Assembly (NCBI RefSeq): GCF_014201095.1
Contig: NZ_JACHDN010000001.1
Coordinates: 3,534,001-3,598,000 of the forward strand
DNA from: Cellulomonas hominis
Lineage (GTDB): Bacteria > Actinomycetota > Actinomycetes > Actinomycetales > Cellulomonadaceae
Length of the DNA: 64,000 nt
Direction: 5' to 3'
The translations under genes were made by a program, and so were the position numbers. The notes under the pieces are model-generated. The model was not told the DNA's origin. It worked only from the letters and a program-made list of their open reading frames with translations, and ran no database searches. Shown here piece after piece: positions 1 through 64,000 of this stretch (its first letter is position 1; each line of letters opens with the position of its first letter).

Positions 1-1
1 T

Positions 2-814
2 GGGCAGAGGGTGACCCTCCGCGTGCCGAAGAAGGACTGGGACTCCCGCGTCCGCTACCAGGTCATGGCCCAGGTGGTGCGAGCCAAGTTCGAGGACGTG
101 ACCCTGCGCAACAGCCTCATCGCCACTCGCGACGCGCTGCTCATCGAGGGCACCGGCACTGCGCGCCGCGCCTGGCACGACCAAGCCTGGGGGCAGTGCT
201 ACTGCGACAAGCACCGAGCCTGGTGCGGTGGCAACGCCCTCGGCCTGGCACTCATGGCCGAGCGAGACCGGCTGCGCGGAGCGCACCGGCGCTGGACCCG
301 CGTAGCCGTCACGGGGCACCGCCCGCATCTGCTCGACGAGGGCCAGGCAGCCTTCGCCCGAGCGGAGCTCTCGCGCCTCGCGCTCAAGCTCAAGACCGCC
401 CACCACGCCAAGGTCGCCATCTCCGGGATGTCGACCGGGGCGGACGCGTGGTGGGCCGACACCGCGCTGGCGGCCGGGCTGGACCTGTGGGCCTACATCC
501 CGTTCTGGGGCCAGCCCGACCGGTGGGCCCCCGGTCAGGCGCAGCACTGGGAGGACCAGGTTGCCCGCGCGTCTCGGCGCCTGGTGCTGGGACAGGCCTC
601 GGACGTGGCGATGTACCACGAGCGCAACAACTTCATGCTCCGCGACGCCAACGCCTTGATCGCCGTCCACGACCCCGCCCACACCAGCGGCGGGACCGCC
701 TCCACCATCGCCAAGGCCCGCGCCGCCGGCCGGCCGCTGATCCTTGTCGACGTCGTCTCCCGCCGCACCACCATCGAGAACCCCGACGGCCCCGCCAGCG
801 TGGCCCGACCCTGA
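2..814 (+). CDS. NADAR-SLOG fusion protein (5' partial)
   Basis: The gene enters the window from the left and is open from base 2, so the N-terminus is missing; the GTG at 11 is only an internal codon. The first ~85 residues match a NADAR (YbiA-like) domain: [16 protein letters not shown], then [10 protein letters not shown], then [10 protein letters not shown] near residues 75-85. NADAR enzymes are N-glycosidases that act on ADP-ribose-linked or riboflavin-intermediate substrates. Residues ~100-250 look like a SLOG (DprA/YpsA-like) nucleotide-binding domain: [38 protein letters not shown]. The two domains in one chain suggest sensing and processing of a NAD-derived nucleotide; that is inference. 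The stop is 8 nt before thyA, with a GAGGAG ribosome site between them, so the pair is probably co-transcribed. Confidence 0.75.
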
Positions 815-822
815 GGAGCGCC

Positions 823-1620
823 ATGCCCAGCGACCAGTACGGACGCCTTCTCGCGGACGTGCTCACCCACGGCGAGAGCCGAGGCGACCGAACCGGCACC
901 GGCACGATCGGGGTGTTCGGGCGGCAGATGCGGTTCGACCTCTCCGAAGGCTTCCCGCTCGTGACGACCAAGAAGGTCCACCTGCGCTCGATCATCGGCG
1001 AGCTGCTGTGGTTCCTGCGCGGGGACTCCAACGTCCGCTGGCTCCAGGAGCGCGGCATCAGCATCTGGGACGAGTGGGCCGACGAGAACGGCGACCTCGG
1101 CCCCGTGTACGGGGTGCAGTGGCGGTCCTGCCCGACGCCCGACGGCGGACACATCGACCAGATCGCCCGCGTCATGGACTCGCTGGCGACCAACCCGGAC
1201 TCGCGCCGGCACATCGTCTCGGCGTGGAACCCGGCCGAGGTCGACGACATGGCCCTGCCGCCGTGCCACGCGCTGTTCCAGTTCCACGTCCAGGACCGGC
1301 GCCTGTCGTGCCAGCTCTACCAGCGCTCGGCCGACCTGTTCCTCGGCGTGCCGTTCAACATCGCCTCCTACGCGCTGCTGACCCACATGGTCGCCCAGCA
1401 GCTCGACCTCGAGGTCGGGGACTTCGTCTGGACCGGCGGCGACGTCCACATCTACTCCAACCACGTCGAGCAGGTCCTCACCCAGCTGGCTCGCGAGCCG
1501 TACCCGTACCCGATGCTCAACCTGCGGCGCGCCCCGTCGCTGTTCGAGTACGAGATCGGCGACGTCGAGGTCGTCGGGTACCAGCACCACCCCGGCATCA
1601 AGGCCCCCATCGCGGTCTGA
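823..1620 (+). CDS. thyA: Thymidylate synthase ThyA
   Basis: This 265-aa protein has the length of classical ThyA (E. coli 264 aa). It methylates dUMP to dTMP with methylene-tetrahydrofolate. The catalytic cysteine lies in [10 protein letters not shown] (about residue 147). The substrate loop RTGTGT, the folate and dUMP contacts [17 protein letters not shown], and the C-terminal KAPIAV are all present, so the enzyme looks intact. The ATG at 823 follows GAGGAGCGCC, a good ribosome site. It lies directly behind the NADAR-SLOG gene and upstream of ligA. A dTMP enzyme on an accessory element fits phages and large plasmids that boost their own nucleotide supply. It may also be a second copy beside a chromosomal thyA or thyX; the window cannot tell. 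Confidence 0.95.
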
Positions 1621-1880
1621 GCCCGCGCGCCTTCCCGTCAAGGTGTGGGGTCGTCGCGGTCATCCGGGACATCCAGTAGTGCCGGCCGCCCCGGTCAGAG
1701 TGGCGCCGCTCCGTACGTCAGGGTGGCACCGTCCTTCGTGGTTCCCGGTCGGCGCATGCGCCGTGCGGGCACGGCCGCACGGTAGGGGTGAGTCCGCCGC
1801 GTGAGCGTGGGAGCCCTGGTGGAAGATCGGCACAGCGGGCGCCCGCGCGGGGCGGCGCCGACGACCGGAACAGGGCTCCT

Positions 1881-1889
1881 GCCGCACAT
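1881..1889 (+). promoter_or_regulatory. Motif A (GCCGCACAT) before ligA
   Basis: TGCCGCACAT is followed by exactly 9 nt and then the ATG at 1899. There is no Shine-Dalgarno sequence. It belongs to a series of identical arrangements in the window (see findings). Confidence 0.6.
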
Positions 1890-1898
1890 ATGAACCCC

Positions 1899-3962
1899 AT
1901 GACGACCACCGACGCAGCAGCGATCGCCGCCGACTTCGCCCAGCTCAACCCCCTGGCCGAGCGGGAGGCCTACCTGGCCCTCGGCGAGAGCCTGCGCGCC
2001 GCCGCCAAGTCGTACTACGACGGCACCGAGCAGCTGATGTCCGACGCCGAGTACGACGCCGGGATCGCCGCGATCGAGGCGCGCGTCGCGCTCTCCCCCA
2101 CGGAGATCGACGACTACGAGGACCTGCTCACCTCGATCGCAGCCGGGCAGTCCAAGGGCGGCGACGTCACCCACCCCAGCCGGATGGGGTCGCTGGAGAA
2201 GGCCGACGGCCGCGAGGGTCTTCGTACGTTCGTCACCTCCGTCGCCGGCCCGCTCGCCATCGAACCGAAGCTGGACGGTCTGGCGATCCGCGCGCAGTAC
2301 GACGCCGAGGGTCGCCTGGTCCTGGTCGCCACGCGCGGGAACGGCACCACCGGGGAGGACATCACCCGTTCCGGCCTCAGCCTGCGCATCCAGGGGCTGC
2401 CCCGGCGGATCGACCCCACCTACGGTGTCCGTGAGGTCCGCGGCGAGGTGTACTGCGCCGACACCGACTTCCTGCGCGCCCAGACAGTACGCGCCTCGCT
2501 CGAGGGCGCGCCGTTCGTGAACTCCCGCAACGCTGCCGCCGGCATCCTGCGCAAGGGCGACAAGGCATACGCCGGCATCCTGTCGTTCGCCGCGTACGGC
2601 ACCGGCCTCACCCGGCCGCCGGCCTCGGGTCGCTACACCGACGCCATGCGGGTCGCCGCCGAGGCGGGCGTCGCCACCACCGCCGGCCTGCTCGACTTCC
2701 TGCACCCGGTCGCCTCCGGCACACGCGAGCTCGACGACGTGCTCGCCCAGGTCGACGCCCTCGACGAGCGCCGTGAGACCATCGGCTTCCCCATCGACGG
2801 CATCGTCATCAAGGCCGACGCGGCTGCTGACCGCAAGAGCCTCGGTGAGGGTGACCGCGCCCCGAAGTGGGCGCTGGCCTACAAGTACGCTGCCGAGACC
2901 GCCACCACCAAGGTCGTCGCCATCGAGACCGCGATCGGGCGCACCGGGCGCCTGGCGATCCGAGTCGAGGTCGAGCCAGTGTTCGTCGGCGGCACCACCA
3001 TCACCTTCGCCACCGGGCACAACGTCTCCTGGATGACCGAGCGGGACGTCCGTGTCGGCGACACCGTCACCATCAAGCGGGCCAACGACGTCATCCCGTA
3101 CATCGAGTCCGTCGACCTGGGCGCCCGGCCCACCGACTCGGCCCCGTGGGCGCCGCCGGAGACCGACCCGCTCGGCGAGCCGTGGGACAAGTCCACGCTG
3201 CTGTGGCGGTCGGTCTCGCCGGAGCTGTCCGTGCTCGGCCGCATCACCTACGCCGCCTCCCGGGACTGCCTCGACATCGAGGGGCTGGGCACGGAGATCG
3301 CCACGGCCCTGGTCGAGTCCGGCAAGGTCAACGACGTCGCCGACCTGTTCGCTCTGACCGTGGACGACCTGGCCGCCCTGACGCTGGCCGAGGGCCGCCA
3401 GGTGGGCCAGAAGGTCGCGGCCAAGATCGCCGCCGAGATCGAGACCGCCAAGGCGTCCCCGTGGAACCGGGTCATCACCGCCCTGGGCATCCGGATGACC
3501 GGCCGGACCGCCGGGCGCCGGCTCGCCGCCGCGTTCGCCACCATGGACGCGCTGCGTGGCGCGGGGGTCGCTGACATCGCCGCCGTGGACGGCTTCGGCG
3601 ACGTCAAGGCCGCCACGATCCGCGAGGGTCTGGACGACCTGGCGGCCCGCGGCGTGCTCGACCGGCTCGCTGCCGCCGGGGTCAACATGGGCGCCGAGCG
3701 CGCCCAGGGCGAGGCCGCGGGTCCGCTGGCCGGGATGACCGTGGTGGTCTCCGGGTCGGTGCCCGGGTACTCGCGCACCACCGTCGCAGAGGCGATCGAG
3801 GCCGCCGGGGGCAAGGCGTCCTCGTCGGTGTCGGCGGGCACCAGCATGCTGGTCTCGGACCCCTCCACCTCCTCCAAGTACGTCAAGGCGACCCAGCTCG
3901 GCGTGCGCATCCTCACCCCGGCGCAGTTCCTGGACCTGCTCGGCGGTGGGTCGGGTGCGTGA
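1899..3962 (+). CDS. ligA: NAD-dependent DNA ligase LigA, zinc-finger cysteines lost
   Basis: This 687-aa protein seals nicks using NAD+. Seen in order: a Ia-like N-terminus (SYYDGTEQLMSDAEYD), the adenylation lysine in EPKLDG with the TRGNGTTGED motif, an OB fold (GDTVTIKRANDVIPYI), helix-hairpin-helix repeats ending in VDGFGDVKAATI, and a C-terminal BRCT domain starting near GPLAGMTVVVSGSVPGYS. The four-cysteine zinc finger normally sits between the OB fold and DIEGLG. That stretch is present but its cysteines are replaced; the only Cys there is in RDCLDIEGLG. I chose ATG 1899 because it lies 9 nt after motif A; an in-frame ATG at 1890 touches the motif and would add MNP. The 3' end overlaps the next gene by 8 nt. 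The 278 nt before it show no gene. Confidence 0.92.
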   Translation: MTTTDAAAIAADFAQLNPLAEREAYLALGESLRAAAKSYYDGTEQLMSDAEYDAGIAAIEARVALSPTEIDDYEDLLTSIAAGQSKGGDVTHPSRMGSLEKADGREGLRTFVTSVAGPLAIEPKLDGLAIRAQYDAEGRLVLVATRGNGTTGEDITRSGLSLRIQGLPRRIDPTYGVREVRGEVYCADTDFLRAQTVRASLEGAPFVNSRNAAAGILRKGDKAYAGILSFAAYGTGLTRPPASGRYTDAMRVAAEAGVATTAGLLDFLHPVASGTRELDDVLAQVDALDERRETIGFPIDGIVIKADAAADRKSLGEGDRAPKWALAYKYAAETATTKVVAIETAIGRTGRLAIRVEVEPVFVGGTTITFATGHNVSWMTERDVRVGDTVTIKRANDVIPYIESVDLGARPTDSAPWAPPETDPLGEPWDKSTLLWRSVSPELSVLGRITYAASRDCLDIEGLGTEIATALVESGKVNDVADLFALTVDDLAALTLAEGRQVGQKVAAKIAAEIETAKASPWNRVITALGIRMTGRTAGRRLAAAFATMDALRGAGVADIAAVDGFGDVKAATIREGLDDLAARGVLDRLAAAGVNMGAERAQGEAAGPLAGMTVVVSGSVPGYSRTTVAEAIEAAGGKASSSVSAGTSMLVSDPSTSSKYVKATQLGVRILTPAQFLDLLGGGSGA

Positions 3963-4224
3963 GCTGACCGCGCGCCAGGTCGCCGCGCTGTTCGTGGTGT
4001 CGCAGCGGGCACCGGTCAGCGCCAAGGACGTCGCCGGCAGCCTGCTGGCCACCCAGGCCGCGGCACGGTCCCGGCTCGACGGCCTGTGCGGTCGCGGGCT
4101 GCTGGACCGCCAGTACACCGGGCTGCGCGTCGGGGAGCGCGTCGGGTACGTGCTGACCGCCGAGGGTGCCCGAGTGCTGAACTCTCTGGACCTGTCCGAG
4201 GACTACGAGCCGGGGGAGTCGTGA
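3955..4224 (+). CDS. Small winged-helix protein
   Basis: The 89-aa product (92 if the GTG at 3946 is used) reads like a MarR/PadR-type winged helix: a recognition region SAKDVAGSLLATQAAARSRL, a wing around LLDRQYTGLRVGERVGYVLT, and TAEGARVLNSL. It probably binds DNA or acts as a small dimeric regulator; the target is unknown. It overlaps the end of ligA by 8 nt and its TGA overlaps the next ATG by 1 nt, so ligA and the two small genes are translationally coupled. A role in controlling this operon is inference only. Confidence 0.6.
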   Translation: MRELTARQVAALFVVSQRAPVSAKDVAGSLLATQAAARSRLDGLCGRGLLDRQYTGLRVGERVGYVLTAEGARVLNSLDLSEDYEPGES

Positions 4225-4673
4225 TGGGCACCACCATCGCGACGCTGCCGTCCACCGTCGCTGCCGCGGTCCGGGCGGGCGCGGAGCACCGCCTGCGACC
4301 GGTCCCGCAGGCAGGGAGCAACCTGTCCGACTTCGAGTGCGGGTGCGGCCAGCAGTTCGTCGCCAACGCCCTGGTGCGCACCCCGCGCGGACTGCCGAGC
4401 CTGCCCGCGGTGCACACGGCCGAAGCCCTCGCGCTGGCGGTCGGCGGCGGCCAGCTCGGGACCGAGATGGTCGACCGGCATCAGGTCACCGCTCTGCTGC
4501 CGGACTGGACCGTGGTCCGCGACGCTGCCGGGACGATGGCCCGCCGTGTCCCCGGGTTCAGCAGGGTCCGGTGGCTCACCCAGGCCGGGTCCCTCCTCGA
4601 GACCGGCGACCTCGCCCTGCCGCTGTCGGTGCTGCACCGCCAGGACCCCGCGGTGAGCTACGGACCTGCCTGA
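4224..4673 (+). CDS. Hypothetical protein with CxC motif
   Basis: I do not recognise this 149-aa protein. It contains FECGCGQQF at about residues 37-45, a possible metal or redox pair, followed by a region rich in leucine and valine. Its ATG overlaps the previous stop. High-GC3 coding pattern continues in the same frame beyond the TGA at 4671 (RLTHRYPRRDGGATLVEVSPE, 4698-4760). The stop may therefore be a nonsense change or consensus error in a longer gene that ends near 4840 after a frameshift. Confidence 0.45.
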   Translation: MGTTIATLPSTVAAAVRAGAEHRLRPVPQAGSNLSDFECGCGQQFVANALVRTPRGLPSLPAVHTAEALALAVGGGQLGTEMVDRHQVTALLPDWTVVRDAAGTMARRVPGFSRVRWLTQAGSLLETGDLALPLSVLHRQDPAVSYGPA

Positions 4674-4844
4674 CCCTGCCGGGGGAGTCCCCACCAGCGG
4701 CTGACCCACCGGTACCCGCGGCGCGACGGCGGCGCCACCCTGGTGGAGGTGTCCCCGGAGTGTGGCACGCCGACAGCGCCGTGCTGCTCGACCTGGAGGA
4801 CCTGTCGGTGGCGAGCCTGAACGACGCCCGGCGCCCCGCCCGCT
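4674..4844 (+). pseudogene. Possible broken coding stretch
   Basis: No intact gene is seen here, yet codon use is gene-like in two frames in turn. One gives THRYPRRDGGATLVEVSPE up to about 4760. A shifted frame then gives VWHADSAVLLDLEDLSVASL from about 4760 to 4840. One inserted or lost base near 4758-4762 would join them. This could be a downstream part of the 4224 gene or a separate small gene; the call rests on codon pattern only. Confidence 0.3.
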
Positions 4845-4853
4845 GCCGCACAT
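4845..4853 (+). promoter_or_regulatory. Motif A before the 4863 gene
   Basis: TGCCGCACAT plus 9 nt leads exactly to the GTG at 4863. No Shine-Dalgarno is visible. Confidence 0.55.
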
Positions 4854-4862
4854 CTGCCAGGT

Positions 4863-5093
4863 GTGGACGACACCGACGAGAAGCCGCTGAGCCCGGACGA
4901 GCAGCGAGCGATCCGATCCCTGAGAGCCCTCGCCAAGCGGTGGCCTCGGACGCTCACGTTGGCTTCCAAGGGCGGCGAGCTGGTCGTGCTTCGCACCCGC
5001 GACCCCCGGTTCGACTCCGACCGCACCCTCGAGCGGCACCAGGCGATCACCACCGAGGTGCGCGGCATCCCGAACACCGGCGGCGACTGGTGA
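4863..5093 (+). CDS. Small hypothetical protein
   Basis: This 76-aa, charged, soluble protein is not recognised. It begins VDDTDEKPLSPDEQRAIRSL and contains KGGELVVLRTRD. The GTG start is fixed by motif A, 9 nt upstream. Its TGA overlaps the GTG of the next gene at 5090, so the two are coupled. Confidence 0.55.
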   Translation: MDDTDEKPLSPDEQRAIRSLRALAKRWPRTLTLASKGGELVVLRTRDPRFDSDRTLERHQAITTEVRGIPNTGGDW

Positions 5094-6173
5094 GCGCAGC
5101 GTCGACCGAGCGGGCCCTGCTCGCCGACCGGGCCGGCACCTACTGCCTGGACGAGCTCTACCAGGCCGTGCACGCCGCCGGCATCACCGGCCGCGACGGG
5201 CGGCGGCGACGTCATCCACGGCCGCACCGACACCCGCTGGAAGCGGCGCGTCCGCAACGCCCTGCAGGCCCTGAAGCGCGACGGTCGCGCCCACCGCGTC
5301 GGCCCGTCGGTGTGGGTGCTCGACGGCGACCCCGCCGCCCCGGCCGCCGCCGTCCTGGTCAGCCTGGACGGCGCGCACGGGCAGGTTGAGCTGCACCTGT
5401 CCGCCGCTGCCGACCTCCTCGCCCAGCTGGACGAACCGCCCGCCCTGATCTGCGTCGACCCGCCCTACGGCCTGGGCGTGGGCCGCGGCACCCGGCACGA
5501 CGTCGGGGCCCGCACCTACGGCCGCGACAACGGCCAGGTGGTGCCCGGGTACGTCGACGTCGACCCCGGCGCCTACCGGGAGTTCACCAGCCAGTGGGTG
5601 GACGCCGCGGCCCGCGCGCTCACCCCCGGTGGGTACCTGGCCGCCATCACCGGCCCGCAGCAGGCCGCCTGGGTGCAGGTCGCCGCCGAGGACGCCGGCC
5701 TGACCTACGTCAACTCCCTCGCCGTCGGGAGGGTGTTCGCGCTGCGGACCACCCGCCGGTTCGCCCACGCGCACTGGACCGTGACCATCATGTGCTCGGG
5801 GCCGTTGCGCTCCCCGGCACGCATCTTCACGCCGCCGCCGGACCTGCCGCGCGCCCGCTCCGGCGCCCACTACCCGCTGGACCTGTGGCCCATCGGAGAC
5901 GTCGGCCGCGCAGACGCTCGCCCCGGCCAGCCGCGCTACGCGAACAGCCTGCCGGTCCCGCTCGTCGACCGTGTCGTGGGCGCCCTTACCCGCCCCGCCA
6001 CACCTGCCCGCCGCGACTTGGTCTGCGACCCGTTCGTGGGGGGCGGCACCACCGCGCTCGTCGCGCTGCGGCGCGGATTGCGGTTCATCGGCGGCGACCT
6101 CAACCCGCGCGCGCTCGGCTTCACCGCCGCCCGCCTCAGCGCCGACCGCGCCCCCAGCGAGGCCGTCGCATGA
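5090..6173 (+). CDS. DNA methyltransferase with N-terminal winged helix, apparent frameshift
   Basis: The C-terminal part is a beta-class N4/N6 DNA methyltransferase. The catalytic DPPYGLG is at about 5458-5478, and the SAM-binding CDPFVGGGTT comes after it near 6026-6055. The uninterrupted methylase frame has its first start only at 5310. Upstream of that, the same frame reads RTDTRWKRRVRNALQALKRDGRAHRVG, a winged-helix wing. The matching start of that domain (ADRAGTYCLDELYQAVHAAG) lies in the frame opened by the GTG at 5090. One base gained or lost in the G/C run at about 5196-5208 would restore a single protein of about 360 aa. No restriction endonuclease is adjacent, so an orphan or protective methylase is likely. 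The stop overlaps the next gene by 4 nt. Confidence 0.7.
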
Positions 6174-6759
6174 GCGCACCCGGGCGCGGCGTGCCCGCCG
6201 GACCGATCCGGACGCACCTGCGCCGCCTGGTGCGCTGCGGCGCCACCGCCGCCTGGATCGCCCAGCAGTCCGGCGTCACCGAGCGCACCGTCCGGGCGGT
6301 GCTGACAGGCGAGCGGCTCAGCCTGTACCGCGGCACCGCGACCCTGCTGCTGGCCGTGCACGGTGACCCGCCACCCTCGGCGCGCCGCACCGAACCCGGC
6401 CCGACCATCGCCCAGGGGGACGAGCTGCTCGGGCGCCACTGGCCGCTGCAGACCATCACCCGGCTCGCCGGCCTCGGCCCTGGCACCCTGATGCCCTCCA
6501 ACCTGACCACCGGGGTCTCCGAGGCGACCGCCGCGGCCGTCGCCCGCGTGCACGCCGCCCTGGCCGGGCGTGACGGCCCCGGACCGCGGCCCTACCCGCA
6601 CCTGGTCGAACTGCTGGCAGGGCACTCCGACCGGGCGGTGGCCGCCGGTGCCGGGGTCGCCTCGGCCAGCGTGTGGCCGCCCGGCACGGGCAGCCGCTCA
6701 GCCGGCCGGTCGCGCTGGCCGTCAACTCCTGGCTGCACGAACGTGCCCTGGCCGCCTGA
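6170..6759 (+). CDS. Helix-turn-helix protein, apparent frameshift near 3' end
   Basis: The protein starts MSAPGRGVPAGPIRTHLRRL and has a helix-turn-helix at about residues 24-45 (ATAAWIAQQSGVTERTVRAV). A second helical repeat follows (LQTITRLAGLGPGTL), and a third near LVELLAGHSDRAVAAGAGVA. After about 6675 the initial frame becomes Pro/Ser/Trp-rich and would run on into the next gene. The alternative frame gives a sensible end (AARHGQPLSRPVALAVNSWL, then HERALAA and TGA at 6757). I therefore infer a one-base shift at about 6672-6680. It overlaps the methyltransferase stop by 4 nt (ATGA) and may regulate the operon. An automated caller could fuse it with the 6794 gene. Confidence 0.5.
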
Positions 6760-6775
6760 GCGCACCGCGCCGGGT

Positions 6776-6784
6776 GCCGCACAT
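6776..6784 (+). promoter_or_regulatory. Motif A before the 6794 gene
   Basis: TGCCGCACAT plus 9 nt leads to ATG 6794. Only 16 nt separate it from the inferred stop of the preceding gene. Confidence 0.55.
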
Positions 6785-6793
6785 CCACTGGGC

Positions 6794-7273
6794 ATGTCCT
6801 CCACGCCCACCCTCAGCCCCGGCGGCCTGGCCCTGGCCGCTGCCGAGCACGTCACCGCCCACCCCGGCACCAGCACCGCCGACCTGATCGGCGCGCTCGC
6901 CCCGTACACCGAGGTGCCCCACGTCCGGGTGCTCGAGGTCGTGCACCGGCACTCTCGCTCGCTCGGGTTCGGCCAGGGCAGCGACCTGCGCTGGTACGCC
7001 GCGCCGGACAGCGCCGAGATCGCCGCGGCGGTCCGCGCCGACGCGCCCGGCCCGATGGTGCAGCCCTACCTGGACGCCTGCCGCGAGTTGGAGGCCGTCG
7101 TGTCTGTCGGCCGCTCGACCCGCGTCCTGAACGCCCTCGGGCAAGCCCTGCTCGCGGACGCCGGCGTCGACCTGGACCGCTGCGGCCTGCAGCACGAACC
7201 GATCCTGGCCGACCAGCGGCAGCGGAACCTGGGGGTGGCCGGGCAGGCCGGCGCCGGTAGCGTGGCCCGGTGA
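6794..7273 (+). CDS. Hypothetical protein (159 aa)
   Basis: This protein is not recognised. The first half resembles a winged-helix fold (LAAAEHVTAHPGTSTADLIG, then VLEVVHRHSRSLGFGQG, then LRWYA). The second half is helical. The start is set by motif A 9 nt upstream rather than by a ribosome site. Its TGA overlaps the GTG of the acetyltransferase gene, so the two are coupled. Confidence 0.5.
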   Translation: MSSTPTLSPGGLALAAAEHVTAHPGTSTADLIGALAPYTEVPHVRVLEVVHRHSRSLGFGQGSDLRWYAAPDSAEIAAAVRADAPGPMVQPYLDACRELEAVVSVGRSTRVLNALGQALLADAGVDLDRCGLQHEPILADQRQRNLGVAGQAGAGSVAR

Positions 7274-7806
7274 CCCGAGCCGCCCGTCCCGACGTCGTCG
7301 TGCGTCCCGTCGGGGTCGCCGACGCCCAGGCCTGGGCCGCGTTCCTCGTAGCCGCGCAAGCGCACACGTACGGACCGCTCGCCCCGGAGGGGTTCGGGGA
7401 GCGGCGGCTCGCGGAGGTCGACGAGGCCGCCGAGGAGCTCACCCGCCTCCTCGCCGACCCGGCGGGGTGGCACGGTGTGCTCGCCGAACGGGGCGGGGTC
7501 GTCGTCGCGGTCGCGGCCGCCGGCCCGGCTCCGGCCCCGTGGGAGGAGGACCTCGGGCTGGTGCCGCCGCCCACCGACACCCAGCTCGACAAGATCTACA
7601 TCGACCCCACCGAGCACGGCACCGGCCTCGCGGACCGACTGCTGGCTGCCGTGCTGGCACCCGGGCCCGCGTACCTGTGGCTCATCGACGGCAACGAGCG
7701 CGCCGAGCGCTTCTACACCCGACGCGGGTTCGTGCCGCTCGACGAGCAGATCCCCGCCGGCGAGTCGTGGGGGAACATCCCGATGCACCGGATGGTGCGG
7801 GCCTGA
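7270..7806 (+). CDS. GNAT-family N-acetyltransferase
   Basis: The 178-aa product has the GNAT order of elements: an N-terminal VVVRPVGVADAQAWAAF strand-helix, a central KIYIDPTEHGTGLADRLL strand and acetyl-CoA loop (a variant of Q/RxxGxG/A), then LWLIDGNERAERFYTRRGFV, the typical C-terminal signature. It should transfer an acetyl group from acetyl-CoA to a small molecule or a protein N-terminus; the substrate cannot be told. It starts at a GTG inside the previous stop (GTGA). Confidence 0.85.
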   Translation: MTRAARPDVVVRPVGVADAQAWAAFLVAAQAHTYGPLAPEGFGERRLAEVDEAAEELTRLLADPAGWHGVLAERGGVVVAVAAAGPAPAPWEEDLGLVPPPTDTQLDKIYIDPTEHGTGLADRLLAAVLAPGPAYLWLIDGNERAERFYTRRGFVPLDEQIPAGESWGNIPMHRMVRA

Positions 7807-7921
7807 CCAGATTCCGGCGGCCAGGTCGAGAGGACGCTCGAGCGGCCAGATCGGGCCGGACAGCCCGCGGGTGAGGTCCAGCGGACCAGGTCGTCGCGCT
7901 GGGCCTCGGGGTGGCCGGCGT

Positions 7922-7930
7922 GCCGCACAT
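7922..7930 (+). promoter_or_regulatory. Motif A before the 7940 gene
   Basis: TGCCGCACAT ACGAACGGC leads to ATG 7940, with no Shine-Dalgarno. The preceding 115 nt are non-coding, so this copy could serve as a stand-alone promoter element. Confidence 0.65.
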
Positions 7931-7939
7931 ACGAACGGC

Positions 7940-10804
7940 ATGACCGACTACCAGGAACAGGTCGCCGACGCGCTGGACGCCGCTCGCGACGCCACCACCA
8001 CCGCACTGGCGACCGCCCATGCCGGCGCAGCCGCCGCCGGCACCGACCTGGTGCCCGCCGGTGCCGACGCCGCCGTGTCGGTCAAGGCTCGGATGGCCGG
8101 AGCCCACGCGCAGGTCGCCAAGGCCCGCACCGCAGCGCTGGAGAAGGTCAACTCGGCCCGCGAGCTGATCGAGGCGCAGAAGGCCGAGCTGGACCGGCAG
8201 GCCCGCGCCCTGGAGCTCGAGCTCGCCCCGCTCAAGGAGACCCTCGCCCTCATGCAGGAGGGCATCTGGACCATGAACCTCTACCTCGGCCGGGACGAGG
8301 AGATCCGCCAGATCGCCGAAGGAGCCCCGGCCCCGGCCGGCACCCCGATCCACGTGCGCCAGATGGTGCTCGCGATGGACGAGGAGTCCGCGGTCAACGC
8401 CGAGGGCAACGGGATCGACTTCCGCTCCGTGGACGCCTTCGACGAGTGGGTCACCTGCGACCCCGCCCACCTGCAGCAGGTGCTTCCGGAGGAGCGCGGC
8501 GTGGTGGCCATCATGGCGCGCCGGTCCGAGATCGACTACAAGGACCCGTGGGCGAACAAGGAGTACAACAAGCGGAACCGGCACACCTACTTCCTGATCC
8601 GCAACGGCGGCGCCCTGTACCGGATGGACACCAACTTCGAGGTCGGCTACCGCCTGGTCCCGGCCCGCAACGAGTTCACCTCCATGTTCCTCGACCGCCA
8701 CACCGGGCAGCCGCTGGTCCCCGGGACCGACAAGTGGCTGGCGGCCGAGAAGCTCGCCGGCGCCCGCGAGCGGCACTACATGCGTGTCGCCCTCATCCTG
8801 CAGGGACTCATCGACCGAACCCACGTGTTCGCACCGCTGCCCAAGCCGGGGGTCAGCCTGCTCACCCCGGCCGACTACGACGAGGGCCACGTGGTCCTGA
8901 TCGCCGACGACGAGTCCGCTCTGACGACCGGTCGGACCCCGTTCTACGACTGGCTGCGGTCCCTGAACAGCCAGCTGCGCCCCGGCATGCGGGTCATGGT
9001 CACCACCCGGCACAAGGACTGGCCCTCCGGCTACCGCGACGGCGGTCACGAGCGCATCTGGCCCAACCGGGCCGAGTACCCGCGGGCCGGGCAGGTGTAC
9101 ACGATCGCGCGCGCCGGGTCCCGGCCCGGGGAGTTCGTCGTCACCTACAAGCGGACCCAGGAGACCTGGGTGAACGACGGCTGGGGCGGCGGGGAGTACC
9201 GCGTGCCCAAGACCGCCGCCTCCTGCTCGATCTTCGTCTCCGACCGGTTCGTGCTCCCGATCGACCTGGTCGACGTCGAGACGATGCGCACCTACCTCGG
9301 CGCCCGGCTGGAGCGGCACGCCTACGCCGACATGTTCCCCACGCTGACCGCCGCGATCGGGTTCCTGGAGGAGGAGAAGGCCGTCGAGGCCCCGTTCCGT
9401 GACCTGCTCGCCGCGCAGGTCGCCCAGGCCGAGGGCGTGGACCTGGACACCGCCGCGGCCCTGGTCGCCCCCGTGATCACCTCCTGGAAGGTCGGGGCCC
9501 GCTGGTTCCGCCCGATGTCCGGCGACCCCGAGGCTGAGGCCCGCGCCGCCACGGCGATCCTGGCCGAGCGGGCCCGCATCGCCCGCGCGGACGCCGGCGC
9601 CGGGGACGACGACGCGTTCCTCCGGCGGGCCCGGCGCGAGCACCGGGACGCCCTCCTGGTCGCCCGGAAGAAGGACGGCACCTACGTGGTCCTCACCCCG
9701 GCCACCCGGGCCTGGGGCCCGGCAGCCGGTACCCCGGAGCACGCCTCGGTCCCGCAGGACGTGTGGGTGCACGTGCACGAGTACACCCGCACCGGCAAGG
9801 CCCGCCCGGTCCGGCAGTGGCAGATCGTCCCGATGGCCTCGCTGTCGCGGTGGATCATCCTGCACGAGGCGCAGGCGTGGTCGACCTGGAAGCGTGCCGC
9901 CCGGCCCGCGGACCACCTGTCCGACCCGGAGATCAACGAGGCCATCAGCCGCATCCGCGACCGCGCCTTCCCGGGGCTGACCCTGATCGCGATCGGCTAC
10001 GACGAGCGCGGCGGCTGGTGGAACAGCAACTCCAAGATGGAGTTCACCGCCTGGTACCACCCGGGCCCGGTGACCATCCCCGAGCGGGTCCTGACCGGCG
10101 AGCTGCCCACCCTGTACGCCAAGACGATCGCGGTGCGCGCGTCCCGCGAGGGGGACGGGTCGATCGGCCTGAGCTGGATCCGGGAGCCGTCGACGAACAA
10201 CACCACCGTCTGGGAGCGGTTCCGCGGGCGGTTCCGTGACGCCGAGGAGAACCGGCCGGCCGGGGTCCCGTGGAACGACAACCGGCGCCACCGGATGGTG
10301 TTCCTGGACCCGGTCAACCTGCCCGCCGCGCACGCCGACGCCGACGCCTGGGTCGAGGCGCACGCCGCCGCCGACCAGCTGGAGTCGCAGGCCGACAAGG
10401 CGCTGCGCGGCGTCCAGGACGGCTGGACCGAGGCCCGGGTCGCCGCGGCCCGGGACCGGTTCATGGAGGACTACGCCGACGAGACGCTGTGGGCTGCCGA
10501 GGAGGCCCGGGTCCGGGGCACCCTGGTGGCGCCATGGAGGACCACGACCGACGACGAGCCCTGGGACGCGCTGCGCTACCTCGCGCTGCGGCTGACCGAG
10601 GAGGGCCGCACCCCGTGGGGGCTGACCGTCGCCGAGGCGATCGAGGCGCTGGACGAGCCCCTGAACCCCAAGCTCGGCTCCCGCCAGAGGCACTGGGCCG
10701 CCAAGGAGACCCTGCGGGAGCCGCTGCCGGAAGGGTTGCTGACCCTGCGGTTCGCGACCGAGCCCACCGGGACCGACGTCGTCGTGGCGGGGGCGGCCTC
10801 GTGA
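7940..10804 (+). CDS. Large hypothetical protein (954 aa)
   Basis: This is an intact 954-aa soluble protein that I cannot assign. Residues ~1-110 are alanine-rich and include a coiled coil (KVNSARELIEAQKAELDRQA). The rest is globular and rich in Trp, Arg and Asp, with no P-loop, transmembrane segment or recognisable catalytic motif. Blocks such as KEYNKRNRHTYFLIRNGGAL and YDERGGWWNSNSKMEF would make good search seeds. It is followed by an overlapping gene (GTGA) and lies between motif A and the PcfJ-like gene. This places it in the mobile-element backbone, perhaps in DNA transfer or defence, but nothing in the sequence proves that. Confidence 0.7.
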   Translation: MTDYQEQVADALDAARDATTTALATAHAGAAAAGTDLVPAGADAAVSVKARMAGAHAQVAKARTAALEKVNSARELIEAQKAELDRQARALELELAPLKETLALMQEGIWTMNLYLGRDEEIRQIAEGAPAPAGTPIHVRQMVLAMDEESAVNAEGNGIDFRSVDAFDEWVTCDPAHLQQVLPEERGVVAIMARRSEIDYKDPWANKEYNKRNRHTYFLIRNGGALYRMDTNFEVGYRLVPARNEFTSMFLDRHTGQPLVPGTDKWLAAEKLAGARERHYMRVALILQGLIDRTHVFAPLPKPGVSLLTPADYDEGHVVLIADDESALTTGRTPFYDWLRSLNSQLRPGMRVMVTTRHKDWPSGYRDGGHERIWPNRAEYPRAGQVYTIARAGSRPGEFVVTYKRTQETWVNDGWGGGEYRVPKTAASCSIFVSDRFVLPIDLVDVETMRTYLGARLERHAYADMFPTLTAAIGFLEEEKAVEAPFRDLLAAQVAQAEGVDLDTAAALVAPVITSWKVGARWFRPMSGDPEAEARAATAILAERARIARADAGAGDDDAFLRRARREHRDALLVARKKDGTYVVLTPATRAWGPAAGTPEHASVPQDVWVHVHEYTRTGKARPVRQWQIVPMASLSRWIILHEAQAWSTWKRAARPADHLSDPEINEAISRIRDRAFPGLTLIAIGYDERGGWWNSNSKMEFTAWYHPGPVTIPERVLTGELPTLYAKTIAVRASREGDGSIGLSWIREPSTNNTTVWERFRGRFRDAEENRPAGVPWNDNRRHRMVFLDPVNLPAAHADADAWVEAHAAADQLESQADKALRGVQDGWTEARVAAARDRFMEDYADETLWAAEEARVRGTLVAPWRTTTDDEPWDALRYLALRLTEEGRTPWGLTVAEAIEALDEPLNPKLGSRQRHWAAKETLREPLPEGLLTLRFATEPTGTDVVVAGAAS

Positions 10805-11277
10805 GCGCCCCGCGGATGACCCGCTGGTCGATGGACGCCACCCCGGCGCTGCTGCGCCCCGGGTCGATGTACCGGCTCGCCGGCGAGACCGCCTCCAAGG
10901 TGTGGGTCAACGCCGTGTGGGCCCGCAGCGTCAAGGGCGGGAAGGTCGCGGTGGCGTTCGGGTCGGTCTGGACCGTGGTGGACATCGACCGGGACGACCC
11001 GCTGACGCTGGCCGCCTTCACGGACGCGTTCGAGGCCCGCCGGCTGGCGGTCGGGCACGACGCCCTGGCCACCTTCGACGGCACCAACCTCACGATGCGC
11101 GGGCACGGCAAGCAGGCCAACGGTCGCGAGCCCTCCGCCCACCGGCGGGCCAACCCGCGCCGGGTCGCCGCCATCCTGCCGCGGCTGGTGCAGGTGCACG
11201 CCACCATCACCGGCAAGAAGATGCCGGCGGTCCCCGACGGCTGGAAGGGCTGGTACGCGCTGACCCCCGGCGGCTGA
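10801..11277 (+). CDS. Hypothetical protein (158 aa)
   Basis: The product is not recognised. It begins VSAPRMTRWSMDATPALLRP and contains VWVNAVWARSVKGGKVAVAF, a small beta-barrel-like stretch, and ends in a basic region. Its GTG overlaps the stop of the 954-aa gene, so the two are made together and may form one complex. Confidence 0.6.
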   Translation: MSAPRMTRWSMDATPALLRPGSMYRLAGETASKVWVNAVWARSVKGGKVAVAFGSVWTVVDIDRDDPLTLAAFTDAFEARRLAVGHDALATFDGTNLTMRGHGKQANGREPSAHRRANPRRVAAILPRLVQVHATITGKKMPAVPDGWKGWYALTPGG

Positions 11278-11283
11278 CCGGCT

Positions 11284-11292
11284 GCCGCACAT
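11284..11292 (+). promoter_or_regulatory. Motif A before the PcfJ-like gene
   Basis: TGCCGCACAT plus 9 nt leads to ATG 11302. The motif starts only 6 nt after the previous stop, so any further promoter element would lie within coding sequence. Confidence 0.6.
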
Positions 11293-11301
11293 CACAGCGG
11301 C

Positions 11302-12747
11302 ATGAGCGACCTCGAGCACCCCGTCCTCGCCGCACTCGCGCGCGCGTCCCTGTACGACGCCGCGGCTACGGTCGAAGTGCACCCGGACGCTCCGGTGCTG
11401 GCCCCCTCCGGCGGGCTGGTGCTCGCCTCGGTGCTCGCCGACACCCGTGGGCTAGCCCGCCGCGGCGGCCGGCTCGAGCGCGGGCACCGGGTCGAGGTCG
11501 TCCGGGAGCGGGTCGAGCTGTTCCAGCCGGACCCGAACGCCGCCATCTACCGGTTCCGGCGCGGGGAGATGCTCGCCGGTACCGCCGCGAGCGGCAAGGG
11601 CTTCTCGCGCTGGGCCACCCGGGAGTGGGTGCGGCTGCGGGTGATGGCCGACGGCCGCTGGCTCACCACCGCCATGGCCTCCAGCGGGGCGAGCGCCTAC
11701 TTCAACCGGTACGTCTACTCGACCGCCCCCGGCGAGACCTCTTTCCCGCAGGCCGTGCGGGCCTTCGCGCACGTCGCGCCGGCGCCGCGCACCTACGAGG
11801 ACTGCTTCCCGCTGCTGGACGCCGGCGGAGCCCGTCAGCTGTGGCAGACCGCGCCGCTGCCGGCGGCGATGATGAACGCGTTCGCGGGCGCCGGACCCGA
11901 GGACACCCCCGCCCTGACCCGGGCCCTGTTCGGCGCCCGGCGCTACCGCAAGGACCTCGCGCGCGCCGTCGCCGGCACGATCCATCCCGGAAGGCTCCCC
12001 GACCCCCGGCTGCTGACCGGGTGCCTGCTGGCCCCGTACGTGCCGACCGACTGGCTCGTGGAGCACCTCGGTGGCCGCGGCCAGAGCCTCGACCGGATCG
12101 GGAACATCAACGTGCGCGGGATGCGCGCGCACCTGCGCCAGCTCGACCAGCGGTCCCTGCGCCGGCTCGCGCTGACCGGGACCGGCACGGTTCACGGGTC
12201 CCTGCTGACCGACCTCAGCGGCTGGGTCCCAGCACCCGGCATGGCCCGGGCGGACTCCTGGGGCGACCTGCACGACAGGGCGATGGCCCGTCGCCGCGCC
12301 CTGGCCGAGCGAGACCGCGCCCGGCGCGACGAGCGTTACCGCAACGCCGCCGACGCCGCGTTCGCCGTCACCGACGACACCCTGCACCGGCAGCTGGAGG
12401 GCGTCACGCCCGGCGGATTCCGCATCGAGCTCGCCCGCGACGGCGCCACCCTGGACGCCTGGGCCGACTCGATGCACCACTGCATCGACTCCTACGCCTA
12501 CCGCAACTGGGCCGGGCAGAGCCTGCTCGGGGCGATCCGGCAGCCCGGGGGCACGATGCTCGGCAACTTCGAGGTCACCGTCGCCAGCCGCTCGAAGGGG
12601 CACCGGCTGGACCTGACCCAGATGCTGGGCCGGTTCAACGCGGTGCTGCCGGCGCAGGTCCGGGCCGAGGTCGAGACCCACCTCACTGGCCGTGGCGTGC
12701 ACGTGGCCCGCTACTTCGGCGACGACGCTCAGGCGCAGGCCGCCTGA
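11302..12747 (+). CDS. PcfJ-like protein
   Basis: The 481-aa protein carries a PcfJ-like domain in its C-terminal third (about residues 360-470): GFRIELARDGATLDAWADSM, then HHCIDSYAYRNWAG, then IRQPGGTMLGNFEVTVA and DLTQMLGRFNAVLPA. PcfJ is named after a gene of the conjugative plasmid pCF10, and such domains are common on plasmids and phages; the biochemical role is unsettled. The N-terminal 350 residues are helical and not assigned. It has its own motif A. It converges on the 339-aa minus-strand gene with only 10 nt between the stops. Confidence 0.65.
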   Translation: MSDLEHPVLAALARASLYDAAATVEVHPDAPVLAPSGGLVLASVLADTRGLARRGGRLERGHRVEVVRERVELFQPDPNAAIYRFRRGEMLAGTAASGKGFSRWATREWVRLRVMADGRWLTTAMASSGASAYFNRYVYSTAPGETSFPQAVRAFAHVAPAPRTYEDCFPLLDAGGARQLWQTAPLPAAMMNAFAGAGPEDTPALTRALFGARRYRKDLARAVAGTIHPGRLPDPRLLTGCLLAPYVPTDWLVEHLGGRGQSLDRIGNINVRGMRAHLRQLDQRSLRRLALTGTGTVHGSLLTDLSGWVPAPGMARADSWGDLHDRAMARRRALAERDRARRDERYRNAADAAFAVTDDTLHRQLEGVTPGGFRIELARDGATLDAWADSMHHCIDSYAYRNWAGQSLLGAIRQPGGTMLGNFEVTVASRSKGHRLDLTQMLGRFNAVLPAQVRAEVETHLTGRGVHVARYFGDDAQAQAA

Positions 12748-12757
12748 GCTCCTCGGT

Positions 12758-13777
12758 TCACAGGCCGCGCAGCAGGCGGGCCTCCAACGCGTCGGCGGCC
12801 GGTCCAATGTGGCGCTCGTACAGGTCCTCCACGTCGGCCTCGCCCATGTGGGACAGCTGTTCCTCGGTGATCCGGCCCTCGGCCAGCGCCAGCGCCAGCG
12901 CATCGCCCGCCGACTCGCACCCGGCCCGGGCGCCCAGGTCGCGGGCGAACTGCGCACCGGTACCTGGCTCGATCGGCTCGGGCTTGCCCCAGCCCGTGGC
13001 GACCAGCGACCGGCCGGCGTCGGCGGCCTCGGCGACGTAGGCCGCGGCGTCGGTGATCGCCGGGGCGAAGTAGTCCTCGTGCAGCGAGACCAGGTCGTCG
13101 GCGGTGAGACCGGCCAGCACGTCGGCCGGGACCTCCTCACGGTTGAGCACGATGCCGACGAAGTCGGCCATGTGCGCCAGGTCCGCCTGGGCGGCGATCT
13201 GCTCCAGGTGCTCGCCCACACCGGGCTGGGCCAGGCCCTGCTCGATGTTCCAGGCCCGCAGCGCCTTGGCGTAGGCGGCGCCGAACAGGCCGGTGTCGCC
13301 CGGGCTCGGGCGGCCGGAGTTCCGGACGGCGTCGCTCGCGACCTGCAGGTCGTCGCTGGACCAGGACTCGGTCGCGGCCAGGTGCCGGCCCAGGAAGTTC
13401 AGCAGGCGCCAGTCCTTGGCGGCGCGGGGGTCGGCCGGCTCGGGGTTGGCGGCCTTCCAGGTCTCCAGGGCGGTGTCGTACTCGGGGTTGGACGCCTCGT
13501 CGTCCTCCTGGATCGCCTCGTAGGCGTCGCCGCCGGGGTGCGGCCGGCCGGTGGAGGCGATCTCCTCAGCGATGGCGTCCAGGTAGTCGGCGGCGCCGTC
13601 CCACTGCTCGTCGAGCCCGAGGATCCGGCCGATCTCGTCCAGGGCGTTCGCGTCACCGTGCACCGGCTGGTCCGGCACCAGCGTGATCGCCGCCTCGTCG
13701 CGTGGGGTGGTGGCGAACTGGCCGCCGATGCTGATGCCGGCGGGCTGACGGTTCTGCGGGGTTCGGGGCGCGTTCAT
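12758..13777 (-). CDS. Acidic protein with N-terminal PAG..GGQFAT tag
   Basis: This 339-aa acidic, helical protein is unknown. Its N-terminus contains PAGISIGGQFATTPRDEAAI. The tag pattern (PxG, three residues, GGxF, then a charged EA) recurs in the proteins starting at 20459 and 61876. The rest has repeated aromatic/Asp-Glu patches and ends EDLYERHIGPAADALEARL. The ATG at 13777 is fixed by motif A on the minus strand. It is divergent from the HerA-like gene. Confidence 0.6.
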   Translation of the reverse strand: MNAPRTPQNRQPAGISIGGQFATTPRDEAAITLVPDQPVHGDANALDEIGRILGLDEQWDGAADYLDAIAEEIASTGRPHPGGDAYEAIQEDDEASNPEYDTALETWKAANPEPADPRAAKDWRLLNFLGRHLAATESWSSDDLQVASDAVRNSGRPSPGDTGLFGAAYAKALRAWNIEQGLAQPGVGEHLEQIAAQADLAHMADFVGIVLNREEVPADVLAGLTADDLVSLHEDYFAPAITDAAAYVAEAADAGRSLVATGWGKPEPIEPGTGAQFARDLGARAGCESAGDALALALAEGRITEEQLSHMGEADVEDLYERHIGPAADALEARLLRGL

Positions 13778-13786
13778 GGCCGGTAG

Positions 13787-13795
13787 ATGTGCGGG
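13787..13795 (-). promoter_or_regulatory. Motif A (CCCGCACAT) before the 13777 start
   Basis: Read on the minus strand, CCCGCACAT plus 9 nt leads to ATG 13777. It lies 7 nt from an oppositely oriented copy (13803-13811), forming a compact divergent control region. Confidence 0.6.
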
Positions 13796-13802
13796 CGGCG
13801 AT

Positions 13803-13811
13803 GCCGCACAT
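13803..13811 (+). promoter_or_regulatory. Motif A without an immediate start codon
   Basis: TGCCGCACAT ACGAACGCT matches the motif and its usual flank, but the triplet at the expected start is GAG. The HerA-like gene starts 45 nt further on behind a normal GAGGAG ribosome site. This copy therefore argues that the motif sets transcription start rather than translation start. Confidence 0.55.
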
Positions 13812-13865
13812 ACGAACGCTGAGGACCGTGCCGATCCGGCGCAGCCCCCCGCCCGAGGAGGCACC

Positions 13866-15611
13866 ATGCCCAGCACCCCGTTGCGTCTCGCACCCGACCT
13901 GGCACTGCCGTTGGAGGCGGTCACCGAGACCTTCGCGATCGTCGGCAAGCGGGGCTCCGGCAAGACCAGCACCGCCCGCGTGCTGTCGGAGGAGCTGCTC
14001 GGCGCCGACCAGCCGGTCGTGGTGCTCGACCCGACCGGGGTCTGGTGGGGCCTGCGGTCCTCGGCCGACGGCGAGCACGCAGGCCACCAGGTCGTCATCC
14101 TGGGCGGCGAGCACGGCGACGCCCCGCTGGTGGAGACAGCCGGCGCCGCCGTCGCGGACGTGGTGGTCGAGCAGCGGGTCCCCGTCGTCCTCGACTTCTC
14201 GCTACTGAGCAAGTCCGCCACCCGGCGCTTCGCCACCGACTTCATCGAGCGGCTCTACCACCGCAACCGCCAGACCCTGCATGTCGTCGTCGACGAGGCG
14301 GACCTGTTCGCCCCGCAGCGGGTCCCGACCGGGGGAGAGCGGCTGCTGGGCGCGATGAACGACCTCGTGCGCCGCGGACGGGTCCGGGGACTGGGCGTCA
14401 CGCTGATCTCCCAGCGACCGGCCGTGCTGAACAAGGACGTCCTCACCCAGGCGGAGGTGCTCATCGCCCTGCGCCTGACCGGGGCCCGCGACCGCGCAGC
14501 CATCAACGAGTGGATCGAGGCCCACTCCGGCCCCGAGGAGGCCAAGACGGTCATCTCCACCCTGGCCGGCCTGCCCGTCGGCACCGCGTGGATCTGGTCG
14601 CCCGGGTGGCTGGAGGTTCTCGCCAAGGTCGCGATCCGGGCCCCGCGCACGTTCGACTCCTCCGCCACCCCGAAGCCCGGTGTCGCGGTCTCCGCCCCTC
14701 GGAAGATGGCCGCCATCGACGTCGCCGCCGTCACCGCCCAGATCGCCGCGTTCACCGAGGAAGCCCAGGCTTCCGACCCGGTCGCCCTGCGCCGGAAGGT
14801 CAGGACCCTCACCGAGGACCTCGCCCGTGCACGACGCGCACCGGCCCGCGTCGAGACGACCCAGGTCGAGATCCCGGTCGAGGTGCGCGTCGAAGTGCCC
14901 GTGCTCGACCCCGCCGACGTCGCCGACCTGCGGTCCATTGCCGAGCAAGCCGCATCCTGGGCCGCCCGGGTCACAGAAGCGGCACACGCGCTCACCGCCC
15001 GGCTCGACGCCGCAGCGGCCGCTGCCGCCGCCGCTCCGCGGCAGACCACCCGGGCGCAGCCGCGGCCGACCGGGGCCAGCTCGCCCCCGCCGCCCGCGAC
15101 GACGCCACAGCCCCGGCCACCCGCCGGTGCAGGGACCTCGATGTCGAAGGCCGAGCGTGCGATCCTCTCGGTGCTCGCTCAGCACGGGGAGCGGTCCACC
15201 ACCCAGGTCGCCATCCTCACCGGCTACTCCCACAAGTCCGGCGGGTACCGCAACGCCCTGTCCAAGCTCCGCACCGCCGGCTACATCGACGGTCGCGGTC
15301 AGGTCACCGCCACACCCGCCGGCCTCGACGCCCTCGGCCCCTACGACGAGCTCCCCACGGGGGCTGCGCTGCGCGCATGGTGGGGCCAGCAGCACCTGAG
15401 CAAGGCCGAACGCGCCGCGCTCGATGTCCTCGCCCGCGCCTACCCGTACCCCGTCGAGGTCGCCGCGATCGCCGATGCCACCGGCTACTCCGCCACCTCC
15501 GGGGGCTTCCGCAACGCACTGTCCCGTCTGCGCAGCCTCGAGCTCGCATCCGGGCGAGGCGCTCTGGTCATGGCCGACGCCCTCGCCGAGGTTCCCGGCC
15601 AGCAGGCCTGA
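13866..15611 (+). CDS. HerA/VirB4-like ATPase with two C-terminal winged helices
   Basis: The 581-aa protein has a P-loop GKRGSGKTSTAR (about residues 27-38), a Walker B LHVVVDEADLFAP (about 137-149) and a sensor-like LGVTLISQRPAVLNKDVL. This is the layout of HerA/FtsK-type DNA-pumping ATPases. A coiled-coil segment (about 290-345) and an Ala/Pro linker follow. Two similar winged-helix repeats come last: about 425-490 (AILTGYSHKSGGYRNALSKL) and about 512-570 (ADATGYSATSGGFRNALSRL). DNA translocation or conjugation coupling is the likely role. ATG 13866 has GAGGAG 5 nt upstream; the in-frame ATG at 13776 lies across the motifs and is not used in my view. Confidence 0.8.
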   Translation: MPSTPLRLAPDLALPLEAVTETFAIVGKRGSGKTSTARVLSEELLGADQPVVVLDPTGVWWGLRSSADGEHAGHQVVILGGEHGDAPLVETAGAAVADVVVEQRVPVVLDFSLLSKSATRRFATDFIERLYHRNRQTLHVVVDEADLFAPQRVPTGGERLLGAMNDLVRRGRVRGLGVTLISQRPAVLNKDVLTQAEVLIALRLTGARDRAAINEWIEAHSGPEEAKTVISTLAGLPVGTAWIWSPGWLEVLAKVAIRAPRTFDSSATPKPGVAVSAPRKMAAIDVAAVTAQIAAFTEEAQASDPVALRRKVRTLTEDLARARRAPARVETTQVEIPVEVRVEVPVLDPADVADLRSIAEQAASWAARVTEAAHALTARLDAAAAAAAAAPRQTTRAQPRPTGASSPPPPATTPQPRPPAGAGTSMSKAERAILSVLAQHGERSTTQVAILTGYSHKSGGYRNALSKLRTAGYIDGRGQVTATPAGLDALGPYDELPTGAALRAWWGQQHLSKAERAALDVLARAYPYPVEVAAIADATGYSATSGGFRNALSRLRSLELASGRGALVMADALAEVPGQQA

Positions 15612-15641
15612 GCGCCAGGGACGCGGCGTCGCGCGGCTGCT

Positions 15642-15650
15642 GCCGCACAT
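15642..15650 (+). promoter_or_regulatory. Motif A before the methylase-helicase gene
   Basis: TGCCGCACAT CTGAACGCC leads to ATG 15660, with no Shine-Dalgarno. Confidence 0.65.
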
Positions 15651-15659
15651 CTGAACGCC

Positions 15660-18600
15660 ATGACCCTGAGCTTGGCCGCCGACGCGCTTCGCGCCCTGCA
15701 CACCCTCACCCGACTCGACGGCCCGGCCCAGAGCTGGGAGCGGGAGATCCTCGCCGCGTGGCCGGGCTGGGGCGCGCTCGCCCCCGCGTTCGCGACCCAG
15801 CCGAAGGGCAAGTGGATCCAGGTCGCCGACGAGCTGGAGAACCTGCTCGGCGACCGGACCGACTGGCTCGCCGCCGGTCTGCAGGCCACCGACACCAGCT
15901 ACTACACCCCCGGCTGGCTCATCGACGGCATGCTGGACGTGCTCACGCGAGTCGGCTTCACGGGCGGCGACATCCTCGAGCCTGGCTGCGGGTCGGGCCG
16001 CTTCATGGGCACCGGCGCCCTGCCCGGCGCCCGCTGGACCGGCATCGAGGCCGACCCCGTCTCCGCCGCGATCGCCACCGCCCTGCACCCCGAAGCGACC
16101 ATCCTGGCCCAGCGTCTGGAGCACACCACCCTGCGGGAGGCGTCCTTCGACGCCGCGATCGGCAACGTTCCCTTCTCCGGGGCCGCCCCGTTCGACCCCG
16201 AGGTCAGCGCGCCGAACCTGCACGCCTACTTCATCCTGCGCGCGCTGCGCGCCGTCCGCCCTGGCGGGTACGTCATCGTCGCCACCTCCCGCTACCTGCT
16301 GGACGACGCCCGTCACACCGACGCGATCACCGAGCTCGGCGAGCTGCGCGGAGCGGTCCGGCTGGCGTCGGGGACCTTCGAGGCCACCGCCGCCGTCGCC
16401 GACGTCCTGGTGCTGCGTCGCCGCGGAGGGCAGCCGGTTGCCGGTGCCTGGGACGACGTCAAGCACCGAACCGGTGGCCCGCTGCGCTCCGGGTACCGGT
16501 TCGGCGACGGCGAGGTCCGCGGGGACAACCGGCTGGTGGTCCGCAACGAGGCCGGCGACCAGGGCTTCAACACCCCCGAGGTGAAGGTCAACCGGTACTG
16601 GGAGCTGCACCCGACCCACGTCGCCGGCCGCATGGTCGCCACCGGGTTCGACCGCGCCCCGCTCAACGTCCTGGCTCAGGACCCCGCCGCCTCAGGCGCC
16701 GCCGCGCTGGCCGCCGCGACGGCTGACCTGCCGTCCCTACCGCCGCGCCCGGAAGCCGTCGACCCGTTCGAGGGCCTGGTGCTCGCTGATGCGCAAGGGC
16801 GGCGGGAGGGCTCGCTGCACCTGATCGACGGTGCCGTGTTCCAGGTCGTCGACGCGACGCTCGTGCCCAAGGACCGGCCCTCCGCCGAGCTGCGCGCCCT
16901 GATCGGCCTGCGGGACGCGATCGTGACGCTGCTGGCCGCCGACGCCGAGCACACCCAGGCCCGCGACAGCGACCCGGTCGCCCACCTGCGCGTTGCTGCG
17001 TTGGACGCCTACACCGCCTACGTGACGAAGTACGGGCCGCTGAACCGCGGCACCCTGCACGAGGGCGCGCTGGACCCCGAGACCGGCGAACCGAAGTTCT
17101 CCTGGCGTCGCCCGCCGATGGGCGGGTTCCGCCGCGACCCCGACTACATGACCGTGATGGCGTGCGAGGTCTACGACCCCGACACCGAGACTGCAGAGGC
17201 CGCCCCGGTGCTGTTGCGACCGGTCAACCGGGCACCCCGTCCGATCGAGCGGGTCGAGAGCCCAGCCGAGGCGATCGCGGTCTGCCTGGGCGAGAGCGGG
17301 CGCATCGACCTGGAGCGCGTCGCCGGGCTGCTCGACCTTCCCGCCGACGCCGACCCGATGGCAGCCCTGGGCGCGCTGGCCTACCTCGACCCCGACACCG
17401 GCCGGGCGGTCCCGGCCCGCGACTACCTCTCGGGCAACGTCCGGCAGAAGCTGGCTCGCGCGCGCACCGCCGCGGCCCGCGAGGCCGTCTACGCGCGCAA
17501 CATCACGGCGCTCGAGCGCGTCGTACCGGAGGACTTCGGCCCCTCCCGCATCCGGGCCACCCTGGGTGCGCCGTGGATCGCGCCCCAGCACGTTGCCACC
17601 TTCACCCAGCAGGTGCTGGGCCAGCGCGCCGACGTCCGGTACTCCGCGGCGCTGGCGCTGTGGGAGATCGAGGGCAAGTGGTGGGGCAAGCCTGAGCAGG
17701 CGCTGGCCTGGGGCACCGGACGCAAGACCCCGTTCCAGATCCTCGAGGCCACGCTGAACGGGCGCCCGCTGACGGTCGTCGACGAGGTCTGGGACGAGCA
17801 CGCCAAGCGGTACCGCTCCGTACGCAACCCGGGGGAGACCCTGGCCGCCGAGGAGAAGGCCACCGCGATGCAGGAGCGGTTCGCCACCTGGATCTGGGAG
17901 GACAAGGCCCGGGCCGAGGCGGTCGCCGCCGAGTTCAACGGCCGCTTCCGCTCCCACGTGGCCCGTGTCGCCGACGGCTCCGCCATGACCTTCCCGGGCC
18001 TGTCGCCCGACATCTCGCTGTGGCCCTGGCAGAGGGACGCCGTCGACCGGATCCTGTCGGCGCCCCGGACCGCGATCGGTCACGCCGTCGGCGCCGGCAA
18101 GACGCTCTCGATGGTGGTCTCGGCGATGCGGCTTCGCCAGCTCGGGCTGGCGACCAAGCCGATGCTCGCCGTGCCCGGGCACCTGCTGGAGCAGATCGCA
18201 CGGGAGGCCATGCAGGCCTACCCCGGCGGGAAGTTCCTGATCGCGTCCAAGGAGGACCTGGCCGGCGACGCCCGCCGGCTGTTCGCTGCCCGCTGCGCCA
18301 CTGGTGACTGGGACCTGGTCATCGTCACCCACGAGACCCTGGTGTCGCTGCCGGTCGACCCGCGCGCCGAGGAGGACTGGGTCACCGAGGAGAAGTACGC
18401 CCTGGCCGATGCGATCCGCTCGGACGAGAACCGCTCCTCCCGCGGCCGTACCGCCAAGGCCATCGCCACCGCCGTCAAGAAGCTCGACGCGCGCCTGGCC
18501 GAGTTGCGCCACCAGGTCGCCGACCCCGCCGCGGTCATGTTCGAGCACCTGGGCGTCGACTGGCTCGGCGTCGACGAGGTCCACATGTTCAAGCGCCTGA

Positions 18601-20426
18601 GCATCACGGCCCGAGCGGAGGGCTTCTCCTTCGGTGCGTCCAAGCGGGCCACCGACCTGCTGCTCAAGGTCCGGGTGCTCGGGCAGCGCCGCGGCGACCG
18701 GCCCCACTTCGCCGGGTTCTCCGGCACGCTGTTCTCCAACACCCTCGCCGAGATCTACGTCTGGCAGAAGTTCTTCCAGCCCGAGGCGCTGGCCGCCGCG
18801 GGTCTGGAGTCCTTCGACGCCTGGGCCGCCATGTTCGTCCGGTTCGTCACCGCGGTCGAGGTCGCCCCCGACGGGTCGGGCTTCCGGATGCACCGCCGTC
18901 CGGCGGAGATCACCAACACCCGCGCCCTGATGGGCATGTTCACCCAGGTCGCCGACCTGCTGCCCGCCGATGCGCTCCCGCTGGAGCGGCCCGAGACGCA
19001 CTGGCACACCGAGGTCGCCCAGATGAGCGGGCCGCAGGCCGACTTCGTCGCCGCGCTGGCCACGCGCGCCGACGCGCTGCGCAGCAAGAGGCCCACGGCC
19101 GGTACCGACAACATGCTGCTGATCTGCAACGACGGCCGCCTGGTCGCCCTCGACCCCGCGTTGGTCGGGCTGGAGGGGCCGGCAAGCAAGCTCGACATGG
19201 TCGCCGCACGCGTCGCCGCGATCTACCACCGCGACGCGTGCCGCACCTACCCCGGCGCCGAGAGGCCCGGGTCGCTGCAGCTGGCCCTGTGCGACCTGGG
19301 CACACCCGGCGCCAAGGGCTCGCAGACCTACGGCCGCATCAAGGCCGCCCTGATCGCGCGCGGCGTCCCGGCCTCCCAGATCCGGTTCGTGCACGAGGCC
19401 GGCACCGACAAGGCCCGCGCGGCGCTGTTCGCCGCCTGCCGCGACGGACAGGTCTCGGTCCTGATCGGCTCCACCGGCAAGGTCGGCGTCGGCACGAACA
19501 TCCAGACCCGGATGGCCGCGCTGCACCACGTCGACGTCCCATGGCGCCCGGCGGACATCGAGCAGCGCGAGGGCCGCGGCCGCCGGCCGGGCAACAAGGC
19601 CGGCCGGCTGGACATCTACCGGTACGTCACCGAGGGCTCCTTCGACGCCTACATGTGGCAGACCAACCAGACCAAGGCAGGGTTCATCCACGCGCTGCTG
19701 TCGGCCTCGCAGGACGTCGACACCGTCTCCGACATCGGCGCCGCCGTCCTGTCCTACGGGGAGGTCAAGGCGCTCGCCTCGGGCAACCCGCTGCTGCTGG
19801 AGCACGCGCAAGCGCTGGCCGACGTGCGCCGGCTGCGGACCCTGCACGCGATCCACGCCCAGCACGTGGGCGACCTGAACCGCCGCGCCCGCGACCTGGG
19901 GGAGCGGGCCGAGCGGGCCCGGGCCGTGGGCCAGAGCATGGAGAAGGTCGCCGAGACCGTCGCCTCCTGGACCGAGCGACCGTACTTCGACCCGGCCAGT
20001 GAAGATGCCTCGGTCGCTTCGATGCTGACCCAGGAGCGGCCCGGCCACGGGCGCCTCTCGCGCTCCTGGCGCGGGCTGAAGGTGGAGCTGGGCAAGTCCC
20101 GGGTCGGCGCTCCTCGCCTGCTGCGGATCTACCTGGACTACCGCGAGCTCGACGAGGTTCGGGTGCCGCTGCGTGCACTGCGGCATGACGCGGTCGCCGC
20201 GGTCCGCCAGGCACTGGGGCAGTGGCTAGCCAGCACCGAGACCTTCCGGGCCGACCTGGCGCTTCGGGTCGAGGACGCCCGTGAGGAGGCGCGCGACCTG
20301 CTCGCGGCCGCCGAGACAGCCCGGTTCGAGCACGAGGAGGAACTGGCCGCCGCCGAGGCGCACCTGACCCGCGTCAACAACGCGATGGCTGAGGACGCCG
20401 CCGAGCACCTGGCGGCAGCCGCCTGA
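15660..20426 (+). CDS. Giant methylase-helicase fusion (1588 aa)
   Basis: The N-terminal ~280 residues form an adenine-type DNA methylase: SAM motif ILEPGCGSGRF at about 106-116 and the catalytic-type GNVPFSG at about 167-173 (usual NPPF/Y replaced by NVPF). After a linker comes a superfamily-2 helicase: IGHAVGAGKTLSMVVSAM (Walker A near 810), LGVDEVHMFKRL (motif II near 969), STGKVGVGTNIQ and EQREGRGRRPGN (motifs V/VI near 1280-1310). The last ~190 residues are coiled coil. This domain order is that of plasmid-borne 'N12-class' methylase/SNF2-like proteins found on conjugative elements. A role in protecting or remodelling incoming DNA is inference. It has its own motif A and is followed 32 nt later by a motif-A gene. 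Confidence 0.85.
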   Translation: MTLSLAADALRALHTLTRLDGPAQSWEREILAAWPGWGALAPAFATQPKGKWIQVADELENLLGDRTDWLAAGLQATDTSYYTPGWLIDGMLDVLTRVGFTGGDILEPGCGSGRFMGTGALPGARWTGIEADPVSAAIATALHPEATILAQRLEHTTLREASFDAAIGNVPFSGAAPFDPEVSAPNLHAYFILRALRAVRPGGYVIVATSRYLLDDARHTDAITELGELRGAVRLASGTFEATAAVADVLVLRRRGGQPVAGAWDDVKHRTGGPLRSGYRFGDGEVRGDNRLVVRNEAGDQGFNTPEVKVNRYWELHPTHVAGRMVATGFDRAPLNVLAQDPAASGAAALAAATADLPSLPPRPEAVDPFEGLVLADAQGRREGSLHLIDGAVFQVVDATLVPKDRPSAELRALIGLRDAIVTLLAADAEHTQARDSDPVAHLRVAALDAYTAYVTKYGPLNRGTLHEGALDPETGEPKFSWRRPPMGGFRRDPDYMTVMACEVYDPDTETAEAAPVLLRPVNRAPRPIERVESPAEAIAVCLGESGRIDLERVAGLLDLPADADPMAALGALAYLDPDTGRAVPARDYLSGNVRQKLARARTAAAREAVYARNITALERVVPEDFGPSRIRATLGAPWIAPQHVATFTQQVLGQRADVRYSAALALWEIEGKWWGKPEQALAWGTGRKTPFQILEATLNGRPLTVVDEVWDEHAKRYRSVRNPGETLAAEEKATAMQERFATWIWEDKARAEAVAAEFNGRFRSHVARVADGSAMTFPGLSPDISLWPWQRDAVDRILSAPRTAIGHAVGAGKTLSMVVSAMRLRQLGLATKPMLAVPGHLLEQIAREAMQAYPGGKFLIASKEDLAGDARRLFAARCATGDWDLVIVTHETLVSLPVDPRAEEDWVTEEKYALADAIRSDENRSSRGRTAKAIATAVKKLDARLAELRHQVADPAAVMFEHLGVDWLGVDEVHMFKRLSITARAEGFSFGASKRATDLLLKVRVLGQRRGDRPHFAGFSGTLFSNTLAEIYVWQKFFQPEALAAAGLESFDAWAAMFVRFVTAVEVAPDGSGFRMHRRPAEITNTRALMGMFTQVADLLPADALPLERPETHWHTEVAQMSGPQADFVAALATRADALRSKRPTAGTDNMLLICNDGRLVALDPALVGLEGPASKLDMVAARVAAIYHRDACRTYPGAERPGSLQLALCDLGTPGAKGSQTYGRIKAALIARGVPASQIRFVHEAGTDKARAALFAACRDGQVSVLIGSTGKVGVGTNIQTRMAALHHVDVPWRPADIEQREGRGRRPGNKAGRLDIYRYVTEGSFDAYMWQTNQTKAGFIHALLSASQDVDTVSDIGAAVLSYGEVKALASGNPLLLEHAQALADVRRLRTLHAIHAQHVGDLNRRARDLGERAERARAVGQSMEKVAETVASWTERPYFDPASEDASVASMLTQERPGHGRLSRSWRGLKVELGKSRVGAPRLLRIYLDYRELDEVRVPLRALRHDAVAAVRQALGQWLASTETFRADLALRVEDAREEARDLLAAAETARFEHEEELAAAEAHLTRVNNAMAEDAAEHLAAAA

Positions 20427-20440
20427 GCCGGGCCGATCGG

Positions 20441-20449
20441 CCCGCACAT
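20441..20449 (+). promoter_or_regulatory. Motif A (CCCGCACAT) before the 20459 gene
   Basis: CCCGCACAT CTACGAGCC leads to ATG 20459; it starts 14 nt after the previous stop. Confidence 0.6.
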
Positions 20450-20458
20450 CTACGAGCC

Positions 20459-21049
20459 ATGAGCCCGAGCCCCGCCACCCGTGCCACTCGCGTGCCCGCC
20501 GGCGTGCGGGCCGGCGGGCAGTTCGCCACCGAAGCTCGCGACGAGGCCCCGATGGGCCTGCTAGCGACACAGCAGGAGATGAGCCCGGACGAGGACGGCT
20601 TCCCGACAGTGCTGTGTGCCCGGTGTCAGGGGTCCGGCAAGTCGCTGTACAACCGGGACGCAGGCCACTCGCGCTGCTTCGCCTGCAACGGGCTCGGCCG
20701 GCGGTACCCGCGCGGCCCGGTCGCCGACGCGATCGCCCAGTTCTCCAAGGCCCGGACCGCGGCGGCGCGCCCGCAGGCGTGGCAGGTCCGCGCCGGGGAC
20801 GTCGTCTCCCCGATCTACGAGGGCTACGGGCAGGCGAAGTGGGGCGTGGTCGAGAAGGTGCTGGTCGCGCGCGGCCGGCCGGTGCGCTTCGAGGGCGAGG
20901 GCGAGAACCGGCGGCCGACAGCCTGGGCTGCACTCCTCGTACTCGACGACGGGCGACGGCTGCAGGTCACCACAGACACGGTGCTCGCACGTCGAGCGAG
21001 CGAGGTTGACCCCGCCCCGTTCGTGGAGATGGCGCTGGCGGGGGAGTAG
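20459..21049 (+). CDS. DnaJ-type zinc-finger protein with GGQFAT tag
   Basis: The 196-aa product starts with the shared tag (RVPAGVRAGGQFATEARDEA, about residues 11-30). It continues with two CxxCxGxG-like knuckles, CARCQGSGKS (about 53) and CFACNGLGRR (about 73), a DnaJ-type zinc-binding pattern. The C-terminal half looks beta-rich (VVSPIYEGYGQAKWGVVEKV), similar to small SH3-like folds. Function is unknown. It converges on the small minus-strand gene just downstream. Confidence 0.65.
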   Translation: MSPSPATRATRVPAGVRAGGQFATEARDEAPMGLLATQQEMSPDEDGFPTVLCARCQGSGKSLYNRDAGHSRCFACNGLGRRYPRGPVADAIAQFSKARTAAARPQAWQVRAGDVVSPIYEGYGQAKWGVVEKVLVARGRPVRFEGEGENRRPTAWAALLVLDDGRRLQVTTDTVLARRASEVDPAPFVEMALAGE

Positions 21050-21052
21050 ACG

Positions 21053-21269
21053 TCAGGCCCTGCGCCGGCGCCGCAGCGCGCGGGTGGTCCACGCGTCGTC
21101 GACGACCTTGGCCACCCAGAGGGCCGCGACAGCGAACGCGAGACCCGGCCAAGTCTGGCCACGACCACGCCCACCAGATCGAGCACCCGAGCAGGGCGGC
21201 CCAGGCCAAGGCGCCCTGGAGGCTGACCTGTGGGGCGACTGAGGCGCCCGTGGAGCGCGAGGTGTCCAT
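21053..21269 (-). CDS. Small two-helix membrane protein, apparent frameshift
   Basis: Motif A fixes an ATG at 21269 on the minus strand. That frame opens with a membrane helix (ALAWAALLGCSIWWAW) and then turns into Arg-rich sequence. The neighbouring frame supplies a second helix and a natural end (GLAFAVAALWVAKVVDDAW, then TTRALRRRRRA and TGA at 21053). A one-base shift at about 21150-21175 would join them into a protein of about 71 aa with two membrane spans and a basic tail. Without a shift the ATG frame runs to 20967 and encodes 100 aa. Confidence 0.45.
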
Positions 21270-21278
21270 GCCCCACAG

Positions 21279-21287
21279 ATGTGCGGC
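21279..21287 (-). promoter_or_regulatory. Motif A before the 21269 start
   Basis: On the minus strand GCCGCACAT CTGTGGGGC leads to ATG 21269. This is the last copy before the accessory island. Confidence 0.55.
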
Positions 21288-21514
21288 ATGGAGCCATGCG
21301 GTCTCGGTTCGAGTTGCTGCTGTCGAGTGCGAGATGCCGATCGGCGCTCACGGGTTCTACCTCCGGAGTGCCGCCGTGGTGAGCAGCGGTGGCCGATGAC
21401 CATGCCGAGTGGCCGGGCGACGTCAGCCGACGGAGGTGCGGGCCTTCCTCGGTACGCCCGCTGTCGGCCGCAGGTCCGAGGGCGACGAGCAGCTGGCGAT
21501 CTCCAGCGCGGCGC

Positions 21515-22132
21515 TCAGCGGCCTGAGGTGTCAGCCAGGACCGCGCCGGCGTCGAGCTCGGGCCGTGACGGCAGGTGGCGGTAGAGCGTCGTGCGGGGGA
21601 TGCCGGTGCGAGCGCTCACCTGGCGAATCGTCAGGTGCTCGACGTCCCTGAGGTGCGCGGCGTACCGCAGCTGTTCGTCGGTCACCGTGCGAGGCCGACC
21701 GACCTGCTTGCCGGCGGACTCGGCGACGGCTCGCGCGTGGCTGACGCGCTCGAGCATGTAGGTCCGCTCCATCTGCGCGAACAGGGCGAGCATGACGACG
21801 GCGAGCTGGGCCATCGGGTCGTCCGGGTCGGTCGTGTCGACGCGGATCGGGTCGGCCAGGTTGCGCAGGCCGATGCCGCGCTCGTTCAGGTCGTGGAGCA
21901 TGTTGAGGGTGTCACGGACCGTGCGCCCGAGGCGGTCGAGTGTGTGCACGACGATGACGTCGCCGCGGCGCGCGTACGAGAGCAGCCGCTGAAGCCCGTC
22001 ACGGTCCGTGGTCGCGCCGGACTTCCGGTCGACGTAGGTGTGCTCGGGCTCCACGCCGACGGCGGCGAGCGCGTCGAGTTGGCGGGTCAGGTCCTGCTTC
22101 GACGTCGAGATGCGCGCGTACCCCAGCAGCAT
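21515..22132 (-). CDS. Serine recombinase (resolvase/invertase)
   Basis: The 205-aa protein is a small serine recombinase of the Tn3-resolvase/Hin class. The catalytic serine is in YARISTSKQDLTRQLDAL (about residue 9), followed by the arginine-bearing VHTLDRLGRTVRDTL, the long E helix, and a C-terminal helix-turn-helix (TIRQVSARTGIPRTTLYRHL). Such enzymes resolve cointegrates or invert segments at short res/hix sites. It stands at the left edge of the accessory island, separated from the backbone by 245 nt, and may be what is left of a transposon. No transposase is next to it. Confidence 0.9.
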   Translation of the reverse strand: MLLGYARISTSKQDLTRQLDALAAVGVEPEHTYVDRKSGATTDRDGLQRLLSYARRGDVIVVHTLDRLGRTVRDTLNMLHDLNERGIGLRNLADPIRVDTTDPDDPMAQLAVVMLALFAQMERTYMLERVSHARAVAESAGKQVGRPRTVTDEQLRYAAHLRDVEHLTIRQVSARTGIPRTTLYRHLPSRPELDAGAVLADTSGR

Positions 22133-22311
22133 GCTCGGACAGTACCGGATGTCGCGGATGCCGGAGGTTCCGGGACGCGGCGTTGTGGGATGACTTCTGG
22201 TACGCGGATTCGCCGCGTGTCGCGTGTGACTTTCAGAGATCGCCGGCGGGGCCCCGCGGATTCTGAGTGGCGGCCTCGGCCGCCTGGGTCGCAATCGCCG
22301 CAGCCCGCTGA

Positions 22312-22333
22312 CACCGGCGGGCACGGGCCGGTG
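22312..22333 (-). terminator. Hairpin after the regulator operon
   Basis: CACCGGC and GCCGGTG form a perfect 7-bp stem with an 8-nt loop, 54 nt after the stop of the 22387 gene on its strand. A second hairpin (GGCGGCC-TC-GGCCGCC) follows at 22269-22284. No U-run is seen, as is usual at this GC content. Confidence 0.35.
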
Positions 22334-22386
22334 ATCACGACGACATAGTTGTCTTGGGCGTTGGACGGCTCGACCGGTCGTCTGTT

Positions 22387-22782
22387 TCAGCGGCGCTGAC
22401 CGGTGATGAGACGTAGGAAGTCTCCGACGGGAACTCGGGCTTCGAGTGGGTGGCGGAAGGGCTGATCTCCGTTGACCGTGTAGCTGTTGCGTCGGCCGAC
22501 GCGTTCCTTGAGGACGTAGCCGGCGTCTTCGAGGTTGCGCAGGATGCCTTGGACGGCTCGTTCGGTGATCCCCACCCGAGCGGCGATGTCGCGCAGGCGG
22601 GACTGTGGGTCGAGTGCGAGGCAGACGAGCACGTGGCCATGGTTGGACAGGAAGGTCCACTCAGGCAGGTTCTCGGGGCTTGGCTGGGCGGACACTCGTA
22701 GAGAGTACTGCGCAGACATGATCGGCAACTCGCGCATCGCCGTGCTGGTGTGGAGGGACGAGGTTTCGGCTTGGGTGGTCAC
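22387..22782 (-). CDS. Winged-helix transcriptional regulator
   Basis: The 131-aa protein has a MarR/ArsR-like winged helix: FLSNHGHVLVCLALDPQSRL, the recognition helix region IAARVGITERAVQGILRNLE, and the wing GYVLKERVGRRNSYTVN. I take the GTG at 22782 because it overlaps the stop of the upstream gene (GTGA). Internal ATGs at 22737 and 22719 are alternatives giving proteins of 116 and 110 aa. It forms an operon with the universal stress protein and is the natural candidate for binding the palindromes found upstream of the island genes. Confidence 0.75.
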   Translation of the reverse strand: MTTQAETSSLHTSTAMRELPIMSAQYSLRVSAQPSPENLPEWTFLSNHGHVLVCLALDPQSRLRDIAARVGITERAVQGILRNLEDAGYVLKERVGRRNSYTVNGDQPFRHPLEARVPVGDFLRLITGQRR

Positions 22783-23456
22783 GGCGCCTCGACCCGGCTC
22801 TTTGTGGGGCGGCGTGCAAGCACCGGCTCGTGACTCGCGAGGCTTGCGTCGGGGCCGACGATGAGGACGGGGAACGGCGCCTTGCGCGCGAGCTCCTCGG
22901 CGACGCTGCCGAGGATTCGTACAGACAGTCCGCGGCCTTTCCTGCCGATCGCGACGAGGTCGGCGTGGTGGCGTCGGGCGCAGCGCAGCAGCGCCGGCCC
23001 GGGTCGCCCAGCGAGCACCTCACAAGTGACGGCCCGGTCGCCGACGGTGCGGCGGGCAGCAGCCAGGAGCTCGTGGGCGGCGTGCTGGCGGCCGCGCCAG
23101 TCGATGTCGGCCGCATCGAAATCCACCACCGTCGCGAGCACGATGACTATCGCGGACTTCTCGTCGAACAGGCGCAGGACCGCATGCAGGGCCGCGTGGG
23201 ACTCTAGGGATTCGTCGATGCCGACGAGGACCCGGGTGCTGTCGGTGGGGAAGTCGTCGGCCTGGTCCGCGTGTACGAGCCTGGGTGTGCGCTCGATGCG
23301 CTCGGCGGCCATGAGGGCAAGGAAGGGGCCGAACACCACGGCCATCAGGAGCCACAGTGGGTCGCGGTGACCGCGGCGCGCCATCCACAGGATCGTTGCT
23401 AGTCCCGCCGCGAGCCACACCGCACCCGCCACGGCGCCGACCTGAATCCCAGTCAT
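22779..23456 (-). CDS. Membrane-linked universal stress protein
   Basis: The first ~55 residues contain two hydrophobic spans (VGAVAGAVWLAAGLATILWM and PLWLLMAVVFGPFLALMAAE). The rest is a single UspA domain: VLVGIDESLESHAAL at the start, ADLVAIGRKGRGLSVRILGS (the ATP-binding GxxG-9x-GS type loop) and PFPVLIVGP at the end. UspA domains bind ATP or act as dimeric stress sensors. The fusion to a membrane pair is less common and ties the sensor to the membrane. ATG 23456 has GGGAGG 9 nt upstream; a GTG at 23462 sits too close to that site. It is followed by the overlapping regulator gene. Confidence 0.85.
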   Translation of the reverse strand: MTGIQVGAVAGAVWLAAGLATILWMARRGHRDPLWLLMAVVFGPFLALMAAERIERTPRLVHADQADDFPTDSTRVLVGIDESLESHAALHAVLRLFDEKSAIVIVLATVVDFDAADIDWRGRQHAAHELLAAARRTVGDRAVTCEVLAGRPGPALLRCARRHHADLVAIGRKGRGLSVRILGSVAEELARKAPFPVLIVGPDASLASHEPVLARRPTKSRVEAP

Positions 23457-23572
23457 CGTCACCGCCTCCCTCGCGCCTGTCTCCGGGTGCCACCGACTCG
23501 GGAAGCGGCGGTGGCGGCTGTGCCCGATGTCGACAGTGTAATCCTAATGCGGGAAACATAGTGCGTCTATTG

Positions 23573-23734
23573 TCACCGAGGTCGGGGTGACGTGGCCAAG
23601 GCCGAGATCACCCCGACGCGTCGTGTCGGCACGCGTGCCCACGTAGCCAGGTCGTTCGCGCCGCGCAGGAACAACTCGCCTCCGACGGCCGCGAGCCCGA
23701 CGCCCGGGATAAAGGCCAAGGCGCCGGGCGTCAC
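23573..23734 (-). CDS. Possible small hydrophobic peptide
   Basis: A GTG at 23734, 12 nt after the P-type ATPase stop, opens a 53-aa frame with a hydrophobic stretch (ALAFIPGVGLAAVGGELFL) and a basic end. It has no clear ribosome site. The hydrophobic pattern and position fit a small membrane partner of the ATPase, but chance is not excluded. Confidence 0.3.
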   Translation of the reverse strand: MTPGALAFIPGVGLAAVGGELFLRGANDLATWARVPTRRVGVISALATSPRPR

Positions 23735-23745
23735 GGTCGGCCGGC

Positions 23746-26532
23746 TCAGCCGGTGCGGCCGGTGAGCCTGCGCGCGAGCTTGATGAGCTCTTCGACGAGG
23801 AGCACGGTGGCCGCGACGGCGGCGCAGGTGGCCCACTGGGCACCGGTCAGGGCGGTGGTGTCGAAGATCGAGTTGAGCAGGGGGAGCTGGACGGCGAGCA
23901 CCTGCAGCAGGACGACGACGGCGAAGGAGCCCCACAGCCACCGGTTGGTGAACAGGTGGCGGGTGAAGACGCTCTCCCGCTCGGCACGGGCGTTGAGGGC
24001 GTTGAAGAACTGGAAGAGCACGAAGGTCGTGAAGGCCATCGTGGCGGCCACGGCGGCGCCGTACTGGTCGCCGGCGAAGGCGAGCACGCCCAGGGTGCCG
24101 GCGGCCATGACCGCCCCGGCGCGGAACATCTTCAACAGCCGGGCGCGCCCGAGGATCCGGGAGCGCCGGTCGCGAGGCGGCTCCTGCATCAGCCCGGGCC
24201 GCGCGGGGTCCACTCCCAGGGCCATGGCCGGCGGCCCGTCCATGATGATGTTGACCCAGAGCACCTGAATAGCGGTGAGTGGGGCGGGGAGCCCGGCGAT
24301 GGTCGCGCCGAGGAAGGTCAGGATCGCGCCGATGTTCGTGGAGAGTTGGAACCGGACGAACTTGACGACGTTGTCGAAGATCCCTCGACCCTCGCGAACG
24401 GCCCTGACGATGGTCGCGAAGTTGTCGTCGGTCAGGATCATCGTGCCGGCTTCCTTGGTCACCTCGGTGCCGGTGATGCCCATCGCGACGCCGATGTGCG
24501 CGGCGCGCAGCGCGGCGGCGTCGTTGACGCCGTCGCCGGTCATCGCTGCGACGTGGCCGCGGTCGGTCAAGGCCTTGACGATGGCGACCTTGTGCTCCGG
24601 GGCGACCCGGGCGAAAACGCCGATGTCCTCGATGCGCTCGGTGAGCTCGGCGGGGCTCATGCGGTCCAGGTCCGCACCGGTGACGACGTCACCGGAGATG
24701 CCGAGCTCGCGTGCGATGGCAGCTGCGGTGTCGCGGTGGTCGCCGGTGATCATCTTGACCTGGATCCCGGCGCGGTGGCACAGGGCGATCGCCTCACGGG
24801 CCTCGGCTCGGGGCGGGTCGGCGATTCCGACCAGGCCCAGGAAGGTCACGCCGGTGAGCCGGTCGGCAAGGGAGGCGGGGTCTCTGAGGTCGTCGAGCAG
24901 TGTGGTGGCGACTCCGATGACTCGCAGCCCCTGGGATGCCAGGCGGCTGATCTCGGCGTGGACGCGGGCCAGGGCGTCCGGGCCCAAGGGCTTGACCCCG
25001 TTAGCGGTGGCGATGAACGCGCTGCGCCCGAGCAGCACGTCCGGGGCTCCCTTGAGGTAGGCGCGGGCTCGAGTGCCTTCGGCGTGGACGGTGGCCATGT
25101 ACTTGTGCGCGGCGTCGAACGGCACCTCGCCGATGCGGGGGTGCTCGGCACGCAGCGCCGTGACGTCGATGCCGGTCTTGGCGGCGAGGACGACGAGGGC
25201 GCCTTCGGTGGGGTCGCCGACGATCGCCGGTGCACCGTCGCGGGTGGTCAGGACGGCGTCGCTGGCCAGCGCGGCCGCCCGCACCAGCGGATCGAGGTCG
25301 CTCGGAAGTGGGGCGCCGTCGGTCGCCCGCAGCTCGCCAGCCGGGACGTAGCCCTCGCCGGCGACGGTCACATCGCGACCGGCGACGACGACAGCTCGGG
25401 CGGTCATCTGGTTCAGGGTCAAGGTTCCGGTCTTGTCGCTGCAGACCACGGTCGCCGCGCCCAGGGTCTCCACCGAGGCCAGGCGCTTGACGATGGCCCC
25501 TCGGCGGGCCATCCGCTGCACACCCAGGGCCAGGGTCAGGGCCAGGACGGCGGGCAGGCCCTCGGGAACGGTCGCGACAGCCAGGGCGACTGCGCTGAGC
25601 GCGAGCTCGGCCAGGGGCTCGCCGCGCAGCAGCGCGAGCAGGGCGTAGGCGCCGACCGCGGTTCCACCGATCACGGCGATGCGCTTGCCGACGGCGTCCA
25701 GCTCGACCTGCAGTGGGCTCTTGGGCTCGGTGCCGGTGCGCAGCATTCCCGCGATCGCGCCGACCTCGGTGGCCATCCCCGTGGCGGTCACCACGAGCTC
25801 TGCGCGGCCGCGGGTCAGGGCGGTGTTCATGTACGCCATGCCGGTGCGGTCGGCGAGCGGGACCTTCGCGCCGTCACCGGTGAGGGCGGTCGGTGCGGTG
25901 GTCTTGGCGACCGGCTGGGACTCCCCGGTGAGCGCGGACTCGTCGATCTCGACACTCTCGGCGACGAGCAGGCGCCCGTCGGCCGGCACCCGGTCGCCAG
26001 CCTCCAGGAGCACGATGTCGCCAGGCGCGAGGTCGCCGGCGTCGATGACGTCGACCTGCTCGCCGCGGCGCACACGGGCGGCGGGGGTGAGCATCTTGCG
26101 CAGTGCCTCCAGGCTGCGCTCGGCTCGGTTCTCCTGGACAAACCCGATCGTGGCGTTGATCAGCAGCACGATGGTGATCACCACGGTGTCCTTGACGTCC
26201 CCGATGAGGCCGGCCAGGACCGCCGCGGCGATCAGGATCAGGATGAGCAGGCTGCGGAACTGGTCCAGGAACCGCCGCCACGCCGCCCGGCGAACCGGCT
26301 CGGCAAGCCGGTTTGGCCCGACCGCACTCAATCGCCGGCTGACCTCCGCTTCGTCGAGGCCCCGGCCGGGGTCGACTCCCAGGGCTTCGGTGACTTGCGA
26401 TGCAGGGATCAGATGCGCATCCGGCACGGTCAGTGCGCTCCCGGGTGGGACGGCACTGGAGGTGCGCCCCTCGGCGGAGGCGGGATGGGCGAGGACTGGC
26501 TGCGGGTCGTTCGTGCGTCGGGCCGTGGGCAC
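23746..26532 (-). CDS. P2A-type cation (Ca2+-like) ATPase
   Basis: The 928-aa protein is a complete P-type ATPase. It has the actuator motif LTGESQPV, the phosphorylated Asp366 in CSDKTGTLTLNQMT, the nucleotide domain (KGAPDVLL), the hinge MTGDGVNDAAAL, and about ten membrane spans. The M4 motif VPEGLPAVLALTLALG and M6 motif LWVNIIMDGPPAMALG are those of the P2A group (SERCA, PacL, mycobacterial CtpF). Ca2+ or another divalent cation is the likely substrate. The start GTG 26532 is preceded by AGGAG at 6 nt; longer in-frame starts give a low-complexity leader. It lies with stress genes and is divergent from the baeRF-heliorhodopsin pair. Confidence 0.92.
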   Translation of the reverse strand: MPTARRTNDPQPVLAHPASAEGRTSSAVPPGSALTVPDAHLIPASQVTEALGVDPGRGLDEAEVSRRLSAVGPNRLAEPVRRAAWRRFLDQFRSLLILILIAAAVLAGLIGDVKDTVVITIVLLINATIGFVQENRAERSLEALRKMLTPAARVRRGEQVDVIDAGDLAPGDIVLLEAGDRVPADGRLLVAESVEIDESALTGESQPVAKTTAPTALTGDGAKVPLADRTGMAYMNTALTRGRAELVVTATGMATEVGAIAGMLRTGTEPKSPLQVELDAVGKRIAVIGGTAVGAYALLALLRGEPLAELALSAVALAVATVPEGLPAVLALTLALGVQRMARRGAIVKRLASVETLGAATVVCSDKTGTLTLNQMTARAVVVAGRDVTVAGEGYVPAGELRATDGAPLPSDLDPLVRAAALASDAVLTTRDGAPAIVGDPTEGALVVLAAKTGIDVTALRAEHPRIGEVPFDAAHKYMATVHAEGTRARAYLKGAPDVLLGRSAFIATANGVKPLGPDALARVHAEISRLASQGLRVIGVATTLLDDLRDPASLADRLTGVTFLGLVGIADPPRAEAREAIALCHRAGIQVKMITGDHRDTAAAIARELGISGDVVTGADLDRMSPAELTERIEDIGVFARVAPEHKVAIVKALTDRGHVAAMTGDGVNDAAALRAAHIGVAMGITGTEVTKEAGTMILTDDNFATIVRAVREGRGIFDNVVKFVRFQLSTNIGAILTFLGATIAGLPAPLTAIQVLWVNIIMDGPPAMALGVDPARPGLMQEPPRDRRSRILGRARLLKMFRAGAVMAAGTLGVLAFAGDQYGAAVAATMAFTTFVLFQFFNALNARAERESVFTRHLFTNRWLWGSFAVVVLLQVLAVQLPLLNSIFDTTALTGAQWATCAAVAATVLLVEELIKLARRLTGRTG

Positions 26533-26679
26533 AGCGGGCTCCTGAAGGTTGGGAGGGACACGGGCACCGGCCCGGGCCGCTAGGGGGTCAGCGGCCCGAG
26601 CCGGGGGCGAGGTGGTCTCTCCCGCCCCCGCAGGGGCCGGCGGCCCGGGCCTTTCGGCCGAGATGACGAGACGCCGTGA

Positions 26680-26692
26680 GGGGGTACTCCCC
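26680..26692 (-). promoter_or_regulatory. Motif C upstream of the P-type ATPase
   Basis: GGGGGTACTCCCC, read on the minus strand as GGGGAGTACCCCC, lies about 150 nt upstream of the ATPase start. It is a 5-bp-arm palindrome of the same type as the other two copies. Confidence 0.45.
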
Positions 26693-26718
26693 AACCTTGC
26701 GATCCACGATGCCGGAAC

Positions 26719-26735
26719 TTGACTTCGATTGTCAA
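26719..26735. promoter_or_regulatory. Inverted repeat TTGAC-N7-GTCAA
   Basis: Perfect 5-bp arms flank TTCGATT between two divergent genes, as expected for a winged-helix operator. A related ATTGTCACC occurs upstream of the universal stress protein near 23574. The binding protein is unknown. Confidence 0.35.
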
Positions 26736-26851
26736 CAGGTCCGGCTGATCCCGTGGCCAGCGGAGCCGCAGCGCGAGGCGCCAGAGCTCGTCGGAGCCTT
26801 AAGGTTGTCCCGGATACGCGAATCGTGCTTCACTCGTTCCGCACGGACGAA

Positions 26852-26863
26852 GGGGAGTATCCC
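26852..26863 (+). promoter_or_regulatory. Motif C upstream of the baeRF gene
   Basis: GGGGAGTATCCC lies 117 nt upstream of the baeRF start, in the same relative orientation as the copy upstream of the 31615 gene. Confidence 0.45.
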
Positions 26864-26968
26864 TGAGCGATGCGTCGTCATGACGGTTCCTGGGTGGGAC
26901 CCGGCGCCTCGGGCCGATGGGCCGGGAGAGACCTTCGGTTGGACCGAGAACCGACCGAGGAGCACCCC

Positions 26969-28111
26969 ATGACCGACCTGACCCACGAGCCCGTCGCCTT
27001 CAGCCGGTGGAGCGGTCCACGACACGTGATGTCGCCCCCACCGGCCGAGCTCGTCGTCGAGCTCCAGGCCCCGACCACCTTCCCCGCCATCACCCTGCTC
27101 CTTCCCACCACGGCCGGGAGTGTGATGACGCCGGAGGACCGCGTGGCCCTGCGAGGGCTGCTGGACCAGGCGCGGCAGCGGCTATACGCCGGACGCGTCC
27201 CCGCGGCCGACGACGTCCTAACCGAGCTGGCCCGGGTGGCTGAGGAGGCGATGACACTGTCGACCGCGTCCGGGCTGGCGGTCCTGACCTCGCGCGACGG
27301 CATCCGGGCCAGCATCCGCCTGCCCGTGGCGGTGGTGCCGCGCGTCGTCGTGGACGCATCCTTCGCGACGCGTGACCTTGTCCGCGCCCTGCACCGCACC
27401 CCCCGCCATGCCGTTCTCGCCCTGGGCTCGCGCCAGGCGCGACTGTTCGAGGGCGCTGGTGACGAGCTGCGCCCGGTGACCGGGCGTTTCCCGATCACCG
27501 CGGCGCGCGAGCAACGCCGTGACCCCGACCGGCCCGGTCTGGCGCGGTCCGACGCCGCCGCGTTCTATCGCGACGTCGACGCGGCGCTGGGAGCGCACCT
27601 GCGCCTGCACCCCTCGCCGATCGTGCTCGCCGGCTCACCGCGCGCCGTCGCCGGATTCAGGGCGGTCTCGCGTCATCTCGCCCGACTGGCCGGAACGGTC
27701 GAAGCTGACGTGGTCCGCGAGCCCCTCCCCTCGCTGGCTCGCCGGGTGCGACCGGTCCTCGAGCAGTACCTGCGATCCCGTCAGGAGGAGGCGTTCGGCC
27801 TCCTCGAACGTCGGATGGGATCCCAGGCTGCGGTCAGCGGCGTGGCCGCGGCGTGGCTCGCCGCACGCCACGAACGCCCCGAGATGCTCGTGGTCGACGA
27901 GTCCCTGGTCATGCCGGCCCGCCTCAGCCCAGACGGCGACTTCCTCGAGCCGGCGGAGGACCCGGAGGCCCTGGACGTCGTGGACGACATCATCGACGAG
28001 CTGATCGAGCTCGTGCTGCGCCGCGGCGGATGGATCGCCCTGGCCGAACCTGGCCGGCTGACCGCCCACGACGGAGTTGCCCTCACCCTGCGGACCAAGG
28101 CCGCGCAATGA
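26969..28111 (+). CDS. baeRF (bacterial eRF1-like) protein
   Basis: The 380-aa protein resembles bacterial archaeo-eukaryotic release factor homologues. It has an N-terminal alpha/beta region (APTTFPAITLLLPT), a central RNase-H/eRF1-like core (HAVLALGSRQARLFEGAGDE, where the RLFE segment is typical, and SPIVLAGSPRAVAGFRAVSR), and an L7Ae-like C-terminal part ending LVLRRGGWIALAEPGRLTAH. Family members are thought to act on ribosomes or tRNA during stress or hibernation. ATG 26969 follows GAGGAG at a good distance. The last 4 nt overlap the heliorhodopsin start, so the two proteins are made from one message. Confidence 0.75.
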   Translation: MTDLTHEPVAFSRWSGPRHVMSPPPAELVVELQAPTTFPAITLLLPTTAGSVMTPEDRVALRGLLDQARQRLYAGRVPAADDVLTELARVAEEAMTLSTASGLAVLTSRDGIRASIRLPVAVVPRVVVDASFATRDLVRALHRTPRHAVLALGSRQARLFEGAGDELRPVTGRFPITAAREQRRDPDRPGLARSDAAAFYRDVDAALGAHLRLHPSPIVLAGSPRAVAGFRAVSRHLARLAGTVEADVVREPLPSLARRVRPVLEQYLRSRQEEAFGLLERRMGSQAAVSGVAAAWLAARHERPEMLVVDESLVMPARLSPDGDFLEPAEDPEALDVVDDIIDELIELVLRRGGWIALAEPGRLTAHDGVALTLRTKAAQ

Positions 28112-28956
28112 CTGCGCGTCAGAACGCGGCATCGCCGGTAACGGGCGCGAAGCGAGCAGCCCGCCGAACCCAGCTGGCTGCCGCCGCGGCTGGCGTTCGG
28201 GTGCTGCCCGAGCGCGCGCGAGGACTACGCCGGGCGAACCTGGCTGCCTGCGCGCTGCACGCCGTCAGTGCGGCCGCGGTGCTTGCACTGGCGGACGAAT
28301 TCACTTTGCCGGTGACCGGCACTTACCTCGTGGGACCACCGGGCACCGACGGGCAGAGCGTCACCGTGCTCGACCTGTCCGTCGCTGGCGCTGTCGGCGC
28401 CTTCCTGATCCTGTCGGCGCTGTTCCACCTGCTGGTCAGCGCCCCATTCGTGTTCAAGCGCTACCTCACCGGATTGACCCAGCACCGCAATGTGTTCCGC
28501 TGGGTGGAGTACTCCCTGTCGAGCTCACTGATGATCGTCGTGATCGCCCAACTCTGTGGGATCACCGACGTCGCGGCGCTGATCGCCATCGCCGGCGTGA
28601 ACGCCTCGATGATCTTCTTCGGGTGGCTGCAGGAGAAGTACCACGAGCCCGGCGACGGCGGGTTCCTGCCGTTCGCTCTCGGCTGCGTCGCCGGCGTCGT
28701 ACCGTGGCTCGCGATCCTGGTCTACGTCCTGGCGCCCGGGTCGACGTCCGGGGCCGAACCACCTGCCTTCGTCTACGCGATCGTCATCTCGCTCTTCGCG
28801 TTCTTCAACGTGTTCGCCCTTGTGCAGTGGCTGCAGTACCGGCCCGTCGGGCGCTTCCGCGACTACCTCGTCGGGGAGCGCACGTACATCGCACTGAGCT
28901 TCATCGCCAAGTCCGCCCTTGCATGGCAAGTCTTCGCTGGAACACTCACCGCATGA
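28108..28956 (+). CDS. Heliorhodopsin
   Basis: This 282-aa seven-helix protein matches the heliorhodopsin family, not type-1 pump rhodopsins. Helix 3 has the characteristic RWVEYSLSSSLMIVVIA with the counter-ion glutamate at Glu134. Helix 7 has SFIAKSALAWQVFAGTL, with the retinal-binding Lys268. A cytoplasmic basic N-terminus (about 50 residues) precedes helix 1, in line with the inverted topology of the family. Heliorhodopsins bind retinal, have slow photocycles and do not pump ions; sensory or enzyme-regulating roles have been proposed. It overlaps the baeRF gene by 4 nt. No retinal-synthesis gene is in the window, so the chromophore must come from elsewhere. Confidence 0.9.
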   Translation: MTARQNAASPVTGAKRAARRTQLAAAAAGVRVLPERARGLRRANLAACALHAVSAAAVLALADEFTLPVTGTYLVGPPGTDGQSVTVLDLSVAGAVGAFLILSALFHLLVSAPFVFKRYLTGLTQHRNVFRWVEYSLSSSLMIVVIAQLCGITDVAALIAIAGVNASMIFFGWLQEKYHEPGDGGFLPFALGCVAGVVPWLAILVYVLAPGSTSGAEPPAFVYAIVISLFAFFNVFALVQWLQYRPVGRFRDYLVGERTYIALSFIAKSALAWQVFAGTLTA

Positions 28957-29165
28957 TCCCCCCGCCCTCACGCCACGGCACGGGCTCCTGATACCCACCC
29001 ACAGCTCAAGCCCGGCGCTCTTGCCGCATCCTGTGTGGCGTCAAGCCTGCGTGCTCTGAGGCGCGATGACAGACCGGCGCCTCCACAGCGGATGTGCGCG
29101 TCGGACTGGGTGGGACGAGCCGATCGCCTTGCTTACGTGCTCACGCGCGCGAGGCGGCTCGGGGG

Positions 29166-29612
29166 TCAACGCCAGCGGGCGAAGACGACCAAGAGGGTTC
29201 CGACGGCCACGATGGCAGCCGCGTAGGACAACAGTTGGTCACCCGGTGGCCTGCGGACGAGCTCTTCGAGGAAGCGCACTGCGAGGACCAGGACCAAGGT
29301 CGCGGCGACTTTCGACTTCAGTGCGTCGAAGCTCTCGGTCGTCAGCGCCGGGGGGAGGTCGAGGTCGCTAATGCAGAGTTCCCACATGCCCAGGCCGACT
29401 TGGAGCAGCACCGTGCCGACCAGGATCGTGTCGATGCTCTCGAAGAGCAGGACCAGGGCTTCCTCGCTGGTGCCGGTACCGATCGCCCTGATGAACAGGA
29501 CCGCCTTCACCAACGCCCAAACGAACGCCGTGGCACACAGCAGCAGGGACGTGATGGCGCTGAGCGCGCCGAGCCAGCGCGCCGACTCCAGCGCGCGACC
29601 GAGCCTGGACAC
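29166..29612 (-). CDS. UPF0114 (YqhA)-like membrane protein
   Basis: The 148-aa product has three or four membrane spans. The opening SRLGRALESARWLGALSAIT is followed by helix 1. Then come LVLLFESIDTILVGTVLLQV, GMWELCISDLDLPPAL and a C-terminal pair around KVAATLVLVLAVRFLEEL. This matches the UPF0114/YqhA layout, a family of unknown function. I take GTG 29612, since the open frame upstream to 29747 is Arg/Gly-rich and unlike the family. It faces the heliorhodopsin gene tail to tail across 209 nt; that gap holds a weak GAGGCGC/GCGCCTC hairpin at 29058-29083. Confidence 0.75.
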   Translation of the reverse strand: MSRLGRALESARWLGALSAITSLLLCATAFVWALVKAVLFIRAIGTGTSEEALVLLFESIDTILVGTVLLQVGLGMWELCISDLDLPPALTTESFDALKSKVAATLVLVLAVRFLEELVRRPPGDQLLSYAAAIVAVGTLLVVFARWR

Positions 29613-29833
29613 AGTGCTCTGACGCGGCTCATCGCGCCCGGGTGCAGGATCCAACGAGACGCCCCTCCAATGCTCTTGACCGACACCGCCTACGAGCAGC
29701 GTCGCCGGCAGCCTATTGCCGGCAGCGCAACGGCGGGTCTGCTGCACGAGTAGGTGACAGTCTGACCTGCCCTACGGTTCGGTTACCAGATGGGGTCTGG
29801 TGGTTCGGCTTCTCCAGAGAGAAGGTTCGAACC

Positions 29834-29911
29834 ATGCCGAAGCCGTATCCACCGGCGTTCCGCGCCAGGGCGGTCGCGCTCGTGCGGGCAGGCAAGCCCG
29901 CCAGCACGGTC
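29834..29911 (+). pseudogene. Truncated IS3-type orfA, interrupted by an IS
   Basis: The 26 codons starting MPKPYPPAFRARAVALVRAG are the usual N-terminus of an IS3-family orfA (helix-turn-helix subunit). The frame is cut at KPASTV by the IS inserted at 29912. To the right of that IS (31219 on), the sequence can be read in shifted frames as a degenerate continuation (WVNAHADRTIELASRAPGV), but this is weak. It is an older, dead IS copy used as a landing site. Confidence 0.6.
29909..29911 (+). repeat. 3-bp target duplication (left)
   Basis: GTC immediately left of the IS is repeated at 31216-31218 immediately right of it. A 3-bp duplication is normal for IS3-family elements and points to a simple insertion. 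Confidence 0.6.
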
Positions 29912-29941
29912 TGAACCGCCCCGGGTTCAGTGGAGGCTCGG
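29912..29941 (+). repeat. IS terminal inverted repeat, left
   Basis: It begins TGAACCGCCCCGGGTTC and matches the reverse complement of 31186-31215 at 24 or 25 of 30 positions, including the outermost 13. Confidence 0.8.
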
Positions 29942-30850
29942 TTCTTTGGTTTCCAGCGTCGTGGACGCCGTGATCTGACGGTAGTGGGCGGCCTCGTGCT
30001 CGCTCGGTGGGATGTCGCCGAGCTCGGTGTGCAGGCGCCGGTTGTTGAACCAGTCGACCCACTCCAGGGTCGCGATCTCGACGTCATCCAGCGTCCGCCA
30101 GGGCCCCCGGCGACGGATGAGCTCGGTCTTGAACAGGCCGATGGTGGACTCGGCCAGGGCGTTGTCGTAGGCGTCGCCGACGGTCCCGATCGAGGCCCGC
30201 ATGCCGAGCGCGGCGAGCCGCTCGGTCAGCGCCAGGCTGACGTATTGCGACCCTGCATCGGTGTGATGGATGAGCCCGGTCAGGTCGGTAACGCCGGCGC
30301 GGCCGCGAGACCACACGGCCATCTCCAGGGTGTCGGTGACCAGGTCGGCGCGCATCGTGGTGTCGGCCTTCCAGCCGACGATCATGCGTGAGTAGACGTC
30401 GATGATGAACGCGACGTAGCTGAAGCCGGCCCACGTCCGGACGTAGGTGAAGTCCGCGACCCACAGCTGGTTCGGGGCGGTCGCGGTGAACGCGCGGTTG
30501 ACCAGGTCCCCGGCGCGGCAACCGTCCTTGCCCGGGATCGTGGTGCGCCTGGCCCGGCCGCGGACGGCTCCGTGCAGGTCAGCGGCGCGCATCAAGCGTT
30601 CGACCCGGCAGCGCCCGATCGGGTGGCCCAGGCGGTGCAGGTGCTTCCACATCTTGCGCGCCCCGTAGACCCCGTAGTTCCCCGCGTGCTCAGCGGTGAT
30701 CACCTCGGTCAGCTCGGCGTCGCCGACAGACCGCGCCGAGGCTGGACGTGTCTTGGCCGCGTAGTAGGTGCTCGGGGCGACCTGCAGCTCCCTGCAGATC
30801 GGCTCGACCCCGAACTGGCCCTTGTGGCCGTCGATGTACTCCACGATCAC
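29927..30850 (-). CDS. IS3-family transposase OrfB (DDE)
   Basis: The 307-aa protein has the IS3 OrfB layout: an HTH_21-like segment (YGVYGARKMWKHLHRLGHPI) followed by the rve/DDE core. The three acidic residues lie in LWVADFTYVRTW, LIHHTDAGSQYVSL and ALAESTIGLFKTELI. The GTG start overlaps the orfA stop by 4 nt; in this family the active enzyme is usually an OrfAB fusion made by frameshifting in the overlap. Confidence 0.92.
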   Translation of the reverse strand: MIVEYIDGHKGQFGVEPICRELQVAPSTYYAAKTRPASARSVGDAELTEVITAEHAGNYGVYGARKMWKHLHRLGHPIGRCRVERLMRAADLHGAVRGRARRTTIPGKDGCRAGDLVNRAFTATAPNQLWVADFTYVRTWAGFSYVAFIIDVYSRMIVGWKADTTMRADLVTDTLEMAVWSRGRAGVTDLTGLIHHTDAGSQYVSLALTERLAALGMRASIGTVGDAYDNALAESTIGLFKTELIRRRGPWRTLDDVEIATLEWVDWFNNRRLHTELGDIPPSEHEAAHYRQITASTTLETKEPSLH

Positions 30851-31164
30851 CGTTGTGGGCGGTCGAGCTCCGCCGCGAAGAAAGCCGACGCCGACCTCAA
30901 GATCGCGTTGGATCGGCGCAGCTCACGGTTCTCCCGCTCGAGCTCGGCCAGCCGCTGCGCGTCCGACGTGCTCGTCCCGGGTCGATCGCCGGCGTCGACC
31001 TCGGCCTGGGTGACCCAGTTCCGCAACGTCTCGGGATTGATCCCGAGCTGGTCACCGATCCGGCGCAGCGCCCCGACCCGCGTCGCGGGGTCACGCCGCG
31101 CATCGACGGCCATCCTGATCGCTCGCTCCCGAAGCTCCTCCGGGTACTTCCTCGGTGCTGCCAT
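30847..31164 (-). CDS. IS3-family transposase OrfA (helix-turn-helix)
   Basis: The 105-aa protein begins MAAPRKYPEELRERAIRMAV, the standard OrfA opening. It has a helix-turn-helix (GDQLGINPETLRNWV) and a leucine-zipper-like end (LAELERENRELRRSNAIL). ATG 31164 has GGAGG 9 nt upstream; an ATG at 31173 directly abuts that site. It would bind the terminal repeats and guide OrfB. Confidence 0.9.
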   Translation of the reverse strand: MAAPRKYPEELRERAIRMAVDARRDPATRVGALRRIGDQLGINPETLRNWVTQAEVDAGDRPGTSTSDAQRLAELERENRELRRSNAILRSASAFFAAELDRPQR

Positions 31165-31185
31165 GACTCTCATCCTCCGTGGATT

Positions 31186-31215
31186 GAGAGCCTCTACGGA
31201 AGCCGGGGCGGTTCA
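31186..31215 (-). repeat. IS terminal inverted repeat, right
   Basis: It ends CCGGGGCGGTTCA and is the partner of 29912-29941. Confidence 0.8.
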
Positions 31216-31465
31216 GTCGCCGAGCGCCATGTCCCTGGCTGGGATGGGCTGGGTGAACGCGCATGCGGATAGGACGATCGAACTGGCCAGCAGGGCACCA
31301 GGAGTGCGCCAGCGAACCTGAGAGGTCATCACAGTCCTTCCTTCTGCGGGCACGATTCAGCGCCTGGCGGCGCCAGCACCTGGGTCGTGCCCGCGAACAC
31401 CTAGGCTCGGCCAGTCCGACGCCGCAGCGACGTGGCAGCGCCGTCGGACCGGGAAGGGAACGTTG

Positions 31466-31615
31466 CTACTCGCGCCGGCCCGAGATGGGTTGGGCGTCTC
31501 GGCGGGCGGCGCCGAAGATCGCGCCGCGCCGGATCCCGAAGAAGCCGTGGTCCCGCAGCAGCCACAGCACGAGCCATGCTGCGAGTACCAGGTACAGGAA
31601 GATGTCCCAGAGCAT
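31466..31615 (-). CDS. Small single-span membrane protein
   Basis: The 49-aa peptide starts MLWDIFLYLVLAAWLVLWLL, a single membrane helix, and ends in a basic tail (GIRRGAIFGAARRDAQ). ATG 31615 is preceded by GGAGGAG at 6 nt, the best ribosome site nearby, so the gene is credible despite its size. Motif C lies 110 nt upstream in the same orientation as at the baeRF gene, so it may belong to the same stress regulon. Confidence 0.55.
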   Translation of the reverse strand: MLWDIFLYLVLAAWLVLWLLRDHGFFGIRRGAIFGAARRDAQPISGRRE

Positions 31616-31724
31616 GATCCGCTCCTCCGGCCATGTGGGCGGGGCCGGAAGTCTCTCCACCCGGTTGACGACCGGGCTCGAGTCGCCGGGACGTGTGCGT
31701 CCGTGTTGTCGGCGACCGACTAGC

Positions 31725-31736
31725 GGGATACTCCCC
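31725..31736 (-). promoter_or_regulatory. Motif C upstream of the 31615 gene
   Basis: GGGATACTCCCC, read on the minus strand as GGGGAGTATCCC, is identical to the copy at 26852 and lies 110 nt upstream of the small membrane gene. Confidence 0.45.
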
Positions 31737-31882
31737 TCCGGGATTACATGAACCATGATACATGATCCACGGTTCGCGCGTATACCTTGGCCGCAGCGCC
31801 TCTCCGGGCAGTACAGCGCGTCCCCGTCGAACCGAACTGAGGCCGCAGCCCTCGGTTAGCAGCAGCGTGCGCTAATCGAACG

Positions 31883-31947
31883 TTTCCGCTACACCCGTCA
31901 GAGCTCAGCCGGCGTGGGTGGTCGACGAGGCGCCCGATGTAGCGGAA
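31883..31947. repeat. Inverted repeat upstream of the recombinase
   Basis: TTTCCGCTACA at 31883-31893 and TGTAGCGGAA at 31938-31947 are exact inverted copies over 10 bp, 44 nt apart and 64 nt before the serine recombinase. They fit a res site or transposon end. I found no matching end to the right of the ATPase gene. Confidence 0.45.
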
Positions 31948-32010
31948 CTGCGTGCCGGAATCTACGGCGCGATACTTCACGGGTCAGACGAGTTTCGCTA
32001 CGGTCGGAGA

Positions 32011-32610
32011 GTGGGACACCTCCTGGGCTACGCGCGCGTGTCGACGACCGACCAGGACGCGTCGCTGCAGATCGACGCGCTGACCAAGGCCGGGTGCTAC
32101 CGGGTATTCGTCGACACCGGCTCCGGGTCGCTGCAGCACCGACCGGAGCTGGACAAGCTGCTGGACCAGCTGCGCCCCGGAGACACCCTGGTCGTGTGGC
32201 GCCTGGACCGCCTCGGCCGGTCGATCCGGCACCTGATCGACCAGCTGCAGGTCCTGGCCGACCGCGGCGTCGGGTTCCGGTCCCTGCAGGAGACGATCGA
32301 CACCACCTCCCCGGGCGGACGGCTGGTGTTCCACGTCTTCGCGGCCCTGGCCGAGTTCGAGCGCGACCTGATCCGCGAACGCACCAACGCCGGCCTCGCG
32401 GCCGCTCGTGCACGGGGCCGCAACGGTGGGCGGCCGTCGGCGTTGTCCGCGGACCAGGTCCGGGCGGCCCGGCGCATGTATGAGCAGAAGGACATGACCG
32501 TCGCCCAGATCGGGCAGGTGCTCGGCGTCTCCCGCACCACGATCTACCGGGCCCTGAACCGCCCACCTGCCGCGGCGGCCCCGTCACGACGAGCCACGAG
32601 CGCCGTGTAG
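32011..32610 (+). CDS. Serine recombinase (TniR-like resolvase)
   Basis: The 199-aa protein carries the resolvase core: the serine in LLGYARVSTTDQDASLQIDA, RLDRLGRSIRHLIDQLQ, the EFERDLIRERTNAGLAAARA helix, and a C-terminal helix-turn-helix (TVAQIGQVLGVSRTTIYRAL). GTG 32011 follows GGAGA closely; the frame is open further upstream to 31918 but lacks similarity there. It stands first in the Tni-like operon, 7 nt before the transposase. Confidence 0.9.
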   Translation: MGHLLGYARVSTTDQDASLQIDALTKAGCYRVFVDTGSGSLQHRPELDKLLDQLRPGDTLVVWRLDRLGRSIRHLIDQLQVLADRGVGFRSLQETIDTTSPGGRLVFHVFAALAEFERDLIRERTNAGLAAARARGRNGGRPSALSADQVRAARRMYEQKDMTVAQIGQVLGVSRTTIYRALNRPPAAAAPSRRATSAV

Positions 32611-32617
32611 GCCGGCC

Positions 32618-34021
32618 GTGGACGCGGACGGGCGCTGGCAGATCCTGCGGTCGCATGTCGAGGACCAGGTCCCGCTCGCCGCGCTGGCCCGTCACCACGG
32701 CCTGGGCGTACGCACGCTGGAACGCTGGCATGCCCGCTACCGCGCCGGCGGCCTGCCGGCCCTGGGCCGACTGCCGCGGGCGGACGCGGGCGGACATCAC
32801 CTGCCACCGGACCTCATCGCCCTGATCGAAGGACTCGGGCTGACCCGACCCCGCCCACCGATCGCCGCGATCCACCGAACGGTCGTGAAGGTCTGCGCCG
32901 GCACCGGGTGGCCGGTCCCGTCCTACGGCGTCGTCCGATCGATCATCACCGCCCTGGACCCCGGCATGGTCACCCTCGCCCTCGAGGGACCCGCCTCCTA
33001 CCGGGACAAGTACGAGCTCGCGCTACGGCGGACCGCTGACCGGCCCAATGCGATGTGGCAGGCCGACCACACCTTGCTGGACATCGTGCTCGTCGGCACG
33101 GACGGCAAGCCGGCCCGGCCGTGGCTGACCGTGGTGATGGACGACTGCTCCCGCGCGATCTGCGGCTACACGGTCTTCTTCGGTGCGCCGTCGACGATGT
33201 ACACCGCCCTGGCGCTACGGCAGGCGATCTGGCCCAAGACCGACCCCCGATGGCCGATGTGCGGCATCCCCGAGGTGCTCTACGTCGACCACGGGTCGGA
33301 CTTCACCAGCGACCACCTGGCCCGCACCGCCGTCGACCTGCACATTCGAATGATCCACTCCGCCGTCGCCCGACCCCAAGGACGCGGCAAGATCGAGCGC
33401 TTCTTCGGCACGGTCAACACCGAGCTGCTCACCACCCTGCCTGGACACCTCCGCAGTGGCGCGGAGCTCTCGCCCGCGCCAGCCCTGTCCTTGGCCGACC
33501 TCGACACCGCCGTCGGGGCGTTCGTCCTGGACTACAACGACCGGACCCACAGCGAGCTGGGCGTCTCCCCGCGGGCGGCGTGGATCGCCGACGGGTGGCT
33601 GCCACGCCTTCCCGACACCCTCCAGGCACTGGACGGGCTGATGCTGACCGTCGCCCGATCCAGGACCGTGCGCCGCGACGGCATCCACTTCCAGGGCATG
33701 CGCTACGTCGCACCGACCCTCGCCGCCTTCGTCGGGCGCCCCGTGCTCATCCGCTACGACCCCAGAGACATCACCGAGATCCGCGTCTTCGACCACGACC
33801 AGTTCCTGTGCACCGCCGTCGACCAGGACCACCACGCGCAGCAGATCAGCCTCAAGGACGTCCAAGCAGCCCGCAACACCCGGCGCCGCGCCCTGCGCCG
33901 AGGCATCAACGAGCGGATCGCCGTCGTGGCCGCCCACAGCCCCGACGCCCCTGCCAGGCCAGTGCCGCCGCGCGTGCCGACCGTGGCGCGGCTCAAGGTC
34001 TACAAGGAGGACCTCAGGTGA
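32618..34021 (+). CDS. Mu/TniA-type DDE transposase
   Basis: The 467-aa protein starts with a helix-turn-helix (VPLAALARHHGLGVRTLERW) and a second helical DNA-binding part. The rve catalytic core follows: Asp in MWQADHTLLDIVLV, Asp in VLYVDHGSDFTSDH and Glu in PQGRGKIERFFGTVNTELL. A Mu-type C-terminal beta-barrel comes next (RRDGIHFQGMRYVAPTLAAF) and a basic tail. Such transposases work with an AAA+ partner, which is the next gene (overlap of 4 nt). GTG 32618 is the first start after the recombinase. Confidence 0.9.
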   Translation: MDADGRWQILRSHVEDQVPLAALARHHGLGVRTLERWHARYRAGGLPALGRLPRADAGGHHLPPDLIALIEGLGLTRPRPPIAAIHRTVVKVCAGTGWPVPSYGVVRSIITALDPGMVTLALEGPASYRDKYELALRRTADRPNAMWQADHTLLDIVLVGTDGKPARPWLTVVMDDCSRAICGYTVFFGAPSTMYTALALRQAIWPKTDPRWPMCGIPEVLYVDHGSDFTSDHLARTAVDLHIRMIHSAVARPQGRGKIERFFGTVNTELLTTLPGHLRSGAELSPAPALSLADLDTAVGAFVLDYNDRTHSELGVSPRAAWIADGWLPRLPDTLQALDGLMLTVARSRTVRRDGIHFQGMRYVAPTLAAFVGRPVLIRYDPRDITEIRVFDHDQFLCTAVDQDHHAQQISLKDVQAARNTRRRALRRGINERIAVVAAHSPDAPARPVPPRVPTVARLKVYKEDLR

Positions 34022-34836
34022 GCGAACGCTTCATCGTGACCAAGGAGCACCGCCGCTTCACCGAGTTCGCCGACTCCGTCCGGCGCGGTCGCACCATCGG
34101 GCTGTGCTTCGGACCGGCCGGGGTCGGCAAAACCGTCTCCGCACGCCGCTACGCCCACTGGGACCAAGCCCACGAGCTGCTCACCGACTGGGGCCCACGC
34201 AGCGACGACGACGCCAAGATCTACGCCGCGCTGGCCAAGAACCGCACCGCCCTGTACACCCCCGGGGTCCTGACCACCCCGCGGCTGCTGCGCGATGACC
34301 TGGACCGGATCATCACGCGCACCAGCATCTGCATCCAGCAGCACCTCGAGGTGCCCGGCCGCATCCCCCTGGACCGGTGGGGTACCCGGCGCACCACCAA
34401 CTACGTCCAGCTCGTCATCGTCGACGAGTCCGAACGCCTCAGTCCCACCGCCCTCGAGCTCCTACGGGACCGCTACGACCGCGACCAGATCGCCCTGGTC
34501 CTCATCGGCATGCCCGGACTGGAGAAGCAGTTCAGCCACTACCCCCAGTTCTACAGCCGCGTCGGCTTCGCCCATCAGTACCGGCCCCTGAGCAACGACG
34601 AGCTGCTCTTCGTCCTCCAACGCCACTGGCGCACCCTCGGCAAGACGCTCAACCCCGACGACTTCACCGACGCCCAGACCATCGCCGCGATCAGCCGCAT
34701 CACCCGCGGCAACTTCCGCCTCCTCGAGCGGCTCTTCCCCCAGATCGAACGCGTCCTGAAGATTAACGAGCTGCAGACCATCACTAACGACGTCGTTGAA
34801 GCGGCCGCCAGCACCCTCGTCATCGGCGTCAACTAG
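34018..34836 (+). CDS. TniB-like AAA+ ATPase
   Basis: The 272-aa protein has a P-loop (CFGPAGVGKTVSARRYA, about residues 30-46), a Walker B (LVIVDESERLSPTALELLRD) and a sensor region (ALVLIGMPGLEKQFSHYPQF). It matches TniB/ExeA/MuB-type transposition ATPases that choose the target and activate the transposase. Its GTG overlaps the transposase stop by 4 nt. The 158 nt after it show no gene. Confidence 0.9.
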   Translation: MSERFIVTKEHRRFTEFADSVRRGRTIGLCFGPAGVGKTVSARRYAHWDQAHELLTDWGPRSDDDAKIYAALAKNRTALYTPGVLTTPRLLRDDLDRIITRTSICIQQHLEVPGRIPLDRWGTRRTTNYVQLVIVDESERLSPTALELLRDRYDRDQIALVLIGMPGLEKQFSHYPQFYSRVGFAHQYRPLSNDELLFVLQRHWRTLGKTLNPDDFTDAQTIAAISRITRGNFRLLERLFPQIERVLKINELQTITNDVVEAAASTLVIGVN

Positions 34837-34994
34837 GAACCGCCTCCGAGCGACGGAAGACCGCCGCCACGTACCGGAGAAAGCCACACGTGTCGCGGGT
34901 CGGGCCGGCCGGGCGGCGGGCCGTCCCACTTCCTTGGAACCGGACACGCCGGTGCGCGCCGTCACCGTCACGGCGACGCGCTGCTCGACGCGGG

Positions 34995-35591
34995 CTACTC
35001 CGCGGTCGGGCTCACGGGCGCGGAGGGCTCCCGGACCATCCGGATCCCGCGCTTGCGACGCTCCTGGCCCGGTGCGCGGTGCAGCCCGGGCAGGCTGCCG
35101 GCGTAGCGCTCGGAGAGCTTGGCCGTGGCTGCCCGGGTCAGGATCGTCACGCCCTTGGAGTCCGCGTCGGCGGCGAGCGCCGGGCCGAGCAGCGACCGCA
35201 GGGCGGCGCCCTGGTTGCTGCCCGGCCGTGCGGCGGTGTGGTCGTCGATGAGCCAACCGCGCCGGGTACGGAGCAGTCCGATGCTCGCGGCGAACCGCCC
35301 GCCCTGGGAGTGGATCACGAAGACCTTCAGGCCGGTCGCGACCGAAAGGGCGATCCACCCGCCGTAGAGGAAGACCACGCCCACACACGCGGCGAGCAGG
35401 GCGAGGACGACCTTCCCGATGACCGCCAGAACGAGCGCCACACCGACGAACGTGAGCAGCCAGGGGTTGCGCACGACGCTGTACATGACGCCGCGTAGTT
35501 GTCGGAGGCACAGCTGCAGCGTGTCGCGAGGCCGCGCGATCCGGACGTCGTCGACGTTCGGCAGGGTGGGGGTGGGCGACAGGATGCGCAT
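34995..35591 (-). CDS. Membrane protein with C-terminal soluble domain
   Basis: The 198-aa protein has two adjacent membrane helices at about residues 43-85 (WLLTFVGVALVLAVIGKVVL and CVGVVFLYGGWIALSVATGL). A soluble domain of about 110 residues follows (GRFAASIGLLRTRRGWLIDD, and AAALRSLLGPALAADADSKG with one residue uncertain) of no family I recognise; a distant GNAT relationship is conceivable. The start is fixed by motif A on the minus strand, which marks it as a backbone gene between the two islands. Confidence 0.65.
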   Translation of the reverse strand: MRILSPTPTLPNVDDVRIARPRDTLQLCLRQLRGVMYSVVRNPWLLTFVGVALVLAVIGKVVLALLAACVGVVFLYGGWIALSVATGLKVFVIHSQGGRFAASIGLLRTRRGWLIDDHTAARPGSNQGAALRSLLGPALAADADSKGVTILTRAATAKLSERYAGSLPGLHRAPGQERRKRGIRMVREPSAPVSPTAE

Positions 35592-35600
35592 GGAGATCAG

Positions 35601-35609
35601 ATGTGCGGC
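35601..35609 (-). promoter_or_regulatory. Motif A before the 35591 start
   Basis: On the minus strand GCCGCACAT CTGATCTCC leads to ATG 35591. It is isolated between the two accessory islands. Confidence 0.6.
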
Positions 35610-35647
35610 CGGCTCAAGAAGTGGAGGGTCCCGGCGATTGTGGCGCT

Positions 35648-35700
35648 GCTACGCTCGCCGTCCCTCTCTCCGGTGCCCGCTCGGGCGCAGCGAGCGTAGC
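35648..35700. repeat. 11-bp inverted repeat with inner hairpin
   Basis: GCTACGCTCGC (35648-35658) and GCGAGCGTAGC (35690-35700) are perfect inverted copies. Between them, GCCCGCTCGGGC can form an inner stem. Confidence 0.7.
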
Positions 35701-35709
35701 AGGACGTTC

Positions 35710-35731
35710 CAAGGGCTCGGTGGAGCCCTTG
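35710..35731. repeat. Perfect 9-bp hairpin
   Basis: CAAGGGCTC-GGTG-GAGCCCTTG: nine paired bases with a 4-nt loop. It could be a terminator or part of an origin. Confidence 0.6.
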
Positions 35732-35759
35732 TCCGATTCTTGGGACGTTTGTCCGATTC
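35729..35759 (+). repeat. Direct repeat TTGTCCGATTC (x2)
   Basis: Two 11-bp copies (35729-35739 and 35749-35759) are phased by 20 bp. GGACGTT also recurs nearby (35702 and 35743). The pattern is iteron-like, but two copies are few. Confidence 0.5.
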
Positions 35760-36156
35760 CGCCCCGAGGCGCGGGCGCCCGCCCGCAGCGCGTTCACCCG
35801 GCAAGAACGACGTTCATGCAGGTCAGCCGGGGAAAATCGCGGCTGCGGAGCTGCGGGCCAAATTTTCGCCCCCACCCCCCTATGGGGTGTGTGAATCACT
35901 CACTCGGCCCCATGGGGAGTGGGGGAGGTGGGGCTCGGGAGACTGTATGTGTATCCCCTAATACGACTTACGATTTCGTCTCCGTTACTCCGTTGGGGGT
36001 CCACTTCGGACCAGGTCATGCCCTTTGACCAGCGGTGATGCTCCGAGTGCTCGACGGAGTGCTCTGCGGGGCGGGCTCCCGGTGTCTCCGTGTTGTCCGC
36101 AGGGCGCTGTGGGCGTCGCGGCTCCGCCGGCTGGGCGCGTTCCGGCGCGGCGAGGC

Positions 36157-36166
36157 TGTATGACAC
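36157..36166 (-). promoter_or_regulatory. Motif B (TGTATGACAC), distal copy
   Basis: It is an exact inverted copy of GTGTCATACA at 36211; the two sites start 54 bp apart. Confidence 0.5.
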
Positions 36167-36210
36167 GCCGGGGCTGTCTGCCCTTCAACGTCTCCGGCAC
36201 AGCGGGACGC

Positions 36211-36222
36211 GTGTCATACACT
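36211..36222 (+). promoter_or_regulatory. Motif B (GTGTCATACACT) before the first pilus gene
   Basis: It lies 49 nt upstream of ATG 36271. The embedded TACACT could serve as a -10 element. Near-identical sites precede the other pilus operons. Confidence 0.6.
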
Positions 36223-36270
36223 CGGACGGTCAGGCGTCCTGGATGCGCAGCCTCACCCGATAGGAACTCC

Positions 36271-38433
36271 ATGCCTTCCGTCACGACGAGGATCGACGAG
36301 CGATCGCGGCTGCTGCGCGAGCTCCGCGAGGCCGCGGGCAAGGGCTTCACCGGCGCGATCGAGGTGCTGGCCCCGGGGCGCGACATCACCGTCTACCTCG
36401 ACAACGGCAAGGTCCGGGCGATCCAGAGCGGGCAGTTCGAGCCGCCCGCCACGCAGCTCGCCGAGTGCCTCACCGGACAGCGCGTGCCCGAGGGTGTCAA
36501 CCCGCTGCAGTTCCTGAGCGAGTCCGGGGTCCTGGGACACAGCGAGGATCCCGAGCTGCGCAAGGTCGAAGCGCTCGACGCCATCGAGGGCTTCATCGCC
36601 GACTGGTCCTACGGCCTGCTCGCCTCGGCCCTGACGTGGACCGGCGCGAAGGTCACCCGACGCAAGAAGGTCGAGGTGAGCAGCGGGGTCCGGCTCTTCC
36701 CCAAGGACCAGTCGGTGGTCATCCAGGACGTCACCGCCCGCGTCGACCAGCTCATCACCGCATGGGAGGTCGTCTCGCGGGCCCTGGCCGCCCAGGGCTT
36801 CCCGCCGCGGGCCGCCTCCCACGGAGCCCCGCTCCTCGTGGCAGAGGTCCCCGGAGACGCCGCCTTCGACGGCACGCGCACCATCGACGAGCTGGCGTAC
36901 ACCACCGGCACCAGTCGCTGCACCATCCTCAGCCGGCTGTCCGAAGCCCTGCTCGCCGGCGGTGCGGCCGTCGAGTTCTCCACCGCCGAGCCGCAGACAC
37001 TGATGCCCGAGTTCCCCGTTCCGGAGGCGCTCGAGGACCCTGACAACGAGTGGGCGGTCGCCATCGCCGTGCCCGTCGCCCCCGTGCAGTCGGACCTGAC
37101 CGAGCCGCCGGCCGAGGTCGCTCCGGAACCCGCGGACTCGGCGTTCGACGAGCTCGCTCACCTCGACCTGGAGATCGTCAACCCGGTGGAGCCGTCGCTC
37201 CCCGCGGCGGAGCCCACCTGGTACGCCACCTCCCCGGCGCCCGTGCCGGTCCCGGTCGACGCCCCGGCGCCCGCCCCTGTCGCCACGCCGATCGTCCTTC
37301 GAGACTGGGTGGAGCAGGCCGGCACCCCGCTCGAGCTCGAGGTCCGCCAGAGCATCCTTGCCGAGGTGACCAAGACGGCGGCGACCACCGCGGCGGACCT
37401 GGTCGAGCAGCTCGACGCCGCCGTGGAGGCGTTCAGGCGGGCGAGCGCCAACCTGACCGACGCCCGGTCGCAGGTCGCCATCGCCGAGAACGAGCTCCAG
37501 CGCGCCAAGGCCAGCGCCCGTGGAGCGGAGGCGAAGGTCGAGAGCATCCGAGAGCAGGGCCGCGAGGTCCTGGATGGCCTCGCCGCAGCGCAGGCGTCGG
37601 AAGAGGCGGCAGCGCGGGTCGAGGCCGACGCCCAGTCCGAGGTCGATCGCGCCAGGGAAGCGCTCCAGCTCCTGGAGCAGCTGCACGCCAGCGCGAAGGC
37701 GCAGTCGGCCGCCGCCCGGCGGGCCGCGGCAGAAGCCGACGCTCGCGTCGAGAGCGCCCTCGGCGAGCCGCTGCGCGCGGCCGAGGCCGAGCTCGCCGAG
37801 GTCCGGACCCGCGTTGTCGACCCGACCCGCGTGAGGCTGGACGCGCTCCTGGCCGGCGTGGCTGCTGCACAGGCAGGAGTCACCGACGCGGAGGAACGCA
37901 CGCTGGAGGTGGGCGCCCGCGCCGACAAGTCCATCCACGTGCTCTCCTCCCTCGAGGCGCCCGGGCCCGGGATGGCGCCGTCGCTGTTCACCCGGATGAC
38001 CGCGGCTCACGAGGCGGTCTCTGGACTGCGGGGAGTGCCGTCAGCAGGCTCTGGCAGTCACCGCGACCAGGTGGCCGGGCCGGTGCCGGCGTTGCCCGCG
38101 CCGGCAGGCCCTCAGATTCCGGCGCCGTTCCAGCCCGTCGCTCGCGGGGCCGTCCCGGCGCCCGTCACCGTGGCCGTCCCGGCCGCCGTGCCGACGCCGG
38201 CTGCGCCCGCTCTCACGGCCGTCCCGTTCACGCCGGCGCGGTCGCTGGCCTCGGCGGCAGCGCCAGCGGGCGAAGCGGAGCTGACGCACGCTGCGGAGCA
38301 GGGGGCCGGCGCCCTGCCGGTTCCGGCGCCCGGGCTGGGTCAGCGTCCGTTCGAGGAGATCATCTCTCCCACCAGTGACCCTGAGCCCTGGGATGGTGCG
38401 CCGACGCGTCCCTGGGCTCCCGTGCCCCGGTAG
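36271..38433 (+). CDS. DUF4388/PATAN-like coiled-coil protein of the pilus locus
   Basis: The 720-aa protein starts with a DUF4388 (PATAN)-like domain: GFTGAIEVLAPGRDITVYLD then NGKVRAIQSGQF. Residues ~205-240 hold a winged-helix-like stretch (TIDELAYTTGTSRCTILSRL). Residues ~350-590 are a long coiled coil rich in Ala, Glu and Arg, and the last ~130 residues are Pro/Ala-rich. PATAN domains occur in bacterial signalling proteins, including some that affect type IV pilus motility; this one may be a cytoplasmic scaffold or regulator of the machine. ATG 36271 follows AGGAA. It faces the pilMNO operon tail to tail across a strong terminator. Confidence 0.6.
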   Translation: MPSVTTRIDERSRLLRELREAAGKGFTGAIEVLAPGRDITVYLDNGKVRAIQSGQFEPPATQLAECLTGQRVPEGVNPLQFLSESGVLGHSEDPELRKVEALDAIEGFIADWSYGLLASALTWTGAKVTRRKKVEVSSGVRLFPKDQSVVIQDVTARVDQLITAWEVVSRALAAQGFPPRAASHGAPLLVAEVPGDAAFDGTRTIDELAYTTGTSRCTILSRLSEALLAGGAAVEFSTAEPQTLMPEFPVPEALEDPDNEWAVAIAVPVAPVQSDLTEPPAEVAPEPADSAFDELAHLDLEIVNPVEPSLPAAEPTWYATSPAPVPVPVDAPAPAPVATPIVLRDWVEQAGTPLELEVRQSILAEVTKTAATTAADLVEQLDAAVEAFRRASANLTDARSQVAIAENELQRAKASARGAEAKVESIREQGREVLDGLAAAQASEEAAARVEADAQSEVDRAREALQLLEQLHASAKAQSAAARRAAAEADARVESALGEPLRAAEAELAEVRTRVVDPTRVRLDALLAGVAAAQAGVTDAEERTLEVGARADKSIHVLSSLEAPGPGMAPSLFTRMTAAHEAVSGLRGVPSAGSGSHRDQVAGPVPALPAPAGPQIPAPFQPVARGAVPAPVTVAVPAAVPTPAAPALTAVPFTPARSLASAAAPAGEAELTHAAEQGAGALPVPAPGLGQRPFEEIISPTSDPEPWDGAPTRPWAPVPR

Positions 38434-38442
38434 TTCCGGCGC

Positions 38443-38484
38443 GCGACGAGGGCCCCGGACGCGAACGCCCGGGGCCCTCGTCGC
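38443..38484. terminator. Bidirectional terminator
   Basis: GCGACGAGGGCCCCGG and CCGGGGCCCTCGTCGC form a perfect 16-bp stem with a 10-nt loop, placed exactly between two converging genes (stops at 38433 and 38488). Confidence 0.85.
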
Positions 38485-38487
38485 GGT

Positions 38488-39255
38488 TCAGTCAGCTGCG
38501 TGGGTGGGTTGCGGCTGCCGCGCTACCGCTGAGTCCGCCGTGCCGCGAGCGAGCAGGTCCTCGATCTGCGAAGCCAGTCCCTCGACGTCCACCTGCTGCA
38601 GGAAGAAGGTCGCCTTCAGCTGCAAAGTGGCGGTGCCATCCTCCAGGACCTGCAGGGCCGAGGTGTTGACCAGGGCCAGCCGTTCGCCGCTCTGGAGGCC
38701 GGCGAGGAAGTCGCGAACCTGCGGCTCGGACCCGGCGACCTCCATCGTCACCTCGTAGCTCGCGAGGGCCGCAGACGCCGCAGGCGACGTCGGCAGCTCA
38801 GGTTCGCCCTTGCCGCTGGTCGACTCCTCGGTATCGGACGCCGAAGGCAGGTCGGCGCCGGGCGCGGCGGTCGCGATCGCGTCGGGCACCACGGCGGCCG
38901 GCGACTCGACCATGGTCGGCAGGCCCACGTTGGTGAGGCGGACGGACGGGATGCCCGACGCCGCCGCGAGGTCTTCGAGCTGGCGCAGCAGTGCCGACTG
39001 GTCGATGGTGGACGGCACCCGCTGCCCGAGCTCGCGCAGGCTGTCGACGCGCGGGGCGATGTCGTCGAGCTCGGATCGCAGGGCCGGCAGCTTGCGCCCC
39101 ATCTCCTGGCTGGACGCGTCCGCCTGCTGGGTCTGCGCGACTAGGCCGGCGTGCTCGGCGAGGGTGGGCGCCAGGAGCCCGAACCAGCCCGCCGTGAGCA
39201 CGACCAGTGTCGCTCCGGCCGCCGCGAGGGTGCCCTTGTCGCGGGGGATCATCAT
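38488..39255 (-). CDS. pilO: PilO-like pilus assembly protein
   Basis: The 255-aa protein has one N-terminal membrane helix (GTLAAAGATLVVLTAGWFGL), a coiled coil (about 40-85) and a C-terminal ferredoxin-like domain (YEVTMEVAGSEPQVRDFLAG then LVNTSALQV), the layout of PilO. With PilM and PilN it forms the inner-membrane alignment complex of type IV pili. Its ATG shares one base with the pilN stop. Confidence 0.8.
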   Translation of the reverse strand: MMIPRDKGTLAAAGATLVVLTAGWFGLLAPTLAEHAGLVAQTQQADASSQEMGRKLPALRSELDDIAPRVDSLRELGQRVPSTIDQSALLRQLEDLAAASGIPSVRLTNVGLPTMVESPAAVVPDAIATAAPGADLPSASDTEESTSGKGEPELPTSPAASAALASYEVTMEVAGSEPQVRDFLAGLQSGERLALVNTSALQVLEDGTATLQLKATFFLQQVDVEGLASQIEDLLARGTADSAVARQPQPTHAAD

Positions 39256-39989
39256 CAGCCCTGCTCTCCTACCGGGGTCTGCGGTTCCTGGCCCTCGGGC
39301 AGCGCGCCTGCGCCGTCGGTCGCGGGGCGGGCCGCGGCAGTCACCGACACGCTGCCGGTGATCGTCTCGCCGGCGCCGGCTCCGGGCACGTACTCGTCGA
39401 CGAACCAGTCGTCCGATGCGAGCGCGTCCAGCAGGCCCGGGACATCCAGCGGCTGCCCGCTGAACGAGATGCACCCGAGCGGCTGCGCGTCCGTCTCGAA
39501 GGGGTTCGTCCTGGCGCACGCGGCGCCGTTCTCGGTGTCGAGGCTCAGCGAGGTGACTACCAGCCGGCCTTCCGCCGCCGTCAGGAAGCGGGCCAGCACC
39601 GCGTCGTGGTCGACCGCCAGAGCGGCCTGGGACTCGATCGTGTCCGTCAGCGCCCGCGTCTGGGCTGCGAGGTTGGTCACGGGCGCGTAGACCGCCATGT
39701 CGCCGCTCAGCTGCTGCTCCGTCGCCCGGGCTTGCTGCAGCGCGGCCCCGGCCTGCCCGTTGCGCACGACGCCCAGGCCCCATCCGCCCCCGACGAGCAC
39801 GGCCGCGCCGACGGCCGCTGCGATCGCCGCAGTGCGCACGGATCGCTCCTGGGCGCGGGCGCGGTAGACCTCCGGGAGCAGGTCGACGCGTGGCTCGGAG
39901 ATCTTCACAGCGGCCTCCGTGCTCGCCTTGCGGGAGTCGGCGCCGCTGTGGCGGCGCAGCAGCTCGCCGAGGTCGATGTTCAGCTTCAT
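39255..39989 (-). CDS. pilN: PilN-like pilus assembly protein
   Basis: The 244-aa protein carries the short cytoplasmic PilN signature that docks on PilM (EPRVDLLPEVYRARAQERSV, about 32-51), then one membrane helix (AAIAAAVGAAVLVGGGWGLG), a coiled coil and a periplasmic-type domain. It lies 13 nt after pilM and overlaps pilO by 1 nt. Confidence 0.85.
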   Translation of the reverse strand: MKLNIDLGELLRRHSGADSRKASTEAAVKISEPRVDLLPEVYRARAQERSVRTAAIAAAVGAAVLVGGGWGLGVVRNGQAGAALQQARATEQQLSGDMAVYAPVTNLAAQTRALTDTIESQAALAVDHDAVLARFLTAAEGRLVVTSLSLDTENGAACARTNPFETDAQPLGCISFSGQPLDVPGLLDALASDDWFVDEYVPGAGAGETITGSVSVTAAARPATDGAGALPEGQEPQTPVGEQG

Positions 39990-40002
39990 CGGGTCAGCCC
40001 TC

Positions 40003-41067
40003 TCAGCGGACGCTCGCGGCGAGCGCGACGGTCAGGTCCTGCTGCGTCGCCTCGGTCGCGGCCCGCAGCTTCTCGGGCGACCGCACCCACGCCCGTCCGT
40101 CCAGCACGGCGACCTTGCCGCGCAGCCCGAGCTCGACAGCGAGCCGGACGGCTAGCCCAGGAAGAGCGGACTCACCGCCGGACAGCCACACCCGCCCGAG
40201 CGGGACTCCGACGTGGCGCCGGAGCCCCTCCACGGCGCCACGGATCTCGTCCACCAGGGCCTGGGTCCAGCCGGCCAGCGGGATGGAGACGTCCAGATCC
40301 CGGTCCCTGAGGGGGTCGTCGGCCTGTGGTGGTCCTGCGAGCTTGAGCCGCTCGGCCTCCTCCCCGTCGATGCCCATGCTGAACGCGATCTCCTGCGTGA
40401 GCATCGCGCCCGCCAGCTGGTTCATCGCGTACTCGTAGGCGAACTGGCGGTCCACGATGCCGGTCATCGTGACCGTGGTGGCGCCGAGGTGGATGACGAC
40501 GTCCGCGGCGTGTGGACCCGAGGACGAAGCCGAGATGAACCTCGATAGAGCGAAGGAGGTGACGTCGACCGATGTCGGGACGATGCCTGCCGCCCAGACC
40601 GCCTCGAGGACCGAGTCCAGGGCGACGCGATCGGCGCCCGCGATCGCGACGGTAGCCACGGGAGCCGGCTCGCCCTTCTCGTTCACGCGGTGCTCGACCG
40701 CGGCGAGATGGTGGCTCAGGTAGAGGCGTGACCCGTCGTGCGGCATCACCTTGTCTGCGGCTGCGGCCACCACGACGTCCATGTCCTTGCGGGAGGGCAG
40801 GTAGACGACGTTCGCCGAGCGCACGGAGACGGCCGGGTAGGAGCCGATCACCAGGGCGGCCCTGCGCCCGTGGAAGCCGCCCTTGCGCCAGAGCTCTCGC
40901 AAGGCGGCGCGCAGCGCCGGCTGGTCGTTCACGACGCCGTCCTGCACCACGCCCGGAGTCAGCGGGACGGCGTGGGCGCGTCGCACGGTGTGCGAGCGGC
41001 CGGTCCTGGAGGTCTCGACGGCGCGGACGCCCGTCGTGCCGATGTCCAGTCCGACTGTGCTTGGCAT
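40003..41067 (-). CDS. pilM: PilM-like actin-fold ATPase
   Basis: The 354-aa protein starts MPSTVGLDIGTTGVRAVETS, the phosphate-1 loop of the FtsA/PilM actin fold. Further actin-fold motifs are VVIHLGATTVTMTGIVDRQF (phosphate 2) and RVWLSGGESALPGLAVRLA (adenosine loop). PilM binds ATP and PilN inside the cell. The N-terminal start ATG 41067 is chosen over an upstream in-frame start because the family begins directly with this strand. It is the first gene of the minus-strand operon, divergent from pilB, with motif B in between. Confidence 0.88.
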   Translation of the reverse strand: MPSTVGLDIGTTGVRAVETSRTGRSHTVRRAHAVPLTPGVVQDGVVNDQPALRAALRELWRKGGFHGRRAALVIGSYPAVSVRSANVVYLPSRKDMDVVVAAAADKVMPHDGSRLYLSHHLAAVEHRVNEKGEPAPVATVAIAGADRVALDSVLEAVWAAGIVPTSVDVTSFALSRFISASSSGPHAADVVIHLGATTVTMTGIVDRQFAYEYAMNQLAGAMLTQEIAFSMGIDGEEAERLKLAGPPQADDPLRDRDLDVSIPLAGWTQALVDEIRGAVEGLRRHVGVPLGRVWLSGGESALPGLAVRLAVELGLRGKVAVLDGRAWVRSPEKLRAATEATQQDLTVALAASVR

Positions 41068-41132
41068 GTGGGTCCTCGCGTTGGACGAACGTGTGCGCCG
41101 CACCGGGGCGCCTCATCTTCCTGCGCGCCAGT

Positions 41133-41144
41133 GTGTCATACACT
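41133..41144 (+). promoter_or_regulatory. Motif B between pilM and pilB
   Basis: GTGTCATACACT lies 44 nt before the pilB start and 65 nt before the pilM start on the other strand. A looser relative (GTGACTGACAC) covers the pilB start codon at 41189. Confidence 0.6.
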
Positions 41145-41188
41145 GACGGCGCGCCTGAGTAGGCGCGACGTGGGATTCGGAGCCTTCT

Positions 41189-42832
41189 GTGACTGACACC
41201 TTCGCAGTGCTGGTCGCTCGCGGGATGATGAGCGAGCACCAGGCGCAGCAGGCCCGCAACCTGCCCGGCGGGGACGTGCTCGAACGTGCTGCCGCCGTCA
41301 CAGGTCACCCCGCAGGGCCGCTGTTCGTCGAGCTGGTGCGCGGAACGACGACGCTGGAGGCCAGCTCCGACCTGATCGCCGAGAGGACGGACCCTGCGGC
41401 AGTCGCCCTGCTCTCGCGCGAGCGCGCCGAGACGTGGGGGGTGATCCCGTTGCGGTTCGAAGGCTCGACGCTCGTCATCGCCGCGACGCTCGACACCGCC
41501 ACGAACCCCGTCAGGGTGCAGGACGTGACGCAGCACTTCACCGGCCAGGCGATCGCATGGCTCGTCGCTCGTGTGCCGGAGGTGCGCGCCAAGATCGCGG
41601 CTGCGTACCGCAACGACGGCGAGATCAGCGAGCTCGCCGCGACCGCCGCCGGCGACGGTTCCCGCACCGAGGCGCTCGACGCTCGCGCCCGCATGGTGGA
41701 GTTGCACATCGCTCAGGCCATCGACGACCGGGCCTCCGACATCCACTTCGAGCCCGGGATGTTCGAGATGGCGGTCCGGTACCGCATCGACGGCGTCCTA
41801 GTCGAGAAGAAGCCGGTCCCAGCGGAAGTGGCGACGGGCGTGGTCGCCTACATCAAGACACGAGCGGAGATCGACCTCGACCGGCGCATCCCGCACGACG
41901 GGCAGATGACGTTCCGCCACGGCGCCCGGAACGTCGACATCCGCGTCTCCACGCTGCCGACCCTCCACGGCGAGACGACCGTGCTGCGAATCCTGGACAA
42001 CTCCACGCGCCTGGACCTCGCCTCGTTCGGGATGAACGACCAGGTCGCCAACCGCTGGCGCGAGGGGTTCAGCCGACCTCACGGCATGGTCCTGGTCACC
42101 GGGCCCACCGGGACCGGCAAGTCGACGACCCTGTACGCCACCCTGGCCGAGCTGGCCACGCGCGACCGGAACATCGTCACCGTCGAGAACCCGGTCGAGT
42201 ACCAGATGCACGGGATCAACCAGGTGCAGATCCACCCGGAGGTCGGGCTGACCTTCGCCAACGCGCTGCGCGCGATCCTGCGGCAGGACCCCGACGTCAT
42301 CCTCCTGGGCGAGATCCGCGACAAGGAGACGGCCACGGTCGCGATCGAGGCCGCGCTGACCGGTCACCTCGTGCTGTCCACGCTGCACACCAACTCCGCC
42401 CCAGACGCGGCCGTGCGCCTGGTCGAGATGGGCGTCGAGCCCTTCCTCGTCGCCTCCGTCCTGGAGTGCGCTCTCGCCCAGCGCCTCGTGCGGCGCCTGT
42501 GCGAGGCGTGCCGCCAGCGGATCGAGCCAACAGCGGCCGATCTCGAGGCCGCGGGCTTCGAGGTGCCCGCCGGTACCCCCACCACCTTCTACGCCGCCCA
42601 CCCGGACGGGTGCGCGCGGTGCTCGCGCGGCTACCAGGGCCGGGTCGCCGTGTTCGAGGCCGTCCAGATGACCGCCGCCCTGGAGCAGTTCGTCGTCTCC
42701 GGCGCGGTCTCCAGCACCGGTGCCAAGGCCGCCGCCGAGGCCGATGGCCTGACCACCATGCGCCAGGACGGCTGGCTCAAGGTCGCCCAGGGGCTGACCA
42801 CCGTGGCCGAGATCCTGCGCGTCACCGCCTGA
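41189..42832 (+). CDS. pilB: Type IV pilus assembly ATPase PilB
   Basis: The 547-aa protein is a GspE/PilB extension ATPase. It has an N-terminal MshEN-like domain, an Asp box (ASDIHFEPGMFEMAVRYRID), Walker A GPTGTGKSTTLYATL, Walker B DPDVILLGEIRDKETA, His box TGHLVLSTLHTNSA, and a CxxC pair (CEAC and CARC) forming the zinc site. It powers pilin polymerisation. GTG 41189 is the first start after motif B. pilT follows after an 11-nt gap. Confidence 0.95.
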   Translation: MTDTFAVLVARGMMSEHQAQQARNLPGGDVLERAAAVTGHPAGPLFVELVRGTTTLEASSDLIAERTDPAAVALLSRERAETWGVIPLRFEGSTLVIAATLDTATNPVRVQDVTQHFTGQAIAWLVARVPEVRAKIAAAYRNDGEISELAATAAGDGSRTEALDARARMVELHIAQAIDDRASDIHFEPGMFEMAVRYRIDGVLVEKKPVPAEVATGVVAYIKTRAEIDLDRRIPHDGQMTFRHGARNVDIRVSTLPTLHGETTVLRILDNSTRLDLASFGMNDQVANRWREGFSRPHGMVLVTGPTGTGKSTTLYATLAELATRDRNIVTVENPVEYQMHGINQVQIHPEVGLTFANALRAILRQDPDVILLGEIRDKETATVAIEAALTGHLVLSTLHTNSAPDAAVRLVEMGVEPFLVASVLECALAQRLVRRLCEACRQRIEPTAADLEAAGFEVPAGTPTTFYAAHPDGCARCSRGYQGRVAVFEAVQMTAALEQFVVSGAVSSTGAKAAAEADGLTTMRQDGWLKVAQGLTTVAEILRVTA

Positions 42833-42843
42833 GAGGGAGCACC

Positions 42844-44091
42844 GTGCACCAGCAGCCGCAGTTCTTCGCCGGGTCGCCGGCGCCTGTGCCAGTCCAGCCG
42901 CGCCGCGTTCCTGCGCCGGCCGCGCCGGTCGCGCTCCCGACCGCCGCCCCCGTGGCACCCGCCGAGCACATCCAGTCCCAGCCGCCGGCTGCTACCCCCA
43001 CCGGCCTCGCGGCGTACAACGGCGGCCTCGACGAGCTGCTGCGGTGGCTGGTCCACCACAAGGGGTCCGACCTCCTGCTCGCCGGCGACGAAGTGCCGTG
43101 CGCCTTCCTGAACGGCGACCTCGTCGACGTTCCGGCCGCCGGGCCGATCCTGGACAGCCACCTGCACCGGATGCTCGTCGCGATCATGGACGAGCGGCAG
43201 GCCGCCCAGTTCGAGGCGAGCGGCGATGTCGACCTGGCCTACCAGGTGGGCACCGCCGCTCGGTTCCGGGTCAACGTGGCCCGATCGAGGGGGAAGGTCA
43301 GCGCGGTCATGCGCGCGATCCCCACGACAGTGCTCACCGCCGAGGAACTTGACCTGCCGCCCCACGTCTGCGACCTCGCCAAGCTGCGCCGCGGCCTCGT
43401 CCTGACCTGCGGGGTGACCGGATCCGGCAAGTCGACCACCATGGCCGCCCTGGTCAACCTGGCGAACCGGACCCGCGCCGGCCACATCGTCACGATCGAG
43501 GATCCGATCGAGTTCCCGCACACCAGCATCCGCTCGAAGGTGACCCAGCGGGAGGTCGGGCAGGACACCGCGTCGTTCGACTCGGGGCTGCGAGCCGCCA
43601 TGCGGCAAGCGCCCACGCTGATCCTGGTCGGTGAGCTCCGCGACCCCGAGACCGCTCGCATCGCGCTGGAGGCAGCGGAGACGGGCCATCTCGTCCTGGC
43701 GACCCTCCACACGAAGTCCGCCCACGAGACAGTCGACCGGTTCGTCGGCATGTTCCCCGACAGCATCCAGAACCTCGTGCGCATGCAGCTCGCCTCCGCG
43801 CTCGAGGCCGTCATCGTCCAGCAGCTGGTCAAGACGGTCGACGGCAACGGCCGCGTCGCGGCTCGCGAGGTGCTGTTCCTCGACACCGCGTCGCGCGCCC
43901 TGATCCGCCAGAACAAGCTCGCCGGCATCACCAGCGTCATCCAGTCGGGGGGTGCCCGGGGGATGACGACCATGGACGCCGACCTGGCCCGCCTCGTCCT
44001 GCAGGGCCGGATCACCAAGGAGGCCGCCGCGGAGGCGGCCCTCAACCCCGACGAGCTCGCCGACCGACTCACCAGCACCCGGAGGGCCTGA
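42844..44091 (+). CDS. pilT: Pilus retraction ATPase PilT
   Basis: The 415-aa protein has a Pro/Ala-rich extension of about 55 residues, then the PilT core: KGSDLLLAGDEVPCAFLNGD, Walker A CGVTGSGKSTTMAALV, Asp box VTIEDPIEFPH, Walker B LILVGELRDPETA (the usual AIRN-like end is not obvious), and HLVLATLHTKSAHETVDRFV. Retraction ATPases allow twitching or DNA uptake. GTG 42844 has GAGGGAG upstream; the TGA overlaps the pilC start by 1 nt. Confidence 0.93.
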   Translation: MHQQPQFFAGSPAPVPVQPRRVPAPAAPVALPTAAPVAPAEHIQSQPPAATPTGLAAYNGGLDELLRWLVHHKGSDLLLAGDEVPCAFLNGDLVDVPAAGPILDSHLHRMLVAIMDERQAAQFEASGDVDLAYQVGTAARFRVNVARSRGKVSAVMRAIPTTVLTAEELDLPPHVCDLAKLRRGLVLTCGVTGSGKSTTMAALVNLANRTRAGHIVTIEDPIEFPHTSIRSKVTQREVGQDTASFDSGLRAAMRQAPTLILVGELRDPETARIALEAAETGHLVLATLHTKSAHETVDRFVGMFPDSIQNLVRMQLASALEAVIVQQLVKTVDGNGRVAAREVLFLDTASRALIRQNKLAGITSVIQSGGARGMTTMDADLARLVLQGRITKEAAAEAALNPDELADRLTSTRRA

Positions 44092-45293
44092 TGCCCCAGT
44101 TCGACGTTCGCTACCTGGTCGACGGAGCCATCGTCAGGGAGAGCGTGACCGCCGACGACCTCGACGAGGTCCACGCCGGCGCCAAGGTGCGCGGCCACCA
44201 GGTCCTGTCGGCGAAGAAGATCGGCTCAGGGCTGCAGATGCAGATCGGGGGCCCGAAGCGCGTCAAGCCGGCCGAGCTGACCCAGTTCGTGCGGATGTTC
44301 GCCACGGTCGTCGCCGCTGACCTGCCGGTTCTGCAGGCGCTGCGAATGATGGCTTGCGAGACCGACCACCCGACCCTCGCCTCCGCGATCGACGCCGTCG
44401 CGGCGGACCTCGAGAACGGATCGTCGCTCGCCGAGGGCTTCGCTCGCCACCCCTCCGTGTTCCCGCCCCAGCTCGTCACGACGGTCGAGGCCGCCGAGAC
44501 CGGCGGGTTCCTCGACCGGGCGCTTCTCGCCGTCGCGGAGACCCTCGAGGACCAGGGGCAGCTCGCCTCCGACGTGAAGCAGGCATCGACCTACCCGGTC
44601 GTCGTGCTCTTCGTCGGCGTGCTCGCCTCAGTCGGGATGTCGATCTTCCTCCTGCCGAGGTTCGCGACGATGTTCGACGACCTCGGCGGGGAGCTGCCCC
44701 TGCCGACGCGGATCGCCCTGGGCATGTCGGACGTGATGACCTGGCTCGCGCCCCTCGGGGGCGTGGCGGGCTTCGCCGGCTGGTTCTGGTGGCGGCGCAA
44801 CAAGCACCTCAAGAAGGTCCGCGCCGTCGTCGACCCGCTCAAGCTTCGCCTGCCGGTCTTCGGCCCGATCATGCGCAAGATCGCCGTCAGCCGCGTCACC
44901 AGGACGCTCGCCCTGCTGCTCGACGCGGGTGTGCCGCAGCTGCAGGCGATCCCGAAGGCCGCTCCGACCGCGAACAACCTCGCCGTCGAGCGGGCGTTGC
45001 TGGCTGCGGGGGAGTACGTGGCGCTCGGCGAGGATCTGTCGAAGCACCTGTCCGACGGCGATGTGATCCCTGGCCTGGTCTCGCAGATGCTGGCCGCGGG
45101 CGAGAAGGTCGGCAAGCCCGGCGAGATGCTCGAGCGGGTCTCGCGGTTCTACCACTCCGCGGTCACCCGAGCGACCAAGCAGCTCTCCTCTGCGATCGAG
45201 CCTGTGCTGATCGTGGTGGTGGGGCTCATGGTCGGGTTCCAGATCCTGGCGATCTACATGCCCATGTTCTCCATGTTCGACCTGATCGGCTGA
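44091..45293 (+). CDS. pilC: Type IV pilus platform protein PilC (GspF)
   Basis: The 400-aa protein has two GspF domains, each with a cytoplasmic helical bundle (LTQFVRMFATVVAADLPVLQ and VSRVTRTLALLLDAGVPQLQ) and three membrane helices in total (about 170, 220 and the C-terminal LIVVVGLMVGFQILAIYMPM). It is the inner-membrane platform for PilB and PilT, and its gene directly follows theirs. Confidence 0.95.
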   Translation: MPQFDVRYLVDGAIVRESVTADDLDEVHAGAKVRGHQVLSAKKIGSGLQMQIGGPKRVKPAELTQFVRMFATVVAADLPVLQALRMMACETDHPTLASAIDAVAADLENGSSLAEGFARHPSVFPPQLVTTVEAAETGGFLDRALLAVAETLEDQGQLASDVKQASTYPVVVLFVGVLASVGMSIFLLPRFATMFDDLGGELPLPTRIALGMSDVMTWLAPLGGVAGFAGWFWWRRNKHLKKVRAVVDPLKLRLPVFGPIMRKIAVSRVTRTLALLLDAGVPQLQAIPKAAPTANNLAVERALLAAGEYVALGEDLSKHLSDGDVIPGLVSQMLAAGEKVGKPGEMLERVSRFYHSAVTRATKQLSSAIEPVLIVVVGLMVGFQILAIYMPMFSMFDLIG

Positions 45294-45297
45294 GCGC

Positions 45298-45825
45298 GTG
45301 GTCACCCACATCCCTGGCCTCGCCACGGTCGCGACCATCCCCTGGGAGTTCGCCGCCGACGAGGAGACCGGCTTCGTCCAGTACGCGTGGCATGCCGACA
45401 AGCACGGCGACCCCAACGGCTGGTTCGTGGCCACGGTGACGTTCGACGGCACCGGATGGGCGTGGCGCGTGGACTCCCTGGCGCCCGGGCACGGGCAGAT
45501 GCTCGGCGCCGGGGCCGGGCCGGACCGCGGCTACTGCCAGGAGATGGCGGTCGAGTGCGTCGGCAAGGCCTACGACAGCGCTGCACCGCACCGCGGGCTC
45601 GCCACGCCCGCATCGCACCGGTACACGCTCGCCGACGGCTCGCGCGTGGACCTGTCCGCCCTGGCCGGGGACAGCGTCGTCCTGCGGCTGCGAGATGGAG
45701 CCACCCGAGCCGGCGTGCTGCACCTGGGCGGCTTCTACTTGTCGCTCGCCTCGCCCGACCGGACCACGCACGTGCCCCCGTCCGAGGTCGTCGAGATCGT
45801 CCTGGCGACTGCCGCACATTCGTAG
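45298..45825 (+). CDS. Hypothetical protein (175 aa) in the pilus operon
   Basis: The protein is not recognised. It seems soluble and beta-rich, with WHADKHGDPNGWFVATVTFD in the first half and a barrel-like VVLRLRDGATRAGVLHLGGF near the C-terminus. It starts 4 nt after pilC, so it belongs to the pilus operon. Confidence 0.6.
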   Translation: MVTHIPGLATVATIPWEFAADEETGFVQYAWHADKHGDPNGWFVATVTFDGTGWAWRVDSLAPGHGQMLGAGAGPDRGYCQEMAVECVGKAYDSAAPHRGLATPASHRYTLADGSRVDLSALAGDSVVLRLRDGATRAGVLHLGGFYLSLASPDRTTHVPPSEVVEIVLATAAHS

Positions 45826-45851
45826 GGCACAGACCGTCGAAGGAGGAGCCT

Positions 45852-46529
45852 GTGCCCGATCCGTGGTGGCACCGAGTCGGAGCCCCGCGAGCACGCGCGC
45901 GTTCGTTCACGGCTCGCGGCGCGCGACGTGCCGCCCTGGCCGTCGCTCTGGCTGTACTCGTCGCCGGCTCCACCCTGACCCCTGCCGCGTACTTGGCCCC
46001 CCAAGACGTCTACGCCGGGGGAGTGCGGTACGTGCCTGCGAGCGTGGCCGGGCTCGCCGCGGACTGCGCTGCGACCGAGCAGGTGGCCGTCCTGGACTCC
46101 CGGGTCGGCACCGTGCCGGAGCCCGGGCCCCTGATCTACCAGACGACCGTCCCCGTGGCCGGGTGGATGGACGAAGACCTGCCGAGCGACGACGGCCCAA
46201 CACCCGAACAGGGCGTGCGCGCCCTGTGGGAGGGCAGGCGGATCCTGTGGATCGGTGCCGGCGCGCCGGACGCGCTCGCCCGTGAGGCGCGCGCGGCTGC
46301 CCGCGAGAACCCGCACTGGCGCGCCGAGGTGCTGCAGTGGCCGGCGGGGTACCCGCTCCAGCTCGGGTCCGACCAGGTCGTCGCAGCCACCTGGGGTGAG
46401 GCGATGTCTTGCCGCACCGTGTCGTCACGCGCCATCGACGAGTTCTTCGGCGCGGCGCCGGACGCCCCCGGCCGCCCGGGCCAGATCCCACCGTCCCTGA
46501 CCCAGAACGACGACGAGGCGAGCGCGTGA
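45852..46529 (+). CDS. Secreted or anchored protein (225 aa)
   Basis: A basic N-terminus (RARARSFTARGARRA) precedes one hydrophobic segment (LAVALAVLVAGSTLTPAAYL), a signal peptide or anchor. The outer part has two cysteines (ADCAATE and AMSCRT), which could pair. It is of unknown function. GTG 45852 follows a strong AGGAGGAG. The stop overlaps the ABC ATPase start by 4 nt. Confidence 0.6.
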   Translation: MPDPWWHRVGAPRARARSFTARGARRAALAVALAVLVAGSTLTPAAYLAPQDVYAGGVRYVPASVAGLAADCAATEQVAVLDSRVGTVPEPGPLIYQTTVPVAGWMDEDLPSDDGPTPEQGVRALWEGRRILWIGAGAPDALAREARAAARENPHWRAEVLQWPAGYPLQLGSDQVVAATWGEAMSCRTVSSRAIDEFFGAAPDAPGRPGQIPPSLTQNDDEASA

Positions 46530-47251
46530 CCCCGATGATCGAGATCCAGGACCTGCGGGTGAGCTACCCCGGCGGCAAGGTCGCCGTCGACGGTGTGTGC
46601 CTGAACGTCCCGGCCGGCGGCGTTCTCGCCCTGCTCGGCTCGAACGGCGCTGGGAAGTCCACCACCATGAAGGCCATCGCTGGGGCGTGGCCGATCAGCT
46701 CCGGCACGATCCGCATCGCTGGAGCCCCGGTGCGCCAGGCCAGCGGCGGCGACCCGAGCCGCCGACTCATCGGGTACTGCCCTGACGTCGGCGGGCTCCC
46801 TCCGATGATGACGCTCTCGGAGCTCATCGGGCTGACCCTGGCCTCGACTGACCGGCTGGGACTGTGGCCCTCCGCCCTCGAGCTCGCCGAACGCCTGGAC
46901 CTCACCGCGCGCTTGGACCACCCGGCCCACACGTTCTCGCACGGGGTCGCACGCCGTGCCTCGGTCCTGCTCGCCTGCCTCGGCCAGGACGGGGTCCTGC
47001 TCCTGGACGAGCCGTTCGACGGCGTGGACCCGGTGGGCGCCGGCGTCATCGCCGACATGGTCGCTGAGCACCGAGCCGCCGGTGGCGCGGCCATCGTCTC
47101 CACCCACCAGCTGGAGTGGGCGACTCAGGTCGCCGACCAGATCGCCGTGATGACCGGTGGCCGGATCCGCGACGTGGGGAAGGTGCGCGCCTTCGAGAGC
47201 CGTCGAGGTGCCCGCCGCTACCGGAACGTCCTCGCCGCGGGAGCTGCGTGA
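46526..47251 (+). CDS. ABC transporter ATP-binding protein, altered signature
   Basis: The 241-aa ATPase has Walker A LLGSNGAGKSTTMKAIAG, Walker B GVLLLDEPFDGVDPVGAG and the switch histidine in AIVSTHQLEWA. The signature (usually LSGGQ) is HTFSHGVARRASVLLA, a weak variant as seen in BcrA/CcmA-like exporters. It starts within the previous stop (GTGA) and overlaps the membrane partner by 1 nt. Confidence 0.88.
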   Translation: MTPMIEIQDLRVSYPGGKVAVDGVCLNVPAGGVLALLGSNGAGKSTTMKAIAGAWPISSGTIRIAGAPVRQASGGDPSRRLIGYCPDVGGLPPMMTLSELIGLTLASTDRLGLWPSALELAERLDLTARLDHPAHTFSHGVARRASVLLACLGQDGVLLLDEPFDGVDPVGAGVIADMVAEHRAAGGAAIVSTHQLEWATQVADQIAVMTGGRIRDVGKVRAFESRRGARRYRNVLAAGAA

Positions 47252-48741
47252 TGAGCGCGCTCGCGATGCAGGCCCGGACCGCGCGGGTGATGGCCGCGGC
47301 TCGGTGGCGCGAGCTGCGGACCGCCGGCGCGCGCACCGCCACGTGGGCCGGGTTCCTGCTGTGCCTGGGCATGATCGCCGTCACCGCGAAGATCGGCGAC
47401 CTCGTGCGCGAGATGGCCCGGATCGCGACCTCCGAGGGGCGCAGCTCTCGGTCGCTCCTCGCGCTGGTCGAGGCGCACCCGCAGACGGTCTGGGGTCTGG
47501 CGGTCATCGCCGCCGCGGCGACCTCGCTGGTGTCGCTCATCGGCCACCCGCGAGCTCCTCGGCTCCTGGCCGTGGCGTACGGGTCGCTCGCCCCGACAGG
47601 GACGCTGGCCCGGTTCCTGGAGTCGCTGGCGGCATCGAGCATCTCCGTGGTGCCGGCCGTGCAGCTCGCCGTACTCGCGGGGGCGGCATCGCTGCTGACC
47701 GCCGAAGGTGAAGGCCGCGGCCGAGCGATCGCCGCGGCCTGGGCCACGGTGGTCGTGCTCCATCTGGGGCAGTGCGCCGTGACCTGGGCTGGTGCGTTGC
47801 TGCCGCGCGGACGGCGCGGCCGGCTGCTCGCGGTGGCCGGTGCAGCTGTGGTGGTCGTGGGCTGCTTCGCCGCTTCCGACCGCCTCGCCCTCGCCGCTTG
47901 GTGGCTCCTGCTGGGGGCGGGTGTCGGGCCGTGGGTCACGCTGTGCGTCCTTGCCGTCTCGGCGCTGGTGGTCGCGCTGCTCGCGTGCCGCGCGACGGCT
48001 AACCTCCCGCCTGCTCGCATCCCGGGGCAGGCCCGTTCGGTGAGAATCCCGCCCGGACCTGTCGCGGCGTGCCGCCGGAGCATGCTGGTCTCGGCGTGGA
48101 GGATCGGCTCGGTCCGCAGCGGCGCTCTGCTGACCCTGGCCGGGTGCGTGGTGGTCGTGGTCGCGGCCCGGTCGACGGCGGCGGCCGTGTCGACCGGCCT
48201 CGTGCTTCCACTCGCCTGGGGGCTCACCTTCACCGCGAACTTCCTGGCCGTGCTCGGGCGCGGAGCTCTCTGGGTGGCCGCGCAGCCCGCCGCCGCCGGC
48301 GCGCTCGCCCGCGCTGGGGTCGAGGTTGCGCTCCTGGTCCCCGGTGCTGGGGCTGGGATGCTCGCTCTGGTGTTCGCCGCGGCGAGCCCCTCGCACCTCG
48401 GCGCGTTCGTCATGACCGCTGTGCCCGCGAACGTCCTGCTCGCGGCGTTGGCGGTGCGGCGCGCCATCCGCAGGCCGGTCGGTGCCGGCGTGGATCGAGG
48501 GTCGGCCCTCGTCCCCGATTCGACAGCCCTCGTGGAGCTCGTGCGCCTGGCCGTCGCCGCGGGTCTGGTCTGGATCACGGTGAACTGGCCGATGGTCTTC
48601 CCGGTCGGCGCCGATCACCTGCTGGCACGGATCACGGCCAGCCTGGGCTGGACGGCCCTCGGCGCCTGCATGCTTGCCGGTTCGGTCCGGTCGTGGCCAG
48701 ACCGGCGCGCCCGGGCGCTAGCTCTGGCAGGTGCGGCGTGA
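47251..48741 (+). CDS. ABC transporter membrane protein
   Basis: The 496-aa protein has about ten to twelve hydrophobic spans and no large soluble domain, such as ATWAGFLLCLGMIAVTA, LLAVAGAAVVVVGCFA and TLAGCVVVVVAARSTAAA. Position and overlap with the ATPase make it the permease. The substrate is unknown; export of a factor for pilus or cell-surface assembly is a guess. Confidence 0.75.
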   Translation: MSALAMQARTARVMAAARWRELRTAGARTATWAGFLLCLGMIAVTAKIGDLVREMARIATSEGRSSRSLLALVEAHPQTVWGLAVIAAAATSLVSLIGHPRAPRLLAVAYGSLAPTGTLARFLESLAASSISVVPAVQLAVLAGAASLLTAEGEGRGRAIAAAWATVVVLHLGQCAVTWAGALLPRGRRGRLLAVAGAAVVVVGCFAASDRLALAAWWLLLGAGVGPWVTLCVLAVSALVVALLACRATANLPPARIPGQARSVRIPPGPVAACRRSMLVSAWRIGSVRSGALLTLAGCVVVVVAARSTAAAVSTGLVLPLAWGLTFTANFLAVLGRGALWVAAQPAAAGALARAGVEVALLVPGAGAGMLALVFAAASPSHLGAFVMTAVPANVLLAALAVRRAIRRPVGAGVDRGSALVPDSTALVELVRLAVAAGLVWITVNWPMVFPVGADHLLARITASLGWTALGACMLAGSVRSWPDRRARALALAGAA

Positions 48742-49415
48742 CGCTTCTCGATCCGGCCGCTCGGCGGACGTTCGACGCGCACGCGGCCGTCCGGTACAGC
48801 GAGCTGTCTCGCGCGCGCGCCCGCAGCGGGGACGCCCCAGGCGCTCTCGCTGCGCAGGTCACCTCCGACGTCCACAAGGTCATGTCGGGCCTCTGGTCGA
48901 AGGCGTCCGGGGCGGCTGAGCCCGCTCAGGCCTTCTTCGCCATGGCGACGCGGGCGGTGCGACCGATGCTGACCCTCGACGGCGACCTTGACGTTCTCGG
49001 TGCGGTGGACGCGCTCCGGCAGGGTTGGTCGGCCTCGATGCGGGGCTTGAACATCCCCGCGTTCTTCTCTCCGGTCGACCACCTGTTCGGGCTCGGCCAC
49101 GTGACAGTCGAGGACACCCGCTCCGCGGTTCTCGGCCGAGAGCCGCTCGAGGCGTTCGTCGCGGGCGCTCGTGCCCGAGCGGCGTCGAGCAGGGATCAGG
49201 TCGCGGTCGGGCTCGCGATCAAGGCGCACCTGGTCGAGCTCGCATCCCAGGTCGGCGACGAGTCGCTCGCGTCTGCTCTTGCGCGCTGGCAGCTGATCGA
49301 GCTCACCGCCGGCGCGGGGGGCGACGTGCTCGCGGCTGCCCGCGAGGTGCTCGGCCCCGTCGAGTGGGTCAGGCTCGCCGCCGCGCTCCAGGCGGTGGGC
49401 ATCGCGGTGGCCTGA
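48738..49415 (+). CDS. Hypothetical protein (225 aa)
   Basis: This soluble, mainly helical protein begins VTLLDPAARRTFDAHAAVRY and contains LTLDGDLDVLGAVDALRQGW; it is not recognised. It overlaps the permease stop by 4 nt (GTGA) and ends the plus-strand operon, facing the next minus-strand operon across 37 nt. Confidence 0.6.
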   Translation: MTLLDPAARRTFDAHAAVRYSELSRARARSGDAPGALAAQVTSDVHKVMSGLWSKASGAAEPAQAFFAMATRAVRPMLTLDGDLDVLGAVDALRQGWSASMRGLNIPAFFSPVDHLFGLGHVTVEDTRSAVLGREPLEAFVAGARARAASSRDQVAVGLAIKAHLVELASQVGDESLASALARWQLIELTAGAGGDVLAAAREVLGPVEWVRLAAALQAVGIAVA

Positions 49416-49452
49416 CCAGCGGGCCCGAGGTGCTGACGTTCCGCGCCGGAGG

Positions 49453-49851
49453 TCAGAGCCCGCGGAGTTCGTCCAGGACGCTGCGGGCGGCCGTCGCGTC
49501 GACGCGGTCGGCCTGAGCGACCACCCGGGTCCACGTCGGGCGGGGGCGAGGGTTGAGGTTCTCCAGGCGGAGCGACTGTGCGTAGGCCAGCGTGGCGAAC
49601 GCGGCCGAGACGCACCCCGACAGCACCGACACGTGCGAGAAGCCGCCCGGTTCCTGGTCGGACGGCGCACCCGAGTCCGTGCTCCTCGCCCCTGTGACGG
49701 CGCCACCGCCCTGATGTGGCCGGCTCCCCGGAACCGCCCAGGGGTCGTCGCCGAAGCTCGACCTCGGCGGGGTCGGCGCGCCGGGAAGCCCCAGCGCCCA
49801 AGCGGCGTGGTCGGCGCTCGAGGGTGCATGTGTCATCGTCGTCTCCGTCAT
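49453..49851 (-). CDS. Hypothetical protein (132 aa)
   Basis: It is a Pro/Gly-rich protein with a helical C-terminus (SGCVSAAFATLAYAQSLRLE, then TAARSVLDELRGL). It is unknown. Its ATG overlaps the stop of the upstream gene, at the end of the minus-strand prepilin operon. Confidence 0.5.
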   Translation of the reverse strand: MTETTMTHAPSSADHAAWALGLPGAPTPPRSSFGDDPWAVPGSRPHQGGGAVTGARSTDSGAPSDQEPGGFSHVSVLSGCVSAAFATLAYAQSLRLENLNPRPRPTWTRVVAQADRVDATAARSVLDELRGL

Positions 49852-50519
49852 CGCGGCTCGACCAGGGTGAACTCGGCGGACCGAGGGTGGCGCGAGATCC
49901 AGTCCTGCGCGGCCGCGACGGTCTCGGCCTTGCCCGCCGGTGCCTCCATGTACGCCATGACCTCGTCTCGAACCCAGAACGACCACGCCTCGCTCGTCCC
50001 GGCGGCGGTGTAGGTCTCGACCGGGATCACGAGTACCGGGTGCAGGCCCAGGTACTGGTACACCCAGGCGTCGATCTCCTCCCGTGCGAGCGCCGACGCA
50101 CCGGGGTCGGCGGAGTCGGCGGCCTCGACGGCGCGTGCGGCGATGCTCTGCACGACGACGTCCGGCAGCGGCTCGGACGAGTCCAGGACGTGCCACGCGT
50201 GGTCGTCGAGCTCGATTGCAGCGAGCCCGCCGGGCAGGACCCCGGGGTCCTCTTCGAGGACGTCGCCGGCCTGAGGCAGCTGGCTGGTGGAGGGTGCGTG
50301 CGTCTCGCGGGATGGCGCAGCGGTCGGGACGACGAGTTGCTCAGGAGCGCCGAAGCTCGGGACGGGCCCGGTGGGCGAGCTCAGGTGGTGGGCGAGGGCG
50401 TAGATGCCGACGGCAAGCCCGACCACCACCGCTGTCGCGGCAACGGCGAACCGCGCCCGGCGTGCCCTCGTTGGCGCCGCGTGACGGCCCACAGGGGCCG
50501 GACCCGCTGTCTCGCTCAC
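49848..50519 (-). CDS. Single-span anchored protein
   Basis: One membrane helix (FAVAATAVVVGLAVGIYALA) follows a basic N-terminus. The outer part has a Pro/Ser linker and a globular domain (ALAREEIDAWVYQYLGLHPV). The function is unknown. I prefer GTG 50519, which has GGGAG 6 nt upstream, over the GTG at 50546 that overlaps the adhesin stop; the longer form would have 232 residues. Confidence 0.6.
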   Translation of the reverse strand: MSETAGPAPVGRHAAPTRARRARFAVAATAVVVGLAVGIYALAHHLSSPTGPVPSFGAPEQLVVPTAAPSRETHAPSTSQLPQAGDVLEEDPGVLPGGLAAIELDDHAWHVLDSSEPLPDVVVQSIAARAVEAADSADPGASALAREEIDAWVYQYLGLHPVLVIPVETYTAAGTSEAWSFWVRDEVMAYMEAPAGKAETVAAAQDWISRHPRSAEFTLVEPR

Positions 50520-50535
50520 CGTTGGCTCCCGCACC

Positions 50536-53500
50536 TCAGTACCCACCCGCGACGTAGTACGAGCCGCCTGCGCGCGAGCCCGCGCGGCAGGTGGCGTTCA
50601 CCTGCAGCCGGTTGTTGCCGGTGCCCCACCCGGCGTTCTCGCCGCGGTAGTACGTGCCGCCGCCGCCGACGGTCGTTCCGCTGGCCCAGCCCCACGAGTT
50701 CGTGTAGACGCGCCAATCCATGTAGATCGTCGTTCCGGCAGGGCATGACCCTCCCCACTGGACGGTGTGCCAGGCCACGATGCCGATGTAGACCCCGGAG
50801 GGCGTCGGGATGGGGTGATACAGCGTGGGCGAGGTGAACGGTCCTGCCGGCGCCGAAGCGTTGCCGGAGGCTGGGTTGTAGCAGCGGATCTGCTGCTCCT
50901 GCACCGCGCCGATGTCGTAGTAGCCGACCTGCGAGACGATCCAGGGGCCTGTGCTTGCCCCGGCGCTGCCGTTCACCCAGCCGCCCCACGGGTTCCAACC
51001 CGTGGTGGTTGCCCGGTCTCGCGCCATCACCTGAGGCACGGTGCCGGCCGCGCACAGCGTGCTCGGCCCCTTGAGCTGGACGTTGAACGTCGGGAAGGTG
51101 CTGGTCGTGTTCCAGTCGTTCACGGTGGGTGAGTTGACGTACAGTCCAGCTGTGGCGATCGCGGAGTACGCGCCGGCGACGTCCGCAGCGTTCAGCGCGC
51201 GCGCCTGCAGTTCGACGAGGGATCCCTCGTTGGTCGGGCCGTAGGTGTAGGTGCGCCCCGTCCCCACGTTGAGGGGGGAGCCCCACGGGCCGCCGTTGAT
51301 CCTGGCCCGGACCTCGTAGCGTGCGGCGCCGGGCACCGAGGTCCAGGCGAACGCAGCGCTCGTCGTCGAGATCGAGGACACCGACAGGGTCGGCGTGCCG
51401 GGGATGAGGTTCGCGATGGCGGTGGCGGACCAGGCGGAGCTGCCGACGCTGTTCACGGAGCGGGCCTGGAACTCGATCTTGGCGCCGGAGACAGTCAGGG
51501 TGCGCGTCAGGGCGGCGCCGTTGCTGGTCGTGGCGGACCACGCGCCGCCGTCGACCCGGTACTGGTACTCGTAGGTGGCGGCGTCCTGGGGTGCGGTCCA
51601 GGAGAAGGTCGCCGAGTCTCCTGTGATGTTCGAGGCGAAGACCACGGGCACCGCGGGAGTGTCGATCGTGGTGACCTGGATCGCGTCGGTGCAGAACGTG
51701 TCGCCGTTGTAGGCGGCGCACACGCGGTACCAGTTGCCGCCACGGGCAGGAGCCGTCGTGCTGACCGAGGTGGTCGTGACCGCCTGCGTCGTGAGCGTCG
51801 AGAACGCCCCGGTCTTCGTGGTGGCCCACTGCACCAGCAGGTCGGCCGTCCCCTCGCCTGCTGGCGGCAGGGTGCCTCCGAACGCGTTCCACGCCAGGCG
51901 CAGGTTCTTGCCGGTGGTGCCGTTGTCGCGCAGGTTCGTCGCCGGGGTGATCGGGGTGCCCGGGTTGGTGATCTCGAAGGCGACGTTCTCGTTCCAGGAG
52001 GCCCAACGGTCGGCGACCTCGGCCTCGGTGAGCACGCGTCCGTAGACGACCACGTCGTGCAGTGTCCCGGCGGTGCCATCGGCCAGCAGGGTGCTGCTGC
52101 CCGCTGTCGGCGACCCGGCCTTGGCGGTGCCCTTGCGGAGCGCGTCGACGTACAACGTGATCGTGCCGTCGTTCGCGACCGTGACCTGGTACAGGTGCGA
52201 CTTGGCGCGGTTCTGGACGGTGAAGGGCACCTTGGCCGTCGTGCCGCCGGAGGTGACCACGACGTGCCCGGTGGTGTCGATGACGGCGCGGACACCCGCC
52301 GCTTGCACGGCTGCACCTGACGCTGCCGAGGACGGGCCGCGGGCGAACCACTCCAGGGTCACGCCGGCGGTCGCCGAGCGCAGCACCTGGTCGGACTTCG
52401 CGGCGCCGCCGGATCGGAAGCCGGCCGCCTTGCCGCAGAGCCCGTCGACCCGGCCGGTGGTCGTCCACGACAGGTCCGAGGTGCCGGCGGAGTCGCGTGC
52501 GACCAACCCGGTGGGCTCGTTCAGGCGCCAGTACGCCATCGCGTCGACGGGCGCCGGGAGCACGCACGTCCCGCTCTCCCAGCCGACGGGGATGTCCCAC
52601 TTGTCGCCGGTGTCGATGACGTCGTAGGTGCCGGTGGTCCAGGCCTTGGCGGCGCCGGGGACGGGGTCCGTGTAGTTCACCGTGCCGGCGTCGTCGTAGA
52701 AGTGGCGCCAGGAGCCCCCGATGCTGATCGTGTCGCAGGCCAGCGACCCGTACCAGGTGACCTGGCCGGCGTAGGAGCCGGCCGCCTTCCGGTTGGCAGG
52801 GTCGGTCGAGCACGCCGCCCGCGGGGCGTAGACCATGGCGGCGATCGAGGTGCCCGGGTTCGCGGTCTCGGTCGGGGTGATCGAGACCGCCAGGCCGGCC
52901 GAGTAGACGAAGAGCTTGGCAGGGTTCGCGAGGCTGTTCAGCGCCGGTGCGTTGAGCGAGGCCGCCAGGTCGATGTTGCCGCGGACGTACACCGCGGCGC
53001 TGGGGATGGTGACTCGCGTGGCGACGTCGACGGTCAGCGATCCGTTGATGCACAGGATCGGGGTGTCGATGCGCGCGTTCTGCTCGGAGGCGACCCAGTT
53101 CCCCTCGACGGTGCGGGTGCAGCTGGGGTTGGCCATCCAGGCCACGGAGGCCTCGCTGGCGGCGGCGTACGAGTGGGTCATGACGCTGACGTCGGACTCG
53201 TCGCAGGTGTCGCCCGTGCAGCGGGTGGTCGTGACGCCGCCAGCCCCTGCGGAGCCGTACAGGATCGTCGCGTCGGCCGCGGTACCGGTGCCGTAGGACA
53301 CGAACCCGCCGGAGGCGACGACGCCGCCGGCGGTCCCCAGGTCGCCCGACGTCGAGTTGTACGACGTGACGCTGACCTCGGGCCCGCTGAGCTGTGTGGA
53401 GGTGTAGCCGAACAGCGCGTTGCCGAACGCCCCGGGCGGAGTCGGGGTGTAGACGATCTTCCCGGCGGCAGACTTCGGGCCCAGCCCGTCCCTCGTCTGG

Positions 53501-53925
53501 TAGGTCACGGCCTCCAGGGGGACGCGGACGGCGCGCACCCCGTTGGCGTCGGTCGGCGGAAGCTGGTCGTGGTCCTTGTCGATCCAGGCGTTGGTGATGA
53601 GGTCGTAGCGCGTCGGGTCCGCTGCGTTGCCTGGGCGCGGCAGGGCCCAGTACGCCGAGCACAGCGGCCTGTTCCCGACGGTGTCGCAGGCGGTGGTGGC
53701 GGTCGCGCGGGTGGCGGGGAGGGCGTTGCCCGCTGAGAGCTGCGCGACTGCGTCGGCGACGGCGACGTCGGTCCGCTGGGTGAGCGCGATGAGGTCGTTG
53801 GTGGCTTCGGTGCGGTTCAGGTGCCCCATCGCGGTGGTGACCACGGCTGCTCCGAGGGAGGCCAGCAGGACCACGACGATGATCGTCCACTGCATCGCGC
53901 CGCGCTGCGGGTCGGTGCGGTTCAC
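50536..53925 (-). CDS. Giant pilin-like adhesin (LamG and FN3 domains)
   Basis: The 1129-aa protein begins VNRTDPQRGAMQWTIIVVVL, a PilX-like hydrophobic anchor, followed by a disulphide-prone domain with several Cys (to ~440). A LamG/concanavalin-like fold is at ~455-640 (AMAYWRLNEPTGLVARDS to LHDVVVYGRVLTEAEVADRW). Two or three FN3-type domains are at ~645-935 (SATFSWTAPQDAATYEYQYR, FAWTSVPGAARYEVRARING). A Trp/Gly/Cys-rich C-terminal domain is last. The anchor suggests it joins the pilus, most likely at the tip, with LamG and FN3 as ligand-binding and spacer parts. GTG 53925 lies 8 nt after the PilV-like gene. Confidence 0.75.
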   Translation of the reverse strand: MNRTDPQRGAMQWTIIVVVLLASLGAAVVTTAMGHLNRTEATNDLIALTQRTDVAVADAVAQLSAGNALPATRATATTACDTVGNRPLCSAYWALPRPGNAADPTRYDLITNAWIDKDHDQLPPTDANGVRAVRVPLEAVTYQTRDGLGPKSAAGKIVYTPTPPGAFGNALFGYTSTQLSGPEVSVTSYNSTSGDLGTAGGVVASGGFVSYGTGTAADATILYGSAGAGGVTTTRCTGDTCDESDVSVMTHSYAAASEASVAWMANPSCTRTVEGNWVASEQNARIDTPILCINGSLTVDVATRVTIPSAAVYVRGNIDLAASLNAPALNSLANPAKLFVYSAGLAVSITPTETANPGTSIAAMVYAPRAACSTDPANRKAAGSYAGQVTWYGSLACDTISIGGSWRHFYDDAGTVNYTDPVPGAAKAWTTGTYDVIDTGDKWDIPVGWESGTCVLPAPVDAMAYWRLNEPTGLVARDSAGTSDLSWTTTGRVDGLCGKAAGFRSGGAAKSDQVLRSATAGVTLEWFARGPSSAASGAAVQAAGVRAVIDTTGHVVVTSGGTTAKVPFTVQNRAKSHLYQVTVANDGTITLYVDALRKGTAKAGSPTAGSSTLLADGTAGTLHDVVVYGRVLTEAEVADRWASWNENVAFEITNPGTPITPATNLRDNGTTGKNLRLAWNAFGGTLPPAGEGTADLLVQWATTKTGAFSTLTTQAVTTTSVSTTAPARGGNWYRVCAAYNGDTFCTDAIQVTTIDTPAVPVVFASNITGDSATFSWTAPQDAATYEYQYRVDGGAWSATTSNGAALTRTLTVSGAKIEFQARSVNSVGSSAWSATAIANLIPGTPTLSVSSISTTSAAFAWTSVPGAARYEVRARINGGPWGSPLNVGTGRTYTYGPTNEGSLVELQARALNAADVAGAYSAIATAGLYVNSPTVNDWNTTSTFPTFNVQLKGPSTLCAAGTVPQVMARDRATTTGWNPWGGWVNGSAGASTGPWIVSQVGYYDIGAVQEQQIRCYNPASGNASAPAGPFTSPTLYHPIPTPSGVYIGIVAWHTVQWGGSCPAGTTIYMDWRVYTNSWGWASGTTVGGGGTYYRGENAGWGTGNNRLQVNATCRAGSRAGGSYYVAGGY

Positions 53926-53933
53926 GGCGCCCC

Positions 53934-55355
53934 TCACTCGTGCGCCAGAAGCAGCGGGAGACTGGTCGTGGAGCCGTCCACGGCGCGAGCGAACACCAGC
54001 GTCGCCGCCGAGGTCGTGGCACAGTCGCCGGTCGGGGGCGCCTGGACCTGCCAGGTGGTGGTCGTTGCTGCCTGCAGCACGGTGCCGGACAGGTTGATGG
54101 TGACCGGCGCGACATCCACGGGGAGGGCGGGCACGGAGACCGCCTTGACCTTGCCGTCGGTGCCGCGGCTGGCGAACGCCGCCCAGGCCTGGTCGGCCCC
54201 GGAGGTCGTGGGGCTCGTGGTCGACATGCCCACGGAGCCGCCGGTCGTCGTCACGCGGATCGGCACGCCGGCTCCGGACCCGCTGCACCACGCGGTGGCG
54301 GCCGCGTCCTCGAGGGCTGCCGTGACGTGGTCGTAGTCGCTTCCGGTGGCTCGGTCCACCGTCCAGAACGCCGGCACCGGGAGCACGGCGGTTCCGCCCG
54401 GGACCGTCGCGGTGAACGTGACAGTGACCTTGCCGGGCAGGATCTTGCGCTTCGGGGTGCCATCGCCGTCAGCGGCGATGGAGCTCGACCATCGGGTGCC
54501 GCCGTCGACGCTTGTGAGGGACTCGGTCACCGTTCGCTCGACGACCGTCGCGCCGGAGGTGACCTTGTAGGTCCAGGTCGCCGTGACCGCCGAGGCCGGG
54601 ACCGAGGTTCGGGCGTACAGATCGACGGGGGAGCTCTGGCGCGCGGTGTCGGCGTCGGTGACCATGGTCGCCCCGTCGAGTACGAGGCCGGACCGCACGT
54701 AGCCCTCGCACACGACCGCAGTCGCAGAGGCGCACGACCCGGAGGACGAAGCCGAGGCACCGGTCGTCGGGTCGACGTCCGATCCGGAGGCGGTGCGCAC
54801 GATCATCTGGACCGAGCAGCGAACGTCGGCTCCGCGGCAGGTGCCGTCCAGCACGCCGGCGTTCCCGGAGTTGGTCCACTCGCCCTGGACCACGACCCTG
54901 CGTGCGCGCGAGACGCTGTCGCCAGGGGCTGGCGGGACCGCGGTGACCCACGTCTGCACCCGGTAGGTGAAGCCGTCGGCGTCGAAGGTCTCCACGGGTG
55001 CGACGTCGAAGCTCGAGGTGGCGGCGGGCCGCGTTGGCCCGAGGACGACAGCCTGCTCCGCCCGCGCCGCCCCGGACTCGTCGTTGACAGGCAGGGTGGC
55101 CGTGCCCGTGGTTGCTCGGGCGTCGTCGCCGTAGAAGCCGAGGTCGCTGTAGTCGGCCTGGCGTGCCTTGGCCATGATCGACTGCGTCGCGGTGGCGTAC
55201 GTCGCCAGGCGGTCGCTGATGGACTGCACCCGCAAGCTGTTGAGTCCCGAACCCCCGACGAAGGAGATCGCGATCGTCAGCAGCAGGAGGCTGATGATCG
55301 TCTCGACGAGCGTGCCGCCGCGTTCGTCATGGAGCCGGTAACGCTCAGGCAGCAC
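53934..55355 (-). CDS. PilV-like prepilin
   Basis: The 473-aa protein carries a prepilin cleavage site and helix near the start (HDERGGTLVETIISLLLLTI, cut expected after the first or second Gly, with Glu at +5). The rest is an extended extracellular part with several Cys (GTCRGADVRCSVQ, GSCASATAVVCEGY). It is far longer than typical minor pilins, so it may be part of the tip complex with the adhesin behind it. GTG 55355 has GAGGAG upstream. Confidence 0.8.
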   Translation of the reverse strand: MLPERYRLHDERGGTLVETIISLLLLTIAISFVGGSGLNSLRVQSISDRLATYATATQSIMAKARQADYSDLGFYGDDARATTGTATLPVNDESGAARAEQAVVLGPTRPAATSSFDVAPVETFDADGFTYRVQTWVTAVPPAPGDSVSRARRVVVQGEWTNSGNAGVLDGTCRGADVRCSVQMIVRTASGSDVDPTTGASASSSGSCASATAVVCEGYVRSGLVLDGATMVTDADTARQSSPVDLYARTSVPASAVTATWTYKVTSGATVVERTVTESLTSVDGGTRWSSSIAADGDGTPKRKILPGKVTVTFTATVPGGTAVLPVPAFWTVDRATGSDYDHVTAALEDAAATAWCSGSGAGVPIRVTTTGGSVGMSTTSPTTSGADQAWAAFASRGTDGKVKAVSVPALPVDVAPVTINLSGTVLQAATTTTWQVQAPPTGDCATTSAATLVFARAVDGSTTSLPLLLAHE

Positions 55356-55373
55356 GGCGAAGGCTCCTCACGG

Positions 55374-55403
55374 GGTGTCGACTACACGCTGAGTGTATGA
55401 CAC
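55374..55403 (-). promoter_or_regulatory. Motif B pair before the prepilin operon
   Basis: On the minus strand GTGTCATACACT (55403 to 55392) is followed by GTGTAGTCGACAC (55386 to 55374). The proximal one has 5-nt rather than 3-nt spacing between its GTGT and ACAC arms. They end 18-36 nt before GTG 55355. Confidence 0.6.
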
Positions 55404-55433
55404 CTCATCGCTTCGGCTCGGGCCGAAACGCCG

Positions 55434-55598
55434 TCATCCGAAGAGCAAACGCGCCTTGACGGATGCCGCAGTGTCAGACACCGGGCCGGCAGCCTGAGGC
55501 CGGGTTGCGCCGGCCGCCTCAGGCCTAGAGACCGAGCCGTGCTCCAGGAACTCCTCGTCGACGTCTGCCGAGAACAGCGGGTCGGCGCCCTGGCTCAT
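55434..55598 (-). CDS. Small acidic protein (54 aa)
   Basis: It begins MSQGADPLFSADVDEEFLEH and ends DTAASVKARLLFG. The ATG overlaps the upstream gene stop (ATGA), and GGAG lies 6 nt before it. It is unknown; it may work with the ribbon-helix-helix-like protein. Confidence 0.5.
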   Translation of the reverse strand: MSQGADPLFSADVDEEFLEHGSVSRPEAAGATRPQAAGPVSDTAASVKARLLFG

Positions 55599-55981
55599 CG
55601 ATCGCTCCGCCGGGAGCGGCGCGGGCCTGGGGCGGGGGGAACGACCATCCGCGGAACGGAGCCGAGCTCGCCCTGCCCGTACCGCTCGAGGAAGTCGTTG
55701 ATGACCACCGAGAGCGACACCTGCTCTCGGTCGGCGCGCGCACGTGCGCGCAGCATCCTGAGCATCGGCGCGCGGAAGGAGAACATCGGCGTCTTGCCCT
55801 TCTCGTTCGGGCGCGGCAGCTCGGTGGGCAGCGGGTCGTTGCGCCCCCGGCGTTCGTTGTCCTCGCGGACCCACCGCCGCCACACGCCGAGCACCTCGGC
55901 CTCGGTGACCGGGGGTCCGCCGACCTCCATAGGCAGCGGGCCAGCCTCGCCGGGCAGCATCTCGGGGGACGTCTCGGGCAT
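55595..55981 (-). CDS. Ribbon-helix-helix-like protein
   Basis: The 128-aa protein has a C-terminal segment that reads like a CopG/Arc ribbon-helix-helix: a short strand (TPMFSFRAPMLRMLRARARA) followed by DREQVSLSVVINDFLERYGQ. ATG 55981 has AAGGAG 5 nt upstream. A motif-B-like GTGACATACA lies 51 nt upstream, so the protein could be the DNA-binding regulator of the pilus genes, including itself; this is inference. Confidence 0.55.
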   Translation of the reverse strand: MPETSPEMLPGEAGPLPMEVGGPPVTEAEVLGVWRRWVREDNERRGRNDPLPTELPRPNEKGKTPMFSFRAPMLRMLRARARADREQVSLSVVINDFLERYGQGELGSVPRMVVPPAPGPRRSRRSDR

Positions 55982-56031
55982 CGAGGCTCCTTCGGTGTTC
56001 CGGGTGATGTTCCCGAGGTTAGCCCTAGACA

Positions 56032-56041
56032 TGTATGTCAC
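56032..56041 (-). promoter_or_regulatory. Motif-B-like site before the 55981 gene
   Basis: TGTATGTCAC, read on the minus strand as GTGACATACA, differs from motif B at one position. It lies just outside the end of the protease gene at 56051. Confidence 0.4.
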
Positions 56042-56050
56042 GGCTCTTCG

Positions 56051-56893
56051 TCATGACGCCACGCCGATCAGGATCAGCATGACGCCCAGGCTGTTGAACG
56101 TCACGTGCGCCGCGCACGCGGCCAGCAGGCCTCGACGCATCGCAAGGATCCCGAATGCGGCGCCGATGAGGGCGGTCTGTGTCACGACGTAGAGGCCGGA
56201 GGCGCTCAGCGGGCTCGTGAGTGCCCCGTCCGCGCCGATCGTCGACCCGTGGGGCAGGCCGAACGCCAGAGCGCTGAGCGCCACGGCGGTGAATGACACC
56301 CGGCGTGCCGCGGCGCCCCAGCGTCGCTGCAGGGTGGCCATCAACGAGCGCATCGCGAGGCCGCGAAAGAACAACTCCTCCGCGATGGGCCCGAGCACGG
56401 CCGCGCCGAGCAGGATCGCGGCGGTGGCCCATGCGTCGCGGGGAGTGGCCATCCATGAGGAGTTGCCCTGGACGTCCCAGCCCAGGCGTGCGGCGAGGAC
56501 GTCCAAGCCGATGCTCGCCACCCGAAGGGCGACCGCGAGGCCCACGGACGCGGCCACGAGGCGCACGCGGCTGCCTGGGGTGGTCCATGGACCGACCACC
56601 GCGCACACGCGTTGCCCGATGCGCCGCGCGACCACGAGGGGCCAGCCGGCGAACACCGCCCACATGCTGACCATCCCGGACAGCAGCACGAGCGTGGTGT
56701 TCGCGACGTCGGCCGGGTCGGTGCCGCGCATGACGATCTCGACGTAGAGCACCACGGCGCCGACCAGTGCCTGCGTCGCGACCAGGGCGAGCGCGGCGAG
56801 CCCGAGGTCGAGCGCCCCGAAACGTCGCGGGGGTCGCGGGGGTCCCCACAGATCTGCCCGCTCCCAGCGCACCTGGCTGGTCACGGCGCTCAC
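56051..56893 (-). CDS. CPBP-family intramembrane metalloprotease
   Basis: The 280-aa protein has about eight spans and the CPBP (CAAX protease/bacteriocin-processing) motifs: EELFFRG in GPIAEELFFRGLAMRSLMAT and the later HVTFNSLGVMLILIG, plus FGLPHGST in between. Such proteases cut within membranes. Placed in a pilus locus lacking a classical PilD in view, it might process a surface protein, but no CPBP protein is known to me as a prepilin peptidase. Its GTG overlaps the PBP stop by 4 nt. Confidence 0.85.
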   Translation of the reverse strand: MSAVTSQVRWERADLWGPPRPPRRFGALDLGLAALALVATQALVGAVVLYVEIVMRGTDPADVANTTLVLLSGMVSMWAVFAGWPLVVARRIGQRVCAVVGPWTTPGSRVRLVAASVGLAVALRVASIGLDVLAARLGWDVQGNSSWMATPRDAWATAAILLGAAVLGPIAEELFFRGLAMRSLMATLQRRWGAAARRVSFTAVALSALAFGLPHGSTIGADGALTSPLSASGLYVVTQTALIGAAFGILAMRRGLLAACAAHVTFNSLGVMLILIGVAS

Positions 56894-59088
56894 GACGGAC
56901 CTCCGGAGACGACCAGGGTCACATCGCTGGCGGTGGAGGTGCCGCCGGCGGGATCTTGTTCGAGGACCGTTCCGGCGGGCTCCTGTGAGTCCGCGCCTGG
57001 GGCTGCAGCCACGGTGACGTGCAGTCCTGCCGCCTCGAGGACTGCGCGAGCCGCGGACACGTTCATGCCGACCACGTGCGGCGTCGTGAAGCTGCTGACC
57101 GTCAGCGGGCCGGGTGTCGGGAACGGGGCGAGGGGAACATCCGCCGTCAGCTCCGACATGATCCGGTTCCACAGCGGCTCAGCGACTGTCGCGCCGTAGA
57201 CCCGATCGTAGGTCCGCCCCCAGGCCGTCACGCCGCGCGCCGAGTACGAGGGTCCGCGAGGGTCGCCGACCCAGACCGCCGCGGCCCGGGACCGGGTGGC
57301 GCCGATGAACCAGGTGGCGCCGAAGTCGTTCGTCGTTCCCGTCTTGCCGACCCAGTCCTGTCCGGGCAGCACGATCTCCGCCGCGGTCCCGCCGGGTTCC
57401 GCTGTGGCGTGCAGGGCTGCGGTCACGTTGTCGGCCACCGGGGCGGCAACGCTCTGGCGGCAGTTCGGGTCGGGAGCCGGCAGGGACGCCCCGGTGCTCG
57501 TCTCGGTGACGGAGAGGATCGCCATGGGACGGCACGCGACGCCGGAGGCTGCGAGCGTCGCGTACACGTTCGCCGCGTCGAGGACGGTGGTTTCGAAGGC
57601 ACCGAGCGTGATGGACAGGTCGCCGTCGCCCACGCTGCGCGTGGCGGGGTCCATGCTCCGCATTCCCAGGTCGAAAGCGGTGTCGGCGACCTGGGTGACG
57701 CCGACCTGTTCGGTGAGCCGGACGAACCACGTGTTCACGCTGTACTTCAGGGCGGTCGTGGCGGCGATCGGACCGCGACTGATCCCGTCCAGGTTTCGGA
57801 AGCCGCCGACGGGGGAGTTCCCCGCCGCTGCGACGTATGGGTGGGGTGCGCTGATGGTGGCGTCAGGTGTGAAGCCGCGGGCGAGCGCGGCCGCAAGGGT
57901 GATCGGCTTGAAGGTCGACCCGACCTGCAGCTGACCCTGAACGGGGATGTTGAACTGGGTCGAGGCGTAGTCGCGCGTGGCGGCGATCGCTGTCACCCGG
58001 CCGCTACCGGGCTCGATCACCGCAGCCGCGCCAGCGACGTCCTGGCGCCCGAGCGCGGCATCGAGCTGCCTCTGGGTGTCGGCCATCTCGGCGGGATCGA
58101 GGGCTGCGACGACGGTGAACCCTCCGCGCACGAGGTTGCCCGCGCGGGCCGCCTCGGTCGGGCCGAACGCCTCGTCGGTGAGCAGGGTGGCGCGGACCCA
58201 GTCGCAGTAGTACGGCCACGGGCTGGCGGAGCAGCCGTTCGGAAGTTCGTGCGAGGCGGCGCCCAGCGGCGCGGCTGATGCGAAGGCGCGCTCGCCCTCG
58301 GAGATCGCACCGGTCGCGCGCATCGCGTTGAGCGCGACGTCGCGTCGGGCGGTGGCGTCCAGCGGGTTCGCGTTGGGGTTGTACCTGTTCGGGTTGCGCA
58401 GGAGCCCTGCGAGCAGCGCCGACTGCGCGATGTCGAGTTGCGCCGGCGTGGTGTCGAAGTAGTGGGCGGCGGCTGCTCCGACGCCGTACGCGCCGTCGCC
58501 GAAGTAGGCGGCGTTGAGGTAGCCGAGCAGGATGTCGTCCTTGCTCGAGCGTCGCTCGAGCTCGGCTGCGTACCTGAGCTCGGTGATCTTGCGGCCCAGG
58601 GTGCCTTCGGTCGCGGCGGCCTTCGACTCGTCGTCCTCGCCGGCTGCCGCCCGCAGGAGCTTGACGTACTGCTGGGTGATCGTCGACCCGCCCTGCTGCG
58701 TGCCCGTGGTGAGATTGCGCGCGGCTGCTCGAGCGAGGCCGCTGACGTCGACCGGGCCGTGCTCGTAGAACTCGCGGTCCTCGACGGCGAGAACCGCCTT
58801 CACGAGGGTGGGGGACACCTCCTCGAGCGAGGCGACCGGCACTCGGTTCTCGTTGTAGAACGTCGCGACCGGCTGCCCGTCGCTCGTCTGCACGAGCACA
58901 CGCTGGGGCATGGCCGCGTCGAAGACGGCGGGGTCGACCTCGATGCTGTCCCAGTAGTCCATCGCGGCCCTTGCCCGGCCGCCCGCTGCGGCTGCCGGGA
59001 TCGCCGCTGCCGCCGAGGCCAGGGCGCTGCCGGCGACGATCGCGACGGCCAAGGCGCCGAGCGGGCGGAGGTGGCGGCGAACGATCAC
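56890..59088 (-). CDS. Class A penicillin-binding protein with PASTA domain
   Basis: The 732-aa protein has a membrane anchor, a GT51 glycosyltransferase domain (VEDREFYEHGPVDVSGLARA with the catalytic Glu, and GGSTITQQYVKLL), and a transpeptidase domain with SxxK (GSTFKPITLA), SxN (KYSVNTWF) and KTG (VGKTGTTNDFG). One C-terminal PASTA repeat follows (VVGMNVSAARAVLEAAGLHV). It makes and cross-links peptidoglycan. Its site in the pilus island suggests local wall remodelling for pilus passage. It starts at GTG 59088, divergent from the 59173 gene with motif B between. Confidence 0.9.
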   Translation of the reverse strand: MIVRRHLRPLGALAVAIVAGSALASAAAAIPAAAAGGRARAAMDYWDSIEVDPAVFDAAMPQRVLVQTSDGQPVATFYNENRVPVASLEEVSPTLVKAVLAVEDREFYEHGPVDVSGLARAAARNLTTGTQQGGSTITQQYVKLLRAAAGEDDESKAAATEGTLGRKITELRYAAELERRSSKDDILLGYLNAAYFGDGAYGVGAAAAHYFDTTPAQLDIAQSALLAGLLRNPNRYNPNANPLDATARRDVALNAMRATGAISEGERAFASAAPLGAASHELPNGCSASPWPYYCDWVRATLLTDEAFGPTEAARAGNLVRGGFTVVAALDPAEMADTQRQLDAALGRQDVAGAAAVIEPGSGRVTAIAATRDYASTQFNIPVQGQLQVGSTFKPITLAAALARGFTPDATISAPHPYVAAAGNSPVGGFRNLDGISRGPIAATTALKYSVNTWFVRLTEQVGVTQVADTAFDLGMRSMDPATRSVGDGDLSITLGAFETTVLDAANVYATLAASGVACRPMAILSVTETSTGASLPAPDPNCRQSVAAPVADNVTAALHATAEPGGTAAEIVLPGQDWVGKTGTTNDFGATWFIGATRSRAAAVWVGDPRGPSYSARGVTAWGRTYDRVYGATVAEPLWNRIMSELTADVPLAPFPTPGPLTVSSFTTPHVVGMNVSAARAVLEAAGLHVTVAAAPGADSQEPAGTVLEQDPAGGTSTASDVTLVVSGGPS

Positions 59089-59118
59089 GCCACGAGCGTA
59101 CAGTCCAAGTGCGTCGTC

Positions 59119-59130
59119 GTGTCATACACA
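59119..59130. promoter_or_regulatory. Motif B between the PBP and 59173 genes
   Basis: GTGTCATACACA lies 30 nt from the PBP start and 42 nt from GTG 59173. A relative, GTGACATACA, begins at 59173 itself, again 54 bp away as at 36157/36211. Confidence 0.55.
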
Positions 59131-59172
59131 CGCCGATGATGTGCAGGGCAGACGCGGCCGTATGGTCGCTCT

Positions 59173-60561
59173 GTGACATACAGCGCGCGGCGAGGACGGG
59201 AACGAGAGAGGCTTCTTGGTGCCGGACCCTCGCTGGGGGTCAGTGCCGTCGCACTGCTGTGCACCGCCGCCGTGGCCGCGGTGATCCTCCCGCCCGTTCT
59301 GGCGCAGGGGCCTGCTCACGCCGAGGCCGCCCCCGAGGTAGCGGAGATCGCTGCCGCAGCAGCACTGCCGGAGTCGCTCGACCCGCCCGCGCTCACGGTG
59401 CTGCAGCAGCTGCTCGGGAGCGAGCTGACGTACGGCCAGGTCGTGCCGGCCCCGTTCGGCTGCGCCACCCCGGTGCCGGTCGTCTCCGCCACGGCGGCCG
59501 CACCCGAAGGCGACGTCGGGCTGTTCGTCCTTGCGACGGGGGAGGGCGGCACCTGGCGACAGGCGATGTCGCACTGCGGGCGCAGCATCACGCTCCCGTC
59601 GGGGGTCGTCGGGGTGCGCATGAACGTCGCGGGCGGCCAGGTGGTCGCGTGGTCGCGAGGTGATGTGCTCGCCACACTCTCCGGGGCCGACGTCGCGACG
59701 GCCGCGGTCTCCGCGGTTGACGCCCGCCTCATGGACTCCCTGGAGCCGGTGTGCCCCGACTTGAGCCCCACCGCGCAGGACGCGACCCGCAACCCGCGCA
59801 GTCCCGGGTACCAGCAGTGGCTCCGTGAGGAGACCGTCAGCATCGAGGCATCAGGCGTCCAGGCAGTCGACCTGTCAGCCCTCCCGACCCCAGCCGAGGC
59901 GCCAGACCTCGTGATGCCAGCCGGTGTCGCGGGCCCTCCGGCGCCCTCGAAGGCCGTCCGGCCCGAGCCGCTGACCGATCCGGGGCCGGAGGTTCTCACC
60001 ACCACGGTCGCGGTGCCGGCGTGGGACGCCGTCGGGCCTGGGTGCGGGTGGGCGTTCACAGCCGCCGCGGCGCCGGCTGTCGTCACGAGCGACGTTGAGG
60101 ACGCTGCACAGCAGGCCCGCGCCGCGTCTCGAGCGACCCTGCTCGCCGGGCAGGCCGCCTGGATCTCGGCAGTCGCGGACGCCAGCTCACGTGTGGCTGC
60201 CCAGGCCGCGGACGTGGAGGCGTGGAATGCGTACGTCGCCGCAGCCCGGGAGGTGAAGGCCGAATGGGACGCGCAGGCTGCGGCGATCGCGACGTGGAAG
60301 CGGGAGCGTGACGCCCGCTCCGTGGCGGTCCGCGCACGTGACGCGTGGCGAGCTGACCGGCAGAGCGCGCAGGCCGCCTACGACGCCGCGGTCACCGCAT
60401 GCGCGAAGCAGCCGGCCGCCGCCGCCGGAGCGATCACGGTGGAGCCGGCGCCCGGTCCCGGAGGTGCTTCGGCGTGCCCGCCTGCCCGCGCTCCGATCCT
60501 GGACGAGCCCGAGCCGGCCGTCCCCGAGGAGCCGACTGCCCCGGTGCTGTGGAGTCCGTAG
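59173..60561 (+). CDS. Anchored coiled-coil protein (462 aa)
   Basis: A basic N-terminus and one hydrophobic helix (VSAVALLCTAAVAAVILPPV) anchor the protein. The outer part has a cysteine-containing domain (~50-200) and an Ala-rich coiled coil (~315-420, e.g. AAREVKAEWDAQAAAIATWK), with a Pro/Glu-rich end. It is not recognised; a stalk or periplasmic spacer of the pilus machine is possible. The GTG start coincides with a motif-B-like sequence and no ribosome site precedes it, so a start further in cannot be ruled out. Confidence 0.6.
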   Translation: MTYSARRGRERERLLGAGPSLGVSAVALLCTAAVAAVILPPVLAQGPAHAEAAPEVAEIAAAAALPESLDPPALTVLQQLLGSELTYGQVVPAPFGCATPVPVVSATAAAPEGDVGLFVLATGEGGTWRQAMSHCGRSITLPSGVVGVRMNVAGGQVVAWSRGDVLATLSGADVATAAVSAVDARLMDSLEPVCPDLSPTAQDATRNPRSPGYQQWLREETVSIEASGVQAVDLSALPTPAEAPDLVMPAGVAGPPAPSKAVRPEPLTDPGPEVLTTTVAVPAWDAVGPGCGWAFTAAAAPAVVTSDVEDAAQQARAASRATLLAGQAAWISAVADASSRVAAQAADVEAWNAYVAAAREVKAEWDAQAAAIATWKRERDARSVAVRARDAWRADRQSAQAAYDAAVTACAKQPAAAAGAITVEPAPGPGGASACPPARAPILDEPEPAVPEEPTAPVLWSP

Positions 60562-60592
60562 GTGCGACAGGTGGCCCTGCCTGGGTTGGACT

Positions 60593-60608
60593 CGGCCGGG
60601 CCCGGCCG
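60593..60608. terminator. GC-rich palindrome after the 59173 gene
   Basis: CGGCCGGGCCCGGCCG is a perfect 16-bp palindrome (about 60593-60608), 30 nt after the stop and before the pilin promoter region. It could stop transcription into the pilin gene. Confidence 0.4.
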
Positions 60609-60701
60609 GACCGCCGTACAGGAGCGTGACCTGCAGTGATGCGGCCGGGCATCCCGACTGACGAGCGAACCGCCTGGCGGCCCGAGGTCGAACTTCCGCG
60701 A

Positions 60702-60714
60702 GGTGTATGACACC
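60702..60714. promoter_or_regulatory. Motif B before the major pilin
   Basis: GGTGTATGACACC has symmetric GGTGT/ACACC arms and lies 78 nt upstream of ATG 60793. Confidence 0.55.
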
Positions 60715-60792
60715 CCGCGCAGACTCGGGATGCCCGGCTCGGGTGTGCCCGCACCCGGCGTTCAGCTACGAGTCCACCAGGAGTGCGCACCC

Positions 60793-61302
60793 ATGACGTC
60801 CCGCGTGAGCAAGATCCTCGCGAAGAGGGAGGCGGGCTTCACGCTCGTCGAGCTCCTCGTCGTCGTCATCATCGTCGGCATCCTCGCCGCCATCGGCACC
60901 CCGATCTACCTGAACCAGCAGAACAAGGCGCACGACACCGCGGTGAAGTCTGACCTGACGAACGCCTCCCTGGCCGCCGACGCGTACTACACCGACAACC
61001 TCAAGTACCCGACGACCGCGGCCGGCTTCGCGAACGACGGCGGCTCGCCCCTGGCCTCGCCGAGCACCAGCTACGTGGCCTTCATCGGGACGAACAACTA
61101 CGTCATCTACGCCAAGTCCAAGTCGGGGTCGTACTTCCGGTACGAGCGGAACTCTGGGGCGGGCCCCGTCAAGCTCGACGCCACGACGACGCCCGCTGCG
61201 CCGTCCGCGCTGCCGACCGCCCCGCTGGCCGCGGACACCGACGCGGCCTCCGGCATCCCGGCCGGCGCCACGGGGATCACCTGGCAGGGCGTGACGAGCT
61301 GA
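60793..61302 (+). CDS. Major type IV pilin
   Basis: The 169-aa prepilin has a short basic leader, a cleavage site and a methylated-helix motif: KREAGFTLVELLVVVIIVGI (cut after Gly, Phe+1, Glu+5), then LAAIGTPIYLNQQNKAHDTA. The remaining ~110 residues form a small globular head with no Cys. ATG 60793 has AGGAG 9 nt upstream. A strong terminator follows, so it is transcribed singly, as expected for an abundant subunit. Confidence 0.93.
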   Translation: MTSRVSKILAKREAGFTLVELLVVVIIVGILAAIGTPIYLNQQNKAHDTAVKSDLTNASLAADAYYTDNLKYPTTAAGFANDGGSPLASPSTSYVAFIGTNNYVIYAKSKSGSYFRYERNSGAGPVKLDATTTPAAPSALPTAPLAADTDAASGIPAGATGITWQGVTS

Positions 61303-61322
61303 CCGCGCCTCCTGCGCGCCCC

Positions 61323-61351
61323 CGAGGCCGGGCCCACGCGGCCCGGCCTCG
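61323..61351 (+). terminator. Terminator after the pilin gene
   Basis: CGAGGCCGGGCC-CACGC-GGCCCGGCCTCG: a perfect 12-bp stem with a 5-nt loop, 20 nt after the stop. Confidence 0.85.
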
Positions 61352-61375
61352 ACCACTCTGGGAGGGAGCTTCCTC

Positions 61376-61585
61376 ATGAGCCCCGAGCCCCGGGCCCACA
61401 GGCCCCAGGTGCCGCCATCGGGTCCCAGCATCTCTGAGCCGAGCGAAGCTCGGGCTCGCCCGCGGCCCGCGCCTCCTCGCGAGGAGCGCCCCCCGCTGTC
61501 TTGGAGCAAGGTCACGGGCTTCGGTGTCTCGGGTGGACTCCTGGTGGCCGGCATCATCGCAGCCGTCTCGGCCCTGCTCCGCTGA
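61376..61585 (+). CDS. Small single-span protein (69 aa)
   Basis: A Pro/Arg-rich N-terminal half (SEPSEARARPRPAPPREERP) precedes one membrane helix (GFGVSGGLLVAGIIAAVSAL). It has GGGAGGGAG upstream. It is unknown and lies between two terminators at the right end of the pilus island. Confidence 0.55.
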   Translation: MSPEPRAHRPQVPPSGPSISEPSEARARPRPAPPREERPPLSWSKVTGFGVSGGLLVAGIIAAVSALLR

Positions 61586-61587
61586 GG

Positions 61588-61632
61588 GGTCGGGGGTCGC
61601 CGCCCAACGGGTGAGGGGTGGCGACCCCGACC
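61588..61632. terminator. Terminator between convergent genes
   Basis: GGTCGGGGGTCGCC and GGCGACCCCGACC pair over 13 bp with one bulged G. The hairpin lies between stops at 61585 (plus) and 61643 (minus). Confidence 0.7.
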
Positions 61633-61642
61633 GTGCTGTCCG

Positions 61643-61876
61643 CTAGCGGTCGTGCCAGACGATCTCGTCGTCCAGGTCCGGAACGGCAGCGGCCAGATCA
61701 CCCGATGCCGCAAGCTCGGCCGGCCGAGGCAGCCCGGCGTTCAAGGCGGACTCCCCGAGGTTGACGGGCGCCTCCTCGCGCACGGCAGCGCGGAACCGGC
61801 CGCCCTCGCGCACTCCCGAAGGCACACGGGCGGTCGAGACCGGCACCCGGCCCTGGCCCGTCATGATCGTGTCCAC
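61643..61876 (-). CDS. Small tagged protein (77 aa)
   Basis: The N-terminal half carries the recurring tag as RVPSGVREGGRFRAAVREEA (about residues 17-36) and continues PVNLGES. The rest is acidic (PDLDDEIVWHDR). The start GTG 61876 is given by motif A (9-nt spacing), a useful test case since the triplet is not ATG. The function is unknown. Confidence 0.6.
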   Translation of the reverse strand: MDTIMTGQGRVPVSTARVPSGVREGGRFRAAVREEAPVNLGESALNAGLPRPAELAASGDLAAAVPDLDDEIVWHDR

Positions 61877-61885
61877 GCCCGCTAG

Positions 61886-61894
61886 ATGTGCGGG
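61886..61894 (-). promoter_or_regulatory. Motif A (CCCGCACAT) before the 61876 start
   Basis: On the minus strand CCCGCACAT CTAGCGGGC leads to GTG 61876. Confidence 0.6.
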
Positions 61895-61900
61895 GCGCGG

Positions 61901-62731
61901 TCATGAGCGCGCGGCGACGTGACGCTGCACCGTGCGTCGGGAGACGCCCAGCACCTGTGCCGCCTGTCGAGCAGCAAGGCCGGCGTCCGTGAGGATCGCG
62001 ACGGCCGCAGGGCGCGCGCGAGGCGATGTCGCGTGCGGCAGCACCGCGGCCAGTGCAGACCTGGCCACGGCCACGGCCTCCGGCGGGAGATCGCCGCCCA
62101 GCTCACGGCCCGAGCGCATGCGGTAGCGCTCGAGCGCCCTCCGGACGATGGGGGCGACCTCCGCCGATAGTGCTCGAGCACCGGTCTCGGTCACGGCGAG
62201 CGCCGACCGGGCAGCCGGCGACGCCGAAGCGACCACGGCACCGACCGCTGCCTCGTCCCAGCCGCGGGCGAGCATGGAGCCGACGGCGCGCTCCAGCCGG
62301 GCGCTGGTCTCCGCCGTCGAATGGTCCGGTCCCAGGGCGAGCAGCGCGTGTGCGGACCTCGCGCGCATCCGCTGTGCGGGCACCCGCGTGCCGCCGGCGC
62401 GGCGGCCGTAGAGCAGTCGTTCCAGCGCGGCCACGCTCACGACGGCGGGCTCTCGACCGTTGGCGCGCCGCGACGCCGCGGCCGCGATCTCGGGCAGCGT
62501 CATGCCGCGTGCGCGCAGCATTCTGACGTGCTCCCGCACGGGGGCGGCTGCGACCTGCGGCTCCCAGGTGCCTTCCGCGATCTGGAGCGCGCGGGCGGCC
62601 GCGTACCGCCGAGACGCCGCCCCGCACGGGCCGCACCCGCACCCATGCGCGCGTGCGCACCGTCGGGTGCCGTGACGATGCACGGGCTCGTGGACACACC
62701 CAGCGAAGGGCTCTGCGGTCTCGGCGTTCAC
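61901..62731 (-). CDS. Helix-turn-helix protein with Cys/His-rich N-terminus
   Basis: The 276-aa protein begins with a Cys/His cluster (HRHGTRRCARAHGCGCGPCG, about residues 18-37), a pattern common in actinobacterial phage and plasmid proteins and possibly zinc-binding. It ends in a helix-turn-helix (LAARQAAQVLGVSRRTVQRH). The middle is helical and Ala/Arg-rich with another helix-turn-helix-like piece (MTLPEIAAAASRR). A DNA-binding regulator is likely. GTG 62731 has GGAGG 4 nt upstream, so this gene does not depend on motif A. Confidence 0.65.
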   Translation of the reverse strand: MNAETAEPFAGCVHEPVHRHGTRRCARAHGCGCGPCGAASRRYAAARALQIAEGTWEPQVAAAPVREHVRMLRARGMTLPEIAAAASRRANGREPAVVSVAALERLLYGRRAGGTRVPAQRMRARSAHALLALGPDHSTAETSARLERAVGSMLARGWDEAAVGAVVASASPAARSALAVTETGARALSAEVAPIVRRALERYRMRSGRELGGDLPPEAVAVARSALAAVLPHATSPRARPAAVAILTDAGLAARQAAQVLGVSRRTVQRHVAARS

Positions 62732-62783
62732 GCGGCCTCCGGACCCGGCGCTTCCGCGGCGCCGGGTCGGCGAGTTGTGGTGG

Positions 62784-63437
62784 TCAGAACTCGGAGATGT
62801 CCTCGGCGCCGTCCGGGCCCCGCGGGACGATGAACGTCGCGACCTGCGGGGCCGGTGGCGCGATGTCGGCGACGGGCGCGAGCCCAGGCTCCTCCGGGTC
62901 GTCGCGCAGCGGTGCCTCGGCCGGCGGGACCTCCTCGTCCTGGATTGGCTCAGCGGGCGGCTCCGGCGTGCTCGCCCCGTCCACGGTCTCGGCCGCGGGT
63001 GCCGCCGCAGCGACTCCCGGTGTCGAGTCGACGGTCGGCACCAGGTCGCCGGCGGGCTCCTGCTCGGAAGGCGGGGCGGGCTCCGCCAGCGGCGCCTCCG
63101 CCGTCGTGACGGTCTCGGGCTTCGGGGCTCGCGTGCGGCGTGCCCTCGACTTCGGCTTCGCGCCGAGTCCCGCCAGCCGGGCGGCCGTCTGCTCCGCCTG
63201 CGCCTGGGCCGCGGCGATGCGTGCGACCTGGCGCTCGTGCAGAGCGGTGAGGATCGCGACCTCGACGACGGGGGAGTCGCCGGCCATCGCGTCGATCTGC
63301 TGGGCGTACTCCAGCGCGGAGTCCACGTCGAGCGGCTCGGTGTCCCCGCCCGTGTTCAGCGTGAACGTCACGTCCTCGGTGATCGTGTCGGGCTCGTTGA
63401 TGTCGAGCCGGATCTGGGCGAGGGTGCGGGTGCTCAT
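62784..63437 (-). CDS. Acidic Pro/Ala-rich protein (217 aa)
   Basis: The N-terminal 100 residues look folded (FTLNTGGDTEPLDVDSALEY, then helices with VARIAAAQAQAEQTAARLAG). The C-terminal half is disordered, rich in Pro, Ala and Glu. It is unknown. It has GGAAGGA before ATG 63437. Confidence 0.55.
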   Translation of the reverse strand: MSTRTLAQIRLDINEPDTITEDVTFTLNTGGDTEPLDVDSALEYAQQIDAMAGDSPVVEVAILTALHERQVARIAAAQAQAEQTAARLAGLGAKPKSRARRTRAPKPETVTTAEAPLAEPAPPSEQEPAGDLVPTVDSTPGVAAAAPAAETVDGASTPEPPAEPIQDEEVPPAEAPLRDDPEEPGLAPVADIAPPAPQVATFIVPRGPDGAEDISEF

Positions 63438-63463
63438 GGGGCTTCCTTCCGGGGGTAGGTGAG

Positions 63464-63805
63464 TCAGGCGGCGGCGAGGACCGGGGACGGCTGGGGCAGC
63501 GCGGCGAGCATCGCCCGCGCGTCGTCGAGGTGGCGGGTCATGGCCTCGGCGTTCCCGACCGCGAAAGCGATGTCGGACTCGAGCTGGGCCAGGGTGCGGG
63601 CGGCGGCTCCGACCGAGACCGGGTCGCTGGCCAGGTCCGCGTCGGGCAGGCCGCCACCGGCTTCCCGCGCGGCCGCGACCACGAGCGCGGCGACACCGGT
63701 GAGGTCCGCGATGCCGGCGTGGTTCGCACGCTCGAAGTAGTCGAGGTCGTCGCGGAGGGCGAGAGCGCGGGCGGCGCGGTGGATGCCGGTGTCGGTGGTG
63801 GTCAT
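63464..63805 (-). CDS. Hypothetical helical protein (113 aa)
   Basis: It begins MTTTDTGIHRAARALALRDD and is all-helical in pattern. It is not recognised. The start is given by motif A (9-nt spacing). It is probably co-transcribed with the 217-aa gene 26 nt downstream. Confidence 0.55.
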   Translation of the reverse strand: MTTTDTGIHRAARALALRDDLDYFERANHAGIADLTGVAALVVAAAREAGGGLPDADLASDPVSVGAAARTLAQLESDIAFAVGNAEAMTRHLDDARAMLAALPQPSPVLAAA

Positions 63806-63814
63806 GGTCTTGGT

Positions 63815-63823
63815 ATGTGCGGC
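63815..63823 (-). promoter_or_regulatory. Motif A before the 63805 start
   Basis: On the minus strand GCCGCACAT ACCAAGACC leads to ATG 63805. Confidence 0.6.
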
Positions 63824-63833
63824 AGCCAGGGCC

Positions 63834-64000
63834 TCAGAGGCTCGTGAGCGGGACGAAGGTGGCGTGCGCCTTGGACCACACCAGCGGGGCGTCGCCGTAC
63901 CGCTCCTGCAGGTACGTCGGCAGGTCGGCGGGCGAGCAGCCGCGCACCTGACGGAACTGGCCGCTCCGCAGTGGGGCGTCGCCCCAGAAGGCGTCGCCCC
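63834..64000 (-). CDS. Hypothetical protein, partial (3' end only)
   Basis: An open frame enters from the right edge on the minus strand. It ends with LPTYLQERYGDAPLVWSKAH, ATFVPLTSL and TGA at 63834-63836. Codon use is strongly gene-like. It has no start inside the window, and no family is recognised. Confidence 0.5.
   Translation of the reverse strand, partial: GDAFWGDAPLRSGQFRQVRGCSPADLPTYLQERYGDAPLVWSKAHATFVPLTSL

Follow-up and report, generated by a model that had tools for sequence, protein, structure and literature searches.

A probable leaderless-type promoter confined to a ~300-kb integrative element of Cellulomonas hominis and to related elements, and a candidate element-encoded sigma factor

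Background

Late promoters of phage T4 have no -35 box, and the T4 gp55 late system uses a clamp-bound coactivator. The study of TANNNT leaderless genes in Actinobacteria is reportedly that of Zheng et al. from 2011. Actinobacterial leaderless genes follow a TANNNT motif located some 10-12 bp ahead of their start codon (PMC3160421), and the T4 late promoters, with the word TATAAATA, use the phage sigma gp55 (PMC3014915). The paper on polyvalent-protein mobile elements describes methylase-helicase proteins in them and gives phage N4 as an example of an injected RNA polymerase (PMC5512222); the term "sigma factor" occurs zero times in its main text.

The system analyzed here shares with the TANNNT genes a promoter near the start codon, a putatively leaderless messenger and the phylum. 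It differs in its word, CCGCACAT, in being restricted to one element family and in having its own sigma-like protein. It can also be likened to the T4 gp55 system in its promoter layout: both would involve an element-encoded sigma that redirects the host RNA polymerase, and both have a -10-type element only. Unlike the T4 late promoters, it displays the GC-rich CCGCACAT instead of TATAAATA, predicted leaderless starts, and a distribution over large integrative or plasmid elements rather than a lytic phage. Large actinobacterial plasmids such as D40 of Curtobacterium (NZ_CP126274) have core genes in common with the element and encode a homolog of its sigma-like protein; D40 differs in being a free plasmid with the motif words CCGCGCAT and CCGCACACAT. 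No description of such a system was found in the literature at the level of titles and abstract openings, a coverage from which subscription papers mostly fall out.

Results and discussion

The window is a stretch of 64,000 nt (genome positions 3,534,001-3,598,000; positions below 64,000 are in window numbering). The original prediction listed twelve gene starts preceded by the same 9-mer at exactly 9 nt. The pattern CCGCACAT-N9-RTG matched the window at exactly these 12 starts, against 0.01 matches expected by chance, and the further copy noted at 13803 was confirmed (Table 1). SCCGCACAT occurred 15 times, compared with 1.56 expected from shuffles, and none of 100 shuffles reached 15. A scan of the replicon had been proposed as a check. 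Across the 4.49-Mb genome there were 82 matches (9 for the reversed pattern), of which 81 fell inside positions 3,519,672-3,820,171, a single integrative element of about 300 kb, and one outside; equal abundance throughout the genome was not seen. Among genomes of the host family, 196 of 200 had only 0-6 matches.

Table 1 Predicted promoter sites in the window
Position	Strand	Feature	Evidence
1881..1901	+	Leaderless promoter GCCGCACAT-N9-ATG, NAD-dependent DNA ligase gene 1899-3962	Pattern match, Pfam
4845..4865	+	Leaderless promoter, GTG start, 76-aa gene 4863-5093	Gene has relative in G124
6776..6796	+	Leaderless promoter, ATG 6794, in-frame internal/alternative start (159 codons) within ORF 6170-7273	
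7922..7942	+	Leaderless promoter, 954-aa gene 7940-10804	Pattern match
11284..11304	+	Leaderless promoter, 481-aa PcfJ-like gene 11302-12747	
13775..13795	-	Leaderless promoter CCCGCACAT, 339-aa gene 12758-13777 with N-terminal PAG..GGQFA tag	
13803..13821	+	Leadered promoter, predicted +1 13821; HerA/coupling-protein-like gene 13866-15611, ATG 45 nt on, ribosome site	
15642..15662	+	Leaderless promoter, 1588-aa methyltransferase-helicase-like gene 15660-20426	
20441..20461	+	Leaderless promoter CCCGCACAT, 196-aa gene 20459-21049 with N-terminal tag	
21267..21287	-	Leaderless promoter, ATG 21269, 100-aa ORF; weakest gene, not picked by caller	
35589..35609	-	Leaderless promoter, 198-aa gene 34995-35591	
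45811..45829	+	Probable leadered promoter, predicted +1 45829; GGAGGAG, then GTG 45852	Sequence reading
61874..61894	-	Leaderless promoter CCCGCACAT, GTG start, 77-aa gene 61643-61876	
63803..63823	-	Leaderless promoter, 113-aa gene 63464-63805	

The element holds 132 copies of CCGCACAT, and an ATG or GTG stands at spacing 9 in 81 of them. In a spacing profile from 0 to 39 (400 kb, 134 copies), every other spacing gave at most 8. Shine-Dalgarno-like words, of which the original prediction saw none at its twelve starts, were found at 1 of 66 motif genes and at 137 of 239 other island genes, two fractions that are biased apart because the gene caller, our own codon-usage script (305 genes called in the element), rewarded both the motif and Shine-Dalgarno words when choosing starts. 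The spacing counts are unaffected by these bonuses. Genes of the host sample were called with the Shine-Dalgarno bonus and without the motif bonus. A second motif class, TGCTCATG, was set aside, as its listed copies are the reverse complement of the motif adjoining the start codon.

The described absence of the motif from two islands holds roughly: one copy lies within 22-34.9 kb (33257) and one within 36-61 kb (45811). The former, with no start codon at N9 and located among transposase-like genes, is probably a chance occurrence. For the latter, the GTG lies 23 nt past the predicted +1 and in frame with a gene ending at 46529. The stretch of 22.7-34.8 kb looks like an insert, as most of its called genes are without a relative in any of the five compared elements. 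The 36-60 kb stretch, a pilus/secretion module, is largely common to relatives and displays Shine-Dalgarno-like words at most genes.

The full consensus is TG-CCGCACAT-C[T/C][A/G]C-NNGGC-(A/G). The other 51 copies in the island, which lack a start codon at N9, displayed the same flanking pattern as the leaderless copies, with a purine at +1 in 41. Of the 51, 37 are followed by a gene start within 150 nt (7% expected), and 25 of those gene starts have ribosome-site words. When orthologs were compared, conservation began at about -20, and identity upstream of -21 equaled the background. No -35 box was detected, as no position from -87 to -20 exceeded 0.13 bits. The motif thus behaves as a promoter and not as a translation signal. 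These findings support the proposal of leaderless transcripts with an unusual -10, here an extended -10-like element, and agree with the promoter role suggested by the copy at 13803. In the model proposed here, the motif forms the core of a promoter that is specific to the element and lacks a -35 box. RNA would start on the base that follows the consensus, give or take one nucleotide. If that base is the first letter of ATG or GTG, the messenger would be leaderless; elsewhere it would carry a leader, commonly some 25-50 nt long and in many cases containing a ribosome site.

This promoter is a feature of a mobile, integrative element of about 300 kb in an actinobacterium and of related elements, and dozens of genes would start from it. 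A serine recombinase is encoded at genome positions 3,820,370-3,821,755, and the element is inserted in a gene read as SpoU/TrmH-like, of which the element-borne 3' part is 74% identical to the displaced 3' part; a site-specific recombinase and an insertion in a target gene, as expected of an integrative conjugative element, were both found. Candidate conjugation proteins include an AAA_10 protein (VirB4-like by reading), a HerA/coupling-protein-like protein and two T2SSE ATPases. The 954-aa protein, encoded by one of three genes matched in all five relatives compared, was considered as a new RNA polymerase and rejected: its alignment showed no polymerase motifs, and neither Pfam nor PHROGs returned a match. 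Its relatives occur on 1235 plasmid records, which makes it a general large-plasmid protein. No T7-type RNA polymerase (PF00940) was matched on the element, a null that is not evidence of absence since no control genome gave a match either.

The promoter signal recurs on related giant elements, and in two further relatives a changed word takes the same position, or almost the same. Counts for G124, G015, G454, G043 and G147 refer to fetched stretches, not whole genomes. The ligase orthologs of G124 and G454 are likewise preceded by the motif; at the G015 and D40 orthologs it was not found. In G015, 35 motifs are in register, and the relic island G147 kept 13 in-register promoters, in an assembly without the 368-aa protein described below. 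A scan with CCGCACATCTACCGGSCATG over one genome per species (84,980 species, the own genome possibly left out) returned 16 stretches. Fifteen belong to Cellulosimicrobium sp. Marseille-Q4280 (taken as G124) and Pseudactinotalea terrae (taken as G454); the other, in a Cytophagaceae bin, was taken for chance. A scan with the relative P0007 gave no matches. Plasmid stretches of about 42 kb from Streptomyces, Euzebya, Rhodococcus and Frondihabitans contain a single CCGCACAT apiece, none of them in register. Viral contigs yielded two strict matches (L051 and L052), the former of which lies inside a coding region and appears to be chance.

One element protein of 368 aa, encoded outside the window (genome 3,739,535-3,740,641) and with relatives annotated as hypothetical, stood out. 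Among 20 core families, its family alone has the element's own motif upstream in all five elements. The best match of its AlphaFold model was sigma region 2, the fold of which was recognized (Foldseek, structural matches from the "pdb_via" set only), and hhalign placed the protein first of 59 against the SigA-type group. Sigma70_r2 or _r3 was listed in 7 of 16 scanned family members, always below the gathering score. The "pdb_via" structure search listed no sigma chain for the C-terminal part, and no sigma came up when solved structures were searched by sequence. No region 4 was recognized, which would account for the conservation of an extended -10 alone, with no -35 box. A recognizable sigma was also sought on the element, and none of the 19 Sigma70_r2 matches of the genome is located there.

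The motif, its register, confinement and conservation, the leadered copies, the variants in relatives, the sigma-like fold, its co-occurrence with the motif and the promoter before the sigma gene were all computed. From these, we infer that the promoter is probably read by the host core RNA polymerase together with the 368-aa protein, a divergent element-encoded sigma resembling regions 2 and 3 that the core enzyme would carry. This holoenzyme would bind at the element-specific extended -10 promoter, with the 368-aa protein recognizing the motif. As the sigma gene itself lies behind the promoter, it should activate its own synthesis in a positive feedback. Two observations count against this reader: the G147 relic promoters occur without the protein, and the sequence-model scores are below the cut-off.

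A second sigma-like protein of 289 aa (genome 3,706,413-3,707,282), with a region 3 and a region-4-like part, might instead be the reader, alone or as part of a split sigma formed with the 368-aa protein. It aligned over 207 columns to SigA regions 2-4 (hhalign, E 3.7e-4, second of 59), took first rank against the full set of 19 host sigmas (E 2.6e-4), is present in G124, G454, G043 and D40, and its D40 ortholog matched Sigma70_r3 at E 0.0038, below the cut-off. Yet G015 has no relative at E 0.1 despite its many in-register motifs, and the gene on our element is not directly behind a motif, which makes this reading unlikely.

Reading by a host sigma, perhaps with an element-encoded DNA-binding activator, is likewise improbable. 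All 19 Sigma70_r2 proteins of the genome are encoded outside the element, and the G147 promoters persist without an element sigma, as this explanation would have it. However, the single match outside the element and the low counts in family genomes indicate that no host regulon visibly uses the motif. Host leaderless promoters, moreover, are of the TANNNT type, which was also present in the host sample, whereas none of 63 island promoters has a T at -12 or -7. The host sample also contained a 17-mer in 55 copies which, by sequence reading, forms a CRISPR-like array.

A translation-initiation signal in the messenger would account for the fixed distance to the start codon in 81 of 132 copies but is very improbable, because motif and flanks are unchanged in the leadered copies ahead of genes, many with ribosome sites of their own. 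Binding of the repeated word by a protein for segregation, methylation or packaging would fit the many copies spread over much of the element, but their exact register to starts, strand specificity and per-gene conservation between orthologs make such a coincidence at gene starts equally remote.

The element-encoded sigma reading suggests that giant elements have a gene-expression channel of their own within the host. Whole-element ownership, recurrence on relatives, differing words and the sigma-like protein go beyond the original prediction. If the reading is true, this would be a private transcription channel with a compact promoter that has no -35 box and runs directly into the start codon, and how a 300-kb newcomer separates its genes from host regulation becomes a directly testable question. 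The same holds for sigma-promoter coevolution within this unannotated sigma-like family, as the probable recognition word differs between relatives. The motif could be used to locate true starts in the annotation of such elements, and the system might serve for orthogonal expression in GC-rich hosts.

The sigma protein and dozens of otherwise different element proteins share an N-terminal tag of about 35 residues, R-x-P-A-G-x-x-x-G-G-Q-F-A...R-x-E. By regular expression, the tag was scarce in G015 (5/179 genes), D40 (4/590) and G147 (0/50). It was found in 50 of 413 genes of G124 (39 behind the motif), 29 of 285 of G454 (19) and 28 of 305 of our own element, G000 (24). It is conceivable, though doubtful, that the tag is a transfer signal and that the element delivers its own sigma with its DNA, on the model of the phage N4 virion RNA polymerase. 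Tagged proteins and sigma would then enter the recipient together, and the leaderless set, which host sigmas would be unable to read, would be switched on there.

Confinement of the motif to a giant element

All twelve genes of the original prediction, which placed one word nine bases (N9) before ATG or GTG (RTG), were recovered as CCGCACAT-N9-RTG sites in the window (genome 3,534,001-3,598,000), with no others and 0.01 expected. The single-contig genome of Cellulomonas hominis (G000; 4,489,147 bp) holds 82 matches, against 9 for the reversed pattern, and 81 of them fall within one stretch of about 300 kb. Hence, the equal abundance at random positions that would have spoken against the prediction was not what the genome displayed. 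A 400-kb host sample contained no match. Among 200 family genomes, enrichment was seen in G000, G124 (121 matches), G015 (38), and G147 (16, of which 13 on one contig), while the remaining 196 held 0-6 each.

This stretch is a giant integrative element. GC content is 75.2% in the host sample and drops to 70-74% per 10 kb over the element, which encodes a DNA polymerase III alpha subunit with intein, an NAD ligase, an anaerobic ribonucleotide reductase, a methyltransferase-helicase, VirB4-like and coupling-protein-like ATPases, and two T2SSE ATPases. One helicase carries an insert resembling a LAGLIDADG endonuclease. The right end carries a serine recombinase and the left end a gene read as SpoU/TrmH-like. 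A copy of the 3′ part of this gene, 74% identical, lies beyond the recombinase; thus, judging from the sequence, the element appears to have supplied the gene with a new 3′ end in place of the displaced one.

Related elements occur in G124, G454, and G015 (55% GC), on the 607-kb Curtobacterium plasmid D40 and, more distantly, in G043. G147 holds a relic, about 27 kb long, whose end is formed by a gene read as a tyrosine integrase. One 954-aa protein had no Pfam or PHROG match and occurred in each of the five relatives compared, the relic among them. Distant relatives were found in 1235 plasmid records, among which large enterobacterial plasmids are numerous (27% identity among the matches listed), and in 3 phage records. 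A probable insert within the window encodes a P-type cation ATPase, a heliorhodopsin, an archaeo-eukaryotic release-factor-like protein, and two integrase-core transposase genes with an AAA partner.

Coordinates of the element and of associated features
Feature	Sequence	Coordinates	Strand
Stretch with 81 motif matches	G000 genome	3,519,672-3,820,171	
SpoU/TrmH-like gene	G000 genome	3,518,728-3,519,642	
Copy of its 3′ part	G000 genome	~3,821,845-3,822,211	
368-aa sigma-like protein	G000 genome	3,739,535-3,740,641	
Second sigma-like protein	G000 genome (L013:6413-7282)	3,706,413-3,707,282	-
Second copy of sigma-like gene, one in-frame TGA	G124, contig C9	30083-31015	
Polymerase III alpha with intein	L018	11089-15882	
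Helicase with LAGLIDADG-like insert	L014	13404-16958	
954-aa protein	window	7940-10804	
Probable insert	window	22700-34800	
Tagged gene	window	20459-21049	
Tagged gene	window	12758-13777	
CRISPR-like array	L028	near 16640	

The motif as a probable promoter

The 81 sites gave the consensus TG-CCGCACAT-C[T/C][A/G]C-..GGC-[A/G]TG-A, and every position from -87 to -20 carried at most 0.13 bits. Two alternatives had been proposed, a leaderless promoter with an unusual -10 and a new translation signal. The sequence evidence points to a promoter and not to a ribosome signal, since leadered copies, which lack a start codon at N9, keep the same flanks. The 51 island copies without RTG at N9 displayed T at -19 (49%), G at -18 (71%), C at -9 (59%), and G at -3 (75%); at +1, 41 of them have a purine. 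Of the 51, 37 lie at most 150 nt upstream of a same-strand gene start (random positions, 7%), at 26-51 nt in 23 cases, and a ribosome-site word is present for 25 of the 37. The further copy at window position 13803, said to favour a promoter role, is among these leadered sites. By the same measure, a gene start follows 45/54 such copies in G124, 57/71 in G454 (one base later, N10, in 15 and one base earlier in 3), and 13/26 in G015; +1 is a purine in 39/54, only 34/71, and 23/26, respectively.

Gene starts came from our own caller, which gave the motif a bonus. A reciprocal best partner in G124 existed for 51 promoters of G000, and 45 of these were kept. Upstream identity of these 45 pairs was 0.16-0.47 from -70 to -21, 0.76-1.0 from -18 to -6, and 0.89 at -1. 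With more distant partners fewer promoters were retained: 18/32 with G454, 11/15 with G015, and 0/13 with D40, counting only CCGCACAT or CCGCGCAT at N9.

Fixed-spacing comparison and de novo searches recovered CCGCACAT in G000, G124, G454, G015, and G147, CCGCGCAT (N9) and CCGCACACAT (N7) in D40, and CCGTCAA (N9) and GCATAG (N8) in G043. CCGCRCAT-N9-RTG had 45 matches over the whole of D40, against 2 reversed. Thus, from element to element the position stays almost constant and the word differs. On a Frondihabitans plasmid, GAGGGACGG was listed at 16 places, most of them with another repeated leader: TGTACTGTA, followed after about 20 nt by GAGGGACGG and next by a ribosome site and ATG.

A candidate reader encoded by the element

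The candidate reader of the motif is the 368-aa sigma-like protein. A 13-member alignment matched 8 of the 200 family genomes: full-length proteins occurred only in G000, G124, G015, and G043, matches in G109, G028, and G049 were confined to an N-terminal tag, and one partial match in G078 disappeared with a larger alignment. G454 and D40 also encode the protein. Among 20 core families, its gene is the sole one preceded by the element's own motif in 5/5 elements, where 69/305, 111/390, 83/285, 28/147, and 54/590 genes stand behind the motif; the D40 promoter was found once CCGCACACAT and one extra base of spacing were allowed. In G043, the gene start reads CCGTCAA-N9-ATG. From this recurrence we infer that the gene would be under positive autoregulation.

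Some findings count against this reader. In the G147 relic, 13/15 copies are in register, although a search of the 630-contig assembly recovered neither the 368-aa protein nor the second sigma-like one; the relic may be recent, another factor may serve it, or the gene may have been missed. Another is the second, divergent sigma-like protein itself, whose end resembles region 4 and which comes first in a comparison with all 19 host sigmas taken together. Its relatives occur in G124, G454, G043, and D40, with no match in G015 at E 0.1.

The tag, about 35 residues (R.PAG[VI]..GGQFA...R.E), stands at the N terminus of dozens of element proteins that otherwise differ, the sigma-like protein among them (28 genes in G000, 50 in G124, 29 in G454), most behind the promoter. 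It is possibly a sorting or transfer signal.

Comparison with host and known promoters

Leaderless genes are common in Actinobacteria, where they are preceded by TANNNT (PMC3160421). The same script, scanning from -22 to -6, also picked up leaderless promoters of the host itself: 48/326 sampled host genes had TANNNT starting at -14 to -12 and one at -11, and 0/63 motif genes had T at -12 or -7. Phage T4 has a late sigma of its own, gp55 (PMC3014915). Titles and abstract openings of the literature surveyed gave no description of a plasmid or integrative element that uses a leaderless promoter throughout, together with a sigma of its own. The system would thus be a sigma regulon of a mobile element, known in kind, whose promoter form is unusual, whose protein family is new and divergent, and whose recognition words change. 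An array in the host sample repeats a CRISPR-like unit 55 times, with a period of 61, at a position computed from the concatenated sample.
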